From an uncultured Bacteroidales bacterium (GTDB lineage: Bacteria; Bacteroidota; Bacteroidia; Bacteroidales; FEN-979): DNA of 64,000 bases. Position numbers and translations under genes: made by a program. The stretch spans positions 1 to 64,000 of the forward strand of contig CAIQUS010000015.1 in NCBI GenBank assembly GCA_903875045.1, given 5' to 3'. This document shows, piece after piece, positions 1 through 64,000 of this stretch; the stretch's first letter is position 1, and each line of letters starts with the position of its first letter. The notes beneath the pieces were generated by a model. That model saw only the letters and a program-made list of their open reading frames with translations. It was not told the origin of the DNA and did not search any database.

Positions 1-287
1 CGATTGTTGAAATAGAACGTAACTTAAATTGCAGAAACCTCAATATGAATTAGAAAATTACGGATTATCAGCATTTTACAAAGCACAATATATTTTGTTT
101 AGAAACAGTTAATTGCCCTCCGAATATTAATTATAAGACAATTTAGTTAATATAATATATTGATTATCAAGTGAATAAAAACACATCATATATCTCATAA
201 TTCAGAAAAATATGCAATTGGCTGATAATCACCTGAATCCTATTTAACAGGTTTTTGTTAAAAAAATATCAAGCAGTTACAAGAATG
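1..287. repeat. Dispersed long direct repeat, copy 1 (left end cut by window)
   Basis: cgattgttgaaatagaacgtaact...agcacaatatattttgtttagaaacagttaattgccctccgaatattaattataagaca...cctatttaac...cagttacaa matches 3484-3763, and in part 5758-6102. Confidence 0.85.
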
Positions 288-301
288 GAATACCACAATA
301 A

Positions 302-604
302 TTATAATTTAATTGACAACTCCAGGTGTCCACCCAAACCATCTTTAATGATCCGCTGTAAAGTCGAAAACCGGATATCCTTTAAATCCTTTTCAAGTTT
401 TGAGATATAGGATTTGTTTGTTCCTGCAAGCACGGCAACTTCTTCCTGGGTCATCCCCTTTTCTTGTCTGGCTTGTTGAATTAACACCCCAAGTTTGAAA
501 GCTTCGTATTCGGCCTCAAGTTTGTCTCTTTTCTCAGTTCCTTTAACTCCATATTCCTTGTCAACGAACTGGCTAAGACTGGTAAGATTTTTATTTGCTT
601 TCAT
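302..604 (-). CDS. XRE-family HTH antitoxin, HigA-like
   Basis: HTH core LGVLIQQARQEKGMTQEEVAVLAGTNKSYISKLEKD; overlaps the upstream toxin ORF by 14 nt; start taken at MKANKNL. Confidence 0.85.
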   Translation of the reverse strand: MKANKNLTSLSQFVDKEYGVKGTEKRDKLEAEYEAFKLGVLIQQARQEKGMTQEEVAVLAGTNKSYISKLEKDLKDIRFSTLQRIIKDGLGGHLELSIKL

Positions 605-929
605 AATATTCCTTTCTGATTTTTTGTGCAAGGTCTAATTGATTTTGTGGTGTTTTTTGCGTTTTCTTTTGGAAACCATGTCCGACAATGATCAACCTAT
701 TCTTATCAAAGAATGAAAAAATGCGAAAAATGTCACTGCCCGATTGAACCCTGATTTCATAAATTCCATCACTCCCTTCAATATGCTTGAAATAGATCTC
801 CGGAATTCTGTCAACATCTTCTATAACTTTTAACGTCCAGATAATCCTTTTCTTAACCTTAGGCCTCTGTTTGTCATAGAAGTCTTTGAAGTAGTTTTTA
901 AAAAAGAAAAGCTCACGTTTTGTTTCCAC
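591..929 (-). CDS. RelE/HigB-like toxin (phage Gp49-like family)
   Basis: ...GIYEIRVQSGSDIFRIFSFFDKNRLIIVGHGFQKKTQKTPQNQL; toxin-first order with HigA. Likely GTG start at 929; ORF track extends to 968. Confidence 0.8.
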   Translation of the reverse strand: METKRELFFFKNYFKDFYDKQRPKVKKRIIWTLKVIEDVDRIPEIYFKHIEGSDGIYEIRVQSGSDIFRIFSFFDKNRLIIVGHGFQKKTQKTPQNQLDLAQKIRKEYYESK

Positions 930-933
930 GATG

Positions 934-965
934 CAAATATACAAAAAAGTAGTCCGATTGAACAA
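934..965 (-). promoter_or_regulatory. Candidate Bacteroidota promoter for the HigBA pair
   Basis: Minus strand: TTG, 21 nt spacer, TATATTTG (TAnnTTTG). Confidence 0.45.
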
Positions 966-1046
966 CATTATTGCAAATCATTCTTATAAATCCTTCGCAG
1001 CTTTGAAGGCTTTGAAAGCCAAAGGCAAAGACAATTGAATTCCTTG

Positions 1047-3113
1047 TCAGTTTATTATCATCTTGCCTATTGATATATCTGTGGCTGAAATCACTTTTAT
1101 TATGAACACACCATGTGAAATCCCGGTAAGACTGACAAAGGTTTTACCGTTTCTGAAAGGTAAAACACAATTGAATATTCTGCTGCCCGAAAGTGTGAAT
1201 ATTTGAACCAGTGATGGTGAATCAGGCACGATTTGCGATTCAATTTGAAATGTTCCATTATTTGGATTAGGAAAAACCCCTATCCTTTTGGCTGCTTTTT
1301 TTGATTGAATACCTGTAATTACACCATTGGTTGTTTTCAAGATCATCCCATTATAACCAACAATAAATCCGGTGTCTATGTTAGTAAAAAACAAATCACT
1401 GGTGTAATAATTGCTCAAATCCCATGGAGACTCAAGCCATGTTTCACCGCCATCAATAGTTTTAAAGAATGTCCGGTTTCCCATACAATAACCGTTTAAA
1501 GGATCAGGGAATGAGAATTGACCAAGAGAGCGTGTTCCAGAATACTTCTGAACCCAGGTAACTCCGCCATCCGTGGTTTTTAATATAATTCCATATCCTG
1601 ATACAAATCCGGTATTCTTACTGGTAAAATATACAGAACTCAGATCAATAGTGGTCCCTGAATTTAAAGTGTTGAATGAATTTCCGCCATCTGATGTTTT
1701 GAAAATTTTCCCATTACTTCCGCACAGGTAGCCGGTGTCGGCTGAAGTAAAGAATAATGAGTTAGTATATATATAATTATAGGAAGTTAACTGATTCCAT
1801 GTTGTTCCTGCATCACTGGTTTTCAGTAATGAATTTAAATTCGCAAGAACATAACCAGTGCTGTTGGTGGGGAAATAAACCTGGGTAAAATCGCCTGGTA
1901 CTCCTGAAAAGGTTGAACTCCAGGTATTCCCGGCATCAGAAGTTTTCAATAGGATTCCTGCACCACCGGCATAACCTGTACTGTAATCTGTAAAAAAAAG
2001 CGAGTAAACAGATTCTAATATTCCGGAAGTGCATGATGTCCATGTATTCCCACTGTTTTCAGTTTTTAGAATGGTCCCAGATTTACCTGCAGCATATCCT
2101 GTATTGGCACTTGTAAATACAACCGTAAACAAATCATTTGCAGTAACGTACGACGAAATGGCATTCCATGTATTTCCTTCGTCTGTGGTCCGTAGCATAG
2201 CTCCATGATATCCCACCGTCATGGCTGTCATTTGATCAGAGAAATATACAGAAGTCATATAATCCGAAACCGCTGGTAATGAATGTAACGACCACAAATT
2301 TCCTCCGTCATTGGTTTTGAGGATTACCCCGTTGCTGCCAACTGCAACCCCTGTTATTGCATCTGTAAAATAAACACCGGCAAGGTGTGTTGAGACTCCG
2401 GATGTTTGAGGAGTCCATGACAAGCCTGCATCGGTTGTTTTCAATATTAATCCGTTAACCCCGGTTGCATAACCGGTATTGGCATCCGGAAAATACAATC
2501 CCATGATCACGATCCCAGAAGAATTATTATATAAAGTGGTCCAGGAATTTCCTCCATCGGTTGATTTATAGATACCGAAGGATCCTCCGACATAACATGT
2601 GCCTGCATCCGTAAAATAAATGGACCAATAGTCATCTTGAGGAATTGAATTGACATTAGACCAGGTGGTACCGCCGTCGATGGTCTTATACATTTCTGTC
2701 CAGGAGGCACAAACATAGCCCGTGTTTTCATCGGTGAACCACACTTTTGCGAGATCCGGTATAAACGACTGGGGACACATTGTCCAAGTAGCTCCGCAAT
2801 CTATCGTTTTCAGAACAAATGAAACACCCGTCACATATCCGACATTTGAATTGACAAAAAATACCGAGGTCAGGTCATCGATGGTGCCTGAAACCAGCCT
2901 ATTCCAAGTGAAGCCTCCATCTGATGTTTTTAAGATAGTTCCTCCATCCCCAACTGCATAGCCGGTTGAAGAATCAAGAAATCGGATATCTTTCAGATCA
3001 TTTCCTTGTGGTAATGGATTCATCCAGTTCCATTGGCAGGTGGCCATTAATGGAGAAACAATCAATATAACAACAAGTAGAAATTTCCTTTTGTTTAACC
3101 GAAAAGCATACAT
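1047..3113 (-). CDS. Secreted YCF48-like repeat (beta-propeller) protein with C-terminal T9SS sorting domain
   Basis: Many repeats of the type TGYAVGDGGTILKTSDGGFTWN; C-term GVFPNPNNGTFQIES...GVFIIKVISATDISIGKMIIN. Confidence 0.85.
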   Translation of the reverse strand: MYAFRLNKRKFLLVVILIVSPLMATCQWNWMNPLPQGNDLKDIRFLDSSTGYAVGDGGTILKTSDGGFTWNRLVSGTIDDLTSVFFVNSNVGYVTGVSFVLKTIDCGATWTMCPQSFIPDLAKVWFTDENTGYVCASWTEMYKTIDGGTTWSNVNSIPQDDYWSIYFTDAGTCYVGGSFGIYKSTDGGNSWTTLYNNSSGIVIMGLYFPDANTGYATGVNGLILKTTDAGLSWTPQTSGVSTHLAGVYFTDAITGVAVGSNGVILKTNDGGNLWSLHSLPAVSDYMTSVYFSDQMTAMTVGYHGAMLRTTDEGNTWNAISSYVTANDLFTVVFTSANTGYAAGKSGTILKTENSGNTWTSCTSGILESVYSLFFTDYSTGYAGGAGILLKTSDAGNTWSSTFSGVPGDFTQVYFPTNSTGYVLANLNSLLKTSDAGTTWNQLTSYNYIYTNSLFFTSADTGYLCGSNGKIFKTSDGGNSFNTLNSGTTIDLSSVYFTSKNTGFVSGYGIILKTTDGGVTWVQKYSGTRSLGQFSFPDPLNGYCMGNRTFFKTIDGGETWLESPWDLSNYYTSDLFFTNIDTGFIVGYNGMILKTTNGVITGIQSKKAAKRIGVFPNPNNGTFQIESQIVPDSPSLVQIFTLSGSRIFNCVLPFRNGKTFVSLTGISHGVFIIKVISATDISIGKMIIN

Positions 3114-3394
3114 AATTGATATCTAGTTATTTAGTCCCTTTAATTAGGCCAAAACATCAACTCCAGCCCAAGTAAAAATATAGAAATTAATTGGATTTTA
3201 GCATGCCTTAGTTGGATGATCCTGAAAAATGCAATAGTGATCAGATTTGGCAGTTGGACTAATAAAGACCCCTAATCAATGGCCCCGTTCCTGCACTCAA
3301 TATTGTAATCCATTCTTGATTCATAGCTGAAAGGAAATTCAACTCCTCCAATTGTCAGGTCTTCTATACAATTTTAATGAGATTATTGCAAAGA

Positions 3395-3763
3395 ATTAAC
3401 TTGCTTTTGTTCGTTTCTTGTTGTAGATTTGTTCGTTTTCAGTGAGTTAACTTGTTTTCATTTGGGTTTGTGCAAACGTGCGCACGATTGTTGAAATAAA
3501 ACGTAACTCAAATTGCAGAAAACTCAATATGAATCAGAATAATGCAGATTATCAGCACATTGACAAGCACAATATATTTTGTTTAGAAACAGTTAATTGC
3601 CCTCCGAATATTAATTATAAGACAAATATGTTTATATAAAACATTTATTATCATGTAATTAAAAATATGCCATAATTTCGAAAATGTCCTAATTAACTGA
3701 AAATCATTCAAATCCTATTTAACATCTTTTTGTCCGAAAATTATCAGGCAGTTACAAAATGAA
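3395..3763. repeat. Dispersed long direct repeat, copy 2
   Basis: Shares ttttgttcgtttcttgttgtagNtttgttcgtt...gggtttgtgcaaacgtgcgca with 5672-5790, and the downstream part with copy 1. Confidence 0.85.
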
Positions 3764-3799
3764 CTGACCAAGAGTTGTGAGATTCCTATTTGCTTTCAT
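3752..3799 (-). pseudogene. Truncated HigA antitoxin relic (MKANRNLTTLGQFIL*)
   Basis: Plus-strand 3761-3811 aligns ungapped with 565-615; encodes MKANRNLTTLGQF versus HigA MKANKNLTSLSQF, then runs into repeat copy 2. Confidence 0.75.
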
Positions 3800-3995
3800 A
3801 ACACTCCTTCAATTCCTTTGCTTTGACAAAATATATTTTCCCATCTCTAGAAAAAACAAATTCACCATTAGTCTTACTTTTTGACTCAACTAATTTTTCA
3901 AAGGCTAACTCAATTCCCTTTAGAATTTTCCTACGTAATTCGTTGATCTTATCGGTATTGAATGTTATATCCGTCACCATTTCACATGAATTCAT
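3786..3995 (-). CDS. Small protein of unknown function (69 aa)
   Basis: ORF overlaps the HigA relic by 14 nt; ends KECYESK, like HigB KEYYESK. Confidence 0.5.
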   Translation of the reverse strand: MNSCEMVTDITFNTDKINELRRKILKGIELAFEKLVESKSKTNGEFVFSRDGKIYFVKAKELKECYESK

Positions 3996-4010
3996 AAAGT
4001 TTTGAACGTG

Positions 4011-4961
4011 TTATAATAAGTGAATATACTTTTGAATACCAGCTAAAACCACTTCAAAATCCGGCTGATCCTTGTAATATAGCTTAGAAGAACTCTTGTA
4101 TTGTTTCTCAAAGGTACTACGCATTTTTTTATCCGGTAAAAGTAATGCGGGATGCTCAGACAATGGGATTTCCTTGTCGGCCCCGCGAAACCGCGCTGCC
4201 TTATGGACATTATATTCCGGAGTTCCAATAAATTTTAGCACATCCGGATGTTTGAGCAGGCAGTGAACATCATAATATTGACGCAGAAAATTCATGGGTT
4301 TCTCCATGTGCTCTGATTCCTTACGGAATTTATTGACAATGGTCTGGAGCTTTTCCACCAATGTGTATCCAGGCTGGTAACATAATACTGCCCTGGCTGC
4401 ATTGTCGATATAGTGAAATGGTCCTTCCATTGATTTAGCATAATCCAGCACCCAGGAAGATATATCAACAGGCTGGTTGGGCGTAACGGTGTCAAACCCT
4501 GCCTCCAGGAGAACCCCTTCCTTTAATCCTTCCAATGCCGCCGTGTAAGTATTATAATAAAGCCTGATGCCGCCGCTTCTATATTTATCCGGATCATCAA
4601 ATTCGTGGTCTCTTTCGACTTTTACAATTCCGTCAATGGAAATTTCGTCTGCCAGTTTATCGTAGAATTCTTTGCGCGCCTCCTTTACTGCCGGTTTATC
4701 GTCCTTACCTTCCGTGTTGAAGCCGAAATTCGTTTTGATATGAATGTCAATATCCTCTGAAAACCGCTGAATTAATCCAAATCCTTTTGAAAGCGATGTA
4801 CCACCTTTTAATTCAAACTCTATTCCTTGTAGTTGTAGACCAAACAGCGCATGCATGATCCAGTAGTCCTTTTCCACCAATGCATTATCGATGCCGAGTT
4901 TCGAGGAAACTATTGCCAAAAGGTCTTTGAATTCGGGATCGTTATGGAGAAAATCAGGCAT
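4011..4961 (-). CDS. AbiEii/AbiGii-type nucleotidyltransferase toxin
   Basis: Nucleotidyltransferase core FELKGGTSLSKGFGLIQRFSEDIDI; paired with upstream DUF6088-like gene. Confidence 0.85.
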   Translation of the reverse strand: MPDFLHNDPEFKDLLAIVSSKLGIDNALVEKDYWIMHALFGLQLQGIEFELKGGTSLSKGFGLIQRFSEDIDIHIKTNFGFNTEGKDDKPAVKEARKEFYDKLADEISIDGIVKVERDHEFDDPDKYRSGGIRLYYNTYTAALEGLKEGVLLEAGFDTVTPNQPVDISSWVLDYAKSMEGPFHYIDNAARAVLCYQPGYTLVEKLQTIVNKFRKESEHMEKPMNFLRQYYDVHCLLKHPDVLKFIGTPEYNVHKAARFRGADKEIPLSEHPALLLPDKKMRSTFEKQYKSSSKLYYKDQPDFEVVLAGIQKYIHLL

Positions 4962-5538
4962 ACATCAATTCGGTTTTGCGTAAAACTGATTTTAATAATT
5001 TTTTTGTTGCGCCAGATCCATACTGTTGCGCCATCTTCATCAGTTCTATGGTTTCAAAACGGTCAACCTTTTTCTGAATGTTTTTTATTACCTGATCCTG
5101 GTCCTCAGCTATTTCATCAAGGTTGTTCAGTAAATCAATGACCAGGAACTCCCGGCTGAGTGTGGCCGGGAAGGCGGATTTTAATTTAAATTGGAGTTTT
5201 TTACCATTCAATAAGAATTCCCCATGACGTTTGTGGTTATATACCCAGGTGGTGTTGTATAACTGGGTTAATCCAAGCCCAAGGGAATTGTAAGCATTGG
5301 GTGAAACCAGTAAAAAGGATTTGTCCTTTAGAAAGCGTTCAACAAGGTCATGGTCATTGGGTGGAATCATTCCGAATTTTGATTTTTTAGGTGCATAGTA
5401 AAGCCCCTGCCCTAGCTTCATTAGCAAACCATCCTTGGTTAACCGGCTTAAATGTCGATCCACCGCAGTAGAATAATACTCTAAGTCGGAACGGCGATAA
5501 ACTTCACCTGGTTTGATATGTTGCTTTAATAATTCCAT
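4954..5538 (-). CDS. AbiEi-like / DUF6088 antitoxin
   Basis: Winged-helix N-term VYRRSDLEYYSTAVDRHLSRLTKDGLLMKLGQGLYYAPKKSKFG; 8 nt overlap with AbiEii; start taken at MELLKQHIK. Confidence 0.8.
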   Translation of the reverse strand: MELLKQHIKPGEVYRRSDLEYYSTAVDRHLSRLTKDGLLMKLGQGLYYAPKKSKFGMIPPNDHDLVERFLKDKSFLLVSPNAYNSLGLGLTQLYNTTWVYNHKRHGEFLLNGKKLQFKLKSAFPATLSREFLVIDLLNNLDEIAEDQDQVIKNIQKKVDRFETIELMKMAQQYGSGATKKLLKSVLRKTELMYA

Positions 5539-5671
5539 AAAAATCCATGCAAAGATAAGAACAAAAATTAAACGTGCATGCAAATATGTGAAAAATTCAT
5601 GCAACCAGTTACAAATAAGGTCCCAGCCCCCTGAAAAAATAAACCATTTTTGTTCTAGAAAAACTCAATTT

Positions 5672-6102
5672 TTAACTAGGTTTTGTTCGTTTCTTGTTGT
5701 AGCTTTGTTCGTTCTCAGTGAGTTAACTTGTTTGCAATTGGGTTTGTGCAAACGTGCGCATGATTGCAGGAATAAATCGCAACTCAAATCTTGAGTCCAC
5801 TCCGAAAAGTCGTTTATTCATCAAATCACCATTATAAAATTGTTAAACCGCAAAGAACACAAAGAAACCGCAAAGTGCCGCAGAGATAACTCGCAGATAA
5901 TTATAACTTTGCGAAACTCTGCGAAAAAACTCTGCGGCCCTCTGCGGTTATATTATTTGTTAGCAGACTTATCGGAGTGCCCTCAATCTTGTTATACTAA
6001 ATGTGAGTTAGAAAAATACTGATTATCAGCATATTACAAAGCACAATATATTTTGTTTAGAAACTGTTAACTGTCCTCCCAATATTAATTATAAGACAAA
6101 AT
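5672..6102. repeat. Dispersed long direct repeat, copy 3 (interrupted by a MITE-like insertion)
   Basis: Left part 5672-5790 matches 3395-3513; right part ~6000-6102 matches 50-140 and 3537-3628. Confidence 0.8.
5791..5986. mobile_element. MITE-like element, ~196 bp, 21 bp imperfect terminal inverted repeats
   Basis: Left end TTGAGTCCACTCCGAAAAGTC; right end reverse-complemented TTGAGGGCACTCCGATAAGTC (18/21); interrupts repeat copy 3; no ORF of transposase length. Confidence 0.65.
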
Positions 6103-6110
6103 AAAATGAT

Positions 6111-7023
6111 TCAAGGCTGAATGGTTAAATTACCGGTAACGGTCATTGAGGCTCCGAAAGGAATAGTAAGGCTATGACACTGCACGCCAATTGTAAAATT
6201 CCCGGAATAGACTGGCCAGTTTACAGCGTTTGGTGAGATTGAAACGTCCGTTGAACTCCCGGGCACAATCCCGTCGTCCCAGTTTGATGTTGTATTCCAG
6301 TCTGTTGAAACAGCACCCTTCCATAAACCAGGTACTTGTCCGGTGATGCTGATATCATCCACAGCCCAGTAATATCCGAAGAAACCGGTGTAATTCCACT
6401 TGAACATTACACTTGGGTAACCGGCAACCTGGGCGGAGAGGTTCTGGCTGAATATCTCAGGGTTGGTAGTTTCAGTTGTCCAGGTCTGAATGATGGTCCA
6501 GGTGCTTCCTCCATTGATACTATACTAAAGTGTTGCAGATGTGCCTGGCCATTCTCTGTAATAATGCTGAAAAGACAAGGTAATGCTGGAAAATTGTGAT
6601 AAATTGAGAACCGGAGATACAAGGTCGGCATCCTGGCGGTTTCCATCACCGTAATGATCACTGTCAAGTATTGCAAAGCCATTGGAGGCAGTAGCAGTAT
6701 TGATCGTTCTCCCTCCGGGATTATTGAATTGCCATACCTGGCCATTTCCCTCGTGATCAACGATCGACCAGCATTAGGGCAAACTGAACCTCTGGAAACT
6801 GTGATGAAGTGCCCCAGATGCTGTTATCCATGGGCATAAAACCCCAGTTTGTCGGACCCGTGTACATTTCAGGGTACCCATTGTTATCATAATAGCCTGC
6901 TGCCATGGATGCGGCCGTTGGAGAACAACCAAATGACCAGCTAAAGGCAGGAACCATGGTTAAAGTTACAGCACCAAGATTAGGAGTGGCAACAGGTTCC
7001 CTGCGCACAAGTGGCTTTTTCAA
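6111..7023 (-). pseudogene. Decayed secreted protein: C39-peptidase-like start, MAM-like domain, PKD-like tail
   Basis: FSWSFGCSPTAASMAAGYYDNNG in one frame; CWSIVDHEGNGQVWQFNN...DSDHYGDGNRQDADLVSPVLNLS in another; in-frame TAG at 6525-6527 before YSINGGSTWT. Confidence 0.8.
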
Positions 7024-7078
7024 AACTATTTTTCTATTGCTTAATACCTCTGATAAAAAATAGATAACTGATTTTCAG

Positions 7079-10000
7079 TTAACTGCCTGTCATGAGCTTG
7101 TATTTGGCCAATTTGCTCCGGAACTGGCACCGGGCGTCGATGAGGTTGTCCTTTGTTTGTTGAACAACTGCCTGGGCTTCAAGCAAGTCGGAGATCCCAA
7201 TCATGCCTGCTTTGTAATTATCCTGACTGATACGAAGGTTCTCATTGGCCTGCTCCACAGATACCTGCGAAACACTCACCTGGAAGCTAGTCTCCCCTAC
7301 CTCATTGGCTGCCTGCCGAATCTGCAGGACCAGCATTTCAGTGTTCTCCTGAAGCGAATTTCTGGCCTGCTCCACTTCGATTTCCTGCTTTTTGATCTTA
7401 TGGCTTCCTGCCCACCAGTCAGAGATCGGGATGCTGAGACTAACCATTCCCAGGGCATTATTTGAAGTCTTGTCCATGACATCGTAAGTAAATCCGGTGC
7501 CAACCACTGAGAGTTGCGGCAAGTATTCGCCTGCCGCCATTTTCTTTTGCACCTGCCTTACTTCCACGGCTTTGTTAAGCAACTGATATTCGCTCCGGTT
7601 TTTCACAAGCTGCTCAGGGTCCAGAAACATAACAGGTACAACCTGGTTGTCAGGCAGAGCGTTGAATACCAGAGAACTGTCGTAGATTAGTCCGACATGC
7701 TGGCATAATGCACGCCTGGTGAGATTAATCCCGTTTTTCAGTTTCAGCAGGTTTGTCCTCAGTTCATTCTGCTTCAATTGGACCTTGAGCACATCGTTCC
7801 TCTGGGCTAACCCTGCATTGGTATAATTGTTTACATCTCGGTACAGGGAGTCGAGGAGGAGCTGATAACTTTGTATGGTCTTTTCTTTTTCACAGAGTGA
7901 CTGCAAGTTCCAGAAAAGCTCTTCTGTCCTGGCCAGGACTTCGTCGCGGGTCATTGCCTTTTGATACACATTGACATCCTCCCCCAACCTGGCAAGTTTG
8001 TATCCTCTCCTGATCCTGCCCCCGGCATAAACAGGCATCGTAACGGTAACAGCGGCAGTATTCATATAATCAAGCAAACCCAGTGACATTGAGGGGACAT
8101 AGGCAAATTGTGTGGGATTCATGAGCTGACCAGGGTTTTTGCCATCCCAAACCGGCAGGTTCATGGATGGCGTCTGGGCTTTGATGAGGTAATCGGCCGA
8201 ACGTAACGCAAAGGCAGCAACACTTACCTTGGGGAAAAAGTTGGTAAAAACCTCTTTTCTCTGCTGTCCGGAGGCTCTGACCTGCAATTCAGCCTCTTTG
8301 ATCTTCCGGTTGTTATGCAATGCCAGCTGCTTACACGAATCCAATGAAACAGTCTGGGCCTGACCCGTGCCGAAGAGTGACGGAACGGTTAGCAGAAAAC
8401 CGGCCAGGAGCATTTTTATATTCCGTGGTAAATTCCAGAATTTCGCTCTCTTTCCTTTGTCGCTGTATGAAACTGAATATAATACCGGGAGTATGTACAG
8501 CGTAAGGACCATTGAAAACAGCAGCCCAAAACAGATCACGGTGCCCATCGGTCCCCAAAGTGGTGAACGGCTGATGATCATCGGGATGACCCCCACTCCT
8601 GCCGCAGCAGAGGTGAGGAATATCGGCCGCATCCGGCGTTTCCCAGCAGCAATGGCTGCTTCTTTGGTACTCATTCCCTGGGTCTCCTTCAGTTCCCTGG
8701 CATAATCGATAAGGATGATCCCGTTCCTTACGACCATCCCGCACAAACTTGTGATCCCGATGAAGGCTGTTGTGCTGAAGGGAAAGCGCATGATCAGCAG
8801 GCCTATCACGGCCCCCGGAAGGGTGAGCAGCATTCCGCTCATGATGAGAAGGGCGAGCTTGGCTTTTCTAAACTGTATCAGAAGGATGAAGAAGATAAGA
8901 ATGATACTGACTCCGAGTGCAATTCCCATGGGGATGAAAACCTCCTGCATGGCTTCAAAATCCCCACCCCAACTAACGGAAGTGCCTTCGGGCAGCTTAA
9001 GCTTTTCGATTTGGGGCTTTATGTTCCCCAGGATCTCTGCAGCTACTGCCTTTGGTGTATTGTCGATCATAACGGTGAGTGTGGGCACACCATTGCGCCT
9101 CACAATCGTTCCTTCACTCCATGAGGGGGTGAAATCAGCCATGGATCGCAGTGGTATGGCAGAAAAACTCATTGGAGATGTAATGTACTGGTCTGCAATG
9201 GTTTTTAAATTTTCCGTGGATGATTGTTCCTGTTTAAGTACGACTTCAACTGGGTAATCATCCTCCCAGATGGTGGTGAGGGGAACTCCGTCAAGCCCGA
9301 TCATTACCGAGGTAGCCACAAGACTTTTGTAATACCCCATGCGGTTCGCCTTGTCGCGGTCGAGATTCACATTGATGTTTTGCTGGGGCTGATCCCAATC
9401 GGTCCTCACCCAGGCAAGTCCCTGGGTTTTGGATAGGATCTCCATCACTTTTTTCTGAGTACTGCGGATGTCTTTTACAGAATCGGACGAGATTCTCACT
9501 TCAATGGATGCCTTGTTGAGCTGCATGGCGAGTATTTTCCATTTTACATGGGCATTGATGAAGTTATCGGAATACTGCGGGCTGTATTCGTTCACGATCT
9601 CCCTCGTAGCCTTGTCCGATTTTGTGTTGACAAGCAACTGGCCGAAGTTCGAGGCTGGCATCTGGGGGGCATAAACAGTGTGGAACCTGGGCGAACTGGT
9701 GCCAATGAAACTGGTGACATTGGTCACTCGTTTGTCTTTCAGCAAAACGGACTCCAGACTGTCAACTACTTTCCGGGTACTTTTCAGTGAAGAACCGGTG
9801 GGCAGGTATACTTCAACTGCAAACTGGTTTCTCTCCATTTCCGGAAACAATTGCTGGTCGGTCAATTGAAAAAGGAGTACTGACCCGACCACAGAACCTA
9901 TCCCAATCGCGATGACCATCCGGGGATGTTCAAAGGCCTTGTCGATTGATTTGTCGAACCAGCCCTGTAAAACATCGAGAAAAGTTTTTTTATTCAGCTT

Positions 10001-11524
10001 TTTCGGGTTTCTCAGCCCTTTTTTAATGAATACAAAATTCAGGTATGGGACTAAAAACAAGGCAACCAGTATCGAAACCGTCAGTGCGATCGTCACGACC
10101 CATGGAATCGTGTTCATGAATTCGCCGGCTGTTCCGGGTACCATAAATCCAAGCGGGATGTATGCGGCCAGAATGGCAAGCGTGGCGACCACGATGGGCG
10201 CAACGAGTTCCTTCGCGCTCTTTATCGCTGCATGCCAGGGTGAAAATCCCTGATCGATTTTCGTTACATGATTATCGATAACAACAATGGAGTTGTCAAC
10301 GATCATTCCGAGCACAAGGATCAGCGAGGCAAGTGAGACCGTATGCAACTCTATCCCTGTAAAGTATAGTATCGCCAGTGTGATCATCACCGAAATGGGA
10401 ACTGTAATGCCTGCTACGGAAGCTACACGCATGGGAAGCAGGATCAGTGTCACCATAATCACCGCCATGATGGCGATCAGGAATTCACGAAGAAAATTAT
10501 TCACCGAATCGCCAACGTACTTTGGAAGTTCAGATATTTTGGCTGTTTCAATACCTTCCGGACAATGTTTTTTAAAATTCTCCAGCACTTTGTCCACATC
10601 TTTCCCGTATGCAACGATGTTATTTCCCGGTTGCATCTCCAGTGAAAGCAGGATGGTCTTTTTACCGTTCTGACGGATGAAATTACCGGGTTTGTCATAT
10701 TTTCGTTCGATGGTGGCGATGTTCTTAAGCCTTACTACGTTGCCGTTTGGATCGGAGTAAACGATCTGCTCGGCCAGGTCTTTTTCCGATTCAAAATTGG
10801 GTGGAAAATGTACGGGCATCACAGTGGTGCCGTCATCGAGTTTGCCGGCATAGCTCACCATCCCGTTGGCCTGGTATGAGCCCAGCAGCGAAAGCGATTT
10901 AATATTGTATTCGTTCAGCAGTTCCGGCCTTACATTGACAAATATCTTTTCTTTCTGAAGACCAAAGTGCTTGATCTTGGAAGTAGCGGGGATTTTGCGG
11001 CAATCTGATTCGAGCTTTTTCAGCTGTTCTTCAAGTTCTTTATAGCTTTTTGTGTCGGACGACAAGGTGATGAGCAAAGCTGATGTATCACCAAAATCTG
11101 AGTTCGCGATCAATGCGATAACGCCCGTGGGCAAGGTCATTTTCAGTTCAGTGAGCCCATGCTTTAATTTGGACCAGAACTGGTCGGCATTTTTTACTTC
11201 ATCGTTCAGTTCAACGAAAATATACATGATACCTTCCCTTGAATAGGAATAGGTTTTGGCCTTTTTTACTTCCTGGTAACCGAAGAGATAATTCTCGACA
11301 ACCGTGGTAAGCTGTTTTTCAACTTCTGAGGAGGTGGCACCAGGAAAAACTCCGACGATAACTCCCTGGCGGATGGTAAAAGCAGGAAATTCGTTTCGTG
11401 GCATTTTCAGCAGGGCGACAATCCCAACAATGATGATGGCCGCCGCAATGATCACAACAATGTTGTTGTTGCGCATTGCCTTTTCGATAAGGTTTGGTTT
11501 TCTCCGTTCCATCTTAAAAAGCAA
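7079..11524 (-). CDS. RND efflux permease fused in frame to TolC-like outer-membrane factor
   Basis: RND transmembrane and porter domains to ~residue 1037, then signal-like MLLAGFLLTVPSLFGTGQAQ and a TolC-family domain; no stop between. Confidence 0.88.
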   Translation of the reverse strand: MLFKMERRKPNLIEKAMRNNNIVVIIAAAIIIVGIVALLKMPRNEFPAFTIRQGVIVGVFPGATSSEVEKQLTTVVENYLFGYQEVKKAKTYSYSREGIMYIFVELNDEVKNADQFWSKLKHGLTELKMTLPTGVIALIANSDFGDTSALLITLSSDTKSYKELEEQLKKLESDCRKIPATSKIKHFGLQKEKIFVNVRPELLNEYNIKSLSLLGSYQANGMVSYAGKLDDGTTVMPVHFPPNFESEKDLAEQIVYSDPNGNVVRLKNIATIERKYDKPGNFIRQNGKKTILLSLEMQPGNNIVAYGKDVDKVLENFKKHCPEGIETAKISELPKYVGDSVNNFLREFLIAIMAVIMVTLILLPMRVASVAGITVPISVMITLAILYFTGIELHTVSLASLILVLGMIVDNSIVVIDNHVTKIDQGFSPWHAAIKSAKELVAPIVVATLAILAAYIPLGFMVPGTAGEFMNTIPWVVTIALTVSILVALFLVPYLNFVFIKKGLRNPKKLNKKTFLDVLQGWFDKSIDKAFEHPRMVIAIGIGSVVGSVLLFQLTDQQLFPEMERNQFAVEVYLPTGSSLKSTRKVVDSLESVLLKDKRVTNVTSFIGTSSPRFHTVYAPQMPASNFGQLLVNTKSDKATREIVNEYSPQYSDNFINAHVKWKILAMQLNKASIEVRISSDSVKDIRSTQKKVMEILSKTQGLAWVRTDWDQPQQNINVNLDRDKANRMGYYKSLVATSVMIGLDGVPLTTIWEDDYPVEVVLKQEQSSTENLKTIADQYITSPMSFSAIPLRSMADFTPSWSEGTIVRRNGVPTLTVMIDNTPKAVAAEILGNIKPQIEKLKLPEGTSVSWGGDFEAMQEVFIPMGIALGVSIILIFFILLIQFRKAKLALLIMSGMLLTLPGAVIGLLIMRFPFSTTAFIGITSLCGMVVRNGIILIDYARELKETQGMSTKEAAIAAGKRRMRPIFLTSAAAGVGVIPMIISRSPLWGPMGTVICFGLLFSMVLTLYILPVLYSVSYSDKGKRAKFWNLPRNIKMLLAGFLLTVPSLFGTGQAQTVSLDSCKQLALHNNRKIKEAELQVRASGQQRKEVFTNFFPKVSVAAFALRSADYLIKAQTPSMNLPVWDGKNPGQLMNPTQFAYVPSMSLGLLDYMNTAAVTVTMPVYAGGRIRRGYKLARLGEDVNVYQKAMTRDEVLARTEELFWNLQSLCEKEKTIQSYQLLLDSLYRDVNNYTNAGLAQRNDVLKVQLKQNELRTNLLKLKNGINLTRRALCQHVGLIYDSSLVFNALPDNQVVPVMFLDPEQLVKNRSEYQLLNKAVEVRQVQKKMAAGEYLPQLSVVGTGFTYDVMDKTSNNALGMVSLSIPISDWWAGSHKIKKQEIEVEQARNSLQENTEMLVLQIRQAANEVGETSFQVSVSQVSVEQANENLRISQDNYKAGMIGISDLLEAQAVVQQTKDNLIDARCQFRSKLAKYKLMTGS

Positions 11525-12545
11525 TTAAACTGTTGTCCATCAACTTTTCTTTTCCCTCATTCACGATCAACTGCCCTGCTTCCAGGCCCGACACCACCTC
11601 CAGGCCTGAATCATGGTATTGTCCGGTTTTTATAACCTGTTTTCTTGCGCGTTTCCCGGCAGGATCGACCACAAACACAAAGGTGTTGTTGTTATCGTCC
11701 CTGGATACACTCTGATTTGGGACCATCACCAGTTCCTTTTCCATGGCTGTTTCCATTTTTACATCGCAAACCATACCCGGTTTTAATGATAAGTCAGGGT
11801 TTGGTACAAGGATCTTTGCTTCGTATGTACGGGAAATCCTGTCTGCGACCGGACTGATATTGGCCACCTCCCCTTTGAATTCCTTATCGTTCAGGGCAGA
11901 AACAGTGAAAATTGCTTTCATTCCTTTGACGATCCTGGCTACTTCATTTTCGGGAACGGAGATTTTTACATACACCTGCCTGATATCGACCAGTTCCAGG
12001 GGAGCCGCAGCAATGGAAATCGATGACATTCCCGGCTCAATGTTCCGTTTCCCTACCATTCCGTTAACGGGAGCATGCAGTTTGCATTTCGCGAGGTTGT
12101 TTTTTGCAAGGTTAAGAGAGGACTGAGCCTGTTCAAGTTTAGACTCCATTTCCACCCATTTGATCTCAGGCAAACTTCCCTTTTCATATACCGATTTCAG
12201 CCTGTCGTATGCATCCTTGGCTTGCTGGTATTGTGAAAGGGTGATTTCATACATGCTTAACGCATCGGTTTGATCAAGTCTGGCAAGCAACTGTCCTTTT
12301 TGTACGATGTCACCGGCATCCACCAGCACTTCCTGTACAGTTCCGGTTGTTTGAAAATTCAGGGGTATGTTCTGATAAGCTTCAATGGTTCCGCTATAAC
12401 GCAAAGCCGCAACCAGCTTTTCTTTTTTAACCATAACGGTGGTTACTGTGACGGGCTTCATGCCGGGAAGGTTTTCCTGGTTTTCTCTGGAATTGCATGC
12501 GATAAGCATACAAAATGCCATCACTGAAATGATCATTCTTTTCAT
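11514..12545 (-). CDS. RND periplasmic adaptor (membrane fusion protein, HlyD/AcrA family)
   Basis: Lipoprotein-like signal; GTVQEVLVDAGDIVQKGQLLARLDQTDA; coiled-coil and barrel regions; overlaps RND gene start. Confidence 0.9.
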   Translation of the reverse strand: MKRMIISVMAFCMLIACNSRENQENLPGMKPVTVTTVMVKKEKLVAALRYSGTIEAYQNIPLNFQTTGTVQEVLVDAGDIVQKGQLLARLDQTDALSMYEITLSQYQQAKDAYDRLKSVYEKGSLPEIKWVEMESKLEQAQSSLNLAKNNLAKCKLHAPVNGMVGKRNIEPGMSSISIAAAPLELVDIRQVYVKISVPENEVARIVKGMKAIFTVSALNDKEFKGEVANISPVADRISRTYEAKILVPNPDLSLKPGMVCDVKMETAMEKELVMVPNQSVSRDDNNNTFVFVVDPAGKRARKQVIKTGQYHDSGLEVVSGLEAGQLIVNEGKEKLMDNSLIAF

Positions 12546-12582
12546 ATTTCTGTGTTTAACGTGTAATTAATTTTTGCTTTAA

Positions 12583-12598
12583 TACTGAACGTTTGGTA
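12583..12598. promoter_or_regulatory. Candidate TetR operator upstream of efflux operon
   Basis: TACTGAACGTTTGGTA, near-identical to the site at 13235-13250. Confidence 0.55.
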
Positions 12599-12639
12599 TG
12601 TTTGGTACAAAACGAATAAAATGTTCCAGAACATAAAAC

Positions 12640-13227
12640 CTATTTCTTAAGAAGGTTATACAATTGGGTAAGCTGATCTCTTAAAGACTTCATTGAAGAT
12701 TCAACAGAGTTATTTCTCATAAAATCACCTGCAAGGCCAATACTTAATGACAGATATTGCGTGGCAACAACAGAAATGTCGATGTCATCCCTGATTTCAC
12801 CCCGCTTTATGGCGTTACTGATGATCACTTTTGCTTTCTCTACGTCATTATCGATAATACTCGATTTCTTCACTGCAAATCCTTCATAGTGTCGGAAACT
12901 ATCTGCAATCAAAGCTAAAAAGTTAACCGGTGTGAATTCTACATTACTGGTGATGGTCTGCTGTAGTAATTTATGAATGTGTTTTATGCACAATTCCGTA
13001 TATTCTTTCAGGCTGATGTTCTCATCCTCCAGAGAAAGGCTGGTTAACGGAAAATGTGTGTCAATCACGGCACGAAAAAGTTCTTCCTTATTTTTAAAGT
13101 GATGATAAAGTGCCCCTTTTGTAAAACCAACGGCATTGCTGATATCGCTGATCGAGACGGCTTCATAGCTTTGGGTCAGGAAAAGCCTGTAAGCTTCGTC
13201 AATAATATACTCTCTGGTGTCTTTCAT
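12640..13227 (-). CDS. TetR/AcrR-family transcriptional regulator
   Basis: AVSISDISNAVGFTKGALYHHFKNKEELFRAV. Confidence 0.93.
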   Translation of the reverse strand: MKDTREYIIDEAYRLFLTQSYEAVSISDISNAVGFTKGALYHHFKNKEELFRAVIDTHFPLTSLSLEDENISLKEYTELCIKHIHKLLQQTITSNVEFTPVNFLALIADSFRHYEGFAVKKSSIIDNDVEKAKVIISNAIKRGEIRDDIDISVVATQYLSLSIGLAGDFMRNNSVESSMKSLRDQLTQLYNLLKK

Positions 13228-13234
13228 AATTAAA

Positions 13235-13250
13235 TACTGAACGATCGGTA
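13235..13250. promoter_or_regulatory. Candidate TetR operator upstream of tetR-like gene
   Basis: TACTGAACGATCGGTA imperfect palindrome 8 bp from the start codon. Confidence 0.55.
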
Positions 13251-13301
13251 TGCAAAAGTAGTACTTTATTTTGGATAGCAGAAAATTCTTTATTTTTTTT
13301 C

Positions 13302-13331
13302 TTGCTTTTTGATTTTTTTGTATTACCTTTG
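13302..13331 (+). promoter_or_regulatory. Candidate Bacteroidota promoter for the PadR operon
   Basis: TTG, 19 nt, TACCTTTG. Confidence 0.5.
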
Positions 13332-13353
13332 TACTATACTATTTGTATAATAC
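13331..13353. promoter_or_regulatory. Candidate PadR operator palindrome
   Basis: GTACTATAC-TATTT-GTATAATAC, 8/9 arm match, directly after the -7 element. Confidence 0.5.
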
Positions 13354-13367
13354 ATAACGATTAAATC

Positions 13368-13745
13368 ATGAATAACGAAATACTATTGACAGAATTATTA
13401 TCTGCCTGGGAAGAAACCTATAAAAAAGGTCAGCTTACCTTGTGGATATTCCTGGCCTTAAAGGAAGATGATAAATATGTTGATGACATCAAAGCCTTTG
13501 TTGAGGAGCAGTCAAAACAAACCATGAGTTGCGAGGAGCAAAGTTTGTATCGGACACTGCGAAAATTCCAACATCTTGGTGTCGTCGACTTTAAATCAGG
13601 AAAAGGGAATAAGGGGCCTGAGCGCAAATACTATTTTTTAACATCTTTAGGTCAAACCCTGCTTACTCAGTTTATCAACAGAAATATCAGTTTATTTTTC
13701 AATGAAAAAATTAAAAATCTTTTAAATCCGGAGGAACAATTATGA
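13368..13745 (+). CDS. PadR-family transcriptional regulator
   Basis: Winged-helix MSCEEQSLYRTLRKFQHLGVVDFKSGKGNKGPERKYYFLTSLG. Confidence 0.8.
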   Translation: MNNEILLTELLSAWEETYKKGQLTLWIFLALKEDDKYVDDIKAFVEEQSKQTMSCEEQSLYRTLRKFQHLGVVDFKSGKGNKGPERKYYFLTSLGQTLLTQFINRNISLFFNEKIKNLLNPEEQL

Positions 13746-14161
13746 AATCATTTACATCAAATCAACTTAAGTTTGCTGGAGTACTTGTCATACTTACAAT
13801 CACCTTTCGCTTTGGGCTCAGCACCTTGTTACAAGGTATGGAGTTTACGCTGGCCTGGATGATCGCCGCCTTTTACGGAATTTTAGTATTTGTTGCAGGA
13901 TGGTATTTCGGGAAAAAGGATTATGATTCACTGCCACTATACGACATCGGCTTCAAGTTTCACCTGGTAACCTATATTATTTGTAATTTAATTGCAGAAC
14001 TCTGGTTCCTGCTGGGTTTTCAGTCACAGTACGAACCTGTGGAAACCGTTCATTTAACGGCATTATTCTGGGGCCTCGGGTTGATTCTCCATTTCATATT
14101 ATTTATGCGCTCTCGTAAAAATTCTATAAAAGGCATAGAGAAAACTGATATTTTTGACTGA
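13742..14161 (+). CDS. Membrane protein of unknown function
   Basis: 4 nt overlap with PadR gene; several hydrophobic segments. Confidence 0.75.
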   Translation: MKSFTSNQLKFAGVLVILTITFRFGLSTLLQGMEFTLAWMIAAFYGILVFVAGWYFGKKDYDSLPLYDIGFKFHLVTYIICNLIAELWFLLGFQSQYEPVETVHLTALFWGLGLILHFILFMRSRKNSIKGIEKTDIFD

Positions 14162-14211
14162 TTAAAGGTTTCTCCTGATCTCCTAAGTTATTTTTTACAA
14201 CATTATCAAAA

Positions 14212-14874
14212 TTATGGATTTTTACTTCCCAGCCCAACCAATCGTCCGATAATCACAGCAATATAAAAAGTTCCGAATATCGTTTCGAAAATCGCAAGAA
14301 GTCTGGGCACTTTCATTAAGGGCTGGATATCTCCATATCCTGTCGTTGTTAAGGTGATAAAACTGTAGTAAATCAGGTCGAATTTAATTTCTACGACCGT
14401 ATTTGCCGGGTGGGAAAAAGCCAAAGGATGAAGTTGTGCATAAAAACAGTAAAAATAGCCAAACGACAGCCCAAACAACAGGTAAATGCTTATCGCATTT
14501 CCAATCTCGGTCAGAGATAAAGGTTGCACTTTCAGCAGATAGTAAAACAAAATCAGTCCGAAAATACCAAAAACAAAACTATTCCTGAGATATTTGACAC
14601 CAATGAAAAAATCATTGTTGTACTTCCATGAAACTGCTTCAATGATCAGGCATAAACCAACCATTCCCAGCACAAACCAGATTACCTCCCGATGTGAAAA
14701 CATGATTGTTAAAGCCCCGGCCATGGTTCCAATGACTAGCAAAGAGGAGATCAGCCTGCCAAAAATACTATCATCCAAAAAAGGATTGATAAAAATAATG
14801 ATAACCAATGAGAACAGAAAGGCTGAACTTCGCAGGAACTCAGGGTAAAAAAGTGTGGGTGCAAATTTTCGCAT
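14212..14874 (-). CDS. Potassium-channel-family membrane protein
   Basis: Selectivity filter TTTGYGDIQP between hydrophobic helices. Confidence 0.85.
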   Translation of the reverse strand: MRKFAPTLFYPEFLRSSAFLFSLVIIIFINPFLDDSIFGRLISSLLVIGTMAGALTIMFSHREVIWFVLGMVGLCLIIEAVSWKYNNDFFIGVKYLRNSFVFGIFGLILFYYLLKVQPLSLTEIGNAISIYLLFGLSFGYFYCFYAQLHPLAFSHPANTVVEIKFDLIYYSFITLTTTGYGDIQPLMKVPRLLAIFETIFGTFYIAVIIGRLVGLGSKNP

Positions 14875-14963
14875 TGAGATTAAATTCTTGGAAAAACTTG
14901 TCTAAATTATAAAATTTCCCATAAATTGCGGAGCGAAAATAATGATTATTGTGAAATGTCAGG

Positions 14964-15008
14964 TTACGGGTGACGGGTGAAAGGTGACACGTGACGGGTG
15001 ACAGGTGA
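14964..15008. repeat. 7 bp tandem array (TGACGGG-like), ~6.4 units
   Basis: ttacggg tgacggg tgaaagg tgacacg tgacggg tgacagg tga. Confidence 0.9.
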
Positions 15009-15023
15009 TTAATAAAAAATGAT

Positions 15024-16454
15024 ATGACTGGAGAACATGTTTTTCAAAGAAGGTTGAATTTGTTTGATTCCACGGCCATTGTGGTGGGGTCGATGATCGG
15101 TTCAGGAATTTTTATCGTCAGTGCCGACATAGCCAGGATGGTGGGTTCACCCGGCTGGCTGATGATGGTATGGATCATCACCGGCTTTATGACAGTTTTT
15201 GCAGCGCTTAGTTACGGTGAACTTGCCGGTATGTTCCCCAAAGCAGGCGGACAGTATGTCTATCTTAAGGAGGCGTATAACCCTTTGACTGGTTTTTTAT
15301 ATGGATGGACACTTTTCATGGTGATTCAAACCGGCACCATTGCCGCAGTGGCAATGGCTTTTGCGAAATTTTCCGGAGTTCTCCTTCCTGGTATTGCAGA
15401 AAACATTGTTTGGATTAAAGCCGGGTTCTTCAAGTTTGGCCCTGTTCAGTTAGTTGCCATCGCTTCCATCGCATTTTTAACATGGATTAACACTTTGGGC
15501 GTCCAGGAAGGGAAAAAGGTTCAGAATGCTTTTACCTCCGGAAAGTTCATCCTGTTGGTTTTGTTTATTATTATTGGTCTTGGGTTCGCCTCCAATATTT
15601 CTGCAATTAACATCAATAACCTGGTTTTCTGGAATCCTGAACGGGAAGGGGCTGGTGGGCAGGATATCCCACTTGCAGGCATGGCGTTGGTAGCTGCCAT
15701 AGGCATGGCCATGGTTGGAAGCCTCTTTTCTTCCGACGCATGGAATAACATCACTTTCACAGCCGGAGAAGTGATCAATCCGAAGAAAAACATCCCGTTA
15801 AGCCTATTCCTCGGTACACTGATTGTGACCATCCTTTACCTGCTTGCAAATATCGTATACATCACTGCACTACCGGTACGCGGGGCGCCGGAAGCAGCAG
15901 ACATTACGGCCAGAGGGATGCAATATGCCCTGAATGACCGACTCGCAACTGCCTCAATTTCCGGAATTTTCGGTAATTATGCCGTATTGATCATGGCCGC
16001 ATTCATTGTCATATCAACCTTTGGGTGTAACAACGGGCTTATCCTTGCCGGGGCCAGGGTTTACTATGCCATGGCAACTGATAAAATATTTTTTAAAAAA
16101 GTAGGCACATTGAATGAAAATGGTGTCCCTGCAACAGGTTTGGTCATCCAGGGAATCTGGGCAGGATTGTTATGCCTCTCAGGAACTTATGGGCAATTAC
16201 TTGATTATGTAGTATTTGCAGTGCTTATTTTTTATGTGCTCACTATTTTTGGATTGTTTCGTCTGAGAAAAAAACGACCTGACATCGAACGCCCCTACAA
16301 AGCATTTGGATATCCGGTCATTCCACTGGTTTATATCATCTTAGCATTAATCGTATTAATTATTCTTTTTATTTATAAACCTGAATATACCTGGCCGGGA
16401 TTGATTATCGTTATTCTTGGGATTCCTGTGTATTTCTTATGGAATAAAAAATAA
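15024..16454 (+). CDS. APC-family amino acid permease
   Basis: GSMIGSGIFIVSADIARMVGSPGWLMMVW; ~12 TM helices. Confidence 0.92.
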   Translation: MTGEHVFQRRLNLFDSTAIVVGSMIGSGIFIVSADIARMVGSPGWLMMVWIITGFMTVFAALSYGELAGMFPKAGGQYVYLKEAYNPLTGFLYGWTLFMVIQTGTIAAVAMAFAKFSGVLLPGIAENIVWIKAGFFKFGPVQLVAIASIAFLTWINTLGVQEGKKVQNAFTSGKFILLVLFIIIGLGFASNISAININNLVFWNPEREGAGGQDIPLAGMALVAAIGMAMVGSLFSSDAWNNITFTAGEVINPKKNIPLSLFLGTLIVTILYLLANIVYITALPVRGAPEAADITARGMQYALNDRLATASISGIFGNYAVLIMAAFIVISTFGCNNGLILAGARVYYAMATDKIFFKKVGTLNENGVPATGLVIQGIWAGLLCLSGTYGQLLDYVVFAVLIFYVLTIFGLFRLRKKRPDIERPYKAFGYPVIPLVYIILALIVLIILFIYKPEYTWPGLIIVILGIPVYFLWNKK

Positions 16455-16491
16455 ACCACACCTTCAAAAGGGTATTTCTCAAAATCATAAA

Positions 16492-17322
16492 ATGGTGAAG
16501 AACTCAATAATTTGGTTCGTCGGGGGGATATTGTTGTTTGCCGGATCTGTTCGTCCACAGGTTGTGACTGCTCAATGTCCAACGTCGAATTCGGTTTTTG
16601 GCGATGGAGAAAAGATTCGCTATACCGTTTCCTATAATTGGGGACCGGTTTGGGTTGATGCCGGAATGGTTACCTTTTCGGTTACCAATGAACTCTTCAG
16701 AGGCAAAACATCCTGGCACCTGAAAGGCACAGGAAAATCTTTTGCTTCGTATGACCTTCTTTTCAAAGTGAGGGATTATTTCGATTCGTGGGTTGACCCG
16801 GAATCATTCAGGTCGTTGGATTTCAGACGAAATGTGTATGAAGGAGGGTATACCTTATTAAATACTTTAACTTTTGACTACAACGGGAAAAAGGTCATCG
16901 CCAATACCAAAAGCAACAATAACCCTCAGCGCACTGATACGTTGCCAATGCGTCCATGTGCATTTGATATGCTTTCGGCAGTGTATTATACCAGAACAAT
17001 TGACTTTTCAGATTTACGCCCCAATACAAAAACGCTTGTAACGGTGCTGATCGATGATGCCTACTACGATATCTATGTGAGGCCGATGGGAAAAGAAATT
17101 GTGGAATCAACTGATGGCAAACGTTACAGGTGTATCAAATTTGCGGCGAAGATGGTGCAGGGAACCATTTTTAAGGGTGAAGAGGATGTGCTGGTCTGGG
17201 TTACCGATGATGCCAACAAAATTCCGATTTACATCGAAGCAAAAATTATTGTCGGAACGGTAAAAGCCTACCTGAAAGATGCAAAGGGGCTGAGAAATCC
17301 AATGTCGTCGGTAGTTCCCTAA
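16492..17322 (+). CDS. DUF3108-like exported protein
   Basis: Signal peptide; GEKIRYTVSYNWGPVWVDAGMVTFSV; start refined to ATG 16492. Confidence 0.8.
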   Translation: MVKNSIIWFVGGILLFAGSVRPQVVTAQCPTSNSVFGDGEKIRYTVSYNWGPVWVDAGMVTFSVTNELFRGKTSWHLKGTGKSFASYDLLFKVRDYFDSWVDPESFRSLDFRRNVYEGGYTLLNTLTFDYNGKKVIANTKSNNNPQRTDTLPMRPCAFDMLSAVYYTRTIDFSDLRPNTKTLVTVLIDDAYYDIYVRPMGKEIVESTDGKRYRCIKFAAKMVQGTIFKGEEDVLVWVTDDANKIPIYIEAKIIVGTVKAYLKDAKGLRNPMSSVVP

Positions 17323-17378
17323 GCGGAGTTTAATATTACATAATTACTGGCATGTTTGCCATGATTTAATTTTTACAC

Positions 17379-18218
17379 ATGAAACTGATTGCTGATAGCG
17401 GCTCAACTAAAACAACCTGGATATTGCTTGAGGGCAATATGGTAAAAAACACGCTGACAACCTGCGGATTAAATCCCTATTTTCATAATTCTGAAAGTGT
17501 TGAAGCCACTCTCAGGGCCGATCTGGTACCATTTCTGGTTGAAAGCCATATTCAGGAGATCCATTTCTATGGGGCCGGATGCTCTACACGGTATAACAAC
17601 CAACTGATCAGTGATGCCATCCGGGTTTTCTTCCGAAACTCGAAAATATTTATTTACCACGACATCCTTGGTGCTGCCAGGGCACTTTTCGGCGATGGCA
17701 TAGGGATTGCCTGTATTTTAGGTACTGGTTGCAACTCGTGTTATTTTGATGGGAAAAACACCTTTTCAAAGATTGATTCGTTGGGATACCTTTTTGGCGA
17801 TGAAGGGGCGGGCTCCTACCTTGGCAAGTTGTTTCTTGGAGCTTATTTTAAGAAGGAACTTCCGGCAGAACTCCGCGATGCGTTTGATAATCAATATGGA
17901 TACACGCTCGAAGATATCCTCAATTCGTTATACAACAAACCATCTCCCAACAGATTTCTGGCCTCGTTCAGCCATTTTATCAGTCCAAACCGTGAACACC
18001 CTTTTGTGCAGCAACTGCTGTCTCGATCCTTTCAGGATTTTTTCACCACCCACATCCGGAAATATGATGATTTTCGATCGACTCCTATTGGTTTTATCGG
18101 CTCCATCGCATATTGCTACAGCGAAGTCCTGACAAAAGTTGCCCTTCAGGAAGGTGTGAAAATTTTCAAAATTTTATCATCTCCGGCTGAAGGGCTGATT
18201 GAGTATCATCAAGGATAA
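17379..18218 (+). CDS. BadF/BadG/N-acetylglucosamine-kinase-like ATPase
   Basis: LIADSGSTKTTWILL; GIACILGTGCNSCYFDG; GYLFGDEGAGSYLGK. Confidence 0.88.
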   Translation: MKLIADSGSTKTTWILLEGNMVKNTLTTCGLNPYFHNSESVEATLRADLVPFLVESHIQEIHFYGAGCSTRYNNQLISDAIRVFFRNSKIFIYHDILGAARALFGDGIGIACILGTGCNSCYFDGKNTFSKIDSLGYLFGDEGAGSYLGKLFLGAYFKKELPAELRDAFDNQYGYTLEDILNSLYNKPSPNRFLASFSHFISPNREHPFVQQLLSRSFQDFFTTHIRKYDDFRSTPIGFIGSIAYCYSEVLTKVALQEGVKIFKILSSPAEGLIEYHQG

Positions 18219-18240
18219 ATTTCCCTGGATCCAAACCTCC

Positions 18241-19179
18241 TTAAATGAGATTGGGTTCAGAGTAATGATCGATATATGAGATTATCTGATCAAGCTCATC
18301 AGGATGAAACCATTTATATCCGTGATCTTTTTTAAACCAGGTCAGTTGTCGTTTTGCATAGCGCCGACTGTGGGTTTTTATCTTTTCAACCGCATGTTCA
18401 AGGGAAGTCAGACCGGCAAAATAGTCAAACAATTCCTTATAACCAACTGTGTTGAGGGCATTCAAATGACGATACGGAAAAAGTGACAGCGCCTCTTCTG
18501 TCAATCCTGCCGTCAGCATCGCATCCACCCGGTCATTTATCCGTTGATAAAGTATTTCACGGGGAAGTTCTATCCCGATTTTCAAAATTCCGAAATTCCT
18601 CTTTGCAGGCTTATTGGACCGGAGCGCGGAATATGGCATGCCTGTAGCCCGGCAAATTTCGAGTGCACGCATTAACCGGGCCGGATTGAGGAGATCAACC
18701 CGGAGCGCATATTCCGGGTCCAGAAGGGCTAATTCACGCTGCAGCGGCTCAATCCCGGAAGCGGTCAAAGTCTCCTTCAACTGGCGGCGAATTTCCGGAT
18801 CGGGATCAGGCAGTAAATCGATGCCGTGGCACAAGGCATTGATATATAACCCTGAACCTCCCACCAGGACAACAATTGGGTGACGATGAAAAAGGTCCTC
18901 AATCAATTCAAGTGCATCGTGTTCAAACCTTGAAACATTGTAATCCTCCCCTATCGATAAATGATGAATAAAGTGATGTTTGACCAATGACAATTCCCGC
19001 GCGGAGGGTATGGCCGTTCCGATATGCATCTCGCGATAAAACTGCCGGGAGTCAGCAGAGATGATCTCAGTGTTAAAATGACATGCAAGGGAAACAGCAA
19101 GGTTTGTTTTACCGACAGCAGTCGGGCCTGCAACAACTACCAGTAAAGGATCATTAATAGTCATCGGAATCGCGGTCAA
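18241..19179 (-). CDS. miaA: tRNA dimethylallyltransferase
   Basis: VVAGPTAVGKTNLAVSLA; ISADSRQFYREMHIGTA; final RRYAKRQLTWFKKD. Confidence 0.95.
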   Translation of the reverse strand: MTAIPMTINDPLLVVVAGPTAVGKTNLAVSLACHFNTEIISADSRQFYREMHIGTAIPSARELSLVKHHFIHHLSIGEDYNVSRFEHDALELIEDLFHRHPIVVLVGGSGLYINALCHGIDLLPDPDPEIRRQLKETLTASGIEPLQRELALLDPEYALRVDLLNPARLMRALEICRATGMPYSALRSNKPAKRNFGILKIGIELPREILYQRINDRVDAMLTAGLTEEALSLFPYRHLNALNTVGYKELFDYFAGLTSLEHAVEKIKTHSRRYAKRQLTWFKKDHGYKWFHPDELDQIISYIDHYSEPNLI

Positions 19180-19945
19180 AACCTGATAAGCGTTTATCCA
19201 GGCTTTCGATATCCTCGTAATCTTCTAAATGTTCAAGATTTTCATCCTCATCTGCTTCCTCATGCTCCCCGTATAAAAAATCATTGTTGCTGCTATCCTC
19301 AGGCTCTGAATTTCCGAAGGAAGGTTCATCGGTTGATTCTTCAATGATGTTCCCCAATTCACTTTCAATTGCTTCCAATTCATGATCATCTTCAACAATG
19401 TCATCGAATTTCAACAACTCTTCGATTTTCGGAAGCGCAACTTTGGGAACTACGACCCTGGGTGCAGCTGGTGGGGTTGGCAAAGGTGTGGGCTGTTCAG
19501 CCTTTTTTGGTAATTCAGCAATACGCTTGATACACCGGGGAAAAGAGATCCCCCCTTCAGCGGGAAATATTTTAAACAGTTCAATATGAAATGAAAAAAC
19601 ATCACGGCCAATAAATTCATAGATCATCCGCTGATGCGGATCTTCGATATAATTCTTTAATTTTTCGGTCTTCAGCAATGGCAGTGTCACTGATTCAGTA
19701 ACAACCTGGTCGAGATCCTCGTCATATTTCCGGATTTGGCGTTTCCCGGCTTTCAGGGAAATCTCCTTGTCCTTTTTATATTTCTTATCAGTCATAAAAA
19801 AGGATGCCTGATCGCAATGGAGCAACTCAGATGAATCTATGATAATATGGTGAAAATCAAGAAAGGTCTGATTCGGTTGAATTTCAATTTCCCTAAGAAA
19901 TCCATCATGCTCTTCGCAGGTTATTCTAAAACGATAAATCAACAT
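19154..19945 (-). CDS. pRiA4b ORF-3-like / IS1096 passenger-like protein with acidic C-term
   Basis: N-term YRFRITCEEHDGFLREIEIQPNQTFLDFHHIIIDS; highly acidic tail. Confidence 0.65.
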   Translation of the reverse strand: MLIYRFRITCEEHDGFLREIEIQPNQTFLDFHHIIIDSSELLHCDQASFFMTDKKYKKDKEISLKAGKRQIRKYDEDLDQVVTESVTLPLLKTEKLKNYIEDPHQRMIYEFIGRDVFSFHIELFKIFPAEGGISFPRCIKRIAELPKKAEQPTPLPTPPAAPRVVVPKVALPKIEELLKFDDIVEDDHELEAIESELGNIIEESTDEPSFGNSEPEDSSNNDFLYGEHEEADEDENLEHLEDYEDIESLDKRLSGFDRDSDDY

Positions 19946-20009
19946 GTTTGTTCCGTATAAAAATCCGGGTCAAAAATATAAAATTCCAAGTAATAAAAAA
20001 GAAAAAGGT

Positions 20010-21425
20010 TTAACTGTTTGCCTGATAAAGTCCGAGTTTTTCCCCTTCCCTGAGCATCAGTTGAAAAGCAGTTTCAAATGTGTTCGGTATTTCACCTTCC
20101 AGTATGGCTTCGGTGATGGCATCTTTAATAATTCCAACAGATTTTGACGGAGGGATGCCAAAAGTTTTCATGATCACTTCACCGGTAATCGGCGGCTGCC
20201 AGTTTCGCAACTGATCTTTCTCTTCAATCTCCTTTAATTTCTGCCGGACAATATTGAAATTTTCAATATACCGTTTAACTTTATTCGGATTTTTCGAGGT
20301 GATATCAGCGTTGCAAAGCAGCATGAGGTCATCAATATCATTGCCTGCCTCAAACAACAACCTGCGGACAGCTGAATCTGTAACTACATCTTCTGCAAGA
20401 ACAATGGGCCGAAGGTGGAGGAGTACCAGCTTTTCAACATATTTCATCTTGTCATTCAGCGGGAGCTTCAGTTTTCGGAAGATATGCGGGACCATTTTGG
20501 CCCCCCTGAATTCGTGCGCATGGAATGTCCATCCTGTTCCCTGGATAAACTTTTTGGTAAGTGGTTTGGCTATGTCATGTAAAATGGCAGCCCACCTCAG
20601 CCAAAGATCATAAGAAACAGCTGCAACATTGTCAAGGACGGCCAGTGTATGATAAAAATTATCTTTATGACCTTTTCCTTCGATGATCTCAGCCCCTTTG
20701 AGATCGCAAAATTCAGGGAAAATAATTCTCAACAATCCGGATTCATCCAGCAAACGGAATCCTTTTGACGGAATTTCTGCCTGGATGATGAGATTGAATT
20801 CATCGGAAACGCGTTCCATGGATACAATCGAAATACGGTGGGCATTTCGCGATATTGCTTCAAAGCAGGAAGGTTCAATAGAGAAATCGAGTTGCGTAGC
20901 AAACCGGATGGCGCGCATCATGCGTAAAGGGTCATCAGAAAAGGTAACATCCGGATCCAGCGGGGTACGGATGATTTTTTCTTTAAGATCACTGATTCCA
21001 TTAAAGGGATCGATCAACTGTCCGTACGATTCTGCAGTCAGGTCAATGGCCATCGCATTGATGGTAAAATCACGCCGGTTCTGATCGTCCTCGATGGTCC
21101 CATCCTCAACGATGGGTTTGCGTGAATTCCTTCTGTATGACTCTTTCCGGGCGCCCACAAATTCAATTTTCCATCCATGGTAATTCAACATGGCGGTGCC
21201 GAAATTTTTAAAAAATTTCACTGGGATGTCGCCCTCCAGTTTTGCGGCTACGAGATGAGCGAAGTCGATACCGCTGCCCAACACAACTATGTCAATGTCC
21301 TGTTTATTGTCGCGGTTCAATAGCAAATCCCTCACAAAGCCGCCTATCACAAAGGCTTTGACATTCTCTTCTTTCGCAACCTGCGAAATGATTTGAAAGA
21401 TTGGATTTATGAGATGATTTTTCAA
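20010..21425 (-). CDS. cca: CCA tRNA nucleotidyltransferase with HD domain
   Basis: AFVIGGFVRDLLLNRDNKQDIDIVV; RRDFTINAMAIDL; HD region. Confidence 0.93.
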   Translation of the reverse strand: MKNHLINPIFQIISQVAKEENVKAFVIGGFVRDLLLNRDNKQDIDIVVLGSGIDFAHLVAAKLEGDIPVKFFKNFGTAMLNYHGWKIEFVGARKESYRRNSRKPIVEDGTIEDDQNRRDFTINAMAIDLTAESYGQLIDPFNGISDLKEKIIRTPLDPDVTFSDDPLRMMRAIRFATQLDFSIEPSCFEAISRNAHRISIVSMERVSDEFNLIIQAEIPSKGFRLLDESGLLRIIFPEFCDLKGAEIIEGKGHKDNFYHTLAVLDNVAAVSYDLWLRWAAILHDIAKPLTKKFIQGTGWTFHAHEFRGAKMVPHIFRKLKLPLNDKMKYVEKLVLLHLRPIVLAEDVVTDSAVRRLLFEAGNDIDDLMLLCNADITSKNPNKVKRYIENFNIVRQKLKEIEEKDQLRNWQPPITGEVIMKTFGIPPSKSVGIIKDAITEAILEGEIPNTFETAFQLMLREGEKLGLYQANS

Positions 21426-21487
21426 ATGGCGAAATGGTGAAATGGTGAAATGGTGAAATGGCGAAATGGTGAAATGGCGAAATAGTT
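21424..21487. repeat. 8 bp tandem array (AAATGGTG-like), 8 units
   Basis: aaatggcg aaatggtg x3 aaatggcg aaatggtg aaatggcg aaatagtt. Confidence 0.92.
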
Positions 21488-21541
21488 TGCAAAAGTAAGA
21501 AATAGTGATATAAAGATTTGGGAAAAATGTACAAATTGTAC

Positions 21542-21572
21542 TTTGCGGATATAGTGCTGTGTTGTATCTTTG
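21542..21572 (+). promoter_or_regulatory. Bacteroidota-type promoter for dehydrogenase gene
   Basis: TTTG, 19 nt, TATCTTTG. Confidence 0.65.
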
Positions 21573-21615
21573 TAGCCAATTGTTAATAATTTAACTACTA
21601 ACAAACAAACTATTT

Positions 21616-22806
21616 ATGGCAAAAAGAACAATCGTTGCGATGCCCGGTGATGGTATCGGCAAAGTCGTCCTTGATGAGGCCATCCGCGTGTTGGATGCAG
21701 CCGGTTTTGAAGCAGAGTATGTTCATGGTGACATTGGCTGGGAATTCTGGTGCAAAGAAGGTGATCCATTTCCGGAGCGCACCCAGAAACTGCTTGAGAA
21801 ACATAAGATCGGCCTTTTCGGTGCAATAACCTCCAAGCCAAAAGATAAAACAGAAGCCGAACTGGCCCCGGAACTGAAAGGCAAAGGATTTGCCTACTAC
21901 AGCCCCATTGTAACCATGCGGCAGAAATATGACCTCGACATCTGCATGCGCCCATGCAAAACATTCAAAGGAAACCCGCTAAACTTTATCAGGCGCGGAT
22001 TTGGCGGAGTTATTGAGGAACCCATTATTGATACCATGATCTTCCGTCAGAACACTGAGTGTTTATATGGTGGCGTTGAATGGTCAAATCCCTCCGACCA
22101 GGTGTATGATGCCCTGATGACCCATAAAAAATTCAGGGATAACTTTGCATGGTGTCCCCGTCCTGAACTGGCAGTTTCAACCCGTATTTTTACAAAAAAA
22201 TATACCGGACGGATTCTGAAAGCTGCATTTGAATATGCCAAAGCACGCGGATTCAACACAGTGACCGTTTGCGAAAAACCCAATGTTATTCGTGAAACTT
22301 CAGGAATGATGTTGAAAATGGCCCAGGAGATGGCAAAAAATGAATATCCGGGGATCAAAGTCCAGGACACCAACATCGATGCGCAGATGATGTGGCTTAC
22401 CAAGAACCCTGAAACGTATCATGTGATGGTTGCCGGTAACATGTTCGGCGACATCGTTTCAGATGGTTTTGCCGGCCTGATCGGAGGACTCGGATTCGCT
22501 TGCAGCGCCAACATTGGCCCTGAAATCGCAGTTTTCGAGCCAACCCACGGGTCAGCACCAAAATATGCGGAATTCAATCCGTCGATCGTTAACCCAACCG
22601 CCATGATTCTCTCTGCCGTTATGATGCTCGAACATCTTGGGGAAATGGAGATAGCTGCAAGGATTTCAAAAGCCGTTGCAGAAGTTGTGGAAGAAGGCAA
22701 AGTTATGACCTACGACATGTTGAAACTTCCCGGAACACCTGACGCATTCAGCAAAGGTGCGGCAACTACGCAACAAATGGCGGAGGCCATCATTGCTAAA
22801 CTATAA
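21616..22806 (+). CDS. Isocitrate/isopropylmalate dehydrogenase family enzyme
   Basis: MPGDGIGKVVLDEA; EKPNVIRETSGMM; GNMFGDIVSDGFAGLIGG; EPTHGSAPKYA. Confidence 0.92.
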   Translation: MAKRTIVAMPGDGIGKVVLDEAIRVLDAAGFEAEYVHGDIGWEFWCKEGDPFPERTQKLLEKHKIGLFGAITSKPKDKTEAELAPELKGKGFAYYSPIVTMRQKYDLDICMRPCKTFKGNPLNFIRRGFGGVIEEPIIDTMIFRQNTECLYGGVEWSNPSDQVYDALMTHKKFRDNFAWCPRPELAVSTRIFTKKYTGRILKAAFEYAKARGFNTVTVCEKPNVIRETSGMMLKMAQEMAKNEYPGIKVQDTNIDAQMMWLTKNPETYHVMVAGNMFGDIVSDGFAGLIGGLGFACSANIGPEIAVFEPTHGSAPKYAEFNPSIVNPTAMILSAVMMLEHLGEMEIAARISKAVAEVVEEGKVMTYDMLKLPGTPDAFSKGAATTQQMAEAIIAKL

Positions 22807-22877
22807 AATGTAAACAATGTAAACTATGCAAGCAATGCAAGCAATCAAACAACACCTGCATTGCCTGCAGTGCCCGC
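22807..22877. repeat. 9 bp tandem array with strand switch (AATGCAAGC / ATTGCCTGC)
   Basis: aatgtaaac aatgtaaac tatgcaagc aatgcaagc aatcaaaca acacctgc attgcctgc agtgcccgc; begins right after TAA 22804-22806. Confidence 0.85.
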
Positions 22878-22909
22878 ATTATTTTCATCAACAATCCAAA
22901 ACTGAAAGT

Positions 22910-23458
22910 ATGACCGAAGAAATTAAATCCCTGTGGCCTGAGTTGATGTGGATCCAGGATCCCGTTCTCCGCGAAACGACTGCAAAAACATGGGAAATGG
23001 CGCTGGAAAAAAGCGTTTTAACACCCGATGACCTGAATAAGATTCCCTTTACCCTTCTTGCCGGGCCCGACCTGAAGGTGTCATTTATGGCTCACAAGCG
23101 CTGCGTAGTGCATGTGGCGCGTGATGCCGGGAACAAGATGAATGAATTTTTCAAAGATGATCTCCCTGTGAACATGGATATTCTGATTGCCGGTGCCATC
23201 CTGGCCGATGTTGGCAAATTGCTGGAGTATGAACTCGATGCAAACGGAAAATCATTCCAGGGAAAATATGGAAAGTACCTCCGTCATCCGTTCTCCGGTG
23301 TATCCCTTGCAGAACAATGCGGGGTGCCTGCTGCTGTTTGCCACATCATCGCTACTCATGCAGGCGAAGGTGACATGGTGAAACGCACGACCGAAGCTTT
23401 CGTGGTACATCATGCTGATTTTATGACATTTGAGCCGTTCAGGGACAGGCTTAAATGA
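22910..23458 (+). CDS. HD-domain protein
   Basis: FMAHKRCVVHVARDAG; AGAILADVGKLLEYEL; CHIIATHAGEGD; start refined to MTEEIKSL because the ORF's N-term is repeat-derived. Confidence 0.8.
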   Translation: MTEEIKSLWPELMWIQDPVLRETTAKTWEMALEKSVLTPDDLNKIPFTLLAGPDLKVSFMAHKRCVVHVARDAGNKMNEFFKDDLPVNMDILIAGAILADVGKLLEYELDANGKSFQGKYGKYLRHPFSGVSLAEQCGVPAAVCHIIATHAGEGDMVKRTTEAFVVHHADFMTFEPFRDRLK

Positions 23459-23460
23459 AA

Positions 23461-23595
23461 AATGTAAGCAATGCAAGCAATTTAAGCAATGAAAACAATG
23501 CAAGCAATGAAAAAAGCAAAAACAATGAAAACGATTAATGCAATGTAACCATTGCCTGCATTGCCTGCATTGTTTGCATTGCCCACATTGTTTGC
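23461..23595. repeat. 9 bp tandem array with strand switch, ~15 units
   Basis: aatgtaagc aatgcaagc aatttaagc aatgaaaac aatgcaagc ... attgcctgc attgcctgc attgtttgc attgcccac attgtttgc. Confidence 0.92.
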
Positions 23596-23626
23596 ATTTA
23601 TCCATTAACCCATTAACCCCAAAAAA

Positions 23627-25435
23627 ATGACCATCATCGAACAAATTATAGCAAAGCACTCCGGACAGCAAACTGTAAAGCCGGGTGATATTCTGGATGT
23701 GATCATCGATACACGCGCTGCACGAGATTTTGGCGGAGCCAATGTAGTAAAAAACCTCATTGACAATGGCCTGACTGTTGAAAATCCTCAAAAGACCATC
23801 TTCACATTCGACTGCAATCCTGGCGGATCAGATCAAAAATATGCTGCCAATCAGCACTATTGCAGGCAGTTTGCCCGTGAGAACGGTATCCGGGTGTATG
23901 ATGTTGATGCCGGAATCGGAACGCACCTTGCCATTGACAACGGACTTACATGGCCGGGAAGCACATTTGTGTCCACCGATTCGCATGCCAACATTATGGG
24001 CGCCATCGCTGCTTTCGGACAGGGCATGGGAGACCAGGACATTGCCGCAGCCTGGGCAAAGGGAGCCGTTTGGTTTAAAGTACCTGCCTCGGTTAAAATC
24101 AATCTGACTGGAAAAAGACCAGCCAATTTAACCGCCAAGGATATTGTTTTAAACCTTCTGTCGATTTTTGGTGCCAATAAGCTCCTTGGTTATTCTGTTG
24201 AAATATATGGTGAGGAAACCGAAAAATTCACACTTGCCGAACGGATTACCATTGCTTCCATGGGCACTGAAATGGGAGCTATTATTGTGCTGTTTCCGAC
24301 TTCACCGGCACTTCTCGGTGAATTAAAGCTGATCACAGGTAATGATTATGATGCTGTTACAGCAGGTCCCGATGCAAAGTATGAACAAACATTCGACATC
24401 GACCTGGGCAAATTTGTCACCATGGTCGCAAAACCAGGGCATCCGCATGATGACACCTCCATTGAAACCGTGCGCAATCAGAAAATAGATTCAGGTTTTA
24501 TCGGAAGTTGTACAAATGGCCGTATGGAAGACCTTCGTGCTGCTGCCTCCGTGTTAAAGGGCCGCAAAGTAGCTCCCGGTGTGGTGCTTAAAATTGTTCC
24601 CGCCACCGATGCCATCTGGACACAGGCCATGGACGAAGGTATCATCCAGACTTTTAAGGAGGCCGGTGTGATGGTGTCGAACGCTGGTTGTGCCGGTTGT
24701 GCGGCAGGACAAGTCGGTCAAAATGGACCGGGTGAAGTGACCATCAGCACGGGAAACCGTAATTTTGAAGGCAAACAGGGAAAGGGTTTTGTATACCTGG
24801 CATCGCCCGCGGTGGTTGCCGCATCTGCAGTTGCCGGCTTCATTACCACGCCCGACCAGATCCCGGACCAACCAACACTTTTTCATGCTACCGGAAAACC
24901 CGCCATGTCACAGGTGCGGCCTGACAAAAAAGAAAAAACAGAGAAACCAACTACTGTGGAAGGTGCTGTTTGGATTATCGCCAAAGATGATATCGATACA
25001 GACATGATTTTCCACAACCGGTATCTTACCATTACCGATATCAGGGAAATGGGACAGTATACCTTCGACAACCTGAAGGGATTTGAAGATTTTGCCCGGA
25101 AAGCAAAACCAGGGGACATCGTCATCACCCGGAAAAATTTTGGCGCCGGCAGTTCACGCCAGCAGGCTGTTGACTGCTTTTTATCATTGGGCATCAGTTG
25201 TATCCTGGCAGAATCGTACGGGGCTATTTATGAGCGCAATGCCATCAATGCTGCATTGCCGATACTTACTTATAAACCTGATGTTCTGCTCCAGGCTGAT
25301 ATTCACGATGGTGACAGGATCAAGGTTGATTTTATTTCAGGAGAAATGACAAACCTTGCAAACGGGAAATCAGTTCAGTTGGATAAATTTTACAATGCGC
25401 AACTGGCGATTTATCAAAACGGAGGCTTGTTGTAA
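23627..25435 (+). CDS. Aconitase/3-isopropylmalate dehydratase family, fused large and small subunits
   Basis: STDSHANIMGA; GSCTNGRMEDL and GCAGC cluster ligands; small-subunit NFGAGSSRQQA. Confidence 0.92.
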   Translation: MTIIEQIIAKHSGQQTVKPGDILDVIIDTRAARDFGGANVVKNLIDNGLTVENPQKTIFTFDCNPGGSDQKYAANQHYCRQFARENGIRVYDVDAGIGTHLAIDNGLTWPGSTFVSTDSHANIMGAIAAFGQGMGDQDIAAAWAKGAVWFKVPASVKINLTGKRPANLTAKDIVLNLLSIFGANKLLGYSVEIYGEETEKFTLAERITIASMGTEMGAIIVLFPTSPALLGELKLITGNDYDAVTAGPDAKYEQTFDIDLGKFVTMVAKPGHPHDDTSIETVRNQKIDSGFIGSCTNGRMEDLRAAASVLKGRKVAPGVVLKIVPATDAIWTQAMDEGIIQTFKEAGVMVSNAGCAGCAAGQVGQNGPGEVTISTGNRNFEGKQGKGFVYLASPAVVAASAVAGFITTPDQIPDQPTLFHATGKPAMSQVRPDKKEKTEKPTTVEGAVWIIAKDDIDTDMIFHNRYLTITDIREMGQYTFDNLKGFEDFARKAKPGDIVITRKNFGAGSSRQQAVDCFLSLGISCILAESYGAIYERNAINAALPILTYKPDVLLQADIHDGDRIKVDFISGEMTNLANGKSVQLDKFYNAQLAIYQNGGLL

Positions 25436-25467
25436 ACCCTCTTTTTTGCCTTGCCGTTTTTTTTCCA

Positions 25468-26337
25468 TCATCCTTTCCTAAGCTTCCATCTTCTGTGCGA
25501 CCAGAGATAGAATTCAGGGTTGGCTACAATTACCTCTTCAAGCATTTTCATAAACCGGCCGGTTATCTCGCCGGTTTTTGTTTGATGGGGTTCGGATTCA
25601 AGCATTTTAAAATCAATGGTATAATAGCCGCGTTTTACCTTCCTTACACTTGCAAAAACAACGGGAAAATTATGAACCCTGGAATATTTCTCTGGTCCGT
25701 GCAAAACTGCAGTATCCTGATTTAAAAAATTAACCCAGTAAGCCAGCCTCGCACTCGAAGGACTCTGGTCGGCAACCATATAAAATGCTGCCGGCTCGCC
25801 CCAGTCAGTTTTAAATGTCTCAGCTGTTTTAACAATGGAAGCAAGTTCTGCACGCCCCTGTACCCTTGTTTTCTGGATGTAACCGTCAATGAATTTATTT
25901 GATAATGGTTTGTAAAAACCAACCGGTTTGTGCAGCATTTGCTTTCCGGCAGCGATTCCTGCCCACTCCCAGTTTCCATAATGGCCTGCGACACAAATGA
26001 TCGATTGCCCTTTTTTATATAATTCGTCCGGAGAAACCGTGTTGTTAAATTTGTATCTCTTAATGACGGCCTCCTGGGTCATCGTAAAGGCCTTCAGACT
26101 TTCAATCAGCATGTCGGCAAAATGATGATAAAATTTTTTGGCAATCATGGTGATCTCAATTTCCGGTTTCCCGGGAAAAGAATTTCGTAAATTCTCAAAA
26201 ACCACTTTTTTCCTGTACCCGACGAGATAATAGACCAAATAAAAAATGAAGTCGGCAAACCCGTAAAGTAAGCGAAAAGGAATAAACCGGAATAGAAGGA
26301 TGAAGGAACGGAATACCAGGTAAGTAAAATAATCCAT
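25468..26337 (-). CDS. LpxL/HtrB-like lysophospholipid acyltransferase
   Basis: VAGHYGNWEWAGIA; PVGFYKPLSNKFIDGYI; FYLWSHRRWK. Confidence 0.88.
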   Translation of the reverse strand: MDYFTYLVFRSFILLFRFIPFRLLYGFADFIFYLVYYLVGYRKKVVFENLRNSFPGKPEIEITMIAKKFYHHFADMLIESLKAFTMTQEAVIKRYKFNNTVSPDELYKKGQSIICVAGHYGNWEWAGIAAGKQMLHKPVGFYKPLSNKFIDGYIQKTRVQGRAELASIVKTAETFKTDWGEPAAFYMVADQSPSSARLAYWVNFLNQDTAVLHGPEKYSRVHNFPVVFASVRKVKRGYYTIDFKMLESEPHQTKTGEITGRFMKMLEEVIVANPEFYLWSHRRWKLRKG

Positions 26338-26431
26338 AGCGCTATATTAAAGTCAGTCAGGTATTAAATGCATGCAAATATAACGACCTATTTGTAAGAA
26401 AGGCTTATTTTTGCTTCATAAATTTTCACAA

Positions 26432-27415
26432 ATGCTCATCATCAAACGCCACAATACCGATCCATACTTCAATCTCGCCACCGAAGAATATGTTTTGAAA
26501 AATTTCGATGAAGATTCCTTCATGTTGTGGAGAAATGCCCCATCCATCATTGTCGGAAAACATCAAAATACCCTGGCCGAGATTAATATTGATTATGTGA
26601 AGCAAAACAACCTCCCTGTTGTACGTCGCCTGAGCGGGGGTGGTGCGGTATTTCATGATCTTGGAAACCTGAACTTTACTTTTATCCAAACGGGCAAGCA
26701 GGAGAATCTGATCGATTTCAGGAAATATACCCTACCAATTCTGGAGGTATTGCAAAAAATGGGAATTGATGCCAGATTTGAAGGCCGGAACGACCTCACC
26801 ATCGATGGAAGGAAATTCTCGGGAAACGCCGAACATATCTGGAAAAACAAAGTTCTTCATCATGGCACACTCCTTTTTTCCGCACAAATGCCCGATCTGG
26901 CGAAAGCGCTCAGCGCAGATCCCTTAAAATTTCAGGATAAAGCCGTAAAATCGGTACGCAGCCGGGTAACGAATATCAGTGAGCATCTCACGGACGGAAT
27001 GGATGTGATGCAGTTTGCCACACGCATACAGGACCACATTCTGCTCAAATATCCGGAGGCCCGGATGATCGAGCTTTCTCAGGAGGATCATGAAAGGATA
27101 AATGAACTGGTAAAAAGTAAATACAGCACCTGGGAATGGAACTTTGGATATTCACCCAATTATAATTTCCGGAAAGTGGTCCGGACGGAAAAAGCGGGGA
27201 CCATCGAATTCGATCTCGATGTACAAAATGGTATTATTCTGCATGCCAGGATTTTTGGTGATTATTTCAGCAAATTCGATACTGAAGAAATTGAATCTGC
27301 ACTTGTTGGTGTTTCTCATAATGAATTTGCTATCTTTGAAGGATTAAAGCCGTACAACATTGAGGATTACTTTAATGGTTTGACGATGAGAGAAATGATT
27401 GACGGAATGTTCTGA
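26432..27415 (+). CDS. lplA: Lipoate-protein ligase A
   Basis: NLATEEYVLKNF; VVRRLSGGGAVFHDLGNLNFTFI; KFSGNAE. Confidence 0.92.
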   Translation: MLIIKRHNTDPYFNLATEEYVLKNFDEDSFMLWRNAPSIIVGKHQNTLAEINIDYVKQNNLPVVRRLSGGGAVFHDLGNLNFTFIQTGKQENLIDFRKYTLPILEVLQKMGIDARFEGRNDLTIDGRKFSGNAEHIWKNKVLHHGTLLFSAQMPDLAKALSADPLKFQDKAVKSVRSRVTNISEHLTDGMDVMQFATRIQDHILLKYPEARMIELSQEDHERINELVKSKYSTWEWNFGYSPNYNFRKVVRTEKAGTIEFDLDVQNGIILHARIFGDYFSKFDTEEIESALVGVSHNEFAIFEGLKPYNIEDYFNGLTMREMIDGMF

Positions 27416-27487
27416 AGGATGTTTGATCTGACTGGCACCTGGATTTAAGAGAACTTTCCCTGCAGGCAAAAATAAATTTTAAGGACC

Positions 27488-29713
27488 ATGAAAATAGCTG
27501 TTGTTGGTAATTATCTTCCCCGTCAATGCGGAATCGCCACATTCACGCAAAACTTTGTAAACTCCCTCTTCACAGGATTTGAGCACTGTAACACCCCTGC
27601 TGAAATATTTGTGATTGCCATGAATGGCAAAAATCAACATTTCGATTATCCTGAAATCGTTGAGTGTACCATTCGCCAGGATTATCCACAAGACTATCTG
27701 AAAGCAGCCCGCTATATCAATTCGTCTTCAGCTGATATCTGCATTTTACAGCATGAATTCGGAATTTATGGAGGCGAAAGTGGTGTTTTTGTATTATCGT
27801 TGCTGGAGTGTTTGAAGATCCCTGTCGTGATCATTTGCCATACCGTGCTAAAAACCCCGTCATTTCATGAAAAGGCAATTATGAAAAAAATGGGCGAACG
27901 TGCCGACAAGGTTGTCGTGATGAGCCGGCTTGCGATTCAATTTCTCACAAGTATTTATCATATCCCGGAGGGAAAAATTTCCATGATCCATCACGGTGTC
28001 CCTGATTTTGGATCCGTGGATACCAAAAAGGAGCGGAAACTGACCTTCCCGGGAAAAACAGTGATGTGTACGTTCGGTTTACTTGGACGAAACAAGGGCA
28101 TTGAAACAGTGATCAAAGCATTGCCCATGGTGGTTAAAACTCACCCGGATATTGTCTATGTCGTTCTTGGGAAAACCCATCCGATGGTAAAGCTGGACTC
28201 TGGCGAAGAATACCGGGAATATTTGAAATGCCTTGCCGGGGCGAATGGAATCACCGGTCATGTTGTGTTCCTGGATGAATTTCTGGACGAGGATGAATTA
28301 AAAGAGAATTTGCTTGGGGTCGACATCTACATTACCCCCTACCTGAACGAAGCTCAGATTACCAGCGGAACACTGGCCTACGCTGTTGGTTCCGGTACGT
28401 GTATCGTTTCAACCCCATACTGGCATGCAAGGGAACTGCTGGCGGAGAACCGCGGATTGCTTTTTGAATTTGGCGACAGCTGCAGCCTTGCAAATGTTCT
28501 GAATGAGTTACTTGACCATCCGGAACAGATTAAAACAATCCGAAATCTGGCATTTTCTTATGGAAAAAAAATGTATTGGGGGGAGATAGGAAAAGAATAT
28601 GCGCGGCTTTTCAATGAAGTAATATCAGCACCAGGTTTATCCAAACCGGAGATTGATGAAATTGTTCTTGCCGAACCTGAATTCAGCCTTGACCATATCC
28701 GGCGTATGACCGATAATACCGGAATCCTGGAACATTCCAATTTTTCGATTGCCAATTTCAGCGAGGGTTACAGTCTTGACGACAATGCCAGGGCACTTTT
28801 GCTGGTATTAATGGCTCATGAACAGGGAAAAGAAAAGGACGCACTGCACCTTGCAGATATTTATATGCGCTATATTCATCTGATGCAAAAACCTGATGGT
28901 TCTTTTCACAATGAATTAACATACGATCGTAAATTCTCCGATAAAAATGAGTCTGAAGATGCCTTGGGACGGACCATTTGGGCCCTGGGGTATCTTATCC
29001 GGCTTGCCCCTGCGGATGGATATTTTCAGTTTGCAAAAGACAAATTTTTTCGATTTTTTCCTCATTTCAGAAATCTTCAATCGAACCGGGGGCTGGCAAA
29101 TGCGATCATCGGACTTTGCCATTTTTTAAAAAGGTATCCCGACAATGAGAAGGTTATGAAGACATTGCACGATTTCACACAGAAGATCAGGGAGCATTTT
29201 TACGATGAATCCGATGGCGACTGGAGGTGGTTTGAACCGATCCTTTGCTACGACAATGCCATTGTCCCCCTTGCCCTATGGCATTCATATCAGGTTACAA
29301 GGGATACGGATACCCTGAAAGTTGCTACTGAAAGCACCATGTTCCTCGACCGGGAAGCCATTGTTGACGGTCGAATTTCGCTAATCGGTAATGAACAGTG
29401 GTATCGGAAAGGACAAAAGAGACCGCGCTTTGGCCAGCAACCAATCAACGCGATGGCATTGGTCATGATGCACCGGCAGGCATTTCTGGTAACCGGAAAT
29501 GACTACCATCGCCGGAAAATGCTCCTTGCTTTTTCCTGGTTTACAGGCAACAATGATTTGCACATTCCACTATATGATGAAGAATCCAAAGGTTGTTGTG
29601 ATGGCATTGAAAAGTTCGGATTGAACCGGAATCAGGGGGCAGAAAGTTGCATTTCTTACCAGCTTGCCAGTCTGACAGTATCAGATTGCATGAATCGAAA
29701 ATCACTTCATTAG
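27488..29713 (+). CDS. GT4-type glycosyltransferase fused to alpha-helical (six-hairpin-like) C-terminal domain
   Basis: N-term GNYLPRQCGIATFTQNF, GLLGRNKGIETVIKALP; C-term NFSEGYSLDDNARALLLVLMAHEQ, DWRWFEPILCYDNAIVPLAL. Confidence 0.85.
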   Translation: MKIAVVGNYLPRQCGIATFTQNFVNSLFTGFEHCNTPAEIFVIAMNGKNQHFDYPEIVECTIRQDYPQDYLKAARYINSSSADICILQHEFGIYGGESGVFVLSLLECLKIPVVIICHTVLKTPSFHEKAIMKKMGERADKVVVMSRLAIQFLTSIYHIPEGKISMIHHGVPDFGSVDTKKERKLTFPGKTVMCTFGLLGRNKGIETVIKALPMVVKTHPDIVYVVLGKTHPMVKLDSGEEYREYLKCLAGANGITGHVVFLDEFLDEDELKENLLGVDIYITPYLNEAQITSGTLAYAVGSGTCIVSTPYWHARELLAENRGLLFEFGDSCSLANVLNELLDHPEQIKTIRNLAFSYGKKMYWGEIGKEYARLFNEVISAPGLSKPEIDEIVLAEPEFSLDHIRRMTDNTGILEHSNFSIANFSEGYSLDDNARALLLVLMAHEQGKEKDALHLADIYMRYIHLMQKPDGSFHNELTYDRKFSDKNESEDALGRTIWALGYLIRLAPADGYFQFAKDKFFRFFPHFRNLQSNRGLANAIIGLCHFLKRYPDNEKVMKTLHDFTQKIREHFYDESDGDWRWFEPILCYDNAIVPLALWHSYQVTRDTDTLKVATESTMFLDREAIVDGRISLIGNEQWYRKGQKRPRFGQQPINAMALVMMHRQAFLVTGNDYHRRKMLLAFSWFTGNNDLHIPLYDEESKGCCDGIEKFGLNRNQGAESCISYQLASLTVSDCMNRKSLH

Positions 29714-31078
29714 CATCTTCACCATCCTGATCTTGTTATTGTAAGGGGCGTATCTGATTGGAATATCAAAAAAAGTTGATTTTTTCATAATCGACCTTTC
29801 ATGAGAAAAGACGTCAAAACTGTATTTCCCATGATAGTGCCCGATCCCGCTGTTGCCTACCCCGCCGAACGGCAACCGGTCATTGGCTATATGCATCAGC
29901 ACTTCGTTGATGCAACCACCCCCGGATGAAGTGCTCTTTAAAATCTCCTCCTGATTCGCTTTATTGTCAGAAAAATAATAAAATGCAAGCGGCTTGGGGT
30001 GGTTGTTCACATAATTTACAACCTCCGAAAGTTCACTGAATTCCATAACCGGCAGGATGGGGCCGAAAATCTCCTCCTGCATGATCGGGTCGTCAGGCTT
30101 TACCGCATCAATAATGGTTGGGGCGATGTAACGTGCATCAAGGTCAATCTGACCACCTGCAACAACATGGGAGCCCTTCAGAAATAATGCCAGCCGTTCT
30201 GTTTTGGGGATAGTTGCAATACGCACATAATCAGGACTTTCTTTGGGATTTTCCCCAAAGTAGTCCACAATTTTCCGTTTCATCAGATCCAGCAATTCCT
30301 TTTTAACCGATTGATGGACAAAGAGGTAATCCGGAGCAATACAGGTTTGTCCGGCATTGATGAATTTACCCCATACAATGCGGCCTGCGGCAATTTTCAG
30401 GTTTGCATCCTGGTCGACGATGCAAGGACTTTTTCCACCGAGTTCCAGTGATACCGGTGTCAGATTTTTCGCTGCCGCTTCCATCACGACCTTACCTATC
30501 ACCGGGCTTCCGGTAAAGAAAATATAATCCCATTCCTGGGAAAGCAATGCCTGGTTAGCTTCGCGTCCTCCTCCAAAGATCGATATGTATTCAGGAGGGA
30601 AGAATTCTCTGATCATCGATGCCATAACCGCGGCCGTTTCCGGAGTGTATTCTGAAGCCTTCAGTGCGACACAATTTCCGGCCGATATTGCACCAACCAA
30701 CGGGTTGATAAGCAGTTGAAAAGGGTAATTCCACGGGGCTATGACCAGCACCAGGCCATAAGGTTCCTTATAAATCCGGCTGGTTGACCAGAAATGGATC
30801 ATCTGGTTGGTAAATACCCGTTTTGGCTTTGCCCATTTCCGCAGGTGGCGGATGTGTACCCCGATTTCAGCCAAAACCAACCCGATTTCCGTCGCATACG
30901 CTTCAAATTTTGATTTATGCAAATCCTTCCAGAGTGCATCATAAAGCCTGTCTTCATAAACCAGTATGGCTTTCTTTAATGTTTTTAGTTGGGAAATCCG
31001 AAACTCAATGTCCTTTGTGTTTTGAGTATTGAAAAAACTACGCTGTTTCGCGACAGCCAATTTAACTTGTTGCATCAT
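29702..31078 (-). CDS. Aldehyde dehydrogenase family protein
   Basis: IAPWNYPFQLLINPLVGAISAGNCVALK; LELGGKSPCIVD; NAGQTCIAPDYLFV. Confidence 0.93.
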   Translation of the reverse strand: MMQQVKLAVAKQRSFFNTQNTKDIEFRISQLKTLKKAILVYEDRLYDALWKDLHKSKFEAYATEIGLVLAEIGVHIRHLRKWAKPKRVFTNQMIHFWSTSRIYKEPYGLVLVIAPWNYPFQLLINPLVGAISAGNCVALKASEYTPETAAVMASMIREFFPPEYISIFGGGREANQALLSQEWDYIFFTGSPVIGKVVMEAAAKNLTPVSLELGGKSPCIVDQDANLKIAAGRIVWGKFINAGQTCIAPDYLFVHQSVKKELLDLMKRKIVDYFGENPKESPDYVRIATIPKTERLALFLKGSHVVAGGQIDLDARYIAPTIIDAVKPDDPIMQEEIFGPILPVMEFSELSEVVNYVNNHPKPLAFYYFSDNKANQEEILKSTSSGGGCINEVLMHIANDRLPFGGVGNSGIGHYHGKYSFDVFSHERSIMKKSTFFDIPIRYAPYNNKIRMVKMLMK

Positions 31079-31182
31079 GTCTATCCCCGATTTGGCATTT
31101 TATCATATTCTGTGTAAAATTCGTTATTTTTGCATGGAATATGACCAAAGATACAAAGTTTTATTCCACAGAATTAGAATTA

Positions 31183-31214
31183 TTTGGTATTATCAAAAGA
31201 AATGCGTAGTTTTG
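31183..31214 (+). promoter_or_regulatory. Bacteroidota-type promoter for rpsO(-pnp)
   Basis: TTTG, 20 nt, TAGTTTTG. Confidence 0.6.
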
Positions 31215-31263
31215 CAGGCCTTAAAAAAGGCTTAATAAGTTAATCAGAAACAATCGTACGGCA

Positions 31264-31533
31264 ATGAATTTAGCACCTGAAGTAAAAAAGAAAGCATTCT
31301 TAGAACACGGAAAATCAGAATTTGACAGTGGCTCCACCGAAGCACAGGTAGCCTTGTTTACCATGAAAATCCAGCATCTTACCGAGCATCTGAAAATTAA
31401 CAAAAAAGACATGGTGACGGAACGTTCACTGGTTATCATGGTAGGGAAACGCAGAAAATTGCTGGATTATCTGAAAAGCAAAGAGATTCAACGCTACCGC
31501 GACATTATTAAAAAACTCGGTATTCGTAAATAA
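31264..31533 (+). CDS. rpsO: 30S ribosomal protein S15
   Basis: GSTEAQVALFTMKIQHLTEHLKINKKDMVTERSLVIMVGKRRKLLDYL. Confidence 0.97.
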   Translation: MNLAPEVKKKAFLEHGKSEFDSGSTEAQVALFTMKIQHLTEHLKINKKDMVTERSLVIMVGKRRKLLDYLKSKEIQRYRDIIKKLGIRK

Positions 31534-31559
31534 AATAACTATTTTCTTTATAAATCAAG

Positions 31560-31588
31560 AAAGAGGCAATGTGATAATTGCCTCTTTT
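31560..31588 (+). terminator. Hairpin between rpsO and pnp (terminator or processing site)
   Basis: AAAGAGGCAAT-loop-ATTGCCTCTTTT followed by T/A-rich tract. Confidence 0.65.
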
Positions 31589-31610
31589 AATATCTGAAAG
31601 AGACCAACAC

Positions 31611-33863
31611 ATGAATGGAATAACAAAATCTTTTACCCTGGCCGATGGTCGGGAAATTACCATTGAAACCGGAAAACTCGCCAAACAGGCCGATGGGTCT
31701 GTTGTTGTGAAGATGGGCGATACCATGCTCCTTGCTACCGTTGTGGCGATGCAGGAAGCCAAAGAAAACGTGGATTTCATGCCATTATCAGTTGAATACC
31801 GCGAAAAATATGCAGCTGCCGGCCGGGTCCCCGGAGGCTTTTTTAAACGTGAAGCCCGTCCTTCCGATTACGAAATTCTTATCTCAAGGTTGATTGACAG
31901 GGCTCTCCGCCCACTTTTTCCTGATGATTATCATGCTGAAGTACAGGTAATCGTTACACTGATTTCGGCCGACACCAATGTTTTACCTGATGCCCTGGCC
32001 TGCCTGGCTGCATCTGCTGCACTCGCTGTGAGTGATATTCCATTCAACGGTCCTATTTCAGAAGTAAGGGTTGCCAGAATTAACGGTCAATTTGTCATCA
32101 ATCCTAATATTGATGCCATGGTTGATGCCGATATCGATATGATCGTAGCAGCCTCCATGGAGAACATCCTGATGGTGGAAGGGGAAATGAAAGAGGTTTC
32201 CGAGGAAGCAATGGTGGAAGCCATACGGGTAGCGCATGAGGCGATCAAGGATCAATGCAAAGCTCAGCTCGAACTTGCCGCCATGATTGAAAAATCAAAA
32301 GTAAAGCGGGCATATTGCCACGAAACGAATGACCCTGATTTTAAAGAAAAGGTTAAAACAGCCACCTATCAGAAAGTTTACGACATGGCATCCAGCGGGA
32401 ATGCAAATAAGCATGAACGCAAAAAAATCATTGAAAGCATTAAAGCCGAATTTGTTGCCACTTTAACCGATGAGGAAAAAGAGGCAAACAAGAACCTGAT
32501 CGGCCGTTATTATCATGAAGTTGAAAAAGATGCCATCCGCAATGCCACCATGGATAACCGCCAGCGGCTGGATGGGCGCAAACTGGATGAAATCCGGCCG
32601 ATTTGGAGCGAGATCGATTATTTACCCGCCGCTCATGGTTCAGCCATTTTCACCCGTGGTGAAACACAGTCATTGACAACGGTTACCCTTGGTACCAAAC
32701 TTGACCAGCAGGCCATTGATGGTGCTATCATCGAAGGAAAAGTAAATTTCATCCTGCATTACAATTTCCCTTCCTTTGCCACCGGTGAGGTAAAACCAAT
32801 CCGAAGCACAGGCCGGCGTGAAATTGGCCACGGAAATCTGGCACTCAGGGCATTAAAAAATATGATTCCCCAGGGAGCAGATAATTTATACACCATCCGC
32901 ATCGTTTCCGACATCCTCGAATCAAACGGCAGTTCATCCATGGCAACTGTTTGTGCTGGTACCATGGCTTTGATGGATGCCGGGATAAAAATTGTCAAAC
33001 CCGTTTCAGGAATTGCCATGGGGTTGATTACGGATAACAAGCGCTATGTTGTATTATCCGATATTCTTGGAGATGAAGATCACCTTGGTGATATGGATTT
33101 CAAGGTATGCGGAACCCGCGATGGGATTACCGCCTGCCAGATGGATATCAAAGTCGATGGCTTATCTTTTGATATTCTCAAGGAAGCATTAAACCAGGCC
33201 CGCCAGGGACGTATGCACATCCTGGGTGAAATGGGAAAGACCATTTCTGAGCCACGTCCTGATTTCAAACCATTTGTCCCGCGTATCTTCCAGATGAAGG
33301 TTCCCAAGGAGTTTATCGGTGCAATCATTGGCCCGGGTGGCAAGGTTATCCAGGAGATGCAGCGCGAGACCGGTACCACCATTGTTATTGAAGAAGTCGG
33401 TGAATTCGGGATTGTTGACATTGTGGCGAATAACATGGAAGCACGCGACAAGGTGATCGAAAAGATCAAACGCATTGCATCTGTTGCCGAGGTAGGCGAA
33501 ATCTATAAAGGAAAAGTTAAGAACATTCAGTCGTTTGGAGCATTTGTGGAAATTCTTCCCAACCAGGATGGTTTGCTCCACATTTCTGAGATTGACTGGA
33601 AACGATTGGAAAAGGTTGAGGATGCCCTGAAAGTTGGCGATGAGATCGAGGTCAAATTAATTGAGGTTGATCCCAAAACAGGAAAACTTAAACTTTCTCG
33701 CAGGGCTTTGCTTCCCAAGCCGGAAGGTTATGTTGAAAGAAAACCTGAGCCGCGTACCGACCGCCCTGATCGTGGAAACGATCGCGGAAATGATCGCGAC
33801 CGCGGACATGACCGCGGAGGCGACCATCGCGGAGGAGGCGATCATCGCGGCCCCAGAAGATAA
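31611..33863 (+). CDS. pnp: Polyribonucleotide nucleotidyltransferase
   Basis: RNase PH repeats, KH ([19 protein letters not shown]) and S1 domains; RG/DH-rich tail; start refined to MNGITKSF. Confidence 0.97.
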
Positions 33864-33932
33864 AGGGATGTAACCTATCGTTAATTTTTACGTAAACCGA
33901 CCCGTCATAATGGTCAAAACAAATTGGTTCGC

Positions 33933-34796
33933 ATGAGGCAGTTAAAAATTACCAAACAGGTTACAAATCGCGAAACCGCATCACTGGACAAATACCTTCA
34001 GGAGATCGGCAAAGTAGAACTGATCACAGCAGATGAGGAAGTATCACTGGCTCAGCGCATCAAGCAGGGTGATATGGCTGCTTTGGAAAAACTCACCAAA
34101 GCCAACCTCCGGTTCGTGGTTTCCGTTTCAAAACAATATCAGAACCAGGGGCTCAGCCTGCCCGACCTGATCAACGAAGGCAATCTTGGTCTGATAAAAG
34201 CCGCACAGCGGTTCGATGAAACACGTGGTTTTAAGTTTATTTCTTACGCAGTATGGTGGATCCGTCAATCGATTCTCCAGGCATTGGCCGAGCAATCACG
34301 TATTGTTCGTTTACCGCTCAATAAAATAGGGTCGATCAATAAAATCAATAAAGCATACGCCCAGCTCGAGCAACAATATGAGCGGGAACCAAATGCGGGT
34401 GAGATCGCCATTTTGCTGGAAGTATCTGAAAACGAGGTGAAAGAATCGATGCGGAATTCAGGCCGCCATGTTTCAATGGATGCACCCCTGATCCAGGACG
34501 AAGACAACACCATGTACGATGTTCTTCGCAGTGAAGAGAATACCACACCCGACAATGGACTCCTGTATGAATCGCTGAAGAAGGAGATTGAACGTGCTGT
34601 CTGCACCCTGACCCAACGCGAAGCGGATGTAATAAGGCTTTATTTCGGGCTCAATGGCAGCCATCCGATGACCCTTGAAGAGATCGGTGAAAAGTTTGAC
34701 CTTACCCGTGAGCGTGTCCGCCAGATCAAGGAAAAAGCGATCCGTCGTTTAAAACATACTTCCCGCAGCAAAATTTTGAAAACCTACCTTGGATAA
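33933..34796 (+). CDS. rpoD: Primary sigma factor RpoD/SigA (short Bacteroidota form)
   Basis: [42 protein letters not shown]; ...[29 protein letters not shown]. Confidence 0.93.
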
Positions 34797-34799
34797 CAA

Positions 34800-34848
34800 A
34801 TTCGACAATCGTAAATCGTAAATCGTAATTCGTCATTCGTCATTTGTA
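34800..34848. repeat. 7 bp tandem array (AATCGTA / ATTCGTC), 7 units
   Basis: attcgac aatcgta aatcgta aatcgta attcgtc attcgtc atttgta. Confidence 0.88.
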
Positions 34849-34856
34849 CCTTCCCA

Positions 34857-35510
34857 ATGTCCCAACTGATCGCCCCTTCGTTGCTTTCAGCCAATTTTCT
34901 GAACCTTGAGAAAGATATTCGGATGCTCAACGAAAGTGAAGCCGACTGGTTTCATCTTGACATCATGGATGGCTTGTTTGTTCCAAATATTTCATTTGGA
35001 TTTCCAATCATTGAAAAAATCAGGAAAGCTACCTCTAAGATCCTTGATGTTCATTTGATGATTGTTGATCCGGAGCGGTATCTTGAACGATTCAAAAAGG
35101 CCGGGGCTGATATCATCAGTATTCATATTGAAGCATCCAAAAAGCCGGGGGAAGCGCTGAAGAGCATCAGATCACTGGGGGCAAAAGCCGGTATTGTGAT
35201 CAATCCGGGAACACCTGTCAGTACATTGGCCGGTGTTATCCACGAGGCTGACATGGTGCTGCTGATGTCAGTAAACCCTGGTTTCGGCGGCCAGTCCTTT
35301 ATTCCCGGAACGCTTGATAAAATTTCCGAACTACAGCAAATGATCAAGTCACAGAAAACCAAAGTGCTTATTGAAGTGGACGGGGGCATCAACCTTAACA
35401 ATGCAACAGCGCTTATCCATGCCGGTGTTGATATCCTGGTGGCCGGAAACACTATTTTTGCATCACCCGATCCGGCACTTACCATTCATCGGCTTAAATC
35501 AATGTGCTGA
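34857..35510 (+). CDS. rpe: Ribulose-phosphate 3-epimerase
   Basis: IAPSLLSANFLNLEKDI; WFHLDIMDGLFVPNISFG; SVNPGFGGQSFIP; EVDGGIN. Confidence 0.96.
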   Translation: MSQLIAPSLLSANFLNLEKDIRMLNESEADWFHLDIMDGLFVPNISFGFPIIEKIRKATSKILDVHLMIVDPERYLERFKKAGADIISIHIEASKKPGEALKSIRSLGAKAGIVINPGTPVSTLAGVIHEADMVLLMSVNPGFGGQSFIPGTLDKISELQQMIKSQKTKVLIEVDGGINLNNATALIHAGVDILVAGNTIFASPDPALTIHRLKSMC

Positions 35511-35586
35511 ATTCCTTCGGCCTTGAAACCATTATCCTTCAGCATCAAGATTTTTTTCATATTTTTACAAAAAATTGAATCACTGC

Positions 35587-36192
35587 ATGGATTTCAACGC
35601 AGCCAGCGAATATATATTTGGTCGCCTGCATCGGGAATTGAAGCCTGCATTGAGTTATCATTGCATGGAACACACAGTTGATGTGCTTGCGGCAACCCGC
35701 CGGCTGGCTGATGCCGAACTGATTGAACCCTATCCACGGATATTGCTGGAAACAGCAGCATTGTACCATGATGCCGGCATGATCGTCCAATATAAAGATC
35801 ATGAATCTGCTTCGGTCGTTTTAGCCGATCAATCACTGGCCGGATTTGGATATTCCGTTCCGGAAATAGAAGAAGTTTGCAATTTAATCATGGTCACCAA
35901 GTTACCACAGCGTCCGTATAACCATTTGGAACAGATTCTGTGTGATGCTGACCTGGATTATCTTGGACAGGATATTTTTTTTATCAATTCTTTTAAATTG
36001 CGGCTTGAATGGCATGTGAACGGAATTAAAAGCACTACCCTGCCTGAATGGTTTGACATCCAGTCGAAATTTCTTACAGAGCACGAGTATTTTACAAAAT
36101 CGGCCATTACGCTGAGAAATGAGAAAAAGTTGAAACACCTGGCAGAAATCAAGGAACTTCTTTCACAAAGTAACCTGAAATCTAAATCGTAA
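35587..36192 (+). CDS. HD-domain phosphohydrolase-like protein
   Basis: SYHCMEHTVDVLAATRRLA; LLETAALYHDAGM. Confidence 0.82.
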   Translation: MDFNAASEYIFGRLHRELKPALSYHCMEHTVDVLAATRRLADAELIEPYPRILLETAALYHDAGMIVQYKDHESASVVLADQSLAGFGYSVPEIEEVCNLIMVTKLPQRPYNHLEQILCDADLDYLGQDIFFINSFKLRLEWHVNGIKSTTLPEWFDIQSKFLTEHEYFTKSAITLRNEKKLKHLAEIKELLSQSNLKSKS

Positions 36193-36211
36193 ATCGTAAA
36201 TCGTAAATCTT
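36178..36211. repeat. 7 bp tandem array (AAATCGT), ~4-5 units, overlapping a gene's 3' end
   Basis: aaatct aaatcgt aaatcgt aaatcgt aaatctt; stop TAA 36190-36192 lies inside. Confidence 0.85.
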
Positions 36212-36215
36212 TATT

Positions 36216-37096
36216 ATGGAACCAGCCAAACAGGATAAAAAGTACAATAAAACCCTCCTGATCCCGACAGATTTTTCGGATGTATGCGGCAATGCGATTT
36301 CTCATGGTGTAAAACTGGCAAAATATCTGGGTTACAAGGTATTTATTCTGCATATCATCAACAAACAAACCAAGTCAGAACTCAGAAAGAAAAATGTGGG
36401 GTTTGATTATGTGGATATGCGGTTAAAGGAATACGAGAAGTATTACGCTAAGAAATATGGGGTTGAAATCGATACCATGGCTGTTGAAGGATCCATTTTT
36501 GCAACGATCGGGTTGGTGGCAAAAGAGATCAAAGCGAACCTGATGGTCATGGGAACTCACGGAAAGAAAGGTCTGCAGCATGTATTCGGCAGTTTTGCTG
36601 TCAAAGTTGTTGAACAGTCGCCAATTCCTGTGGTTGTTGTTCAGAAACGATCATTCAAAGCGGGTTATCAAAGCATCGTTTTCCCTGTCAGCAATGATCT
36701 TGAGCCCAGGCAAGCCGTTCAATGGGCCAAATTGATGTCTAATTTATTTACTGCAAAATTGCACATCTTTATATGCCCGGAGAAAGAGAAAACACGGGTA
36801 AATTCCCTGGCAATGATTATAAAACAAATCACAGCCATTTTTGATTCCGAAAATGTAAACTACTCGGTCACTACTGCTGCACGATCAGCTGGTTTTGCTG
36901 AACAGATTATCGATTACAGTGTTATGAAACATGCAGATTTAATCATGATCATGACACGGCCAAACATCGAAATTCCGGGATTCACCCTCTCCTCCTGGGA
37001 CGAACGACTGATGTTCAATGAAGCCCAGATTCCCGTAATGGGTATTAATCCGATTGATTATGGTTATCATATCAGTGAATGGACGGGGTTGGGTAA

Positions 37097-37100
<4 letters not shown>
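36216..37100 (+). CDS. Universal stress protein, tandem UspA domains
   Basis: TLLIPTDFSDVCGNAISHGVKLAK; LMVMGTHGKKGLQHVFGSFAVKVVEQSPIPVVVV. Confidence 0.92.
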
Positions 37101-37184
<84 letters not shown>

Positions 37185-37190
37185 ATGGGG

Positions 37191-40797
<3,607 letters not shown>

Positions 40798-40816
40798 TAC
40801 GAAAGTTTGAATTGAT

Positions 40817-40940
40817 GTGGCTAAAGCCGGAAAATATGAAGTATAACATAAACAGTTGGCTAAAGCCAACTGCAATAGATGCCATGTTCGGCGAATCTAT
40901 TGCAGTCAGCTTTAGCTGACTGGTACGGGGCTTTAGCCAC
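40817..40940. repeat. Nested inverted-repeat (cloverleaf-like) element, GGCTAAAGCC family
   Basis: gtggctaaagcc...ggctttagccac outer stem; agttggctaaagccaact and tcagctttagctga palindromes; ctgcaatagat/atctattgcag stem. Confidence 0.85.
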
Positions 40941-40954
40941 AATAAATGCTTTGC

Positions 40955-41689
40955 TTACTCAACCTTTTTAATAGATCCTGCACCCGAAATACTCTGATCC
41001 ACCTCTGAAGGCGATCCTTTATACTTCACACTTCCGGCACCTGAAATATCGGCACGTATTTTTTTCGACACATTGAGCTGGGCATTTCCTGCGCCACTGA
41101 TCTGGAGATCGTAATTTTCGGCCAGGAGGTCATAAGCAAAAATATCGGAAGCTCCAGACAAATCCATGTTCACATTGGTGGCAAAACCTGAGAATCTCAT
41201 TTTACTGGCGCCACTACAGTCTAACTTTAATTTTTGCACTCCCAGTTCCAATTTAGAGTCGGAAGCACCTGAGGCATCAATGCTGAGTTCCGGCACCGTG
41301 ATACGCCCTTCGGTATTGATATCCACTGCCCCGCTTACATCGATCCTGTTCAGGTCTTTCACGGTTACATAAACCTTCATGACAGTTACATGGTGGATCG
41401 GTTTTTTTGTTTCAATGTTCAGGGTTCCTCCAACAACTTCGGTACGGATAAGCGGGAGAAGATTGGCATCCGCTTCTACAATCAACTCTTCGACCGCTCC
41501 CTGTTTCAGGATGATTTGGAAGGCCCCTGAAACTTCGATGCCGTTGAATGTGGAAATTTTACGGGTTTCTTTCTGTACGTTGCCATCGCCATGGGTTCCC
41601 GGAACCATGCTGCAGGCAGCAAAAAGACTTGTCATGCCTGCCAAAAGGCTGGCAAATAAAAAAATTGAAAAAATTCTCATCGATTTCAT
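40955..41689 (-). CDS. DUF2807 (head GIN) lipoprotein/adhesin-like
   Basis: ISTFNGIEVSGAFQIILKQGAVEELIVEADANLLP; repeated DISGAGS motifs. Confidence 0.88.
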   Translation of the reverse strand: MKSMRIFSIFLFASLLAGMTSLFAACSMVPGTHGDGNVQKETRKISTFNGIEVSGAFQIILKQGAVEELIVEADANLLPLIRTEVVGGTLNIETKKPIHHVTVMKVYVTVKDLNRIDVSGAVDINTEGRITVPELSIDASGASDSKLELGVQKLKLDCSGASKMRFSGFATNVNMDLSGASDIFAYDLLAENYDLQISGAGNAQLNVSKKIRADISGAGSVKYKGSPSEVDQSISGAGSIKKVE

Positions 41690-41742
41690 TGTTTTAAGGT
41701 TTTTGGGGTTTGACGTTAAAAAATGGTTTGGTTACAAAAAAG

Positions 41743-41797
41743 GTGGGCAAGTGGGCAAGTGGGCAAGTGGGCAAGTAGGCAGGTGGGCGAGTTGGTT
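41743..41797. repeat. 8 bp tandem array (GTGGGCAA), ~7 units
   Basis: gtgggcaa x4 gtaggcag gtgggcga gttggttt; ends at the stop codon of 41798-42850. Confidence 0.92.
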
Positions 41798-42850
41798 TTA
41801 GTTCAGGCTGATGTTTCCGAATTCGCTATGGATGATAACCTTGCTGGAAGGTGAATCATTTCCGCCGATGGTTCCTTTATATGAATTTTCGGTGGGTGTT
41901 GTCGACCTGAACGAAAATTTGGCCTTATCTGAAGGAAAATCAAGATCACAGAATTTCAAATCCGCCTCCAGACTGTATTTTGCCTGTTCGCTCAACCCGA
42001 TTGAAACTGAACCATATTTATTCCGGATATTTACCGAAGTGAAATCTGCCGGCATTTCATGAATATCACATTTGCCGTATTGGATATCAAGGTTGAGACT
42101 CTGTTCAACCCGCTGGATATCAATGTCGGTAAATTTTGATTTGCTTTCAACTGCCGAGGAGTTTTCCATATTGAGTTTGCCTCCTTCGAATGCCATATTG
42201 AGTGAAATGATTTTTTCAGCATCAAGGTTTGAGTATTTAGAATCCAACCGCAGGCTCCCGGCATAATCGAGGTTCATATCCGAGTATTTCAAGGTTAATA
42301 CCGCACCCTTGATCCAATTGACCCGTGCCTTGCTGAATTTAATATCCAGGAGGTTATCGGAGTTCCCCAGTTTTTTCGCTTCAAGGTTTCCATAGCTCAG
42401 GTTAATTTTCGCCTTTCCCTGTATCTCATTGATGTAAATATCGCCAAATTTATTGGTAACATCAAGATTGACAGTTAAAGGCATATTGATCATATAATCA
42501 ATTGAAAATTTTCCCTTACCGGAATTTTTCATTTCCTGCATATTTGTTGTGGCAGTAACGGCAGGTGGGGAATTTGAAAAATCAACCGAAATCCGCTTAA
42601 ACATTTTTTCGGCTTCTTCCTGATCTGCAGCTGTAACAGTGATGGTAACATCGAAGGAAACAACGTTCTTTTCCCAATCGGCACAATGAACCTTCCCAAA
42701 CCGGTTATTCACTGTGAGCTGGGCATCAGGATTAATGGTAAATTCTTTTTTGATCACCCTGGTAAACTCATCGTGGGCTTTCACTCCTTTGATACCAAGT
42801 AAAAAGATAAAGACCAGGATGAAAAATGCTACTTTTATGATTGTTTTCAT
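41798..42850 (-). CDS. Exported DUF4097-like beta-repeat protein
   Basis: FTINPDAQLTVNNRFGKVHCADWEKNVVSFDVTI; GDIYINEIQGKAKINLSYGNLEAKKL. Confidence 0.75.
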   Translation of the reverse strand: MKTIIKVAFFILVFIFLLGIKGVKAHDEFTRVIKKEFTINPDAQLTVNNRFGKVHCADWEKNVVSFDVTITVTAADQEEAEKMFKRISVDFSNSPPAVTATTNMQEMKNSGKGKFSIDYMINMPLTVNLDVTNKFGDIYINEIQGKAKINLSYGNLEAKKLGNSDNLLDIKFSKARVNWIKGAVLTLKYSDMNLDYAGSLRLDSKYSNLDAEKIISLNMAFEGGKLNMENSSAVESKSKFTDIDIQRVEQSLNLDIQYGKCDIHEMPADFTSVNIRNKYGSVSIGLSEQAKYSLEADLKFCDLDFPSDKAKFSFRSTTPTENSYKGTIGGNDSPSSKVIIHSEFGNISLN

Positions 42851-42865
42851 GGTAACGGGTTTTAG

Positions 42866-43405
42866 CTATTTTTTTGATTGAGATAATTGTGATATGATGG
42901 TATTCAGCAAGGTTTCTTTCATCTGCTGATTTTGTACTATTGCATCCAGAATCCGTTCATTGCCGGGGTTTTCGGCCAGTGAATTCTTCAATTCGCCGGT
43001 GGCAGCATCAAGGCTCCTGATTTCTTTTAATACTGATGCGCTCAGGGCTGCTGCATCTTCCTGGTTCGTCATTAGCTTGGGAATACTTGCAAGTTGCTGA
43101 CCTGACTGGTTATCATAATATTGAACTGCTTCCCTGATCTCAGCCGGTAATTCCGTTCCTTGTTTTTCATCAGCAAACCGGGCCCTGATTTCACGCGTTG
43201 CGAAATCGAACACAAAAACGCTCAAACTGATCAGGACGATGATCACAGCGGCAAACTTCAACATTTTTGAACCACCGCGCTCAGAAACCTGTGTTTCGGG
43301 TTGTGCACCCAGCCGCGCAGCAAACCGGTCAAAATGGCCTGCTAAAGGTTCAGCGTCATCAAATTCTGTTCTGTTTTCCCTTATAAATTTTGAAAGGTCC
43401 GGCAT
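42866..43405 (-). CDS. Membrane-anchored putative anti-sigma factor
   Basis: Single TM MLKFAAVIIVLISLSVFVF; directly downstream of ECF sigma gene. Confidence 0.6.
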   Translation of the reverse strand: MPDLSKFIRENRTEFDDAEPLAGHFDRFAARLGAQPETQVSERGGSKMLKFAAVIIVLISLSVFVFDFATREIRARFADEKQGTELPAEIREAVQYYDNQSGQQLASIPKLMTNQEDAAALSASVLKEIRSLDAATGELKNSLAENPGNERILDAIVQNQQMKETLLNTIISQLSQSKK

Positions 43406-43406
43406 A

Positions 43407-43979
43407 TCAATTGGTACTAAATGCGTTGATAAAGTTATTTTCTTTCAGAAGTCTCAATAATTTCTGCCTGGCTCTCGAATAGCGGGTACGAGACAGTTGG
43501 TTTGATATATTCAATATCTGAGAAATTTCTTCATGATCGTATCCTTCCAGCAAAAAAAGTGAGAGGATAACCCGATATTCATCGGAAAGGCGAAAAATTG
43601 CTTTTTTTACCTCAGCCACCTGCAACTGAATTTCTTCTTCCTTGTTTTCCGGGAAGAAATCCGGGATATCAAACGCCACTTCATCCAATGAAACAGTCTC
43701 CCTGGCTTTACGAAGGCAGTCGATGGAGCGATTGATCACAATTCGTTTGAGCCAGGAACCAAAACTGCCTTCACCTGTGTAAGAATGCAACCGTTGAAAA
43801 GCATCCAGGAATGATTCCTGCATGATATCCTCCGCTTCGGCCGGGTCGTTGACGATTCGCAAACAGGTATTGTACATGGCTTTATAGTAGAGTTGATAAA
43901 TTCTGAATTGGGCGTTCCGGTCCCCGGTGCGACAGGCATCGATTATTTCCTGGTGAATATTGATGTATTTACTTTCCAA
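43407..43979 (-). CDS. ECF RNA polymerase sigma factor
   Basis: MYNTCLRIVNDPAEAEDIMQESFLDAFQRLHSY; region 4 LFLLEGYDHEEISQILNIS. Confidence 0.93.
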   Translation of the reverse strand: MESKYINIHQEIIDACRTGDRNAQFRIYQLYYKAMYNTCLRIVNDPAEAEDIMQESFLDAFQRLHSYTGEGSFGSWLKRIVINRSIDCLRKARETVSLDEVAFDIPDFFPENKEEEIQLQVAEVKKAIFRLSDEYRVILSLFLLEGYDHEEISQILNISNQLSRTRYSRARQKLLRLLKENNFINAFSTN

Positions 43980-44101
43980 TCCGACCGATTTTTGACAAAG
44001 GACAGGGTTATTTTTGAAATGTTACAGTTTTAAGAAAAAAAAAATACCTTACCCCGAAAGTAATATTTTGTCTGCATTATTCTCCCTCCAAAGATGTAAT
44101 T

Positions 44102-44998
44102 TTGCCGCTGTTGAAAAAAATCCACATACCGGTCTATTTTTATCCTCTGGCTGCAATGCTGTTTTGGGGGCTGTCATTCATCTGGAGTTCATTGCTGCTG
44201 GTTTATTATCAACCGGTCACCATTATTTTCATCCGGCTGATCATTTCAGCAGTTTTCCTCTTTGCTCTCATTTTTGCCCTGGGCAAATTTGAGAAAGTTG
44301 AGCGTAAGGACTATAAATTAATTTTGCTGAGTGCCTTGTTTAATCCTTTTCTCTATTTTCTTGGCGAAAACTACGGATTAAAATTTTCATCCCCGACCAT
44401 TGCCGCAGTTATAATTGCCACCATTCCGGTTTTTTCTCCTTTGATCGGATATATTAGTTTCAGGGAAAAGCTGACACCGGTGAACTTCATTGGCATCATC
44501 GTGTCCTTTGCAGGCGTGCTGCTGATGCTTGTTGCCCGTGATTTGACCCTCGCAGCAGATGTCAAAGGGGTTGTGTTTCTGTTTTGCGCAGTTTTTGCCG
44601 CCCTGCTATACACTGTTGCCCTGCGCAAACTGACGATGAAATATTCGGCCATTGTGCTGGTGGCCAATCAGAACCTGATCGGAATTTTTCTGTTTCTTCC
44701 ATTTTTTCTTCTGTTTGAGGCTAAGTCGGCCATTGCCGTTCCTCTGAACAGTGAGATCATCACCTCGATGCTTTTGCTGGCTATTCTTGCCTCTTCGGTA
44801 TCTTTTGTCTTTTTTGCCCATTCGGTGAAACTCCTTGGAATCAGTAAGTCGAACATTTTCTCCAACCTTATCCCTGTTTTTACAGCGATATTTTCCTACA
44901 TGCTTCTTTCTGAATTATTTACCATTCAAAAAATTGCAGGGATCGTGCTGGTCATCGGCGGAGTTTACCTCTCGGAACGGTCGAAAAAACAGCATTAG
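44102..44998 (+). CDS. DMT/EamA family transporter
   Basis: ~10 TM helices in two EamA halves; SPTIAAVIIATIPVFSPLIGYISFREKL. Confidence 0.9.
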   Translation: MPLLKKIHIPVYFYPLAAMLFWGLSFIWSSLLLVYYQPVTIIFIRLIISAVFLFALIFALGKFEKVERKDYKLILLSALFNPFLYFLGENYGLKFSSPTIAAVIIATIPVFSPLIGYISFREKLTPVNFIGIIVSFAGVLLMLVARDLTLAADVKGVVFLFCAVFAALLYTVALRKLTMKYSAIVLVANQNLIGIFLFLPFFLLFEAKSAIAVPLNSEIITSMLLLAILASSVSFVFFAHSVKLLGISKSNIFSNLIPVFTAIFSYMLLSELFTIQKIAGIVLVIGGVYLSERSKKQH

Positions 44999-45082
44999 TT
45001 CATTTCATTTACATTATCTTTGCTGATCAATAATGTGAGTATGATTTTCAGGCCGGAGAAGTTAAAAATTAAGGATCAGCGC

Positions 45083-46471
45083 ATGAAGCCTTTCATCGAT
45101 TCCGATGAAATATGGGATTATATCAATACTACCCCGGCAACGAAGGAAAAGGTGAGAGACGTTATTGCCAAATCACTGGATAAAAATCGTTTAACACTTG
45201 CCGAAACCGCCATCCTCATCAATGCTTCTGATCCGGAGTTGATCGAGGAGATCAAACAAGGTGCCCGAACGCTCAAAGAAAAAGTATATGGTCAGCGCAT
45301 CGTGCTGTTTGCTCCATTATATATCGGGAACCTCTGTACCAATAATTGTGTTTATTGCGGATTTAAAGCTTCAAACAAAAAGATTAAAAGGGTAACCCTC
45401 GATGAAAATGACCTGATCAGGCAGGTCAAAGCACTTGAGGACTCTGGGCAGAAGCGGCTGATCCTGGTATATGGGGAACATCCGAAATATGATGCAAAAT
45501 TTATTGCAGATTCGGTTAGGACGGTTTATTCGGTTAAAAGCGGCAATGGGGAGATCAGACGGGTAAATATCAATGCGGCCCCGATGGATATCGATGGTTT
45601 CAGGATCATCAAGGATGCCAAAATCGGAACATACCAGATCTTCCAGGAAACTTATCATCAGGAAACCTATGCAAAAGTACATCCCGGGGGGCAGAAAAGA
45701 AACTATGACTGGAGGTTGACCGGACTTGACCGCGCACAAGAAGCCGGTATTGACGATGTGGGCATCGGAGCATTGTTCGGACTTTATGACTGGCGGTTTG
45801 AAGTGCTAGGGCTGGTTCGGCACACCAACCATTTTGAGGCCGTTTACAATGTCGGGCCTCACACTATTTCATTTCCCCGCATCCAATATGCTTCAGAACT
45901 GAATATTGATAAGTCACACATCGTGAACAATGCTGAATTTACCCGGTTGGTAGCTATTCTTCGCCTTGCGGTTCCCTATACCGGACTCATCCTTACTGCC
46001 AGGGAAACTGCTGACATTCGGGATGAGATTATGCAATTTGGTGTTTCTCAGATTGATGGAGGGACAAACATTGAGATGGGCGGTTATTCAAAAAGGAAAG
46101 AAAACGAAGACCAGGATATTGACCTCGAACAATTCCAAATCAATGATAACAGGAGTTTGAATGAGATCATGGACGACCTGATAGACCATAAGTATATTCC
46201 GTCATTCTGTACCGCCTGTTATCGTTTGGGAAGAACAGGTGAACACTTTATGGAGTTTTCAGTGCCGGGATTTATCAAACGCTTTTGTCAGCCCAATGCA
46301 CTGATCACCATGGTTGAATACCTTGAAGATTATGCCCCGGAAGAAACAAAAGGGAAAGGTTATCTACTGTTGCAGGAAAAACTCGATGAAATCGAAGATG
46401 AATCCTTTAAAATCAAACTGACTGAAAAAATAAATCAAATCAAAAATGGCACCCGCGACTTGTACTATTAA
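45083..46471 (+). CDS. hydG: [FeFe]-hydrogenase H-cluster radical SAM maturase HydG
   Basis: Radical SAM CTNNCVYCGF; FQETYHQETYAKVHPGGQKRNYDWRLTGLDRA; QIDGGTNIEMGGY; C-terminal SFCTACYRLGRTGEHFM. Confidence 0.93.
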   Translation: MKPFIDSDEIWDYINTTPATKEKVRDVIAKSLDKNRLTLAETAILINASDPELIEEIKQGARTLKEKVYGQRIVLFAPLYIGNLCTNNCVYCGFKASNKKIKRVTLDENDLIRQVKALEDSGQKRLILVYGEHPKYDAKFIADSVRTVYSVKSGNGEIRRVNINAAPMDIDGFRIIKDAKIGTYQIFQETYHQETYAKVHPGGQKRNYDWRLTGLDRAQEAGIDDVGIGALFGLYDWRFEVLGLVRHTNHFEAVYNVGPHTISFPRIQYASELNIDKSHIVNNAEFTRLVAILRLAVPYTGLILTARETADIRDEIMQFGVSQIDGGTNIEMGGYSKRKENEDQDIDLEQFQINDNRSLNEIMDDLIDHKYIPSFCTACYRLGRTGEHFMEFSVPGFIKRFCQPNALITMVEYLEDYAPEETKGKGYLLLQEKLDEIEDESFKIKLTEKINQIKNGTRDLYY

Positions 46472-46526
46472 CACATCAATACATCAGCACATTATCACAT
46501 CAACACATCAACACATCATCACATTA
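46471..46526. repeat. 8 bp tandem array (ACACATCA), 7 units
   Basis: acacatca atacatca gcacatta tcacatca acacatca acacatca tcacatta; starts at last base of hydG stop. Confidence 0.92.
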
Positions 46527-46531
46527 ATTAA

Positions 46532-46789
46532 ATGAAGGAGCTCAGAATTATCGGTTTATTGATCACCGACCGAATCAAAGAGGCAGGACGCACACAGCAA
46601 ATACTCACAAAGTATGCCCATGTGATCAAGTCAAGGCTTGGGTTTCATGAAGTAACTGAAGACGTTTGCAGTCGTATTGGTGTGGTTATCCTGCAACTTG
46701 CCGGCACTTCAGCCGAATGCAATAAACTTGAATATGAACTTGGTCAGATTGGCGGTCTGGAGATCCAGCGGATGGTTTTCTGCCTTTAA
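46532..46789 (+). CDS. TM1266-like putative iron-only hydrogenase system regulator
   Basis: KELRIIGLLITDRIKEAGRTQQILTKYAHVIKSRLGFHEV...GLEIQRMVF; adjacent to hydG. Confidence 0.8.
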   Translation: MKELRIIGLLITDRIKEAGRTQQILTKYAHVIKSRLGFHEVTEDVCSRIGVVILQLAGTSAECNKLEYELGQIGGLEIQRMVFCL

Positions 46790-46800
46790 CACACAAAACC

Positions 46801-48459
46801 ATGAAGGAACATCACAGGGATGCGTTACGAAAAGAATTTGAGGAGTATTTTATGGTCTCTTCGTTGCCAACCATGCGGCTCGGGCTTCTGGTTACGATGA
46901 TCATGTTCTCATTTTTTGCTTTTTTCAACCTCATCTTTTTCCCTGATTCACCGGAACAATCATACTACAGCCGTTTCTGGATTATTTCCCCGTTCATGGT
47001 CATTTCGATCATGGTGACCTACATTAAACCCCTTTATAAATGGTTGCGGCTGACATACATCATCCTGAATGTTTTTATATGCCTGGCTATTTTATATGTA
47101 GGCATTCAATCTGAACCCACTCAAAAAGGATCAGAGTATTATTTTGCATGGGTGATGCTGGTAGTGATCGGCTTTTTTGTTTTTTACAGAATGTCCTTCT
47201 TCATCCTTGTTGTCATCGCCATATTCCAGGTTGTTGCCTACACCATCGCAACCATTCTTAACCACACTTTTGAACAACACCCGTTTTTCTTTTTTAACAA
47301 TCTGTTTTTTGTATTGGCTATTTTTTCCATCGGGTACATGATGGCCTACATGTATCGAAAACTGAACTGGAAAAATTTCTTACATCAAAAAGCTCTCACA
47401 AAGAGCAACTTGCAGCTGCAGGCTGAGATCAAAGAGCGAAAACAAGCGGTTGAAGCCTTGCAGCGCTCTGAAATTTTATATCATGACACCCTTGATGCAA
47501 TTCCCGACTGGATATACGTTGTTGACAGGGATAAGAAGTTTGTGATGCTTAATTCTGCCCTGCAGGAAGAACATCTCAGGCAGGGATTTACGATTAGCTG
47601 CCTCGGAAAGCGGATTGACAAGGTTTATCCGTTTATACCTTCCTCCACCATCCATGAAATAGACCAGGTATTTACTTCAGGCAAAATCATCATTGGAGAA
47701 CAGCAGTTTTTCCTCCGGGATAAAACGATTTATGGAGAAACCCGTAAAGTTCCGATCTTTAAAGATAACCAGGTTATCCAGGTATTGACGATCATGCGCA
47801 ACCGGTCAAAAGAAAAGGAAATAGAAGAGCTGAAACAAAGAAATGTTGAACAAAAAGAGATCATGCTCCGCGAAATCCACCATCGCGTAAAGAATAACCT
47901 CGCCATTGTGATCAGCCTACTAAACCTTCAACTCCGCAATAACAATGACGCAGGGCTGGCCAGAATCATCCGCGATATTGAAATGCGGATTCGCTCCATG
48001 GCGCTGATACATGAGCATTTATACCGGTCAGAAAATATCGACCGTATTCCCCTGGCATCCTATCTCCATTCACTTGCCACCATTATTACCGGCGCCTTCA
48101 GCGGTCGCCGGATAAAACTTGTGACATCACTGGAACCGATTGACGTCAATATTGAAACTGCTTTACCGTTAGGCCTTATTGCAAATGAATTGCTGACAAA
48201 TGCGTTCAAATACGCTTTCGTGAATGATGAAGACGGAGAAATACAAGTTCTTCTGGTTAAGGAAAATGAAGATGAGTTTTCGCTAATAATCAAGGATAAT
48301 GGCGTGGGATTGCCGGATTCATTCTCAATGGATTCAGAAAAAACCCTCGGCGTGTTTATTGTCAGGTTACTGGTTGAACAACTGGATGGCAAACTTGAAA
48401 TTACCAGGCGACCCGGAACTACTTTTACCCTTCACTTCAAAAATTTATTGTCAAAGTAA
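46801..48459 (+). CDS. Membrane histidine kinase, PAS + HisKA_2/HATPase
   Basis: ~6 N-terminal TM helices; H-box MLREIHHRVKNNLAIVISLLNLQLR; N-box ALPLGLIANELLTNAFKYAF; GVGLPDSF. Confidence 0.92.
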   Translation: MKEHHRDALRKEFEEYFMVSSLPTMRLGLLVTMIMFSFFAFFNLIFFPDSPEQSYYSRFWIISPFMVISIMVTYIKPLYKWLRLTYIILNVFICLAILYVGIQSEPTQKGSEYYFAWVMLVVIGFFVFYRMSFFILVVIAIFQVVAYTIATILNHTFEQHPFFFFNNLFFVLAIFSIGYMMAYMYRKLNWKNFLHQKALTKSNLQLQAEIKERKQAVEALQRSEILYHDTLDAIPDWIYVVDRDKKFVMLNSALQEEHLRQGFTISCLGKRIDKVYPFIPSSTIHEIDQVFTSGKIIIGEQQFFLRDKTIYGETRKVPIFKDNQVIQVLTIMRNRSKEKEIEELKQRNVEQKEIMLREIHHRVKNNLAIVISLLNLQLRNNNDAGLARIIRDIEMRIRSMALIHEHLYRSENIDRIPLASYLHSLATIITGAFSGRRIKLVTSLEPIDVNIETALPLGLIANELLTNAFKYAFVNDEDGEIQVLLVKENEDEFSLIIKDNGVGLPDSFSMDSEKTLGVFIVRLLVEQLDGKLEITRRPGTTFTLHFKNLLSK

Positions 48460-48481
48460 ATTATCTATCCGATATAAAACC

Positions 48482-48742
48482 ATGAAAGAGCTTTGGATTT
48501 TGGGTGTTCACATCACCAACAGGGTCAAAGACGTTTCAGATTTTCAAGCTGTTCTCACAAAGTTTGGCTGTACCATAAAAACGCGGCTCGGGCTTCATGA
48601 AGTAACTGACGACTTTTGCGCCCTCAGCGGGCTGGTCATCCTCGAACTCACCGGCCACAGGGAAGAATTTGTTAAACTGGAGAATGAGCTTTTGAAGATC
48701 GATGGAATAGAGGTAAAGAAGATGGTGTTTGATAAGGGGTGA
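48482..48742 (+). CDS. TM1266-like protein, second paralog
   Basis: MKELWILGVHITNRVKDVSDFQAVLTKFGCTIKTRLGLHEVTDDFC, clearly similar to 46532-46789; start refined. Confidence 0.8.
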   Translation: MKELWILGVHITNRVKDVSDFQAVLTKFGCTIKTRLGLHEVTDDFCALSGLVILELTGHREEFVKLENELLKIDGIEVKKMVFDKG

Positions 48743-48813
48743 CGGGTGACGCGTGACGCGTGATGGGTGACGCGTGATGGGTGACGGGTGACGGGTGACG
48801 CGTGACGCGTGAC
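48740..48813. repeat. 7 bp tandem array (TGACGGG/TGACGCG), ~10.5 units
   Basis: tgacggg tgacgcg tgacgcg tgatggg tgacgcg tgatggg tgacggg tgacggg tgacgcg tgacgcg tgac. Confidence 0.95.
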
Positions 48814-48814
48814 A

Positions 48815-49759
48815 TTAAACCAGTGTTACACGTGTTCCGCCGTTATCTATTCCCAGCATGGTTGTTTTGGTAATAATCGTGTCTTTTCCTGAGTGTTCCA
48901 CAAAATGGATGGCTGCACGGACTTTCGGCCCCATACTGCCATCGGGAAACTGGCCTTCTTCAAGATAGCGTTTGGCTTCGGCGATTGTCATACGGTCAAG
49001 CGATTTTTCCTGGGGCGTATTAAAATTGATACATACTTTGGGGACATCGGTAAGAATAAAAAACTTGTCGGCATTGATCTGGGATGCCAATAAGGCAGAT
49101 GCCAGATCCTTATCAATCACAGCGTCAATTCCCTGCAATTTATTTGGTTCGACATAATAAACCGGGATCCCCCCGCCTCCCACGGCAATGGCAATTTGTC
49201 CGCCACGGGCAATGGATTCGATGGTTTTTTTATTGATGATGACCAATGGTGTTGGTGAAGCAACGACTTTACGCCAGCCACGGCCACGCGGATCTTCCCT
49301 GAACACCGACTTTGAATCTTTTGCCATCTGGTCGGCTTCATCTTTGGTATAATAAGGGCCAACCGGTTTTGTGGGTTTTAAAAATGCAGGATCATCCTTA
49401 TTTACCAATACCTGTGTGGTTATGGTGATGATGTCGCGCTCCATGTCATGAATCTCCAGTACATTTTTAAGTTGCTGTTCAATGATATAGCCGATAAATC
49501 CCTGTGAATAGGCCACACAGATATCCAAAGGCATTTCAGGGATGCCGAACATTTTAAAGCCGGCAGAATTGGCCAGCATGATATTGCCTACCTGCGGTCC
49601 GTTGCCATGCGTGATGACGATATTATAATCGCGTTTAATCAGTTTTATCAGACTTTCGGCCGTTGCATTCGCATTGGCTTCCTGTTCATCAATGGTTCCT
49701 TTTTGATCGCCGCGTAACAGGGCATTCCCTCCGAGGGCAACAACAGCAAGCTTTTTCAT
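48815..49759 (-). CDS. arcC: Carbamate kinase
   Basis: VVALGGNALLRGDQKGT; ITHGNGPQVGNIM; AVGGGGIPV; DKDLASALLA. Confidence 0.95.
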   Translation of the reverse strand: MKKLAVVALGGNALLRGDQKGTIDEQEANANATAESLIKLIKRDYNIVITHGNGPQVGNIMLANSAGFKMFGIPEMPLDICVAYSQGFIGYIIEQQLKNVLEIHDMERDIITITTQVLVNKDDPAFLKPTKPVGPYYTKDEADQMAKDSKSVFREDPRGRGWRKVVASPTPLVIINKKTIESIARGGQIAIAVGGGGIPVYYVEPNKLQGIDAVIDKDLASALLASQINADKFFILTDVPKVCINFNTPQEKSLDRMTIAEAKRYLEEGQFPDGSMGPKVRAAIHFVEHSGKDTIITKTTMLGIDNGGTRVTLV

Positions 49760-49820
49760 AGGTTTATGGTTTAAATGGCAAAATTAGATTTTTTTTCCGA
49801 TCTTTAATTAACTTCGCAGC

Positions 49821-50723
49821 GTGATGAAGCCTCAAAAAAAAGCTTACCTGTATGCATTCGCGGCAATTGCCTGCTGGTCAACCATCGGTTCGGCATTCAA
49901 ACTCTCCTTGCGGTATACTGACCCTCAGGGGTTATTGTTCATCTCATCACTGGTTGCCTGCCTGATTTTGTTTGTCATCCTGCTGGTCCAGGGCAAATTG
50001 GCGTTGCTGCGCCACCTGACCCTGAAGGAGTTTTTGTTATCGGCTTTTCTCGGGATGTTAAATCCGTTTCTCTATTATTCGGTGTTGCTGAAGGCTTATG
50101 ATTTGTTACCGGCACAAGAGGCGGGAACGCTCAATTATATCTGGCCGCTGGTGCTCGTACTCCTGTCGATCCCGATGCTTCGGCAAAAGATCAGTTTTGT
50201 GAGCGTCATCGCCATCCTGATCAGTTTTGCTGGTATTATTGTTATTTCCAGCCGTGGAGATTTTTCTTTCGGCACCGCTGATCATACAGGTAATGAGGCG
50301 ATTATCAATTCATCGGGAGTGTCGCTCGCGGTAGGCAGTGCTGTTTTATGGGCGCTCTATTGGATTTTCAATGTCAAAGACCAGCGGGAAGCTATCACAA
50401 AACTCTTTCTCAATTTTTCTTTCGGGTTTCTTTATACTTTCATTTCCATTGTTGTTTCCGGCAGGTTTCACCTTCCTGCATGGCAGGGTATTGCAGGCGG
50501 CATTTACATTGGCCTGTTTGAAATGGGGATCACCTTTGTATTATGGATGTATGCACTAAAGTATTCATCCACCACCGCCAAGGTGTCCAACCTGATCTAC
50601 CTTTCTCCATTCATGTCGCTGATTATTATTCACTTTACGGTTGGTGAAACCATCCTGACTTCGACAGTTATCGGGCTACTTTTGATTATAAGTGGAATCG
50701 GGCTGCAGCAGTATCTGAAATGA
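49821..50723 (+). CDS. DMT/EamA family transporter
   Basis: ~10 TM helices, EamA-type halves. Confidence 0.9.
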   Translation: MMKPQKKAYLYAFAAIACWSTIGSAFKLSLRYTDPQGLLFISSLVACLILFVILLVQGKLALLRHLTLKEFLLSAFLGMLNPFLYYSVLLKAYDLLPAQEAGTLNYIWPLVLVLLSIPMLRQKISFVSVIAILISFAGIIVISSRGDFSFGTADHTGNEAIINSSGVSLAVGSAVLWALYWIFNVKDQREAITKLFLNFSFGFLYTFISIVVSGRFHLPAWQGIAGGIYIGLFEMGITFVLWMYALKYSSTTAKVSNLIYLSPFMSLIIIHFTVGETILTSTVIGLLLIISGIGLQQYLK

Positions 50724-50747
50724 CCAAATACTTAAATACAGAAAATC

Positions 50748-50817
50748 CGACCCCTACAGGGTCGTGGATGCCATGCGGGGGACATTCATACGACCAATAT
50801 CCGACCCCTCCGGGGTC
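50748..50817. repeat. Paired palindromic REP-like element (CGACCCC...GGGGTCG)
   Basis: atcCGACCCctacaGGGTCG and atccGACCCCtccGGGGTC, same flanks. Confidence 0.75.
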
Positions 50818-50873
50818 TGGTCAGACTATATTATTCGGATATACTGCTACAACTGTGACCAATCAATAATAAA

Positions 50874-51725
50874 ATGTTGAAAATAAATTACGATAAAATC
50901 ATTTCGGAGGAAATTGAAAAACACAAAGATTCGCCTGTGGATATGCTGACGATTGGTGATATCACAAGCGAATACAGATACCTTAAATCTCATCAGGATT
51001 CCTATGTAAGAACGATTCGTGATGTTGACAACCTTTTTAAACATTCAGACAGGGAGATTCGTATTTTAGAAATAGGTTCCATGTTAGGTGTTGTCAGCAT
51101 TTCATTAAAAAAGAGAGGATATCATGTATATGCCTGTGATATCCCTGAGTTCTACAATTCAGTTTCGCTTCGGAATTTATACGAAACCAATGATATCCCT
51201 TTCAGTGGTTTTAATTTAAAATATGCCAAACTGCCATACAATTCAAATTTCTTTGATCTGGTAATTATTTGTGAAGTAATTGAGCATTTGAATTTCAACC
51301 CCCTTCCTTTGTTATCCGATATCAGCAGAGTATTGAAAAATGACGGATATCTATATATCAGCATGCCAAATCAATCAAATATTGGTAACAGGATCATGCT
51401 TGCAACAGGAAAATCAATTCACAATCCCATTGATGACTTCTTCAGACAACTTGATCGAAAAAGCAACATGGTTGTGGCGTTGCACTGGAGGGAATACACC
51501 TTATCCGAAACCCTGCTGATGATTGAAAAAATGGGGTTTAAAGCAATCCTGAAATACTACTTCGCAGAAAAAGACAAGACAGGAAGCAGTTTTTTGATGT
51601 TTCTAAAGTGGTTAATAAAAAGGGTTTTATACGCTTATCCCCCTTTCAGACCCTGCCAGGTTGTGATCGGTCAAAAAGTGACAACCCCGGTGAACGATTT
51701 TTGGTTAACCGAGGCGAATTCCTGA
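50874..51725 (+). CDS. Class I SAM-dependent methyltransferase
   Basis: IRILEIGSMLGVVSISLKKRGYHVYACDIPE; FFDLVIICEVIEHL. Confidence 0.85.
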   Translation: MLKINYDKIISEEIEKHKDSPVDMLTIGDITSEYRYLKSHQDSYVRTIRDVDNLFKHSDREIRILEIGSMLGVVSISLKKRGYHVYACDIPEFYNSVSLRNLYETNDIPFSGFNLKYAKLPYNSNFFDLVIICEVIEHLNFNPLPLLSDISRVLKNDGYLYISMPNQSNIGNRIMLATGKSIHNPIDDFFRQLDRKSNMVVALHWREYTLSETLLMIEKMGFKAILKYYFAEKDKTGSSFLMFLKWLIKRVLYAYPPFRPCQVVIGQKVTTPVNDFWLTEANS

Positions 51726-51886
51726 AAACCATCTGTGGGTAGATTGACTGCGAACCTTTGTCAAAAACTTTTCGGAGCGGGGCCACCATATGCCTTTTTT
51801 AGTAAAAATAACCATTCTCTGAGTTGTTAATGATAAATATTGTAATTTAGTTGGTGGATAATCAGTTCACCTGAACATAACATGCT

Positions 51887-53545
51887 ATGAGAAATTTCAA
51901 CAGGAAATCAAGTGCCATAAGGCTTAGCGGTATTGTAACCGGCATGGTGGTTGTCGGTTTGATCATTATGGTTGCACTAAGTGGGTGCAAAAAGGATTTC
52001 AGTTTTGATAAGGTTAAAAGCCTTACATGGAATCCCTACCTTGCCCTTCCGCTGGTAAACGACAGCATCACCCTTCGCCGGGTATTGACCCAGGGCGGCA
52101 CAGAGGATCACCTTGATATTGACGAAAGTGGCAATATCTCAATCCTTTTCTATTATAACAATGATGCATTCAGGCTCCGGCCCGCCGATCTGATCAAACT
52201 TTCACCAGTCAGCTTTCCATTTGTACACCAGGTTACCCAGGCTGAACAGAATATCCTGAGTATTTCCGACTTCCCCATCCCGCCTGTTATTTTCGATCTC
52301 AACTTTAACGGTATCATTGCAGGCGCCAGAGTGGATAAACTGGTGGTAAAAAAGGGGGTGATAGCGGTAAATTCAAATCACACCTTCAGCAATGATGGCT
52401 ATTTAACCATTTCTATTCTGAATGCAACGAAAAACGGCCTCCCCTTTTCATTTACCCTTGCGCCATTTGTTTCCGGGCAGGCCCAAACCAACATTGATAT
52501 CTCCGGTGTGCGGTTCGATATGTCGTCAACCCCAAACACATTCCAGGTGAAAATAGAAGGTTTATTAAAGAAATCGTCAAGACCCGTTGCCGGTGATGAA
52601 ATACGCACCGACTTTCAGGTTTCAGTCGATACCATCGGGTGGTTCGAGGGGTTTCTGGGCCATCAAACATTTTCGCAACTCATGGACACCATCAGCGTGA
52701 ATGTTTTCAACAATGCTTACACCCTTGGAGATGTCTATTTTATGGATCCGCAAGCCTCCATTACCATCATGAACTCGATTGGTATCCCAACGGATATTAC
52801 GATTGAAAGACTGATCGCCATCAACAATGCATCGGGCAACACCCTTGATATTGCCAACCGGTTAGGCGCCGGGGCCTATTTTTCCGTACCAAGCCCGCTG
52901 ATCAATGCAACCAAGCCTGCCATAAAGTCGATGAATTATACCAATGACAACACCGGCAATGCCATGAATGATTTTTTCAACTTAAAGCCTGATAATGTTG
53001 CCTTTCAGATCAAGACGGAAATCAATGCATCGGGTACACCACTTAATTTTTTCGCTGATACCAGCTCCTTTTGGGGTGACATTCGTGTGAAGTTACCCCT
53101 TTGGGGCCATTTTGACCATCTCACTTTCGTGGATACATTTGATCTCGTCATTGACAAACCTGAAGAACTCGAGTTTCTGGAATTCAGGACGAATGTTTCA
53201 AACGGATTGCCCCTCGCCGGGCTGATGCAGGTATATTTTGTCGATGAAAACTATATTAAAAAAGATTCCCTTACCGGAACAGACCAACTGATTGTCCGAG
53301 AAGCACCTGTTGACCCTTCAACAGAACTTCCCTACCCTGGCGTGTTTGGCGTGAAGGACACCACCTTCATACTTAATACGCAAAGAATGCAGAACCTTAA
53401 ATATGTAAAAAAAGCGCTTGTGAAAGCTGTGCTGCATTCATCGGAGCAAGGTCAGATCAACGTCAAACTCCGGGCAGAGCAGATGATCAAACTCCACTTT
53501 ACTGCCAAGGCCAAACTCCGGACTAACATTCAATTCAGCAAATAG
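51887..53545 (+). CDS. Large lipoprotein of unknown function
   Basis: Lipobox-like VALSGCKKDFSFDKV. Confidence 0.75.
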   Translation: MRNFNRKSSAIRLSGIVTGMVVVGLIIMVALSGCKKDFSFDKVKSLTWNPYLALPLVNDSITLRRVLTQGGTEDHLDIDESGNISILFYYNNDAFRLRPADLIKLSPVSFPFVHQVTQAEQNILSISDFPIPPVIFDLNFNGIIAGARVDKLVVKKGVIAVNSNHTFSNDGYLTISILNATKNGLPFSFTLAPFVSGQAQTNIDISGVRFDMSSTPNTFQVKIEGLLKKSSRPVAGDEIRTDFQVSVDTIGWFEGFLGHQTFSQLMDTISVNVFNNAYTLGDVYFMDPQASITIMNSIGIPTDITIERLIAINNASGNTLDIANRLGAGAYFSVPSPLINATKPAIKSMNYTNDNTGNAMNDFFNLKPDNVAFQIKTEINASGTPLNFFADTSSFWGDIRVKLPLWGHFDHLTFVDTFDLVIDKPEELEFLEFRTNVSNGLPLAGLMQVYFVDENYIKKDSLTGTDQLIVREAPVDPSTELPYPGVFGVKDTTFILNTQRMQNLKYVKKALVKAVLHSSEQGQINVKLRAEQMIKLHFTAKAKLRTNIQFSK

Positions 53546-53568
53546 CAACAATATAAAAACAGAAAAAC

Positions 53569-54984
53569 ATGAAAAGAAAAGTTGTTTGCTACACCATCCT
53601 CTGCTTTTTGTTAAGCCTGGCACCGGTGAAAATATTTGCGCAGCATGACCTGAGCCTGTACAACATGCAGATCGTTCCGCAACGAATCTCCCAAAACCCC
53701 GCATTTATCCCCGATCAGAAATTTTTTATCGGAATACCGGTGTTATCGGGTTTTCAATCTGCTTATGCCAATCCATTTACCTACAATGATGTCATTGAGC
53801 GGGATGGTTATGATTCGGTAACCTTCAAGGTTGAAAATTTTCTTGGAAAAATTTCCAAAAACGATCATTTGCGGTTGTATTCCAACGTTGATATCCTGTC
53901 CTTTGGTACCCAAATAGCGAAAGGACAGTTTTTTCTTGGTTTCAGTGTACGTGAACGGCTTGTCCAGCATATCATGATTCCAGCAAGCCTGGGTAATTTT
54001 CTGTGGTACGGCAATGCCTCATCCCAATTCTTCGGACAGCATGCCAACATTGCTCCTTCTGTAAATCTCACTGCTTTTGATGAATGGGCTGCTTCATTTT
54101 CAGGGTACGCCATGAAAAAGAAAATGACCTGGGGTGCACGATTGAAATACCTGTCGGGCAGGATAAATGCAGCTACCACCAAATCAGAGTTCGATGTGTA
54201 CACCGACACGAGCACATTCGAAATTCGCATGCGTTCGGATTTTGAACTCCGTACTTCCGGCATCGATGATATAGAACATTACCTTGATCAGTCTGTATCC
54301 AAGCTTGTTTTTCCTGGTAACAACGGTTTGGGCATCGACCTGGGATTAACCTACCAGTTAAACGACAGGATCAGTTTAAGCGCCAGCGTGCTGGATATTG
54401 GGTTTATCACCTGGAAGGCACGGACCCTGACCTATATCAGCCACAATCCCGGCGAAGAATTCAATTTCAACGGATTGAATTTGAACAGCTTCATAGATAT
54501 CATCAGCAATTTGAACACTTTTGGGCAAAAAATGGCAGACAGCATCCTCGACCTGGTCGACGTCGATTCTGTATATAACATGAAATATACCACCTGGCTT
54601 CCGACCAGGTATAACATCGGCGGGTCATATTCGCTCAATGAGCATCACCGGTTCAATTTATTGCTCAATGGAATTTCCTGGGACCATCATTTTTATCCGG
54701 CATTATCGGTGTCATATTATTACCAGCTGCCGCGGATCCTCGGGCTGATGGTTTCCTACAACATATTTAACCGTCAATTTACCAACATTGGTGCAGGGCT
54801 CAGTGTGAACCTAGGACCGGTGCAACTTTATGCTGTTTCGGATAATTTACCTGGATTGATTTTTTACCGAGGAACAAACAATTATTCGATCCAGTTCGGG
54901 ATCAATATTGCGATAAATAAAAAGAAGGAGACACCTGCTGAAGAGCCCAAGCCGGAGGTGGCATCCACAGGCGTTGTGGAATAG
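53569..54984 (+). CDS. DUF5723-like outer-membrane beta-barrel protein
   Basis: Signal peptide, SLYNMQIVPQRISQNPAFIPDQKFFIGIPVLSG; barrel-like strands. Confidence 0.75.
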   Translation: MKRKVVCYTILCFLLSLAPVKIFAQHDLSLYNMQIVPQRISQNPAFIPDQKFFIGIPVLSGFQSAYANPFTYNDVIERDGYDSVTFKVENFLGKISKNDHLRLYSNVDILSFGTQIAKGQFFLGFSVRERLVQHIMIPASLGNFLWYGNASSQFFGQHANIAPSVNLTAFDEWAASFSGYAMKKKMTWGARLKYLSGRINAATTKSEFDVYTDTSTFEIRMRSDFELRTSGIDDIEHYLDQSVSKLVFPGNNGLGIDLGLTYQLNDRISLSASVLDIGFITWKARTLTYISHNPGEEFNFNGLNLNSFIDIISNLNTFGQKMADSILDLVDVDSVYNMKYTTWLPTRYNIGGSYSLNEHHRFNLLLNGISWDHHFYPALSVSYYYQLPRILGLMVSYNIFNRQFTNIGAGLSVNLGPVQLYAVSDNLPGLIFYRGTNNYSIQFGINIAINKKKETPAEEPKPEVASTGVVE

Positions 54985-55006
54985 GGAAAAACAGTATTTT
55001 TGCGGG

Positions 55007-56320
55007 ATGAATCCAACATCCATCGCATTCCATCATTTTGGTTGCAAAGTCAACTTTGCAGAAGCTTCAGCCTTGTCACGGCAATTTCAGGAAAACGGGT
55101 TTGAGGTGAGAAATTTTCATGACCCGGCTGATGTGTATGTGATCAGTACTTGTGTTGTTACCACTGTGGCTGAGAAAAAATGCCGGGCGGCCATCCGGCA
55201 GGCACACAAGATAAATCCCAAAGCTAAAATTGCCGTAATTGGTTGTTTTTCGGAGCTGAAACCCGATGAGCTTTCACAAATGGAGGGTGTTGACCTCGTT
55301 TTGGGCCACAATGGTAAATTCCGGCTTCTGGAAGAGTTGAATAAACTTTATCAGCCGGCTGGAGATCCTGACCACGATTATCATGGTGGTTTGGCTGTAA
55401 GCACCCGTGCCGACCGTGATGCTTTCATCCCATCCTTTTCGTATGGCGACCGAACCCGCTCATTTCTGAAAATCCAGGACGGGTGCGATTACTTTTGCAC
55501 CTACTGTACCATACCGCTTGCCCGTGGCCGCAGCCGAAGCGATACCGTTGAAAATGCCGTGAAGAATGCCGGTGAAATAATAGCCAATGGCATCAAAGAA
55601 ATCGTGTTAACAGGCGTAAATATAGGTGATTTCGGCAAACAAAACGGAGAGAGCTTTATCGGTTTGATCCGGGCGCTCGATCGGGTTCAAGGGATGAACC
55701 GCATCCGGATTTCTTCCATCGAACCCGATCTGCTTTCCAATGAGATCATTGAGTTTGTGGCTGAATCCAAAAATTTCCTGCCCCATTTTCACATTCCTTT
55801 ACAGGCGGGATGCAATAAAATCCTCAAGGCCATGCACCGCAGGTATACCAGCGAACTCTATGCCTCCAGGGTTCAGAAAATCAGGGAACTGTTGCCCCAG
55901 GCATGTATTGCCGCTGATGTGATTGTTGGCTTTCCCGGCGAAACAGAGGAGGATTTTATGGAAACCTTTGGTTTTCTGGAACAGCTGCCTGTCTCCTATC
56001 TGCATGTTTTCACCTATTCAAAGCGCGACAACACCATGGCCGCAAAAATGGAATCACCTGTTCCGGACAGGGTGAAAAAAGAGCGCAGCGATGCCTTGCA
56101 CAAATTGTCGGACAGAAAGAAACTTCAATTCTATCAGGAAAATCGGGGCAGAGAGGTGATGGTGTTATTCGAGTCGGACAACTCAAATGGGTTCATGCAT
56201 GGCTTTACGGAGAACTACATTAAAGTGAAAACAAAGTTCAATCCGGAATTGGTGAACCGGGTCGTGACGGTTAAACTTGAAAATTTGGAAGGGGATGGTT
56301 TTTTGGTTGTTTTTACCTGA
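55007..56320 (+). CDS. mtaB: tRNA ms2t6A methylthiotransferase
   Basis: FHHFGCKVNFAEA; radical SAM DGCDYFCTYCTIPLARGRSRS; TRAM-like C-term; start refined to MNPTSIAF. Confidence 0.92.
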   Translation: MNPTSIAFHHFGCKVNFAEASALSRQFQENGFEVRNFHDPADVYVISTCVVTTVAEKKCRAAIRQAHKINPKAKIAVIGCFSELKPDELSQMEGVDLVLGHNGKFRLLEELNKLYQPAGDPDHDYHGGLAVSTRADRDAFIPSFSYGDRTRSFLKIQDGCDYFCTYCTIPLARGRSRSDTVENAVKNAGEIIANGIKEIVLTGVNIGDFGKQNGESFIGLIRALDRVQGMNRIRISSIEPDLLSNEIIEFVAESKNFLPHFHIPLQAGCNKILKAMHRRYTSELYASRVQKIRELLPQACIAADVIVGFPGETEEDFMETFGFLEQLPVSYLHVFTYSKRDNTMAAKMESPVPDRVKKERSDALHKLSDRKKLQFYQENRGREVMVLFESDNSNGFMHGFTENYIKVKTKFNPELVNRVVTVKLENLEGDGFLVVFT

Positions 56321-56594
56321 TATACACCAATGGAAAAGCATCGGGTTGAACAAGCGCTTGCAATTCAATGTCCATGTCGATTTCATCCCAATGCAATTGC
56401 GAAGGTGGCATATATTTGATATTCAGAATTTGATTTACAGATGAATCTTTAAACCCGGGATAATCCGAAAATGGGATAAAATATTCCTTCTCTTCAACAA
56501 GTACCCAAAACCCCAGGTCATTCATCCCGGTAACGCTACAAACTGAAGTGCCGATTCCACTTTTCGATGAACCCATCTTTATTTTCCTCCACAA
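56313..56594 (-). CDS. DUF2442-like protein
   Basis: EYFIPFSDYPGFKDSSVNQILNIKYMPPSQLHWDEIDMDIELQAL. Confidence 0.75.
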   Translation of the reverse strand: MWRKIKMGSSKSGIGTSVCSVTGMNDLGFWVLVEEKEYFIPFSDYPGFKDSSVNQILNIKYMPPSQLHWDEIDMDIELQALVQPDAFPLVYIR

Positions 56595-56775
56595 TTTTAA
56601 TTATTTCTGTTAATTCCCCGGATGAAATATTATATAAGTCAGCAAGTGCAATTACAGGTTCAAGCCAAATTTTAACTGTTCCATCCGAGGTTGACACATG
56701 AATATGTCTCCTTTGCTCTTCACGGCTGTTGAAGAAAAAACGATATTTACCGATAAGCAAAATTGTCGGGGACAT
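56536..56775 (-). CDS. DUF4160-like protein
   Basis: MSPTILLIGKYRFFFNSREEQRRHIHVSTSDGTVKIWLEPVIAL. Confidence 0.82.
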   Translation of the reverse strand: MSPTILLIGKYRFFFNSREEQRRHIHVSTSDGTVKIWLEPVIALADLYNISSGELTEIIKIVEENKDGFIEKWNRHFSL

Positions 56776-56858
56776 CCAGTTTGTTTCAAAGCAAAGGTAA
56801 TGATAATTTTCTCACTTCGTAATTTAGGCGTTACTTTGCAAATAGAAATGAAAGTGAT

Positions 56859-57662
56859 ATGAATCTTGAAAAACTAACGCATCAGGTTTGCGACCTTGCC
56901 GTAGAGACGGGTGAATTTTTAAAACAGGAGATCACAAAACTGAAAATAACAGATATTCAATCAAAGGGCTTGCATAATTATGTGACGTATGTTGACCAGG
57001 AATCGGAGCGGCGCATTGTTGAAAAGCTATCAAAGCTACTTCCAGGCAGCGGGTTTATTGCAGAAGAAAATCCAGCGTTACAACCCGGCGAATATACCTG
57101 GGTGATCGATCCGCTCGACGGGACCACAAACTTCATTCACGGGGTTCCGCTATACTGCATCAGCATCGGATTGATGCACGGGGACGAAACCATCATCGGC
57201 ATGGTTTATGAACCCAACCTGAAGGAGTGTTTTTACACATGGAAATCGGCACCGTCGTACCTCAACGGTGAGGTCATCCATGTTTCGCAAACGGCTACCA
57301 TTCATGAATCGCTTTTCGCAACCGGTTTTCCCTATTATGATTACCGCCGGCTTGATGATTACCTTGCCATTTTCAGGTACCTGTTGCAGAACAGCGGTGG
57401 AGCCCGCCGTCTTGGTTCTGCCGCCGCCGATTTAGCTTACACTGCCTGCGGGCGGTATGACGGTTTTTACGAATATGGCCTGAGCCCCTGGGATGTTAAC
57501 GCAGGCGGGTTGCTCGTGAAAAATGCCGGTGGAGTTGTGACTGATTTTCAGGGTACCGGCAATTATGTTTTTGGCAAGCAGATCATTGCAACCAACAAAA
57601 ATGTTTATCCGGATTTTTTTAAACTGTTTGCTGCCTGGAAAAACGAACCGAATATTTTATGA
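56859..57662 (+). CDS. Inositol monophosphatase family protein
   Basis: GFIAEEN; WVIDPLDGTTNFIHGVPLYCISIGL; YEYGLSPWDVNAGGLLVKNAGG. Confidence 0.93.
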   Translation: MNLEKLTHQVCDLAVETGEFLKQEITKLKITDIQSKGLHNYVTYVDQESERRIVEKLSKLLPGSGFIAEENPALQPGEYTWVIDPLDGTTNFIHGVPLYCISIGLMHGDETIIGMVYEPNLKECFYTWKSAPSYLNGEVIHVSQTATIHESLFATGFPYYDYRRLDDYLAIFRYLLQNSGGARRLGSAAADLAYTACGRYDGFYEYGLSPWDVNAGGLLVKNAGGVVTDFQGTGNYVFGKQIIATNKNVYPDFFKLFAAWKNEPNIL

Positions 57663-60094
57663 AGTCAATTCTGCCCATTTTTATTCTGATTCTCATTTAC
57701 GCTACTGCATTTTCCCAGGCTGAGAAGAAGAAAAATTCTGCCATCCGTGTAAATGATGCCATCAGAATTGATGGAGTTCTTGATGAACCCGTTTGGAACA
57801 CAGCCCCTAAAGCCATTGATTTTTTTCAGCGAATGCCCTACAACGGCAAGCCTGCAACATTTGCAACCGAAGTCAGGTTTCTTTATGACAACAGCGGACT
57901 ATATATTGGTGCAACCCTGTTTGATCCGCACCCCGACAGCATTCCCATGCAACTGGGGCTCAGGGATGCCGTTGATTTGAATTCCGACAACTTCGTTTTC
58001 GTTGTAAGTCCCTTTAACGACGGGCTTAACGCATTTTGTTTCATGGTGTACTCTTCAGATGTGCAAACCGATTTCAAACTTGCTGCGGAAAGTGAAGATG
58101 ACTTCAGCTGGGATGCGGTATGGCTCAGCAAAGCCCGTAAAAATGCACAGGGCTGGGCTGTTGAAATGAAGATCCCCTACTCGGCCATCCGGTTTCCGAA
58201 ACAGCCTATTCAGGAATGGGGCATCAATTGTCAGCGTGAAATCAGACGTTTCAGGGAATACGACTCCTGGAATCTGGTGGATTCAAAGGTTTCAGGATAT
58301 GTGAACCAGAGCGGATTGCTTGAAGGCATCAGAGATATACAACCTCCTCTCCGGCTTTCGGTTTCACCATATTTGTCGGGGTATCTTCAGAACAGCCCCG
58401 GAGAAAAGGACTATCAATTATCCTATAATTATGGTGCCGACTTAAAATATGGCATCAACGAGAGCTTCACCCTCGATATGACCCTCATCCCCGATTTCGG
58501 GCAGGTGAGGTCGGATGATAAAATCTACAACTTTTCACCCTTTGAAATCCGTTATGACGAGCGTCGCCAATTTTTTACGGAAGGAACAGAATTGTTTAAC
58601 AAAGGGGGAATTTTTTACTCACGCCGCGTTGGCAGTGAGCCAAAAGGGTACGAAAAGCCCTACAATGAGCTCGGGGCCCATGAAAAAGTGGCTGACAACC
58701 CGAATCAGACCAAACTGATCAATGCGTCAAAAATTTCCGGGCGAACCAGTGGCGGACTGGGGATCGGGCTTTTCAATGCCATGTCGGCAAATACCTGGGC
58801 CACCATTGAGGATACCATTACCGGAGAAAGCCGGCTGGTGCTGACACAAGGTTTTACCAACTACAGTACTTTTGTACTCGATCAAAACCTGAAGAACAAT
58901 TCATACATCGATTTTCTGAATACCAATTATTTTATGCCTACGGAGGGTTATACCGCCAATGTAACCGGAACCACTTTTAAATTTGCCAATAAAAAATACA
59001 CTTATGCCCTCACCGGCGATGGGTTTGTGAGTCAGAAATACTATAGCCACAACTCCCCTGACCTGGGTTTCCGGTATTCACTTTCGTATGGAAAAATTGC
59101 CGGGAACTTCCGGTTCAGCTACGCACAGCTACTTGAAACGGACACGTATGATCCGAACGACATGGGATTCAATGTGATCAACAACAGGTTCATCAACAAT
59201 CTGACAGTAGTTTATAATATTTATGATCCATTCTGGAAAGTATTGAACTGGTTCAATTATGGGCAGGTAAGCTACAATACATTGTACGATGGATTAAAGT
59301 TTACGTCGCTGCAGGTGTTCCTGGAAACAAACACTACCACCACAAAGCATCTGTCCCTGGGCTCCACTGCCGATATTTACCCGGTCCCATCGCATGATTA
59401 TTATGAGCCCCGGGTGGATGGCTGGATGTATATTTCACCGGCTAACGGAAAATTAAACGTTTGGATTTCTTCGGATTATTCGAAAAAATTCGCATTGGAT
59501 TTTTCCCTGAATGGTCAGATTGCACCGAAAATAAAATCATCGGGATATGGATTTACCATCGAACCAAGGTATCGGATTTCCAACCGCATATTCATGTTGT
59601 ATCAATTCAATTATGAAAATATCCTGAATGATGTGGGTTTTGTTGATCAGTTGGATGATTCACTCGGTAATAAAAACATTTACTTTGGCCGCCGCGACCG
59701 GCAAACCGTTACCAACATCCTGGAGGCAAATTATATGATCAGCAGCACCATGAGTATCGATTTAAGGGCACGGCATTACTGGGTTTCCGCGCCATATTAC
59801 GATTTTTCGACCCTTCAGCGGGATGGCACCCTCCAACCAGCAGCCTATTCAAATGATCCCGATGTGAATTACAATCTCTTTAACCTCGATCTCACCTATA
59901 TCTGGAATTTTGCCCCCGGAAGCCAGATTTCAGTCGTTTGGAAAAATGCGATTAATACATTTAGCAACAACATTGAAAAAGATTTCCTCCGGGATTTCAA
60001 AAACACATTAAACTCTCCGGCATCCAACAGCTTCTCCATCAGGATACTTTATTATCTGGATGCACTTTATTTCAAGAAAAAGGGAAAAAGGTAA
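57659..60094 (+). CDS. DUF5916 protein with CBM9-like N-terminal domain
   Basis: IRIDGVLDEPVWNTAPKAIDFFQRMPYNGKPATFATEVRFLYD; FTEGTELFNKGGIFYSRRVG. Confidence 0.88.
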   Translation: MKSILPIFILILIYATAFSQAEKKKNSAIRVNDAIRIDGVLDEPVWNTAPKAIDFFQRMPYNGKPATFATEVRFLYDNSGLYIGATLFDPHPDSIPMQLGLRDAVDLNSDNFVFVVSPFNDGLNAFCFMVYSSDVQTDFKLAAESEDDFSWDAVWLSKARKNAQGWAVEMKIPYSAIRFPKQPIQEWGINCQREIRRFREYDSWNLVDSKVSGYVNQSGLLEGIRDIQPPLRLSVSPYLSGYLQNSPGEKDYQLSYNYGADLKYGINESFTLDMTLIPDFGQVRSDDKIYNFSPFEIRYDERRQFFTEGTELFNKGGIFYSRRVGSEPKGYEKPYNELGAHEKVADNPNQTKLINASKISGRTSGGLGIGLFNAMSANTWATIEDTITGESRLVLTQGFTNYSTFVLDQNLKNNSYIDFLNTNYFMPTEGYTANVTGTTFKFANKKYTYALTGDGFVSQKYYSHNSPDLGFRYSLSYGKIAGNFRFSYAQLLETDTYDPNDMGFNVINNRFINNLTVVYNIYDPFWKVLNWFNYGQVSYNTLYDGLKFTSLQVFLETNTTTTKHLSLGSTADIYPVPSHDYYEPRVDGWMYISPANGKLNVWISSDYSKKFALDFSLNGQIAPKIKSSGYGFTIEPRYRISNRIFMLYQFNYENILNDVGFVDQLDDSLGNKNIYFGRRDRQTVTNILEANYMISSTMSIDLRARHYWVSAPYYDFSTLQRDGTLQPAAYSNDPDVNYNLFNLDLTYIWNFAPGSQISVVWKNAINTFSNNIEKDFLRDFKNTLNSPASNSFSIRILYYLDALYFKKKGKR

Positions 60095-60144
60095 GGAAAA
60101 AATTATCTTTGCATCATCATCCCGTTTTTTATATATCGTAAGCA

Positions 60145-62142
60145 ATGCGTTACCGGACTTTCGTTTTGTCACTTTTTACTTTAATGGTTTCGCAGGCTTT
60201 TTGCCAGATGTCATTCAAGGACTCGGTGCCGGTGATGAAAAAGCTGCTGAAAGGGGAATTACCCCCTGAAACAAGGCTGAAATACCTTACAAAACTTTGC
60301 GCTTTCTACTGGAATATTGATCCGGACACTTCCCTGATTTATGGAATGGACGGGAAAACGCTATTTAACTCGGATGTTCCTTTACACCGGATCGGTCGTC
60401 ACCAGTTTGTACTTGGCATGGCCTGGGAGAACAAGGGAAATTTTGACAGTGCCCTGTTTTACCTGCGACAGGCTGAAGAAACCTGCCTGAAAGCTCATGA
60501 CACCCTGTATCAGTACCGCGCCCTGGAGCAAACCGGCAGTTTATACCGCATCATGGGTAAATACGATACAGCTGTTATCCTGATGAACAGGTCGCTCGAC
60601 TATTTCAGGAGCAGGCAAAAGCAGCACCAGATCATGTCGACGCTGTTTAATATCGGCAGCGTATACCTGGAACAAAACAGGTATTCCAGGGCTCTTCAGT
60701 ATTATCTTGAATCTGCCTCCTACGACTCTGTTTTGGCCGATTCCGCCTCGGAAGCCGCTCATAAATTGGCTATCGGGAATATTTATCTGAACCTGGGCAC
60801 CCTTTTTAAAACGGCTGATCCCGAAAAATCAAAGAACTACCTGGCACTCAGTAAAAACTATTATTACCAGAGCCTGCCGGTTTTCCAGGCCATCAATATG
60901 AAGACCGGCTACTATTTTACCCTGATGAGCCTTCAGTCGGCCATGATCGCCTCAGGCAAGTTGCGTGAGGCTGATTCACTCCTTAACAACTGCAAGGATT
61001 GTCTTTCCTTCCCCGATCCGCGGGTTCATTCAGGGTTCAGTATTAACCAGGCGACAGTGCTGCATCTGCGTGGGAATGACCGGGAAGCCATGGACATCCT
61101 GGCCAAAGTAAGCCGTATCAGGAATGAGATTATGATCCTGCCCGAGTACCACCGGGCCATGCTGCTGTATGCTTCGCTGCTCTGGAATGGCGGGCAGTCC
61201 GACACTGCTTTCCGGGTGGCTGTGCAAAGCTTATCCTGGGCAAGGGCCCATTCGGTGATGCCTGTTGCACTGGAGGCCTGCGAAATCCTGGCCGGATGGG
61301 AACGAAAACAGAACAATAACAGCAAAGCATTTGAATACCTCGAGATGTCAGGAAAATACCAGGATTCACTTTACCGGGAGATTGGCCGCGAAACTTTTGA
61401 CCAACTTGAATTTAGTTACAGCAACCGCATCCTGAAGGCCGAAATCGGAAAACTCACCATTGAAAAGAAATACAACAATACCATTACTTTCATCGTCATC
61501 CTGATTGCCTCCTTCCTGATTGTGCTTTTTAGCATTCTTACGCTCTATTTACAGCGGCGGCATAAAGGTTCCCGTGAAAAAAGTCTGTTGGCAGAGGAGC
61601 GTGCAAGGCTTGCCGAAGAGGAATCTCATCATAAGGAGATGGAAGTCAGGAATGTAAACCTGGAGAATCAATTAAAGCAGGAGGAGATTGTGATGCTTCA
61701 ACTGGAAATGCAGCTTCGGGAGCAGGAACTTGTATCGCAAACCATGCTCAACGCCGAACTGAACCAGAAGAATCTCAACTTCAGCGAAAAACTAAATCCT
61801 TTTCAGCAAAAGTTTGTCAAAAAGAAAGACCAGGATGAGTTTTCACAAACGCTTTCCTCCATTCGCAGCGAAAACCAGGGGGAGCCCATGCAACATTTTG
61901 ATATGATATTCAAACAGATGCATGGAAATTTCCTGGAAAAGCTGATTGAATGTTGTCCCGACCTGACCAAAACCGAACTGCAAATCTGTTCATTGCTGCG
62001 GTTGAACCTGTCATCCAAAGAGATCGCCCGGCTAATGAACATCAACCCTGCCTCCATTGACGGAACCCGCCACCGGATCCGAAAAAAACTCAACATTGAT
62101 CCGGAGGCCAGCCTTACCTCCTACCTTATCGCGTTGAAGTAG
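60145..62142 (+). CDS. TPR sensor protein with TM, coiled coil and LuxR-type HTH
   Basis: TPR-like repeats, TM ITFIVILIASFLIVLFSILTLYL, C-term LTKTELQICSLLRLNLSSKEIARLMNINPASIDGTRHRIRKKLNI. Confidence 0.85.
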   Translation: MRYRTFVLSLFTLMVSQAFCQMSFKDSVPVMKKLLKGELPPETRLKYLTKLCAFYWNIDPDTSLIYGMDGKTLFNSDVPLHRIGRHQFVLGMAWENKGNFDSALFYLRQAEETCLKAHDTLYQYRALEQTGSLYRIMGKYDTAVILMNRSLDYFRSRQKQHQIMSTLFNIGSVYLEQNRYSRALQYYLESASYDSVLADSASEAAHKLAIGNIYLNLGTLFKTADPEKSKNYLALSKNYYYQSLPVFQAINMKTGYYFTLMSLQSAMIASGKLREADSLLNNCKDCLSFPDPRVHSGFSINQATVLHLRGNDREAMDILAKVSRIRNEIMILPEYHRAMLLYASLLWNGGQSDTAFRVAVQSLSWARAHSVMPVALEACEILAGWERKQNNNSKAFEYLEMSGKYQDSLYREIGRETFDQLEFSYSNRILKAEIGKLTIEKKYNNTITFIVILIASFLIVLFSILTLYLQRRHKGSREKSLLAEERARLAEEESHHKEMEVRNVNLENQLKQEEIVMLQLEMQLREQELVSQTMLNAELNQKNLNFSEKLNPFQQKFVKKKDQDEFSQTLSSIRSENQGEPMQHFDMIFKQMHGNFLEKLIECCPDLTKTELQICSLLRLNLSSKEIARLMNINPASIDGTRHRIRKKLNIDPEASLTSYLIALK

Positions 62143-62145
62143 CGT

Positions 62146-63324
62146 CTATTTCAAATATTCTCCCGGATTTCTCAGGAACAACTCAACAGGAACCACGAGC
62201 ATATTCTTATGCTTCATCGTAACATTCCCCCTGTAGAGCAGAACCAGTGAAGCTTCAGGATAATCATCGCCAAATGAAACAAGTCCGTTATAGTCCGTTG
62301 GCCTCATAACTTTGGTATTCTTTACTTCAATGGCAACAAATGTTTTCCCGCCATAAAGGATAAAATCAACTTCATTGCCCGCCAGCGACCGCCAGTAGTA
62401 TAAACGGGCATCCTGAAGTTCAAAGTCCGAATATGCCCTGATATGCTGACCAACCAGCCCCTCCAGGGCCGGACCCGAAATTTCGGATTCAATATCAAGG
62501 GGTCCCCTTTGTCTTAACCTACGGTATAACCCGTTATCAAACAAATAAAATTTCTGATGGGAGGCTGTTTTTCGTTTTGCCCGACGCGCAAAAACATCAA
62601 GGCGATAGGCCAGTAAAAGATCTTCCAGAATATCAATATAACCTGTAACGATGCCTCTGCTGATCTGACATTCCCTTGCCAGGTTGCTTACGTTGAGGAC
62701 ACAACCATGCGAAAAACTAATAATCTCAAGAAAACGGGTGAATGCCCCAAGGTTCCTGACCAGTCCTTCAGCCAGAATCTCTTCACGAAGATAAATATCT
62801 ACATAGGCAGAGAGTGTCCTGGTGGGATCGACACTGTTTTCGATGACCGGAATCAATCCTGTTTGCAAGGCTTTTTCAAGTGAGAAAGCATTTCCCAACT
62901 CACGTGCCGTAAATGGGTGCATTCTGCAATAAGAGGCTCTCCCTCCAAGCAGGTCGGCACCTGACTTTTTAAGTTTACGTGCACCTGAACCGGTCAGGAT
63001 AAACAGGATCTTTTTATCTTCCATTATTTTGTGCACCACGTCCAGTATCTGCGGGGCCTTTTGAACTTCATCAATAATCACCCGTGCCGGGTTTATCGCG
63101 TTAACTGTTCTGATAAGGGTTTCGGGGAAGGCAGCATATGTTCGGAAAGTATCAGGATCTAGAAAATCAATATAAAGGTCATCTTGATGAATCAGACTTT
63201 TTACAAAGGTGGATTTCCCGGTTCCCCTTGGTCCGAAGAGGAAAAATGAGGTCATTGGAACATTTATCTCTCGTGTTATTTCTATCATATCTGCAAATTT
63301 AGACCATTTTTGCATACGAATCAA
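62146..63324 (-). CDS. AAA_14/DUF4143 ATP-binding protein
   Basis: FFLFGPRGTGKSTFVKSLI; VIIDEVQKAPQILDVVH; YWRSLAGNEVDFIL. Confidence 0.92.
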   Translation of the reverse strand: MIRMQKWSKFADMIEITREINVPMTSFFLFGPRGTGKSTFVKSLIHQDDLYIDFLDPDTFRTYAAFPETLIRTVNAINPARVIIDEVQKAPQILDVVHKIMEDKKILFILTGSGARKLKKSGADLLGGRASYCRMHPFTARELGNAFSLEKALQTGLIPVIENSVDPTRTLSAYVDIYLREEILAEGLVRNLGAFTRFLEIISFSHGCVLNVSNLARECQISRGIVTGYIDILEDLLLAYRLDVFARRAKRKTASHQKFYLFDNGLYRRLRQRGPLDIESEISGPALEGLVGQHIRAYSDFELQDARLYYWRSLAGNEVDFILYGGKTFVAIEVKNTKVMRPTDYNGLVSFGDDYPEASLVLLYRGNVTMKHKNMLVVPVELFLRNPGEYLK

Positions 63325-63367
63325 ATAATTTTAGGCCATTTTCTGGCCGGAGAAGCGGTAATTCAAT

Positions 63368-63430
63368 GTGGCTAAAGCCCCGGTTTACAACTGCCATCTC
63401 CCAGCACAGTCAGCAAAAGCTGACTGCAAT
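63368..63430. repeat. Second, degenerate copy of the GGCTAAAGCC inverted-repeat family
   Basis: gtggctaaagcccc...gtcagcaaaagctgactgcaata. Confidence 0.65.
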
Positions 63431-63742
63431 AAATCCCTGAAGCATTCTCCCCACACTTAACGCTTAACACTTAGCGCAATGATATAACTCAGGAAGGCGT
63501 TTTATCCCCCCGAAAACCATCTTATAGTTTTCTTGTATATTTTCACAAGACGTTGAATGTTACAACGATACGCCTGTGATTTTGACAGCCATTTACCCTC
63601 GGGCGCAGGAAATTACGGATGCATCAATCTGAATTTCAGGCATTAAACCTCACCCTATAAGAATTATAACAGATTTTTCCTGCCCCGGTTACTTGCCGTT
63701 TGGTTGTGTTGCATATACCTTTGGGAAAAAATATTCCCCGTT

Positions 63743-64000
63743 ATGCATCAGGAAAAGTGCAAAGTGCTGGTAGCCGGATTTGCGGAAACCACATCCCTGG
63801 AATTCGAAAACGCTGTTTCTTTAGCCCCTTACTCATTGATCCGTACCTATTCTGGCCCGGAAACGGTAGAAAAATGTCTGGCTGACCCTGGTATCCGTTA
63901 CCTGCTGCTGGACGTAAGCCTAGCAGAACTGAACGGGTTCAGGGTTGCCTATTCCCTGAGAAAAGCCGGTTGCCATGATCTTTTCATTATCCTGGTGGGC
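63743..64000 (+). CDS. Response-regulator receiver-like protein, truncated by window end
   Basis: MHQEKCKVLVAGFAETTSLEFENAV...IRYLLLDVSLAELNGFRVAYSLRKAGCHDLFIILVG; open to the edge, absent from ORF track. Confidence 0.6.
   Translation, partial: MHQEKCKVLVAGFAETTSLEFENAVSLAPYSLIRTYSGPETVEKCLADPGIRYLLLDVSLAELNGFRVAYSLRKAGCHDLFIILVG

Follow-up and report, generated by a model that had tools for sequence, protein, structure and literature searches.

The window, a 64-kb stretch of the genome of an uncultured Bacteroidales bacterium, contains ten tandem arrays with periods of 7, 8, or 9 bp. The original prediction had named these ten, and TRF recovers 10 of 10 at essentially the same coordinates, in addition to the sequences having been read directly; all are given here on the plus strand. 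A 7-bp array of the GTGACNN family (14960 to 15008; consensus CAGGTGA/RSGTGAC) lies between the divergent genes 14212-14874(-) and 15024-16454(+), the latter encoding an APC-type amino acid permease. The 8-bp array at 21424 to 21483 (AAATGGYG, 7.5 units; GYGAAATR family) lies 5' of the CCA tRNA nucleotidyltransferase-like gene 20010-21425(-) and extends 2 nt into its predicted 5' end; it occupies the divergent gap preceding the isocitrate/isopropylmalate dehydrogenase-like gene 21616-22806(+). Directly 3' of the stop codon of the latter gene follows a 9-bp array (AATGCAARC; 22807 to 22877) with a right half that is partly complementary and hairpin-capable. Another 9-bp array (23461 to 23598), between the HDIG gene 22826-23458 and the aconitase-family gene 23627-25435, is built from two complementary halves, AATGCAAGC... 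and then ...GCATTGCCT; among the ten arrays, complementary halves are confined to the 9-mers.

The junction between the genes for an rpoD-like sigma factor and ribulose-phosphate 3-epimerase holds a 7-bp array of the AAATCGT family (34799 to 34848). A further 7-bp array (AAATCGT, 4.7 units; 36178 to 36211) spans the stop codon of 35575-36192 and reaches the start of 36216-37100, at the stop of which a compound array begins (37097 to 37184), comprised of 8.6 units of TTGAGAG and then 4.9 units of AATTGGA. The 8-bp array GTGGGCAA (6.2 units; 41743 to 41797) lies directly downstream of the stop of 41798-42850(-). The gap separating 45020-46471 from 46532-46789 is taken up entirely by the 8-bp array AACACATC of the GMTRATGT family (46467 to 46528), and the one that separates the convergent genes 48299-48742(+) and 48815-49759(-) is filled by a GTGACNN array (7 bp; GGGTGAC, 11 units; 48737 to 48813). 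The weak run suspected at 63456 to 63476 (NYTTARC) is real and consists of the three units ACTTAAC, GCTTAAC, and ACTTAGC, which leaves it under the TRF threshold.

The sample comprised 1.01 Mb of this genome (G000) and parts of congeners from the same uncultured Bacteroidales genus. In the 1.01 Mb, intergenic arrays number 59 at period 7, 45 at period 8, 5 at period 9, and 3 at period 11, with none at 5, 6, 10, or 12; the 14- and 16-mers called mostly represent two units read as one. When the intergenic DNA is shuffled under a dinucleotide model, no arrays arise at 7, 8, or 9, so that tandem units of this size stand far above chance. The congeners G012 and G003 show much the same range of periods. 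Array density reaches 133 per Mb in contigs chosen for an AAATTGG-type hit, which make up most of those sampled, and 45 per Mb in contigs chosen by number alone (8 arrays in 179 kb). Outside predicted genes lie 121 of the 140 arrays (86%), and 19 overlap genes, in DNA that is 83% coding (P ~1e-72). The proposal of one class of arrays at gene junctions, with a period of 7 to 9 bp and a frequency far above chance, is borne out. Higher-order periods of two and three units are present in arrays, and a single gap can hold different words side by side.

Unit sequences mostly differ among the ten arrays of the window, as was proposed for them, but genome-wide this does not hold. Recurrent families (AAATCGT, AAATTGG, GTGACNN, GTGGRCRR, and GYGAAATR) run through the genome, and three 7-bp families account for 62 of the 140 arrays. 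The GTGGGCAA word, searched as an exact 22-base match (GTGGGCAAx2.75), has 35 matches in the own genome and 0 in 18 congeners. AAATCGTx3 ranges from 0 to 330 matches per congener and GTGACNNx4 from 0 to 734. Arrays are abundant in G000, G001, G003, G009, G012, G418, G420, and G421, and several congeners are array-poor (G005, G006, G010, and G011). The NN letters differ by species: GTGAC is followed by GG, GC, AG, or AC in the own genome, by AA or GA in G417, and by GC or AC in G418. GTGACNN is not special at the order level, where the reversed control CAGTGNN also matches in other genera. With regard to carriage by phages, the GTGGGCAA word has 0 matches among 2.9 million viral contigs, AAATCGT 17, and GTGACRS 9; these rare hits are possibly host DNA in viral bins. 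Each genome uses a small dictionary of words at many unlinked junctions, and within the genus this dictionary is species specific. The original prediction of one process rather than a spreading sequence family stands as far as the single class is concerned; the words themselves spread, since a small dictionary recurs across the genome and differs between species.

Within an array, the units vary at the same positions as in independent arrays of the family (permutation P ≤0.0002 in all seven families), and the same variable positions recur in other species. Whether the GTGAC core is conserved was assessed with the core free to vary, by permutation and cross-species comparison, because matches to GTGACNN alone would be circular, the pattern having fixed GTGAC. 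Shared ancestral polymorphism accounts for the position-specific variation within species and less well across species whose DNA differs by ~25%.

Of the 81 arrays in codirectional gaps, 45 begin no more than 10 nt from the stop codon of the gene upstream, compared to 20.8 expected under uniform placement; where the gap leaves at least 120 nt of slack, 12 of 32 do so, compared to 2.8 expected. Short gaps, the avoidance of promoters, and small genes that the ad hoc gene caller overlooked account for part of this excess. Array density falls from 1.5 per kb in convergent gaps to 0.88 in codirectional and 0.31 in divergent gaps, as expected if promoters are avoided. Phase-variation SSRs lie in coding regions or promoters and switch in copy number; by location the arrays do not fit this type, being mostly outside genes and fewest in divergent gaps. 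Unit orientation shows no overall bias relative to gene direction. About 6 of the 10 units of the window do place stops in all frames, as had been noted, but in families with stops on one strand, the stop-bearing strand is sense in 17 cases and antisense in 15, which rules out the supply of stop codons as a selected feature. Most families show no replication-strand bias. AAATTGG is the exception: its strand agrees within contigs (22 same, 3 different) and is the GC-skew-positive one in 20 of 24 cases. A search of the literature for repeats placed at stop codons between genes gave no hits.

Orthologous junctions carry an array, no array, or an array of different words, depending on the species. 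The rpoD|rpe junction, with its array at 34799 to 34848, is a 2-nt gap in G008 and holds other arrays in G012, G009, G003, G001, and L089. At the junction of the compound array (37097 to 37184), G009 has an 8-bp TAGCGAAA array instead, and at the site of 41743 to 41797, different words are found in G012, G003, and G009. The 60-nt array at 46471|46532 contrasts with gaps of 12 to 22 nt without an array in five congeners. Likewise, the 72 nt at 48742|48815 correspond to 5 to 15 nt in G003, G006, and G010 and to other arrays in G012 and G008. By hand tally, arrays of other species occur in 14 of 47 observations at junctions that bear an array here and in 0 of 69 at empty ones (P = 8e-7). As signals, the arrays have no fixed link to gene ends: orthologous junctions work with 2 to 15 nt and no array, unit orientation is independent of gene direction, and one junction may bear different units in different species. 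The claimed anchoring on stop codons survives as a description, most arrays hugging a stop codon, and fails as a gene-end signal. Since array-free orthologous junctions span 2 to 15 nt, the anchoring mostly reflects where insertions survive, short spaces between closely packed genes being the only sites that tolerate them.

These properties are best explained if the arrays are satellite-like short tandem repeats, a reading considered probable: one class with a period of 7 to 9 bp, seeded from site to site, lengthened and shortened by slippage or unequal exchange, and surviving only at permissive junctions. Species-specific words and the variation of the same gap between species point to the behavior of miniature satellites and not of fixed gene-ending signals. 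An array already present would donate a copy of a short block of units to another junction, perhaps by microhomology-mediated template switching or ectopic recombination. The new array would then grow and shrink by slipped-strand replication or unequal exchange, including steps of two and three units. Purifying selection would clear copies that land in genes or promoters, which would leave the survivors concentrated in the space from a stop codon to the gene that follows. Slippage loops of 7 to 9 bp would be too big for mismatch repair to handle and yet form readily enough, which would account for the range of periods. The model requires no function at the level of genes. Among the flanks inspected, none is a shared one marking an element, as the inspected ones of 317 flank matches are neighboring arrays or overlaps. 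This counts against the reading, as do two other observations: under neutral drift, mutations should be spread across every position of the unit, whereas the observed variation is position specific, and the strand concordance of AAATTGG is not accounted for.

The fixed cores with variable letters (RS+GTGAC, GTGG+RCRR, and GYGA+RRTR), which hold across arrays and species, would also suit units that are binding sites for a nucleoid protein or regulator, with the core as recognition sequence and the variable letters as spacer, kept by selection; degenerate tandem hepta- and octamers of Geobacter have been proposed as sites of global regulators (PMC2700814). This is rather unlikely, as many unrelated words would demand many proteins, words such as GTGGGCAA are confined to one species, orthologous junctions lack arrays altogether, several congeners are array-poor, and promoter-bearing divergent gaps are the poorest in arrays. 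An independent local origin of each array, by slippage of a chance duplication without copying between sites, is unlikely. Slippage can generate heptamer arrays, the long-unit SSRs of many bacteria are most often heptamers in the work of Mrazek (2007) as summarized in PMC4679880, and sporadic unrelated arrays occur across Bacteroidota, but such an origin would not bring one small set of words to dozens of sites in one genome, three 7-bp families alone holding 62 of 140 arrays, and yet omit them from congeners. It is doubtful that a dedicated sequence-specific machinery other than a reverse transcriptase, such as a nickase or template-switching complex recognizing the fixed core, seeds and extends 7- to 9-bp words at junctions; if it did, this would amount to a bacterial system for writing satellites, with dialects by species and a core preserved by the requirements of the enzyme. 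A writing enzyme of the telomerase-like kind, a reverse transcriptase with an RNA template comparable to DRT10, or else a core-recognizing nickase, is very unlikely. The position-specific letters resemble templated repeats with an ambiguous template position, and DRT10 makes repeats of similar length, a 9-nt tandem cDNA (PMC12632851). However, a dozen words would demand a dozen templates, and in a screen of 19 genomes, RVT_1 has no match in G012 (array rich, 95% complete) or in G421 (97% complete; 734 GTGACNNx4 matches).

A role in termination or RNA stability, raised by the original prediction, lacks support, and arrays as transcription terminators or mRNA stability elements are highly improbable. 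Their density is highest in convergent gaps, and two arrays are predicted to fold strongly as RNA, 23461 to 23598 (-45 kcal/mol, z -4.7) and 48737 to 48813; nevertheless, the two orientations occur at similar frequency, folding is mixed among the ten arrays of the window, several of which do not fold or do so no better than shuffles, and congener gaps exist without arrays. The G+C-rich hairpin with a T run on the sense strand that marks an intrinsic terminator is not found in the arrays, and a nearby conserved hairpin-T terminator is array-free in every species compared. REP/BIME elements occur in many copies at gene 3' ends and combine a palindromic unit with RAYT (Y1) transposases. The arrays share this abundance at 3' ends, and the own genome has three Y1_Tnp genes, but dispersal as REP/BIME-like elements by an IS200-type (Y1) transposase is scarcely plausible: the majority of units lack a palindrome, several arrays show no folding, and no shared element flanks are seen among those inspected. 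A Y1 transposase as a required factor is largely refuted by the array-rich G012, which has no Y1_Tnp match among the 19 genomes screened. With two array-rich congeners lacking RVT_1 matches and one of them also Y1_Tnp, neither reverse transcriptases nor REP-type transposases are required. An assembly artefact of a short-read metagenome bin is a negligible prospect. Some arrays sit at contig ends (C17:1-124 in the own genome; G007 C94:1 and others), so that array lengths may be truncated; against this, the same words and places recur in separately assembled congeners, and most arrays measure 25 to 150 bp, for the most part within the length of a read.

The heptameric LSSR/STRR kind of repeat is already known, with intergenic location and recurrent unit families as seen here; the density and the many words are unusual. 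STRR sequences of heterocystous cyanobacteria are cited in PMC4692102. In Calothrix, they form several tandem heptanucleotide families in one genome; the present arrays share the presence of several such families per genome but belong to another phylum, use other words, and include octamers and nonamers. LSSRs have units of 5 to 11 nt, with heptamers dominant and polymerase slippage proposed (Mrazek et al. 2007, as summarized in PMC4679880). Measured against that summary, the arrays are alike in their long units and prominent heptamers; they differ in that heptamers are about as frequent as octamers, with some nonamers and imperfect units, and the species-specific dictionary and the differences at orthologous junctions go beyond it. 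TAACTGA direct repeats occur in Beggiatoaceae, Cyanobacteria, and some Bacteroidetes, and in Aequorivita and Gramella a close relative has a shorter, repeat-free gap (MacGregor 2015, PMC4679880). These are likewise heptamer arrays in gene gaps with shorter empty gaps in relatives; in contrast to that single word, which mostly keeps one orientation directly ahead of start codons (PMC4679880), the arrays here show many words, no orientation bias, no fixed position a few nucleotides upstream of a start codon, and a preference for stop codons, and the unit TAACTGA is absent among them. The heptameric intergenic arrays GGGAATC of Xanthomonas and GGGGAYT of Nostoc also include some inverted pairs and vary between close relatives, but they are a single G-quadruplex-forming family (PMC4692102), whereas most words here are poor in G runs. 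Geobacter metallireducens shows several degenerate 7- and 8-mer families in a similar way (GTTGCTYN and MTYCTGA; 16 to 49 sites), with a fixed copy number (3 to 5), often paired sites, and partial IS linkage (PMC2700814); here, copy number varies freely.

For annotation, stop-anchored repeats in this lineage should not be called terminators or regulatory elements without further evidence. The fixed-core, variable-letter units raise the question of whether sequence-specific selection or a copying enzyme shapes bacterial tandem repeats. The arrays offer a compact bacterial model of satellite-DNA dynamics, with a word library shared by the genus, differential amplification in each species, and replacement at permissive sites, readable at orthologous junctions only tens of bases long.

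TRF recovered all ten arrays of the original prediction in the same places, with periods of 7, 8, or 9 bp. The source genome comprises 5.96 Mb in 253 contigs, the window lying on contig C15, and its closest named relative by sigma factor is the uncultured Bacteroidales bin AM5_bin-0527 (locus L089, 97% identical). In 1.01 Mb of this genome, surveyed in pieces with genes called by a simple hexamer gene caller, intergenic arrays number 59 at period 7, 45 at period 8, 5 at period 9, and 3 at period 11, with zero at periods 5, 6, 10, and 12. The proposed control bears out this abundance, as shuffled intergenic DNA contains zero arrays at periods 7 to 9. The period window is much alike in two congeners, G012 (19 heptamer and 8 octamer intergenic arrays) and G003 (5 arrays of period 7, 13 of period 8, and 4 of period 9, besides one or two at periods 10, 11, and 13). 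Bacteroidota outside the genus show 9 arrays of period 7 to 9 in total (79 loci, 1.42 Mb). Contigs chosen via a repeat match, the majority of those sampled, hold 133 arrays per Mb, and contigs chosen by number alone hold 45 (8 arrays in 179 kb); the true density is therefore between these two values. Counts per 20-kb piece are overdispersed (mean, 2.5; variance, 5.7; 10 of 41 pieces without arrays), which leaves some regions almost array-free. Arrays also stand at contig ends (C17:1-124 of the source genome; C69, C89, C94, C100, and C190 of congener G007); long arrays therefore probably interrupt short-read assembly, making the recorded lengths too short.

The predicted position at gene junctions stands, with only 19 of 140 arrays overlapping predicted genes and 121 outside them. 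Anchoring on stop codons holds in part: of the 81 arrays in codirectional gaps, 45 start no more than 10 nt from the upstream stop, compared to 20.8 expected under uniform placement, a preference inflated by small genes that the gene caller probably missed inside some long "gaps." Convergent gaps hold 1.51 arrays per kb, codirectional gaps 0.88, and divergent gaps 0.31, and the placement fits avoidance of genes and promoters. A few 7- or 8-bp arrays within long predicted open reading frames (L025:4408, L028:7389-7500, and L028:13002) are candidates for either real in-gene arrays or gene-calling errors.

Unit sequences had been thought mostly to differ, with no spreading family; instead, a few words recur at many sites within a genome. 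Clustering of units in the source genome yields the families AAATCGT (27), AAATTGG (24), AAGTGGGC (12), GTGAC-type (11), AAATGGTG (11), AACGGGTG (9), and ACATCAGC (8), plus smaller ones. The dictionary is peculiar to each species, down to dialects of one word. GTGGGCAA in 2.75 copies occurs 35 times in the source genome (overlapping matches counted) and in none of 18 congeners, and AAATCGT in three copies gives 131 matches there, 330 in G001, and 0 in several congeners. Across the genomes compared, matches range from 0 to 734 for GTGACNN in four copies and from 0 to 302 for GYGARRTR in three. The predominant letters at NN are GG/GC/AG/AC in the source genome, AA/GA in G417, and GC/AC in G418. 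Two further families of the order (G481; G435/G547) also have GTGACNN arrays, with differing letters (TT/CC/TC in G481), and still other genera contain the reversed motif, CAGTGNN. Array words are rare in viral contigs.

Orthologous junctions differ in both the presence and the words of arrays. At 46471|46532, the source genome carries a 60-nt array, and five relatives have 12 to 22 nt, array-free. At 48742|48815, it carries 11 copies of GTGACNN; three relatives have gaps of 5 to 15 nt, G012 a different pair of arrays, and G008 four units. Between the rpoD-like sigma factor and ribulose-phosphate 3-epimerase genes, G008 has a 2-nt gap, and the source genome, G012, G009, G003, G001, and L089 have arrays built from several different words. 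Four species show four different words or word pairs downstream of 41798-42850(-). Ten other junctions hold no notable 7- to 9-bp arrays in any species compared. In one of these, the small gene 31264-31533 precedes a conserved hairpin with TTTT behind it (AAGAGGCAATNNGATAATTGCCTCTTTT, 31534-31610); kept in every congener compared and array-free in all, it looks like a genuine intrinsic terminator. In a tally of these comparisons, other species carry arrays in 14 of 47 observations at junctions occupied in the source genome and in 0 of 69 at empty ones (P = 8e-7), which, with the differing words, indicates that the place is permissive or hot and the word replaceable. A 4-bp array, GATT in 11 copies, occupies a junction of AM5_bin-0527 (L089:7083-7126) that is array-free elsewhere.

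Words are shared within genomes and dictionaries change between them, and alternating 14-, 16-, and 24-bp periods reveal duplication of several units at once. Short unit blocks may be copied from junction to junction, followed by slippage or unequal exchange and then by purifying selection. Mismatch repair handles short loops only, from which the lower period limit may stem. Variation within arrays is position specific in all seven families (permutation P ≤ 0.0002): in GTGGRCRR, positions 1 to 4 are nearly invariant and 5, 7, and 8 variable in many arrays; RSGTGAC varies at its first two letters and GYGAAATR at Y and R. The variable positions are much the same in G003, G012, G009, and G008. 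Shared ancestral polymorphism can explain such variation within a species; its recurrence across species so diverged (∼75% DNA identity over the window region) suggests core constraint or repeated exchange. This recurrence is the main ground for retaining a dedicated machinery, other than a reverse transcriptase, that seeds and extends 7- to 9-bp words, a reading regarded as improbable. Two enzymes were rejected as required writers within the limits of Pfam model sensitivity and bin completeness: reverse transcriptase, with no RVT_1 in the array-rich G012 and G421, and Y1 transposase, with none in G012.

The original prediction raised roles in termination or RNA stability; neither is likely to be general, since unit orientation relative to neighboring genes is unbiased across families taken together (AAATCGT, 7 sense and 9 antisense) and folding is mixed. 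Very strong RNA folding is seen for the two-armed 9-bp array (23461-23598; -45 kcal/mol; z = -4.7), and z is -7.4 for the GGGTGAC array of the window; several of the ten show no folding, or none beyond shuffles. Nor does the supply of stops in all frames emerge as a selected feature, stop-bearing strands not being favored (17 versus 15). The 9-bp arrays at 23461-23598 and 22807-22877 each consist of two complementary halves that form a long imperfect hairpin, and a similar 9-mer is present in G003 (L203:10936 and L204:9182). A replication-strand effect is hinted at by AAATTGG, the sole family concordantly oriented within contigs (22 of 25 pairs; C17, C69, C218, C7, and C161), which in 20 of 24 cases is on the GC-skew-positive strand.

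Long simple sequence repeats dominated by heptamers are known, 7 nt having been proposed to suit polymerase slippage (Mrazek 2007, as cited in PMC4679880), and tandem heptanucleotides are on record for Calothrix (as cited in PMC4692102). TAACTGA arrays have been reported in Aequorivita and Gramella, where the closest relative has shorter gaps free of repeats (PMC4679880), and Geobacter metallireducens has degenerate hepta- and octamer families (PMC2700814). The present arrays, from an uncultured genus of the Bacteroidales, are a dense, multiword version of such repeats whose dictionaries and dialects are resolved species by species.
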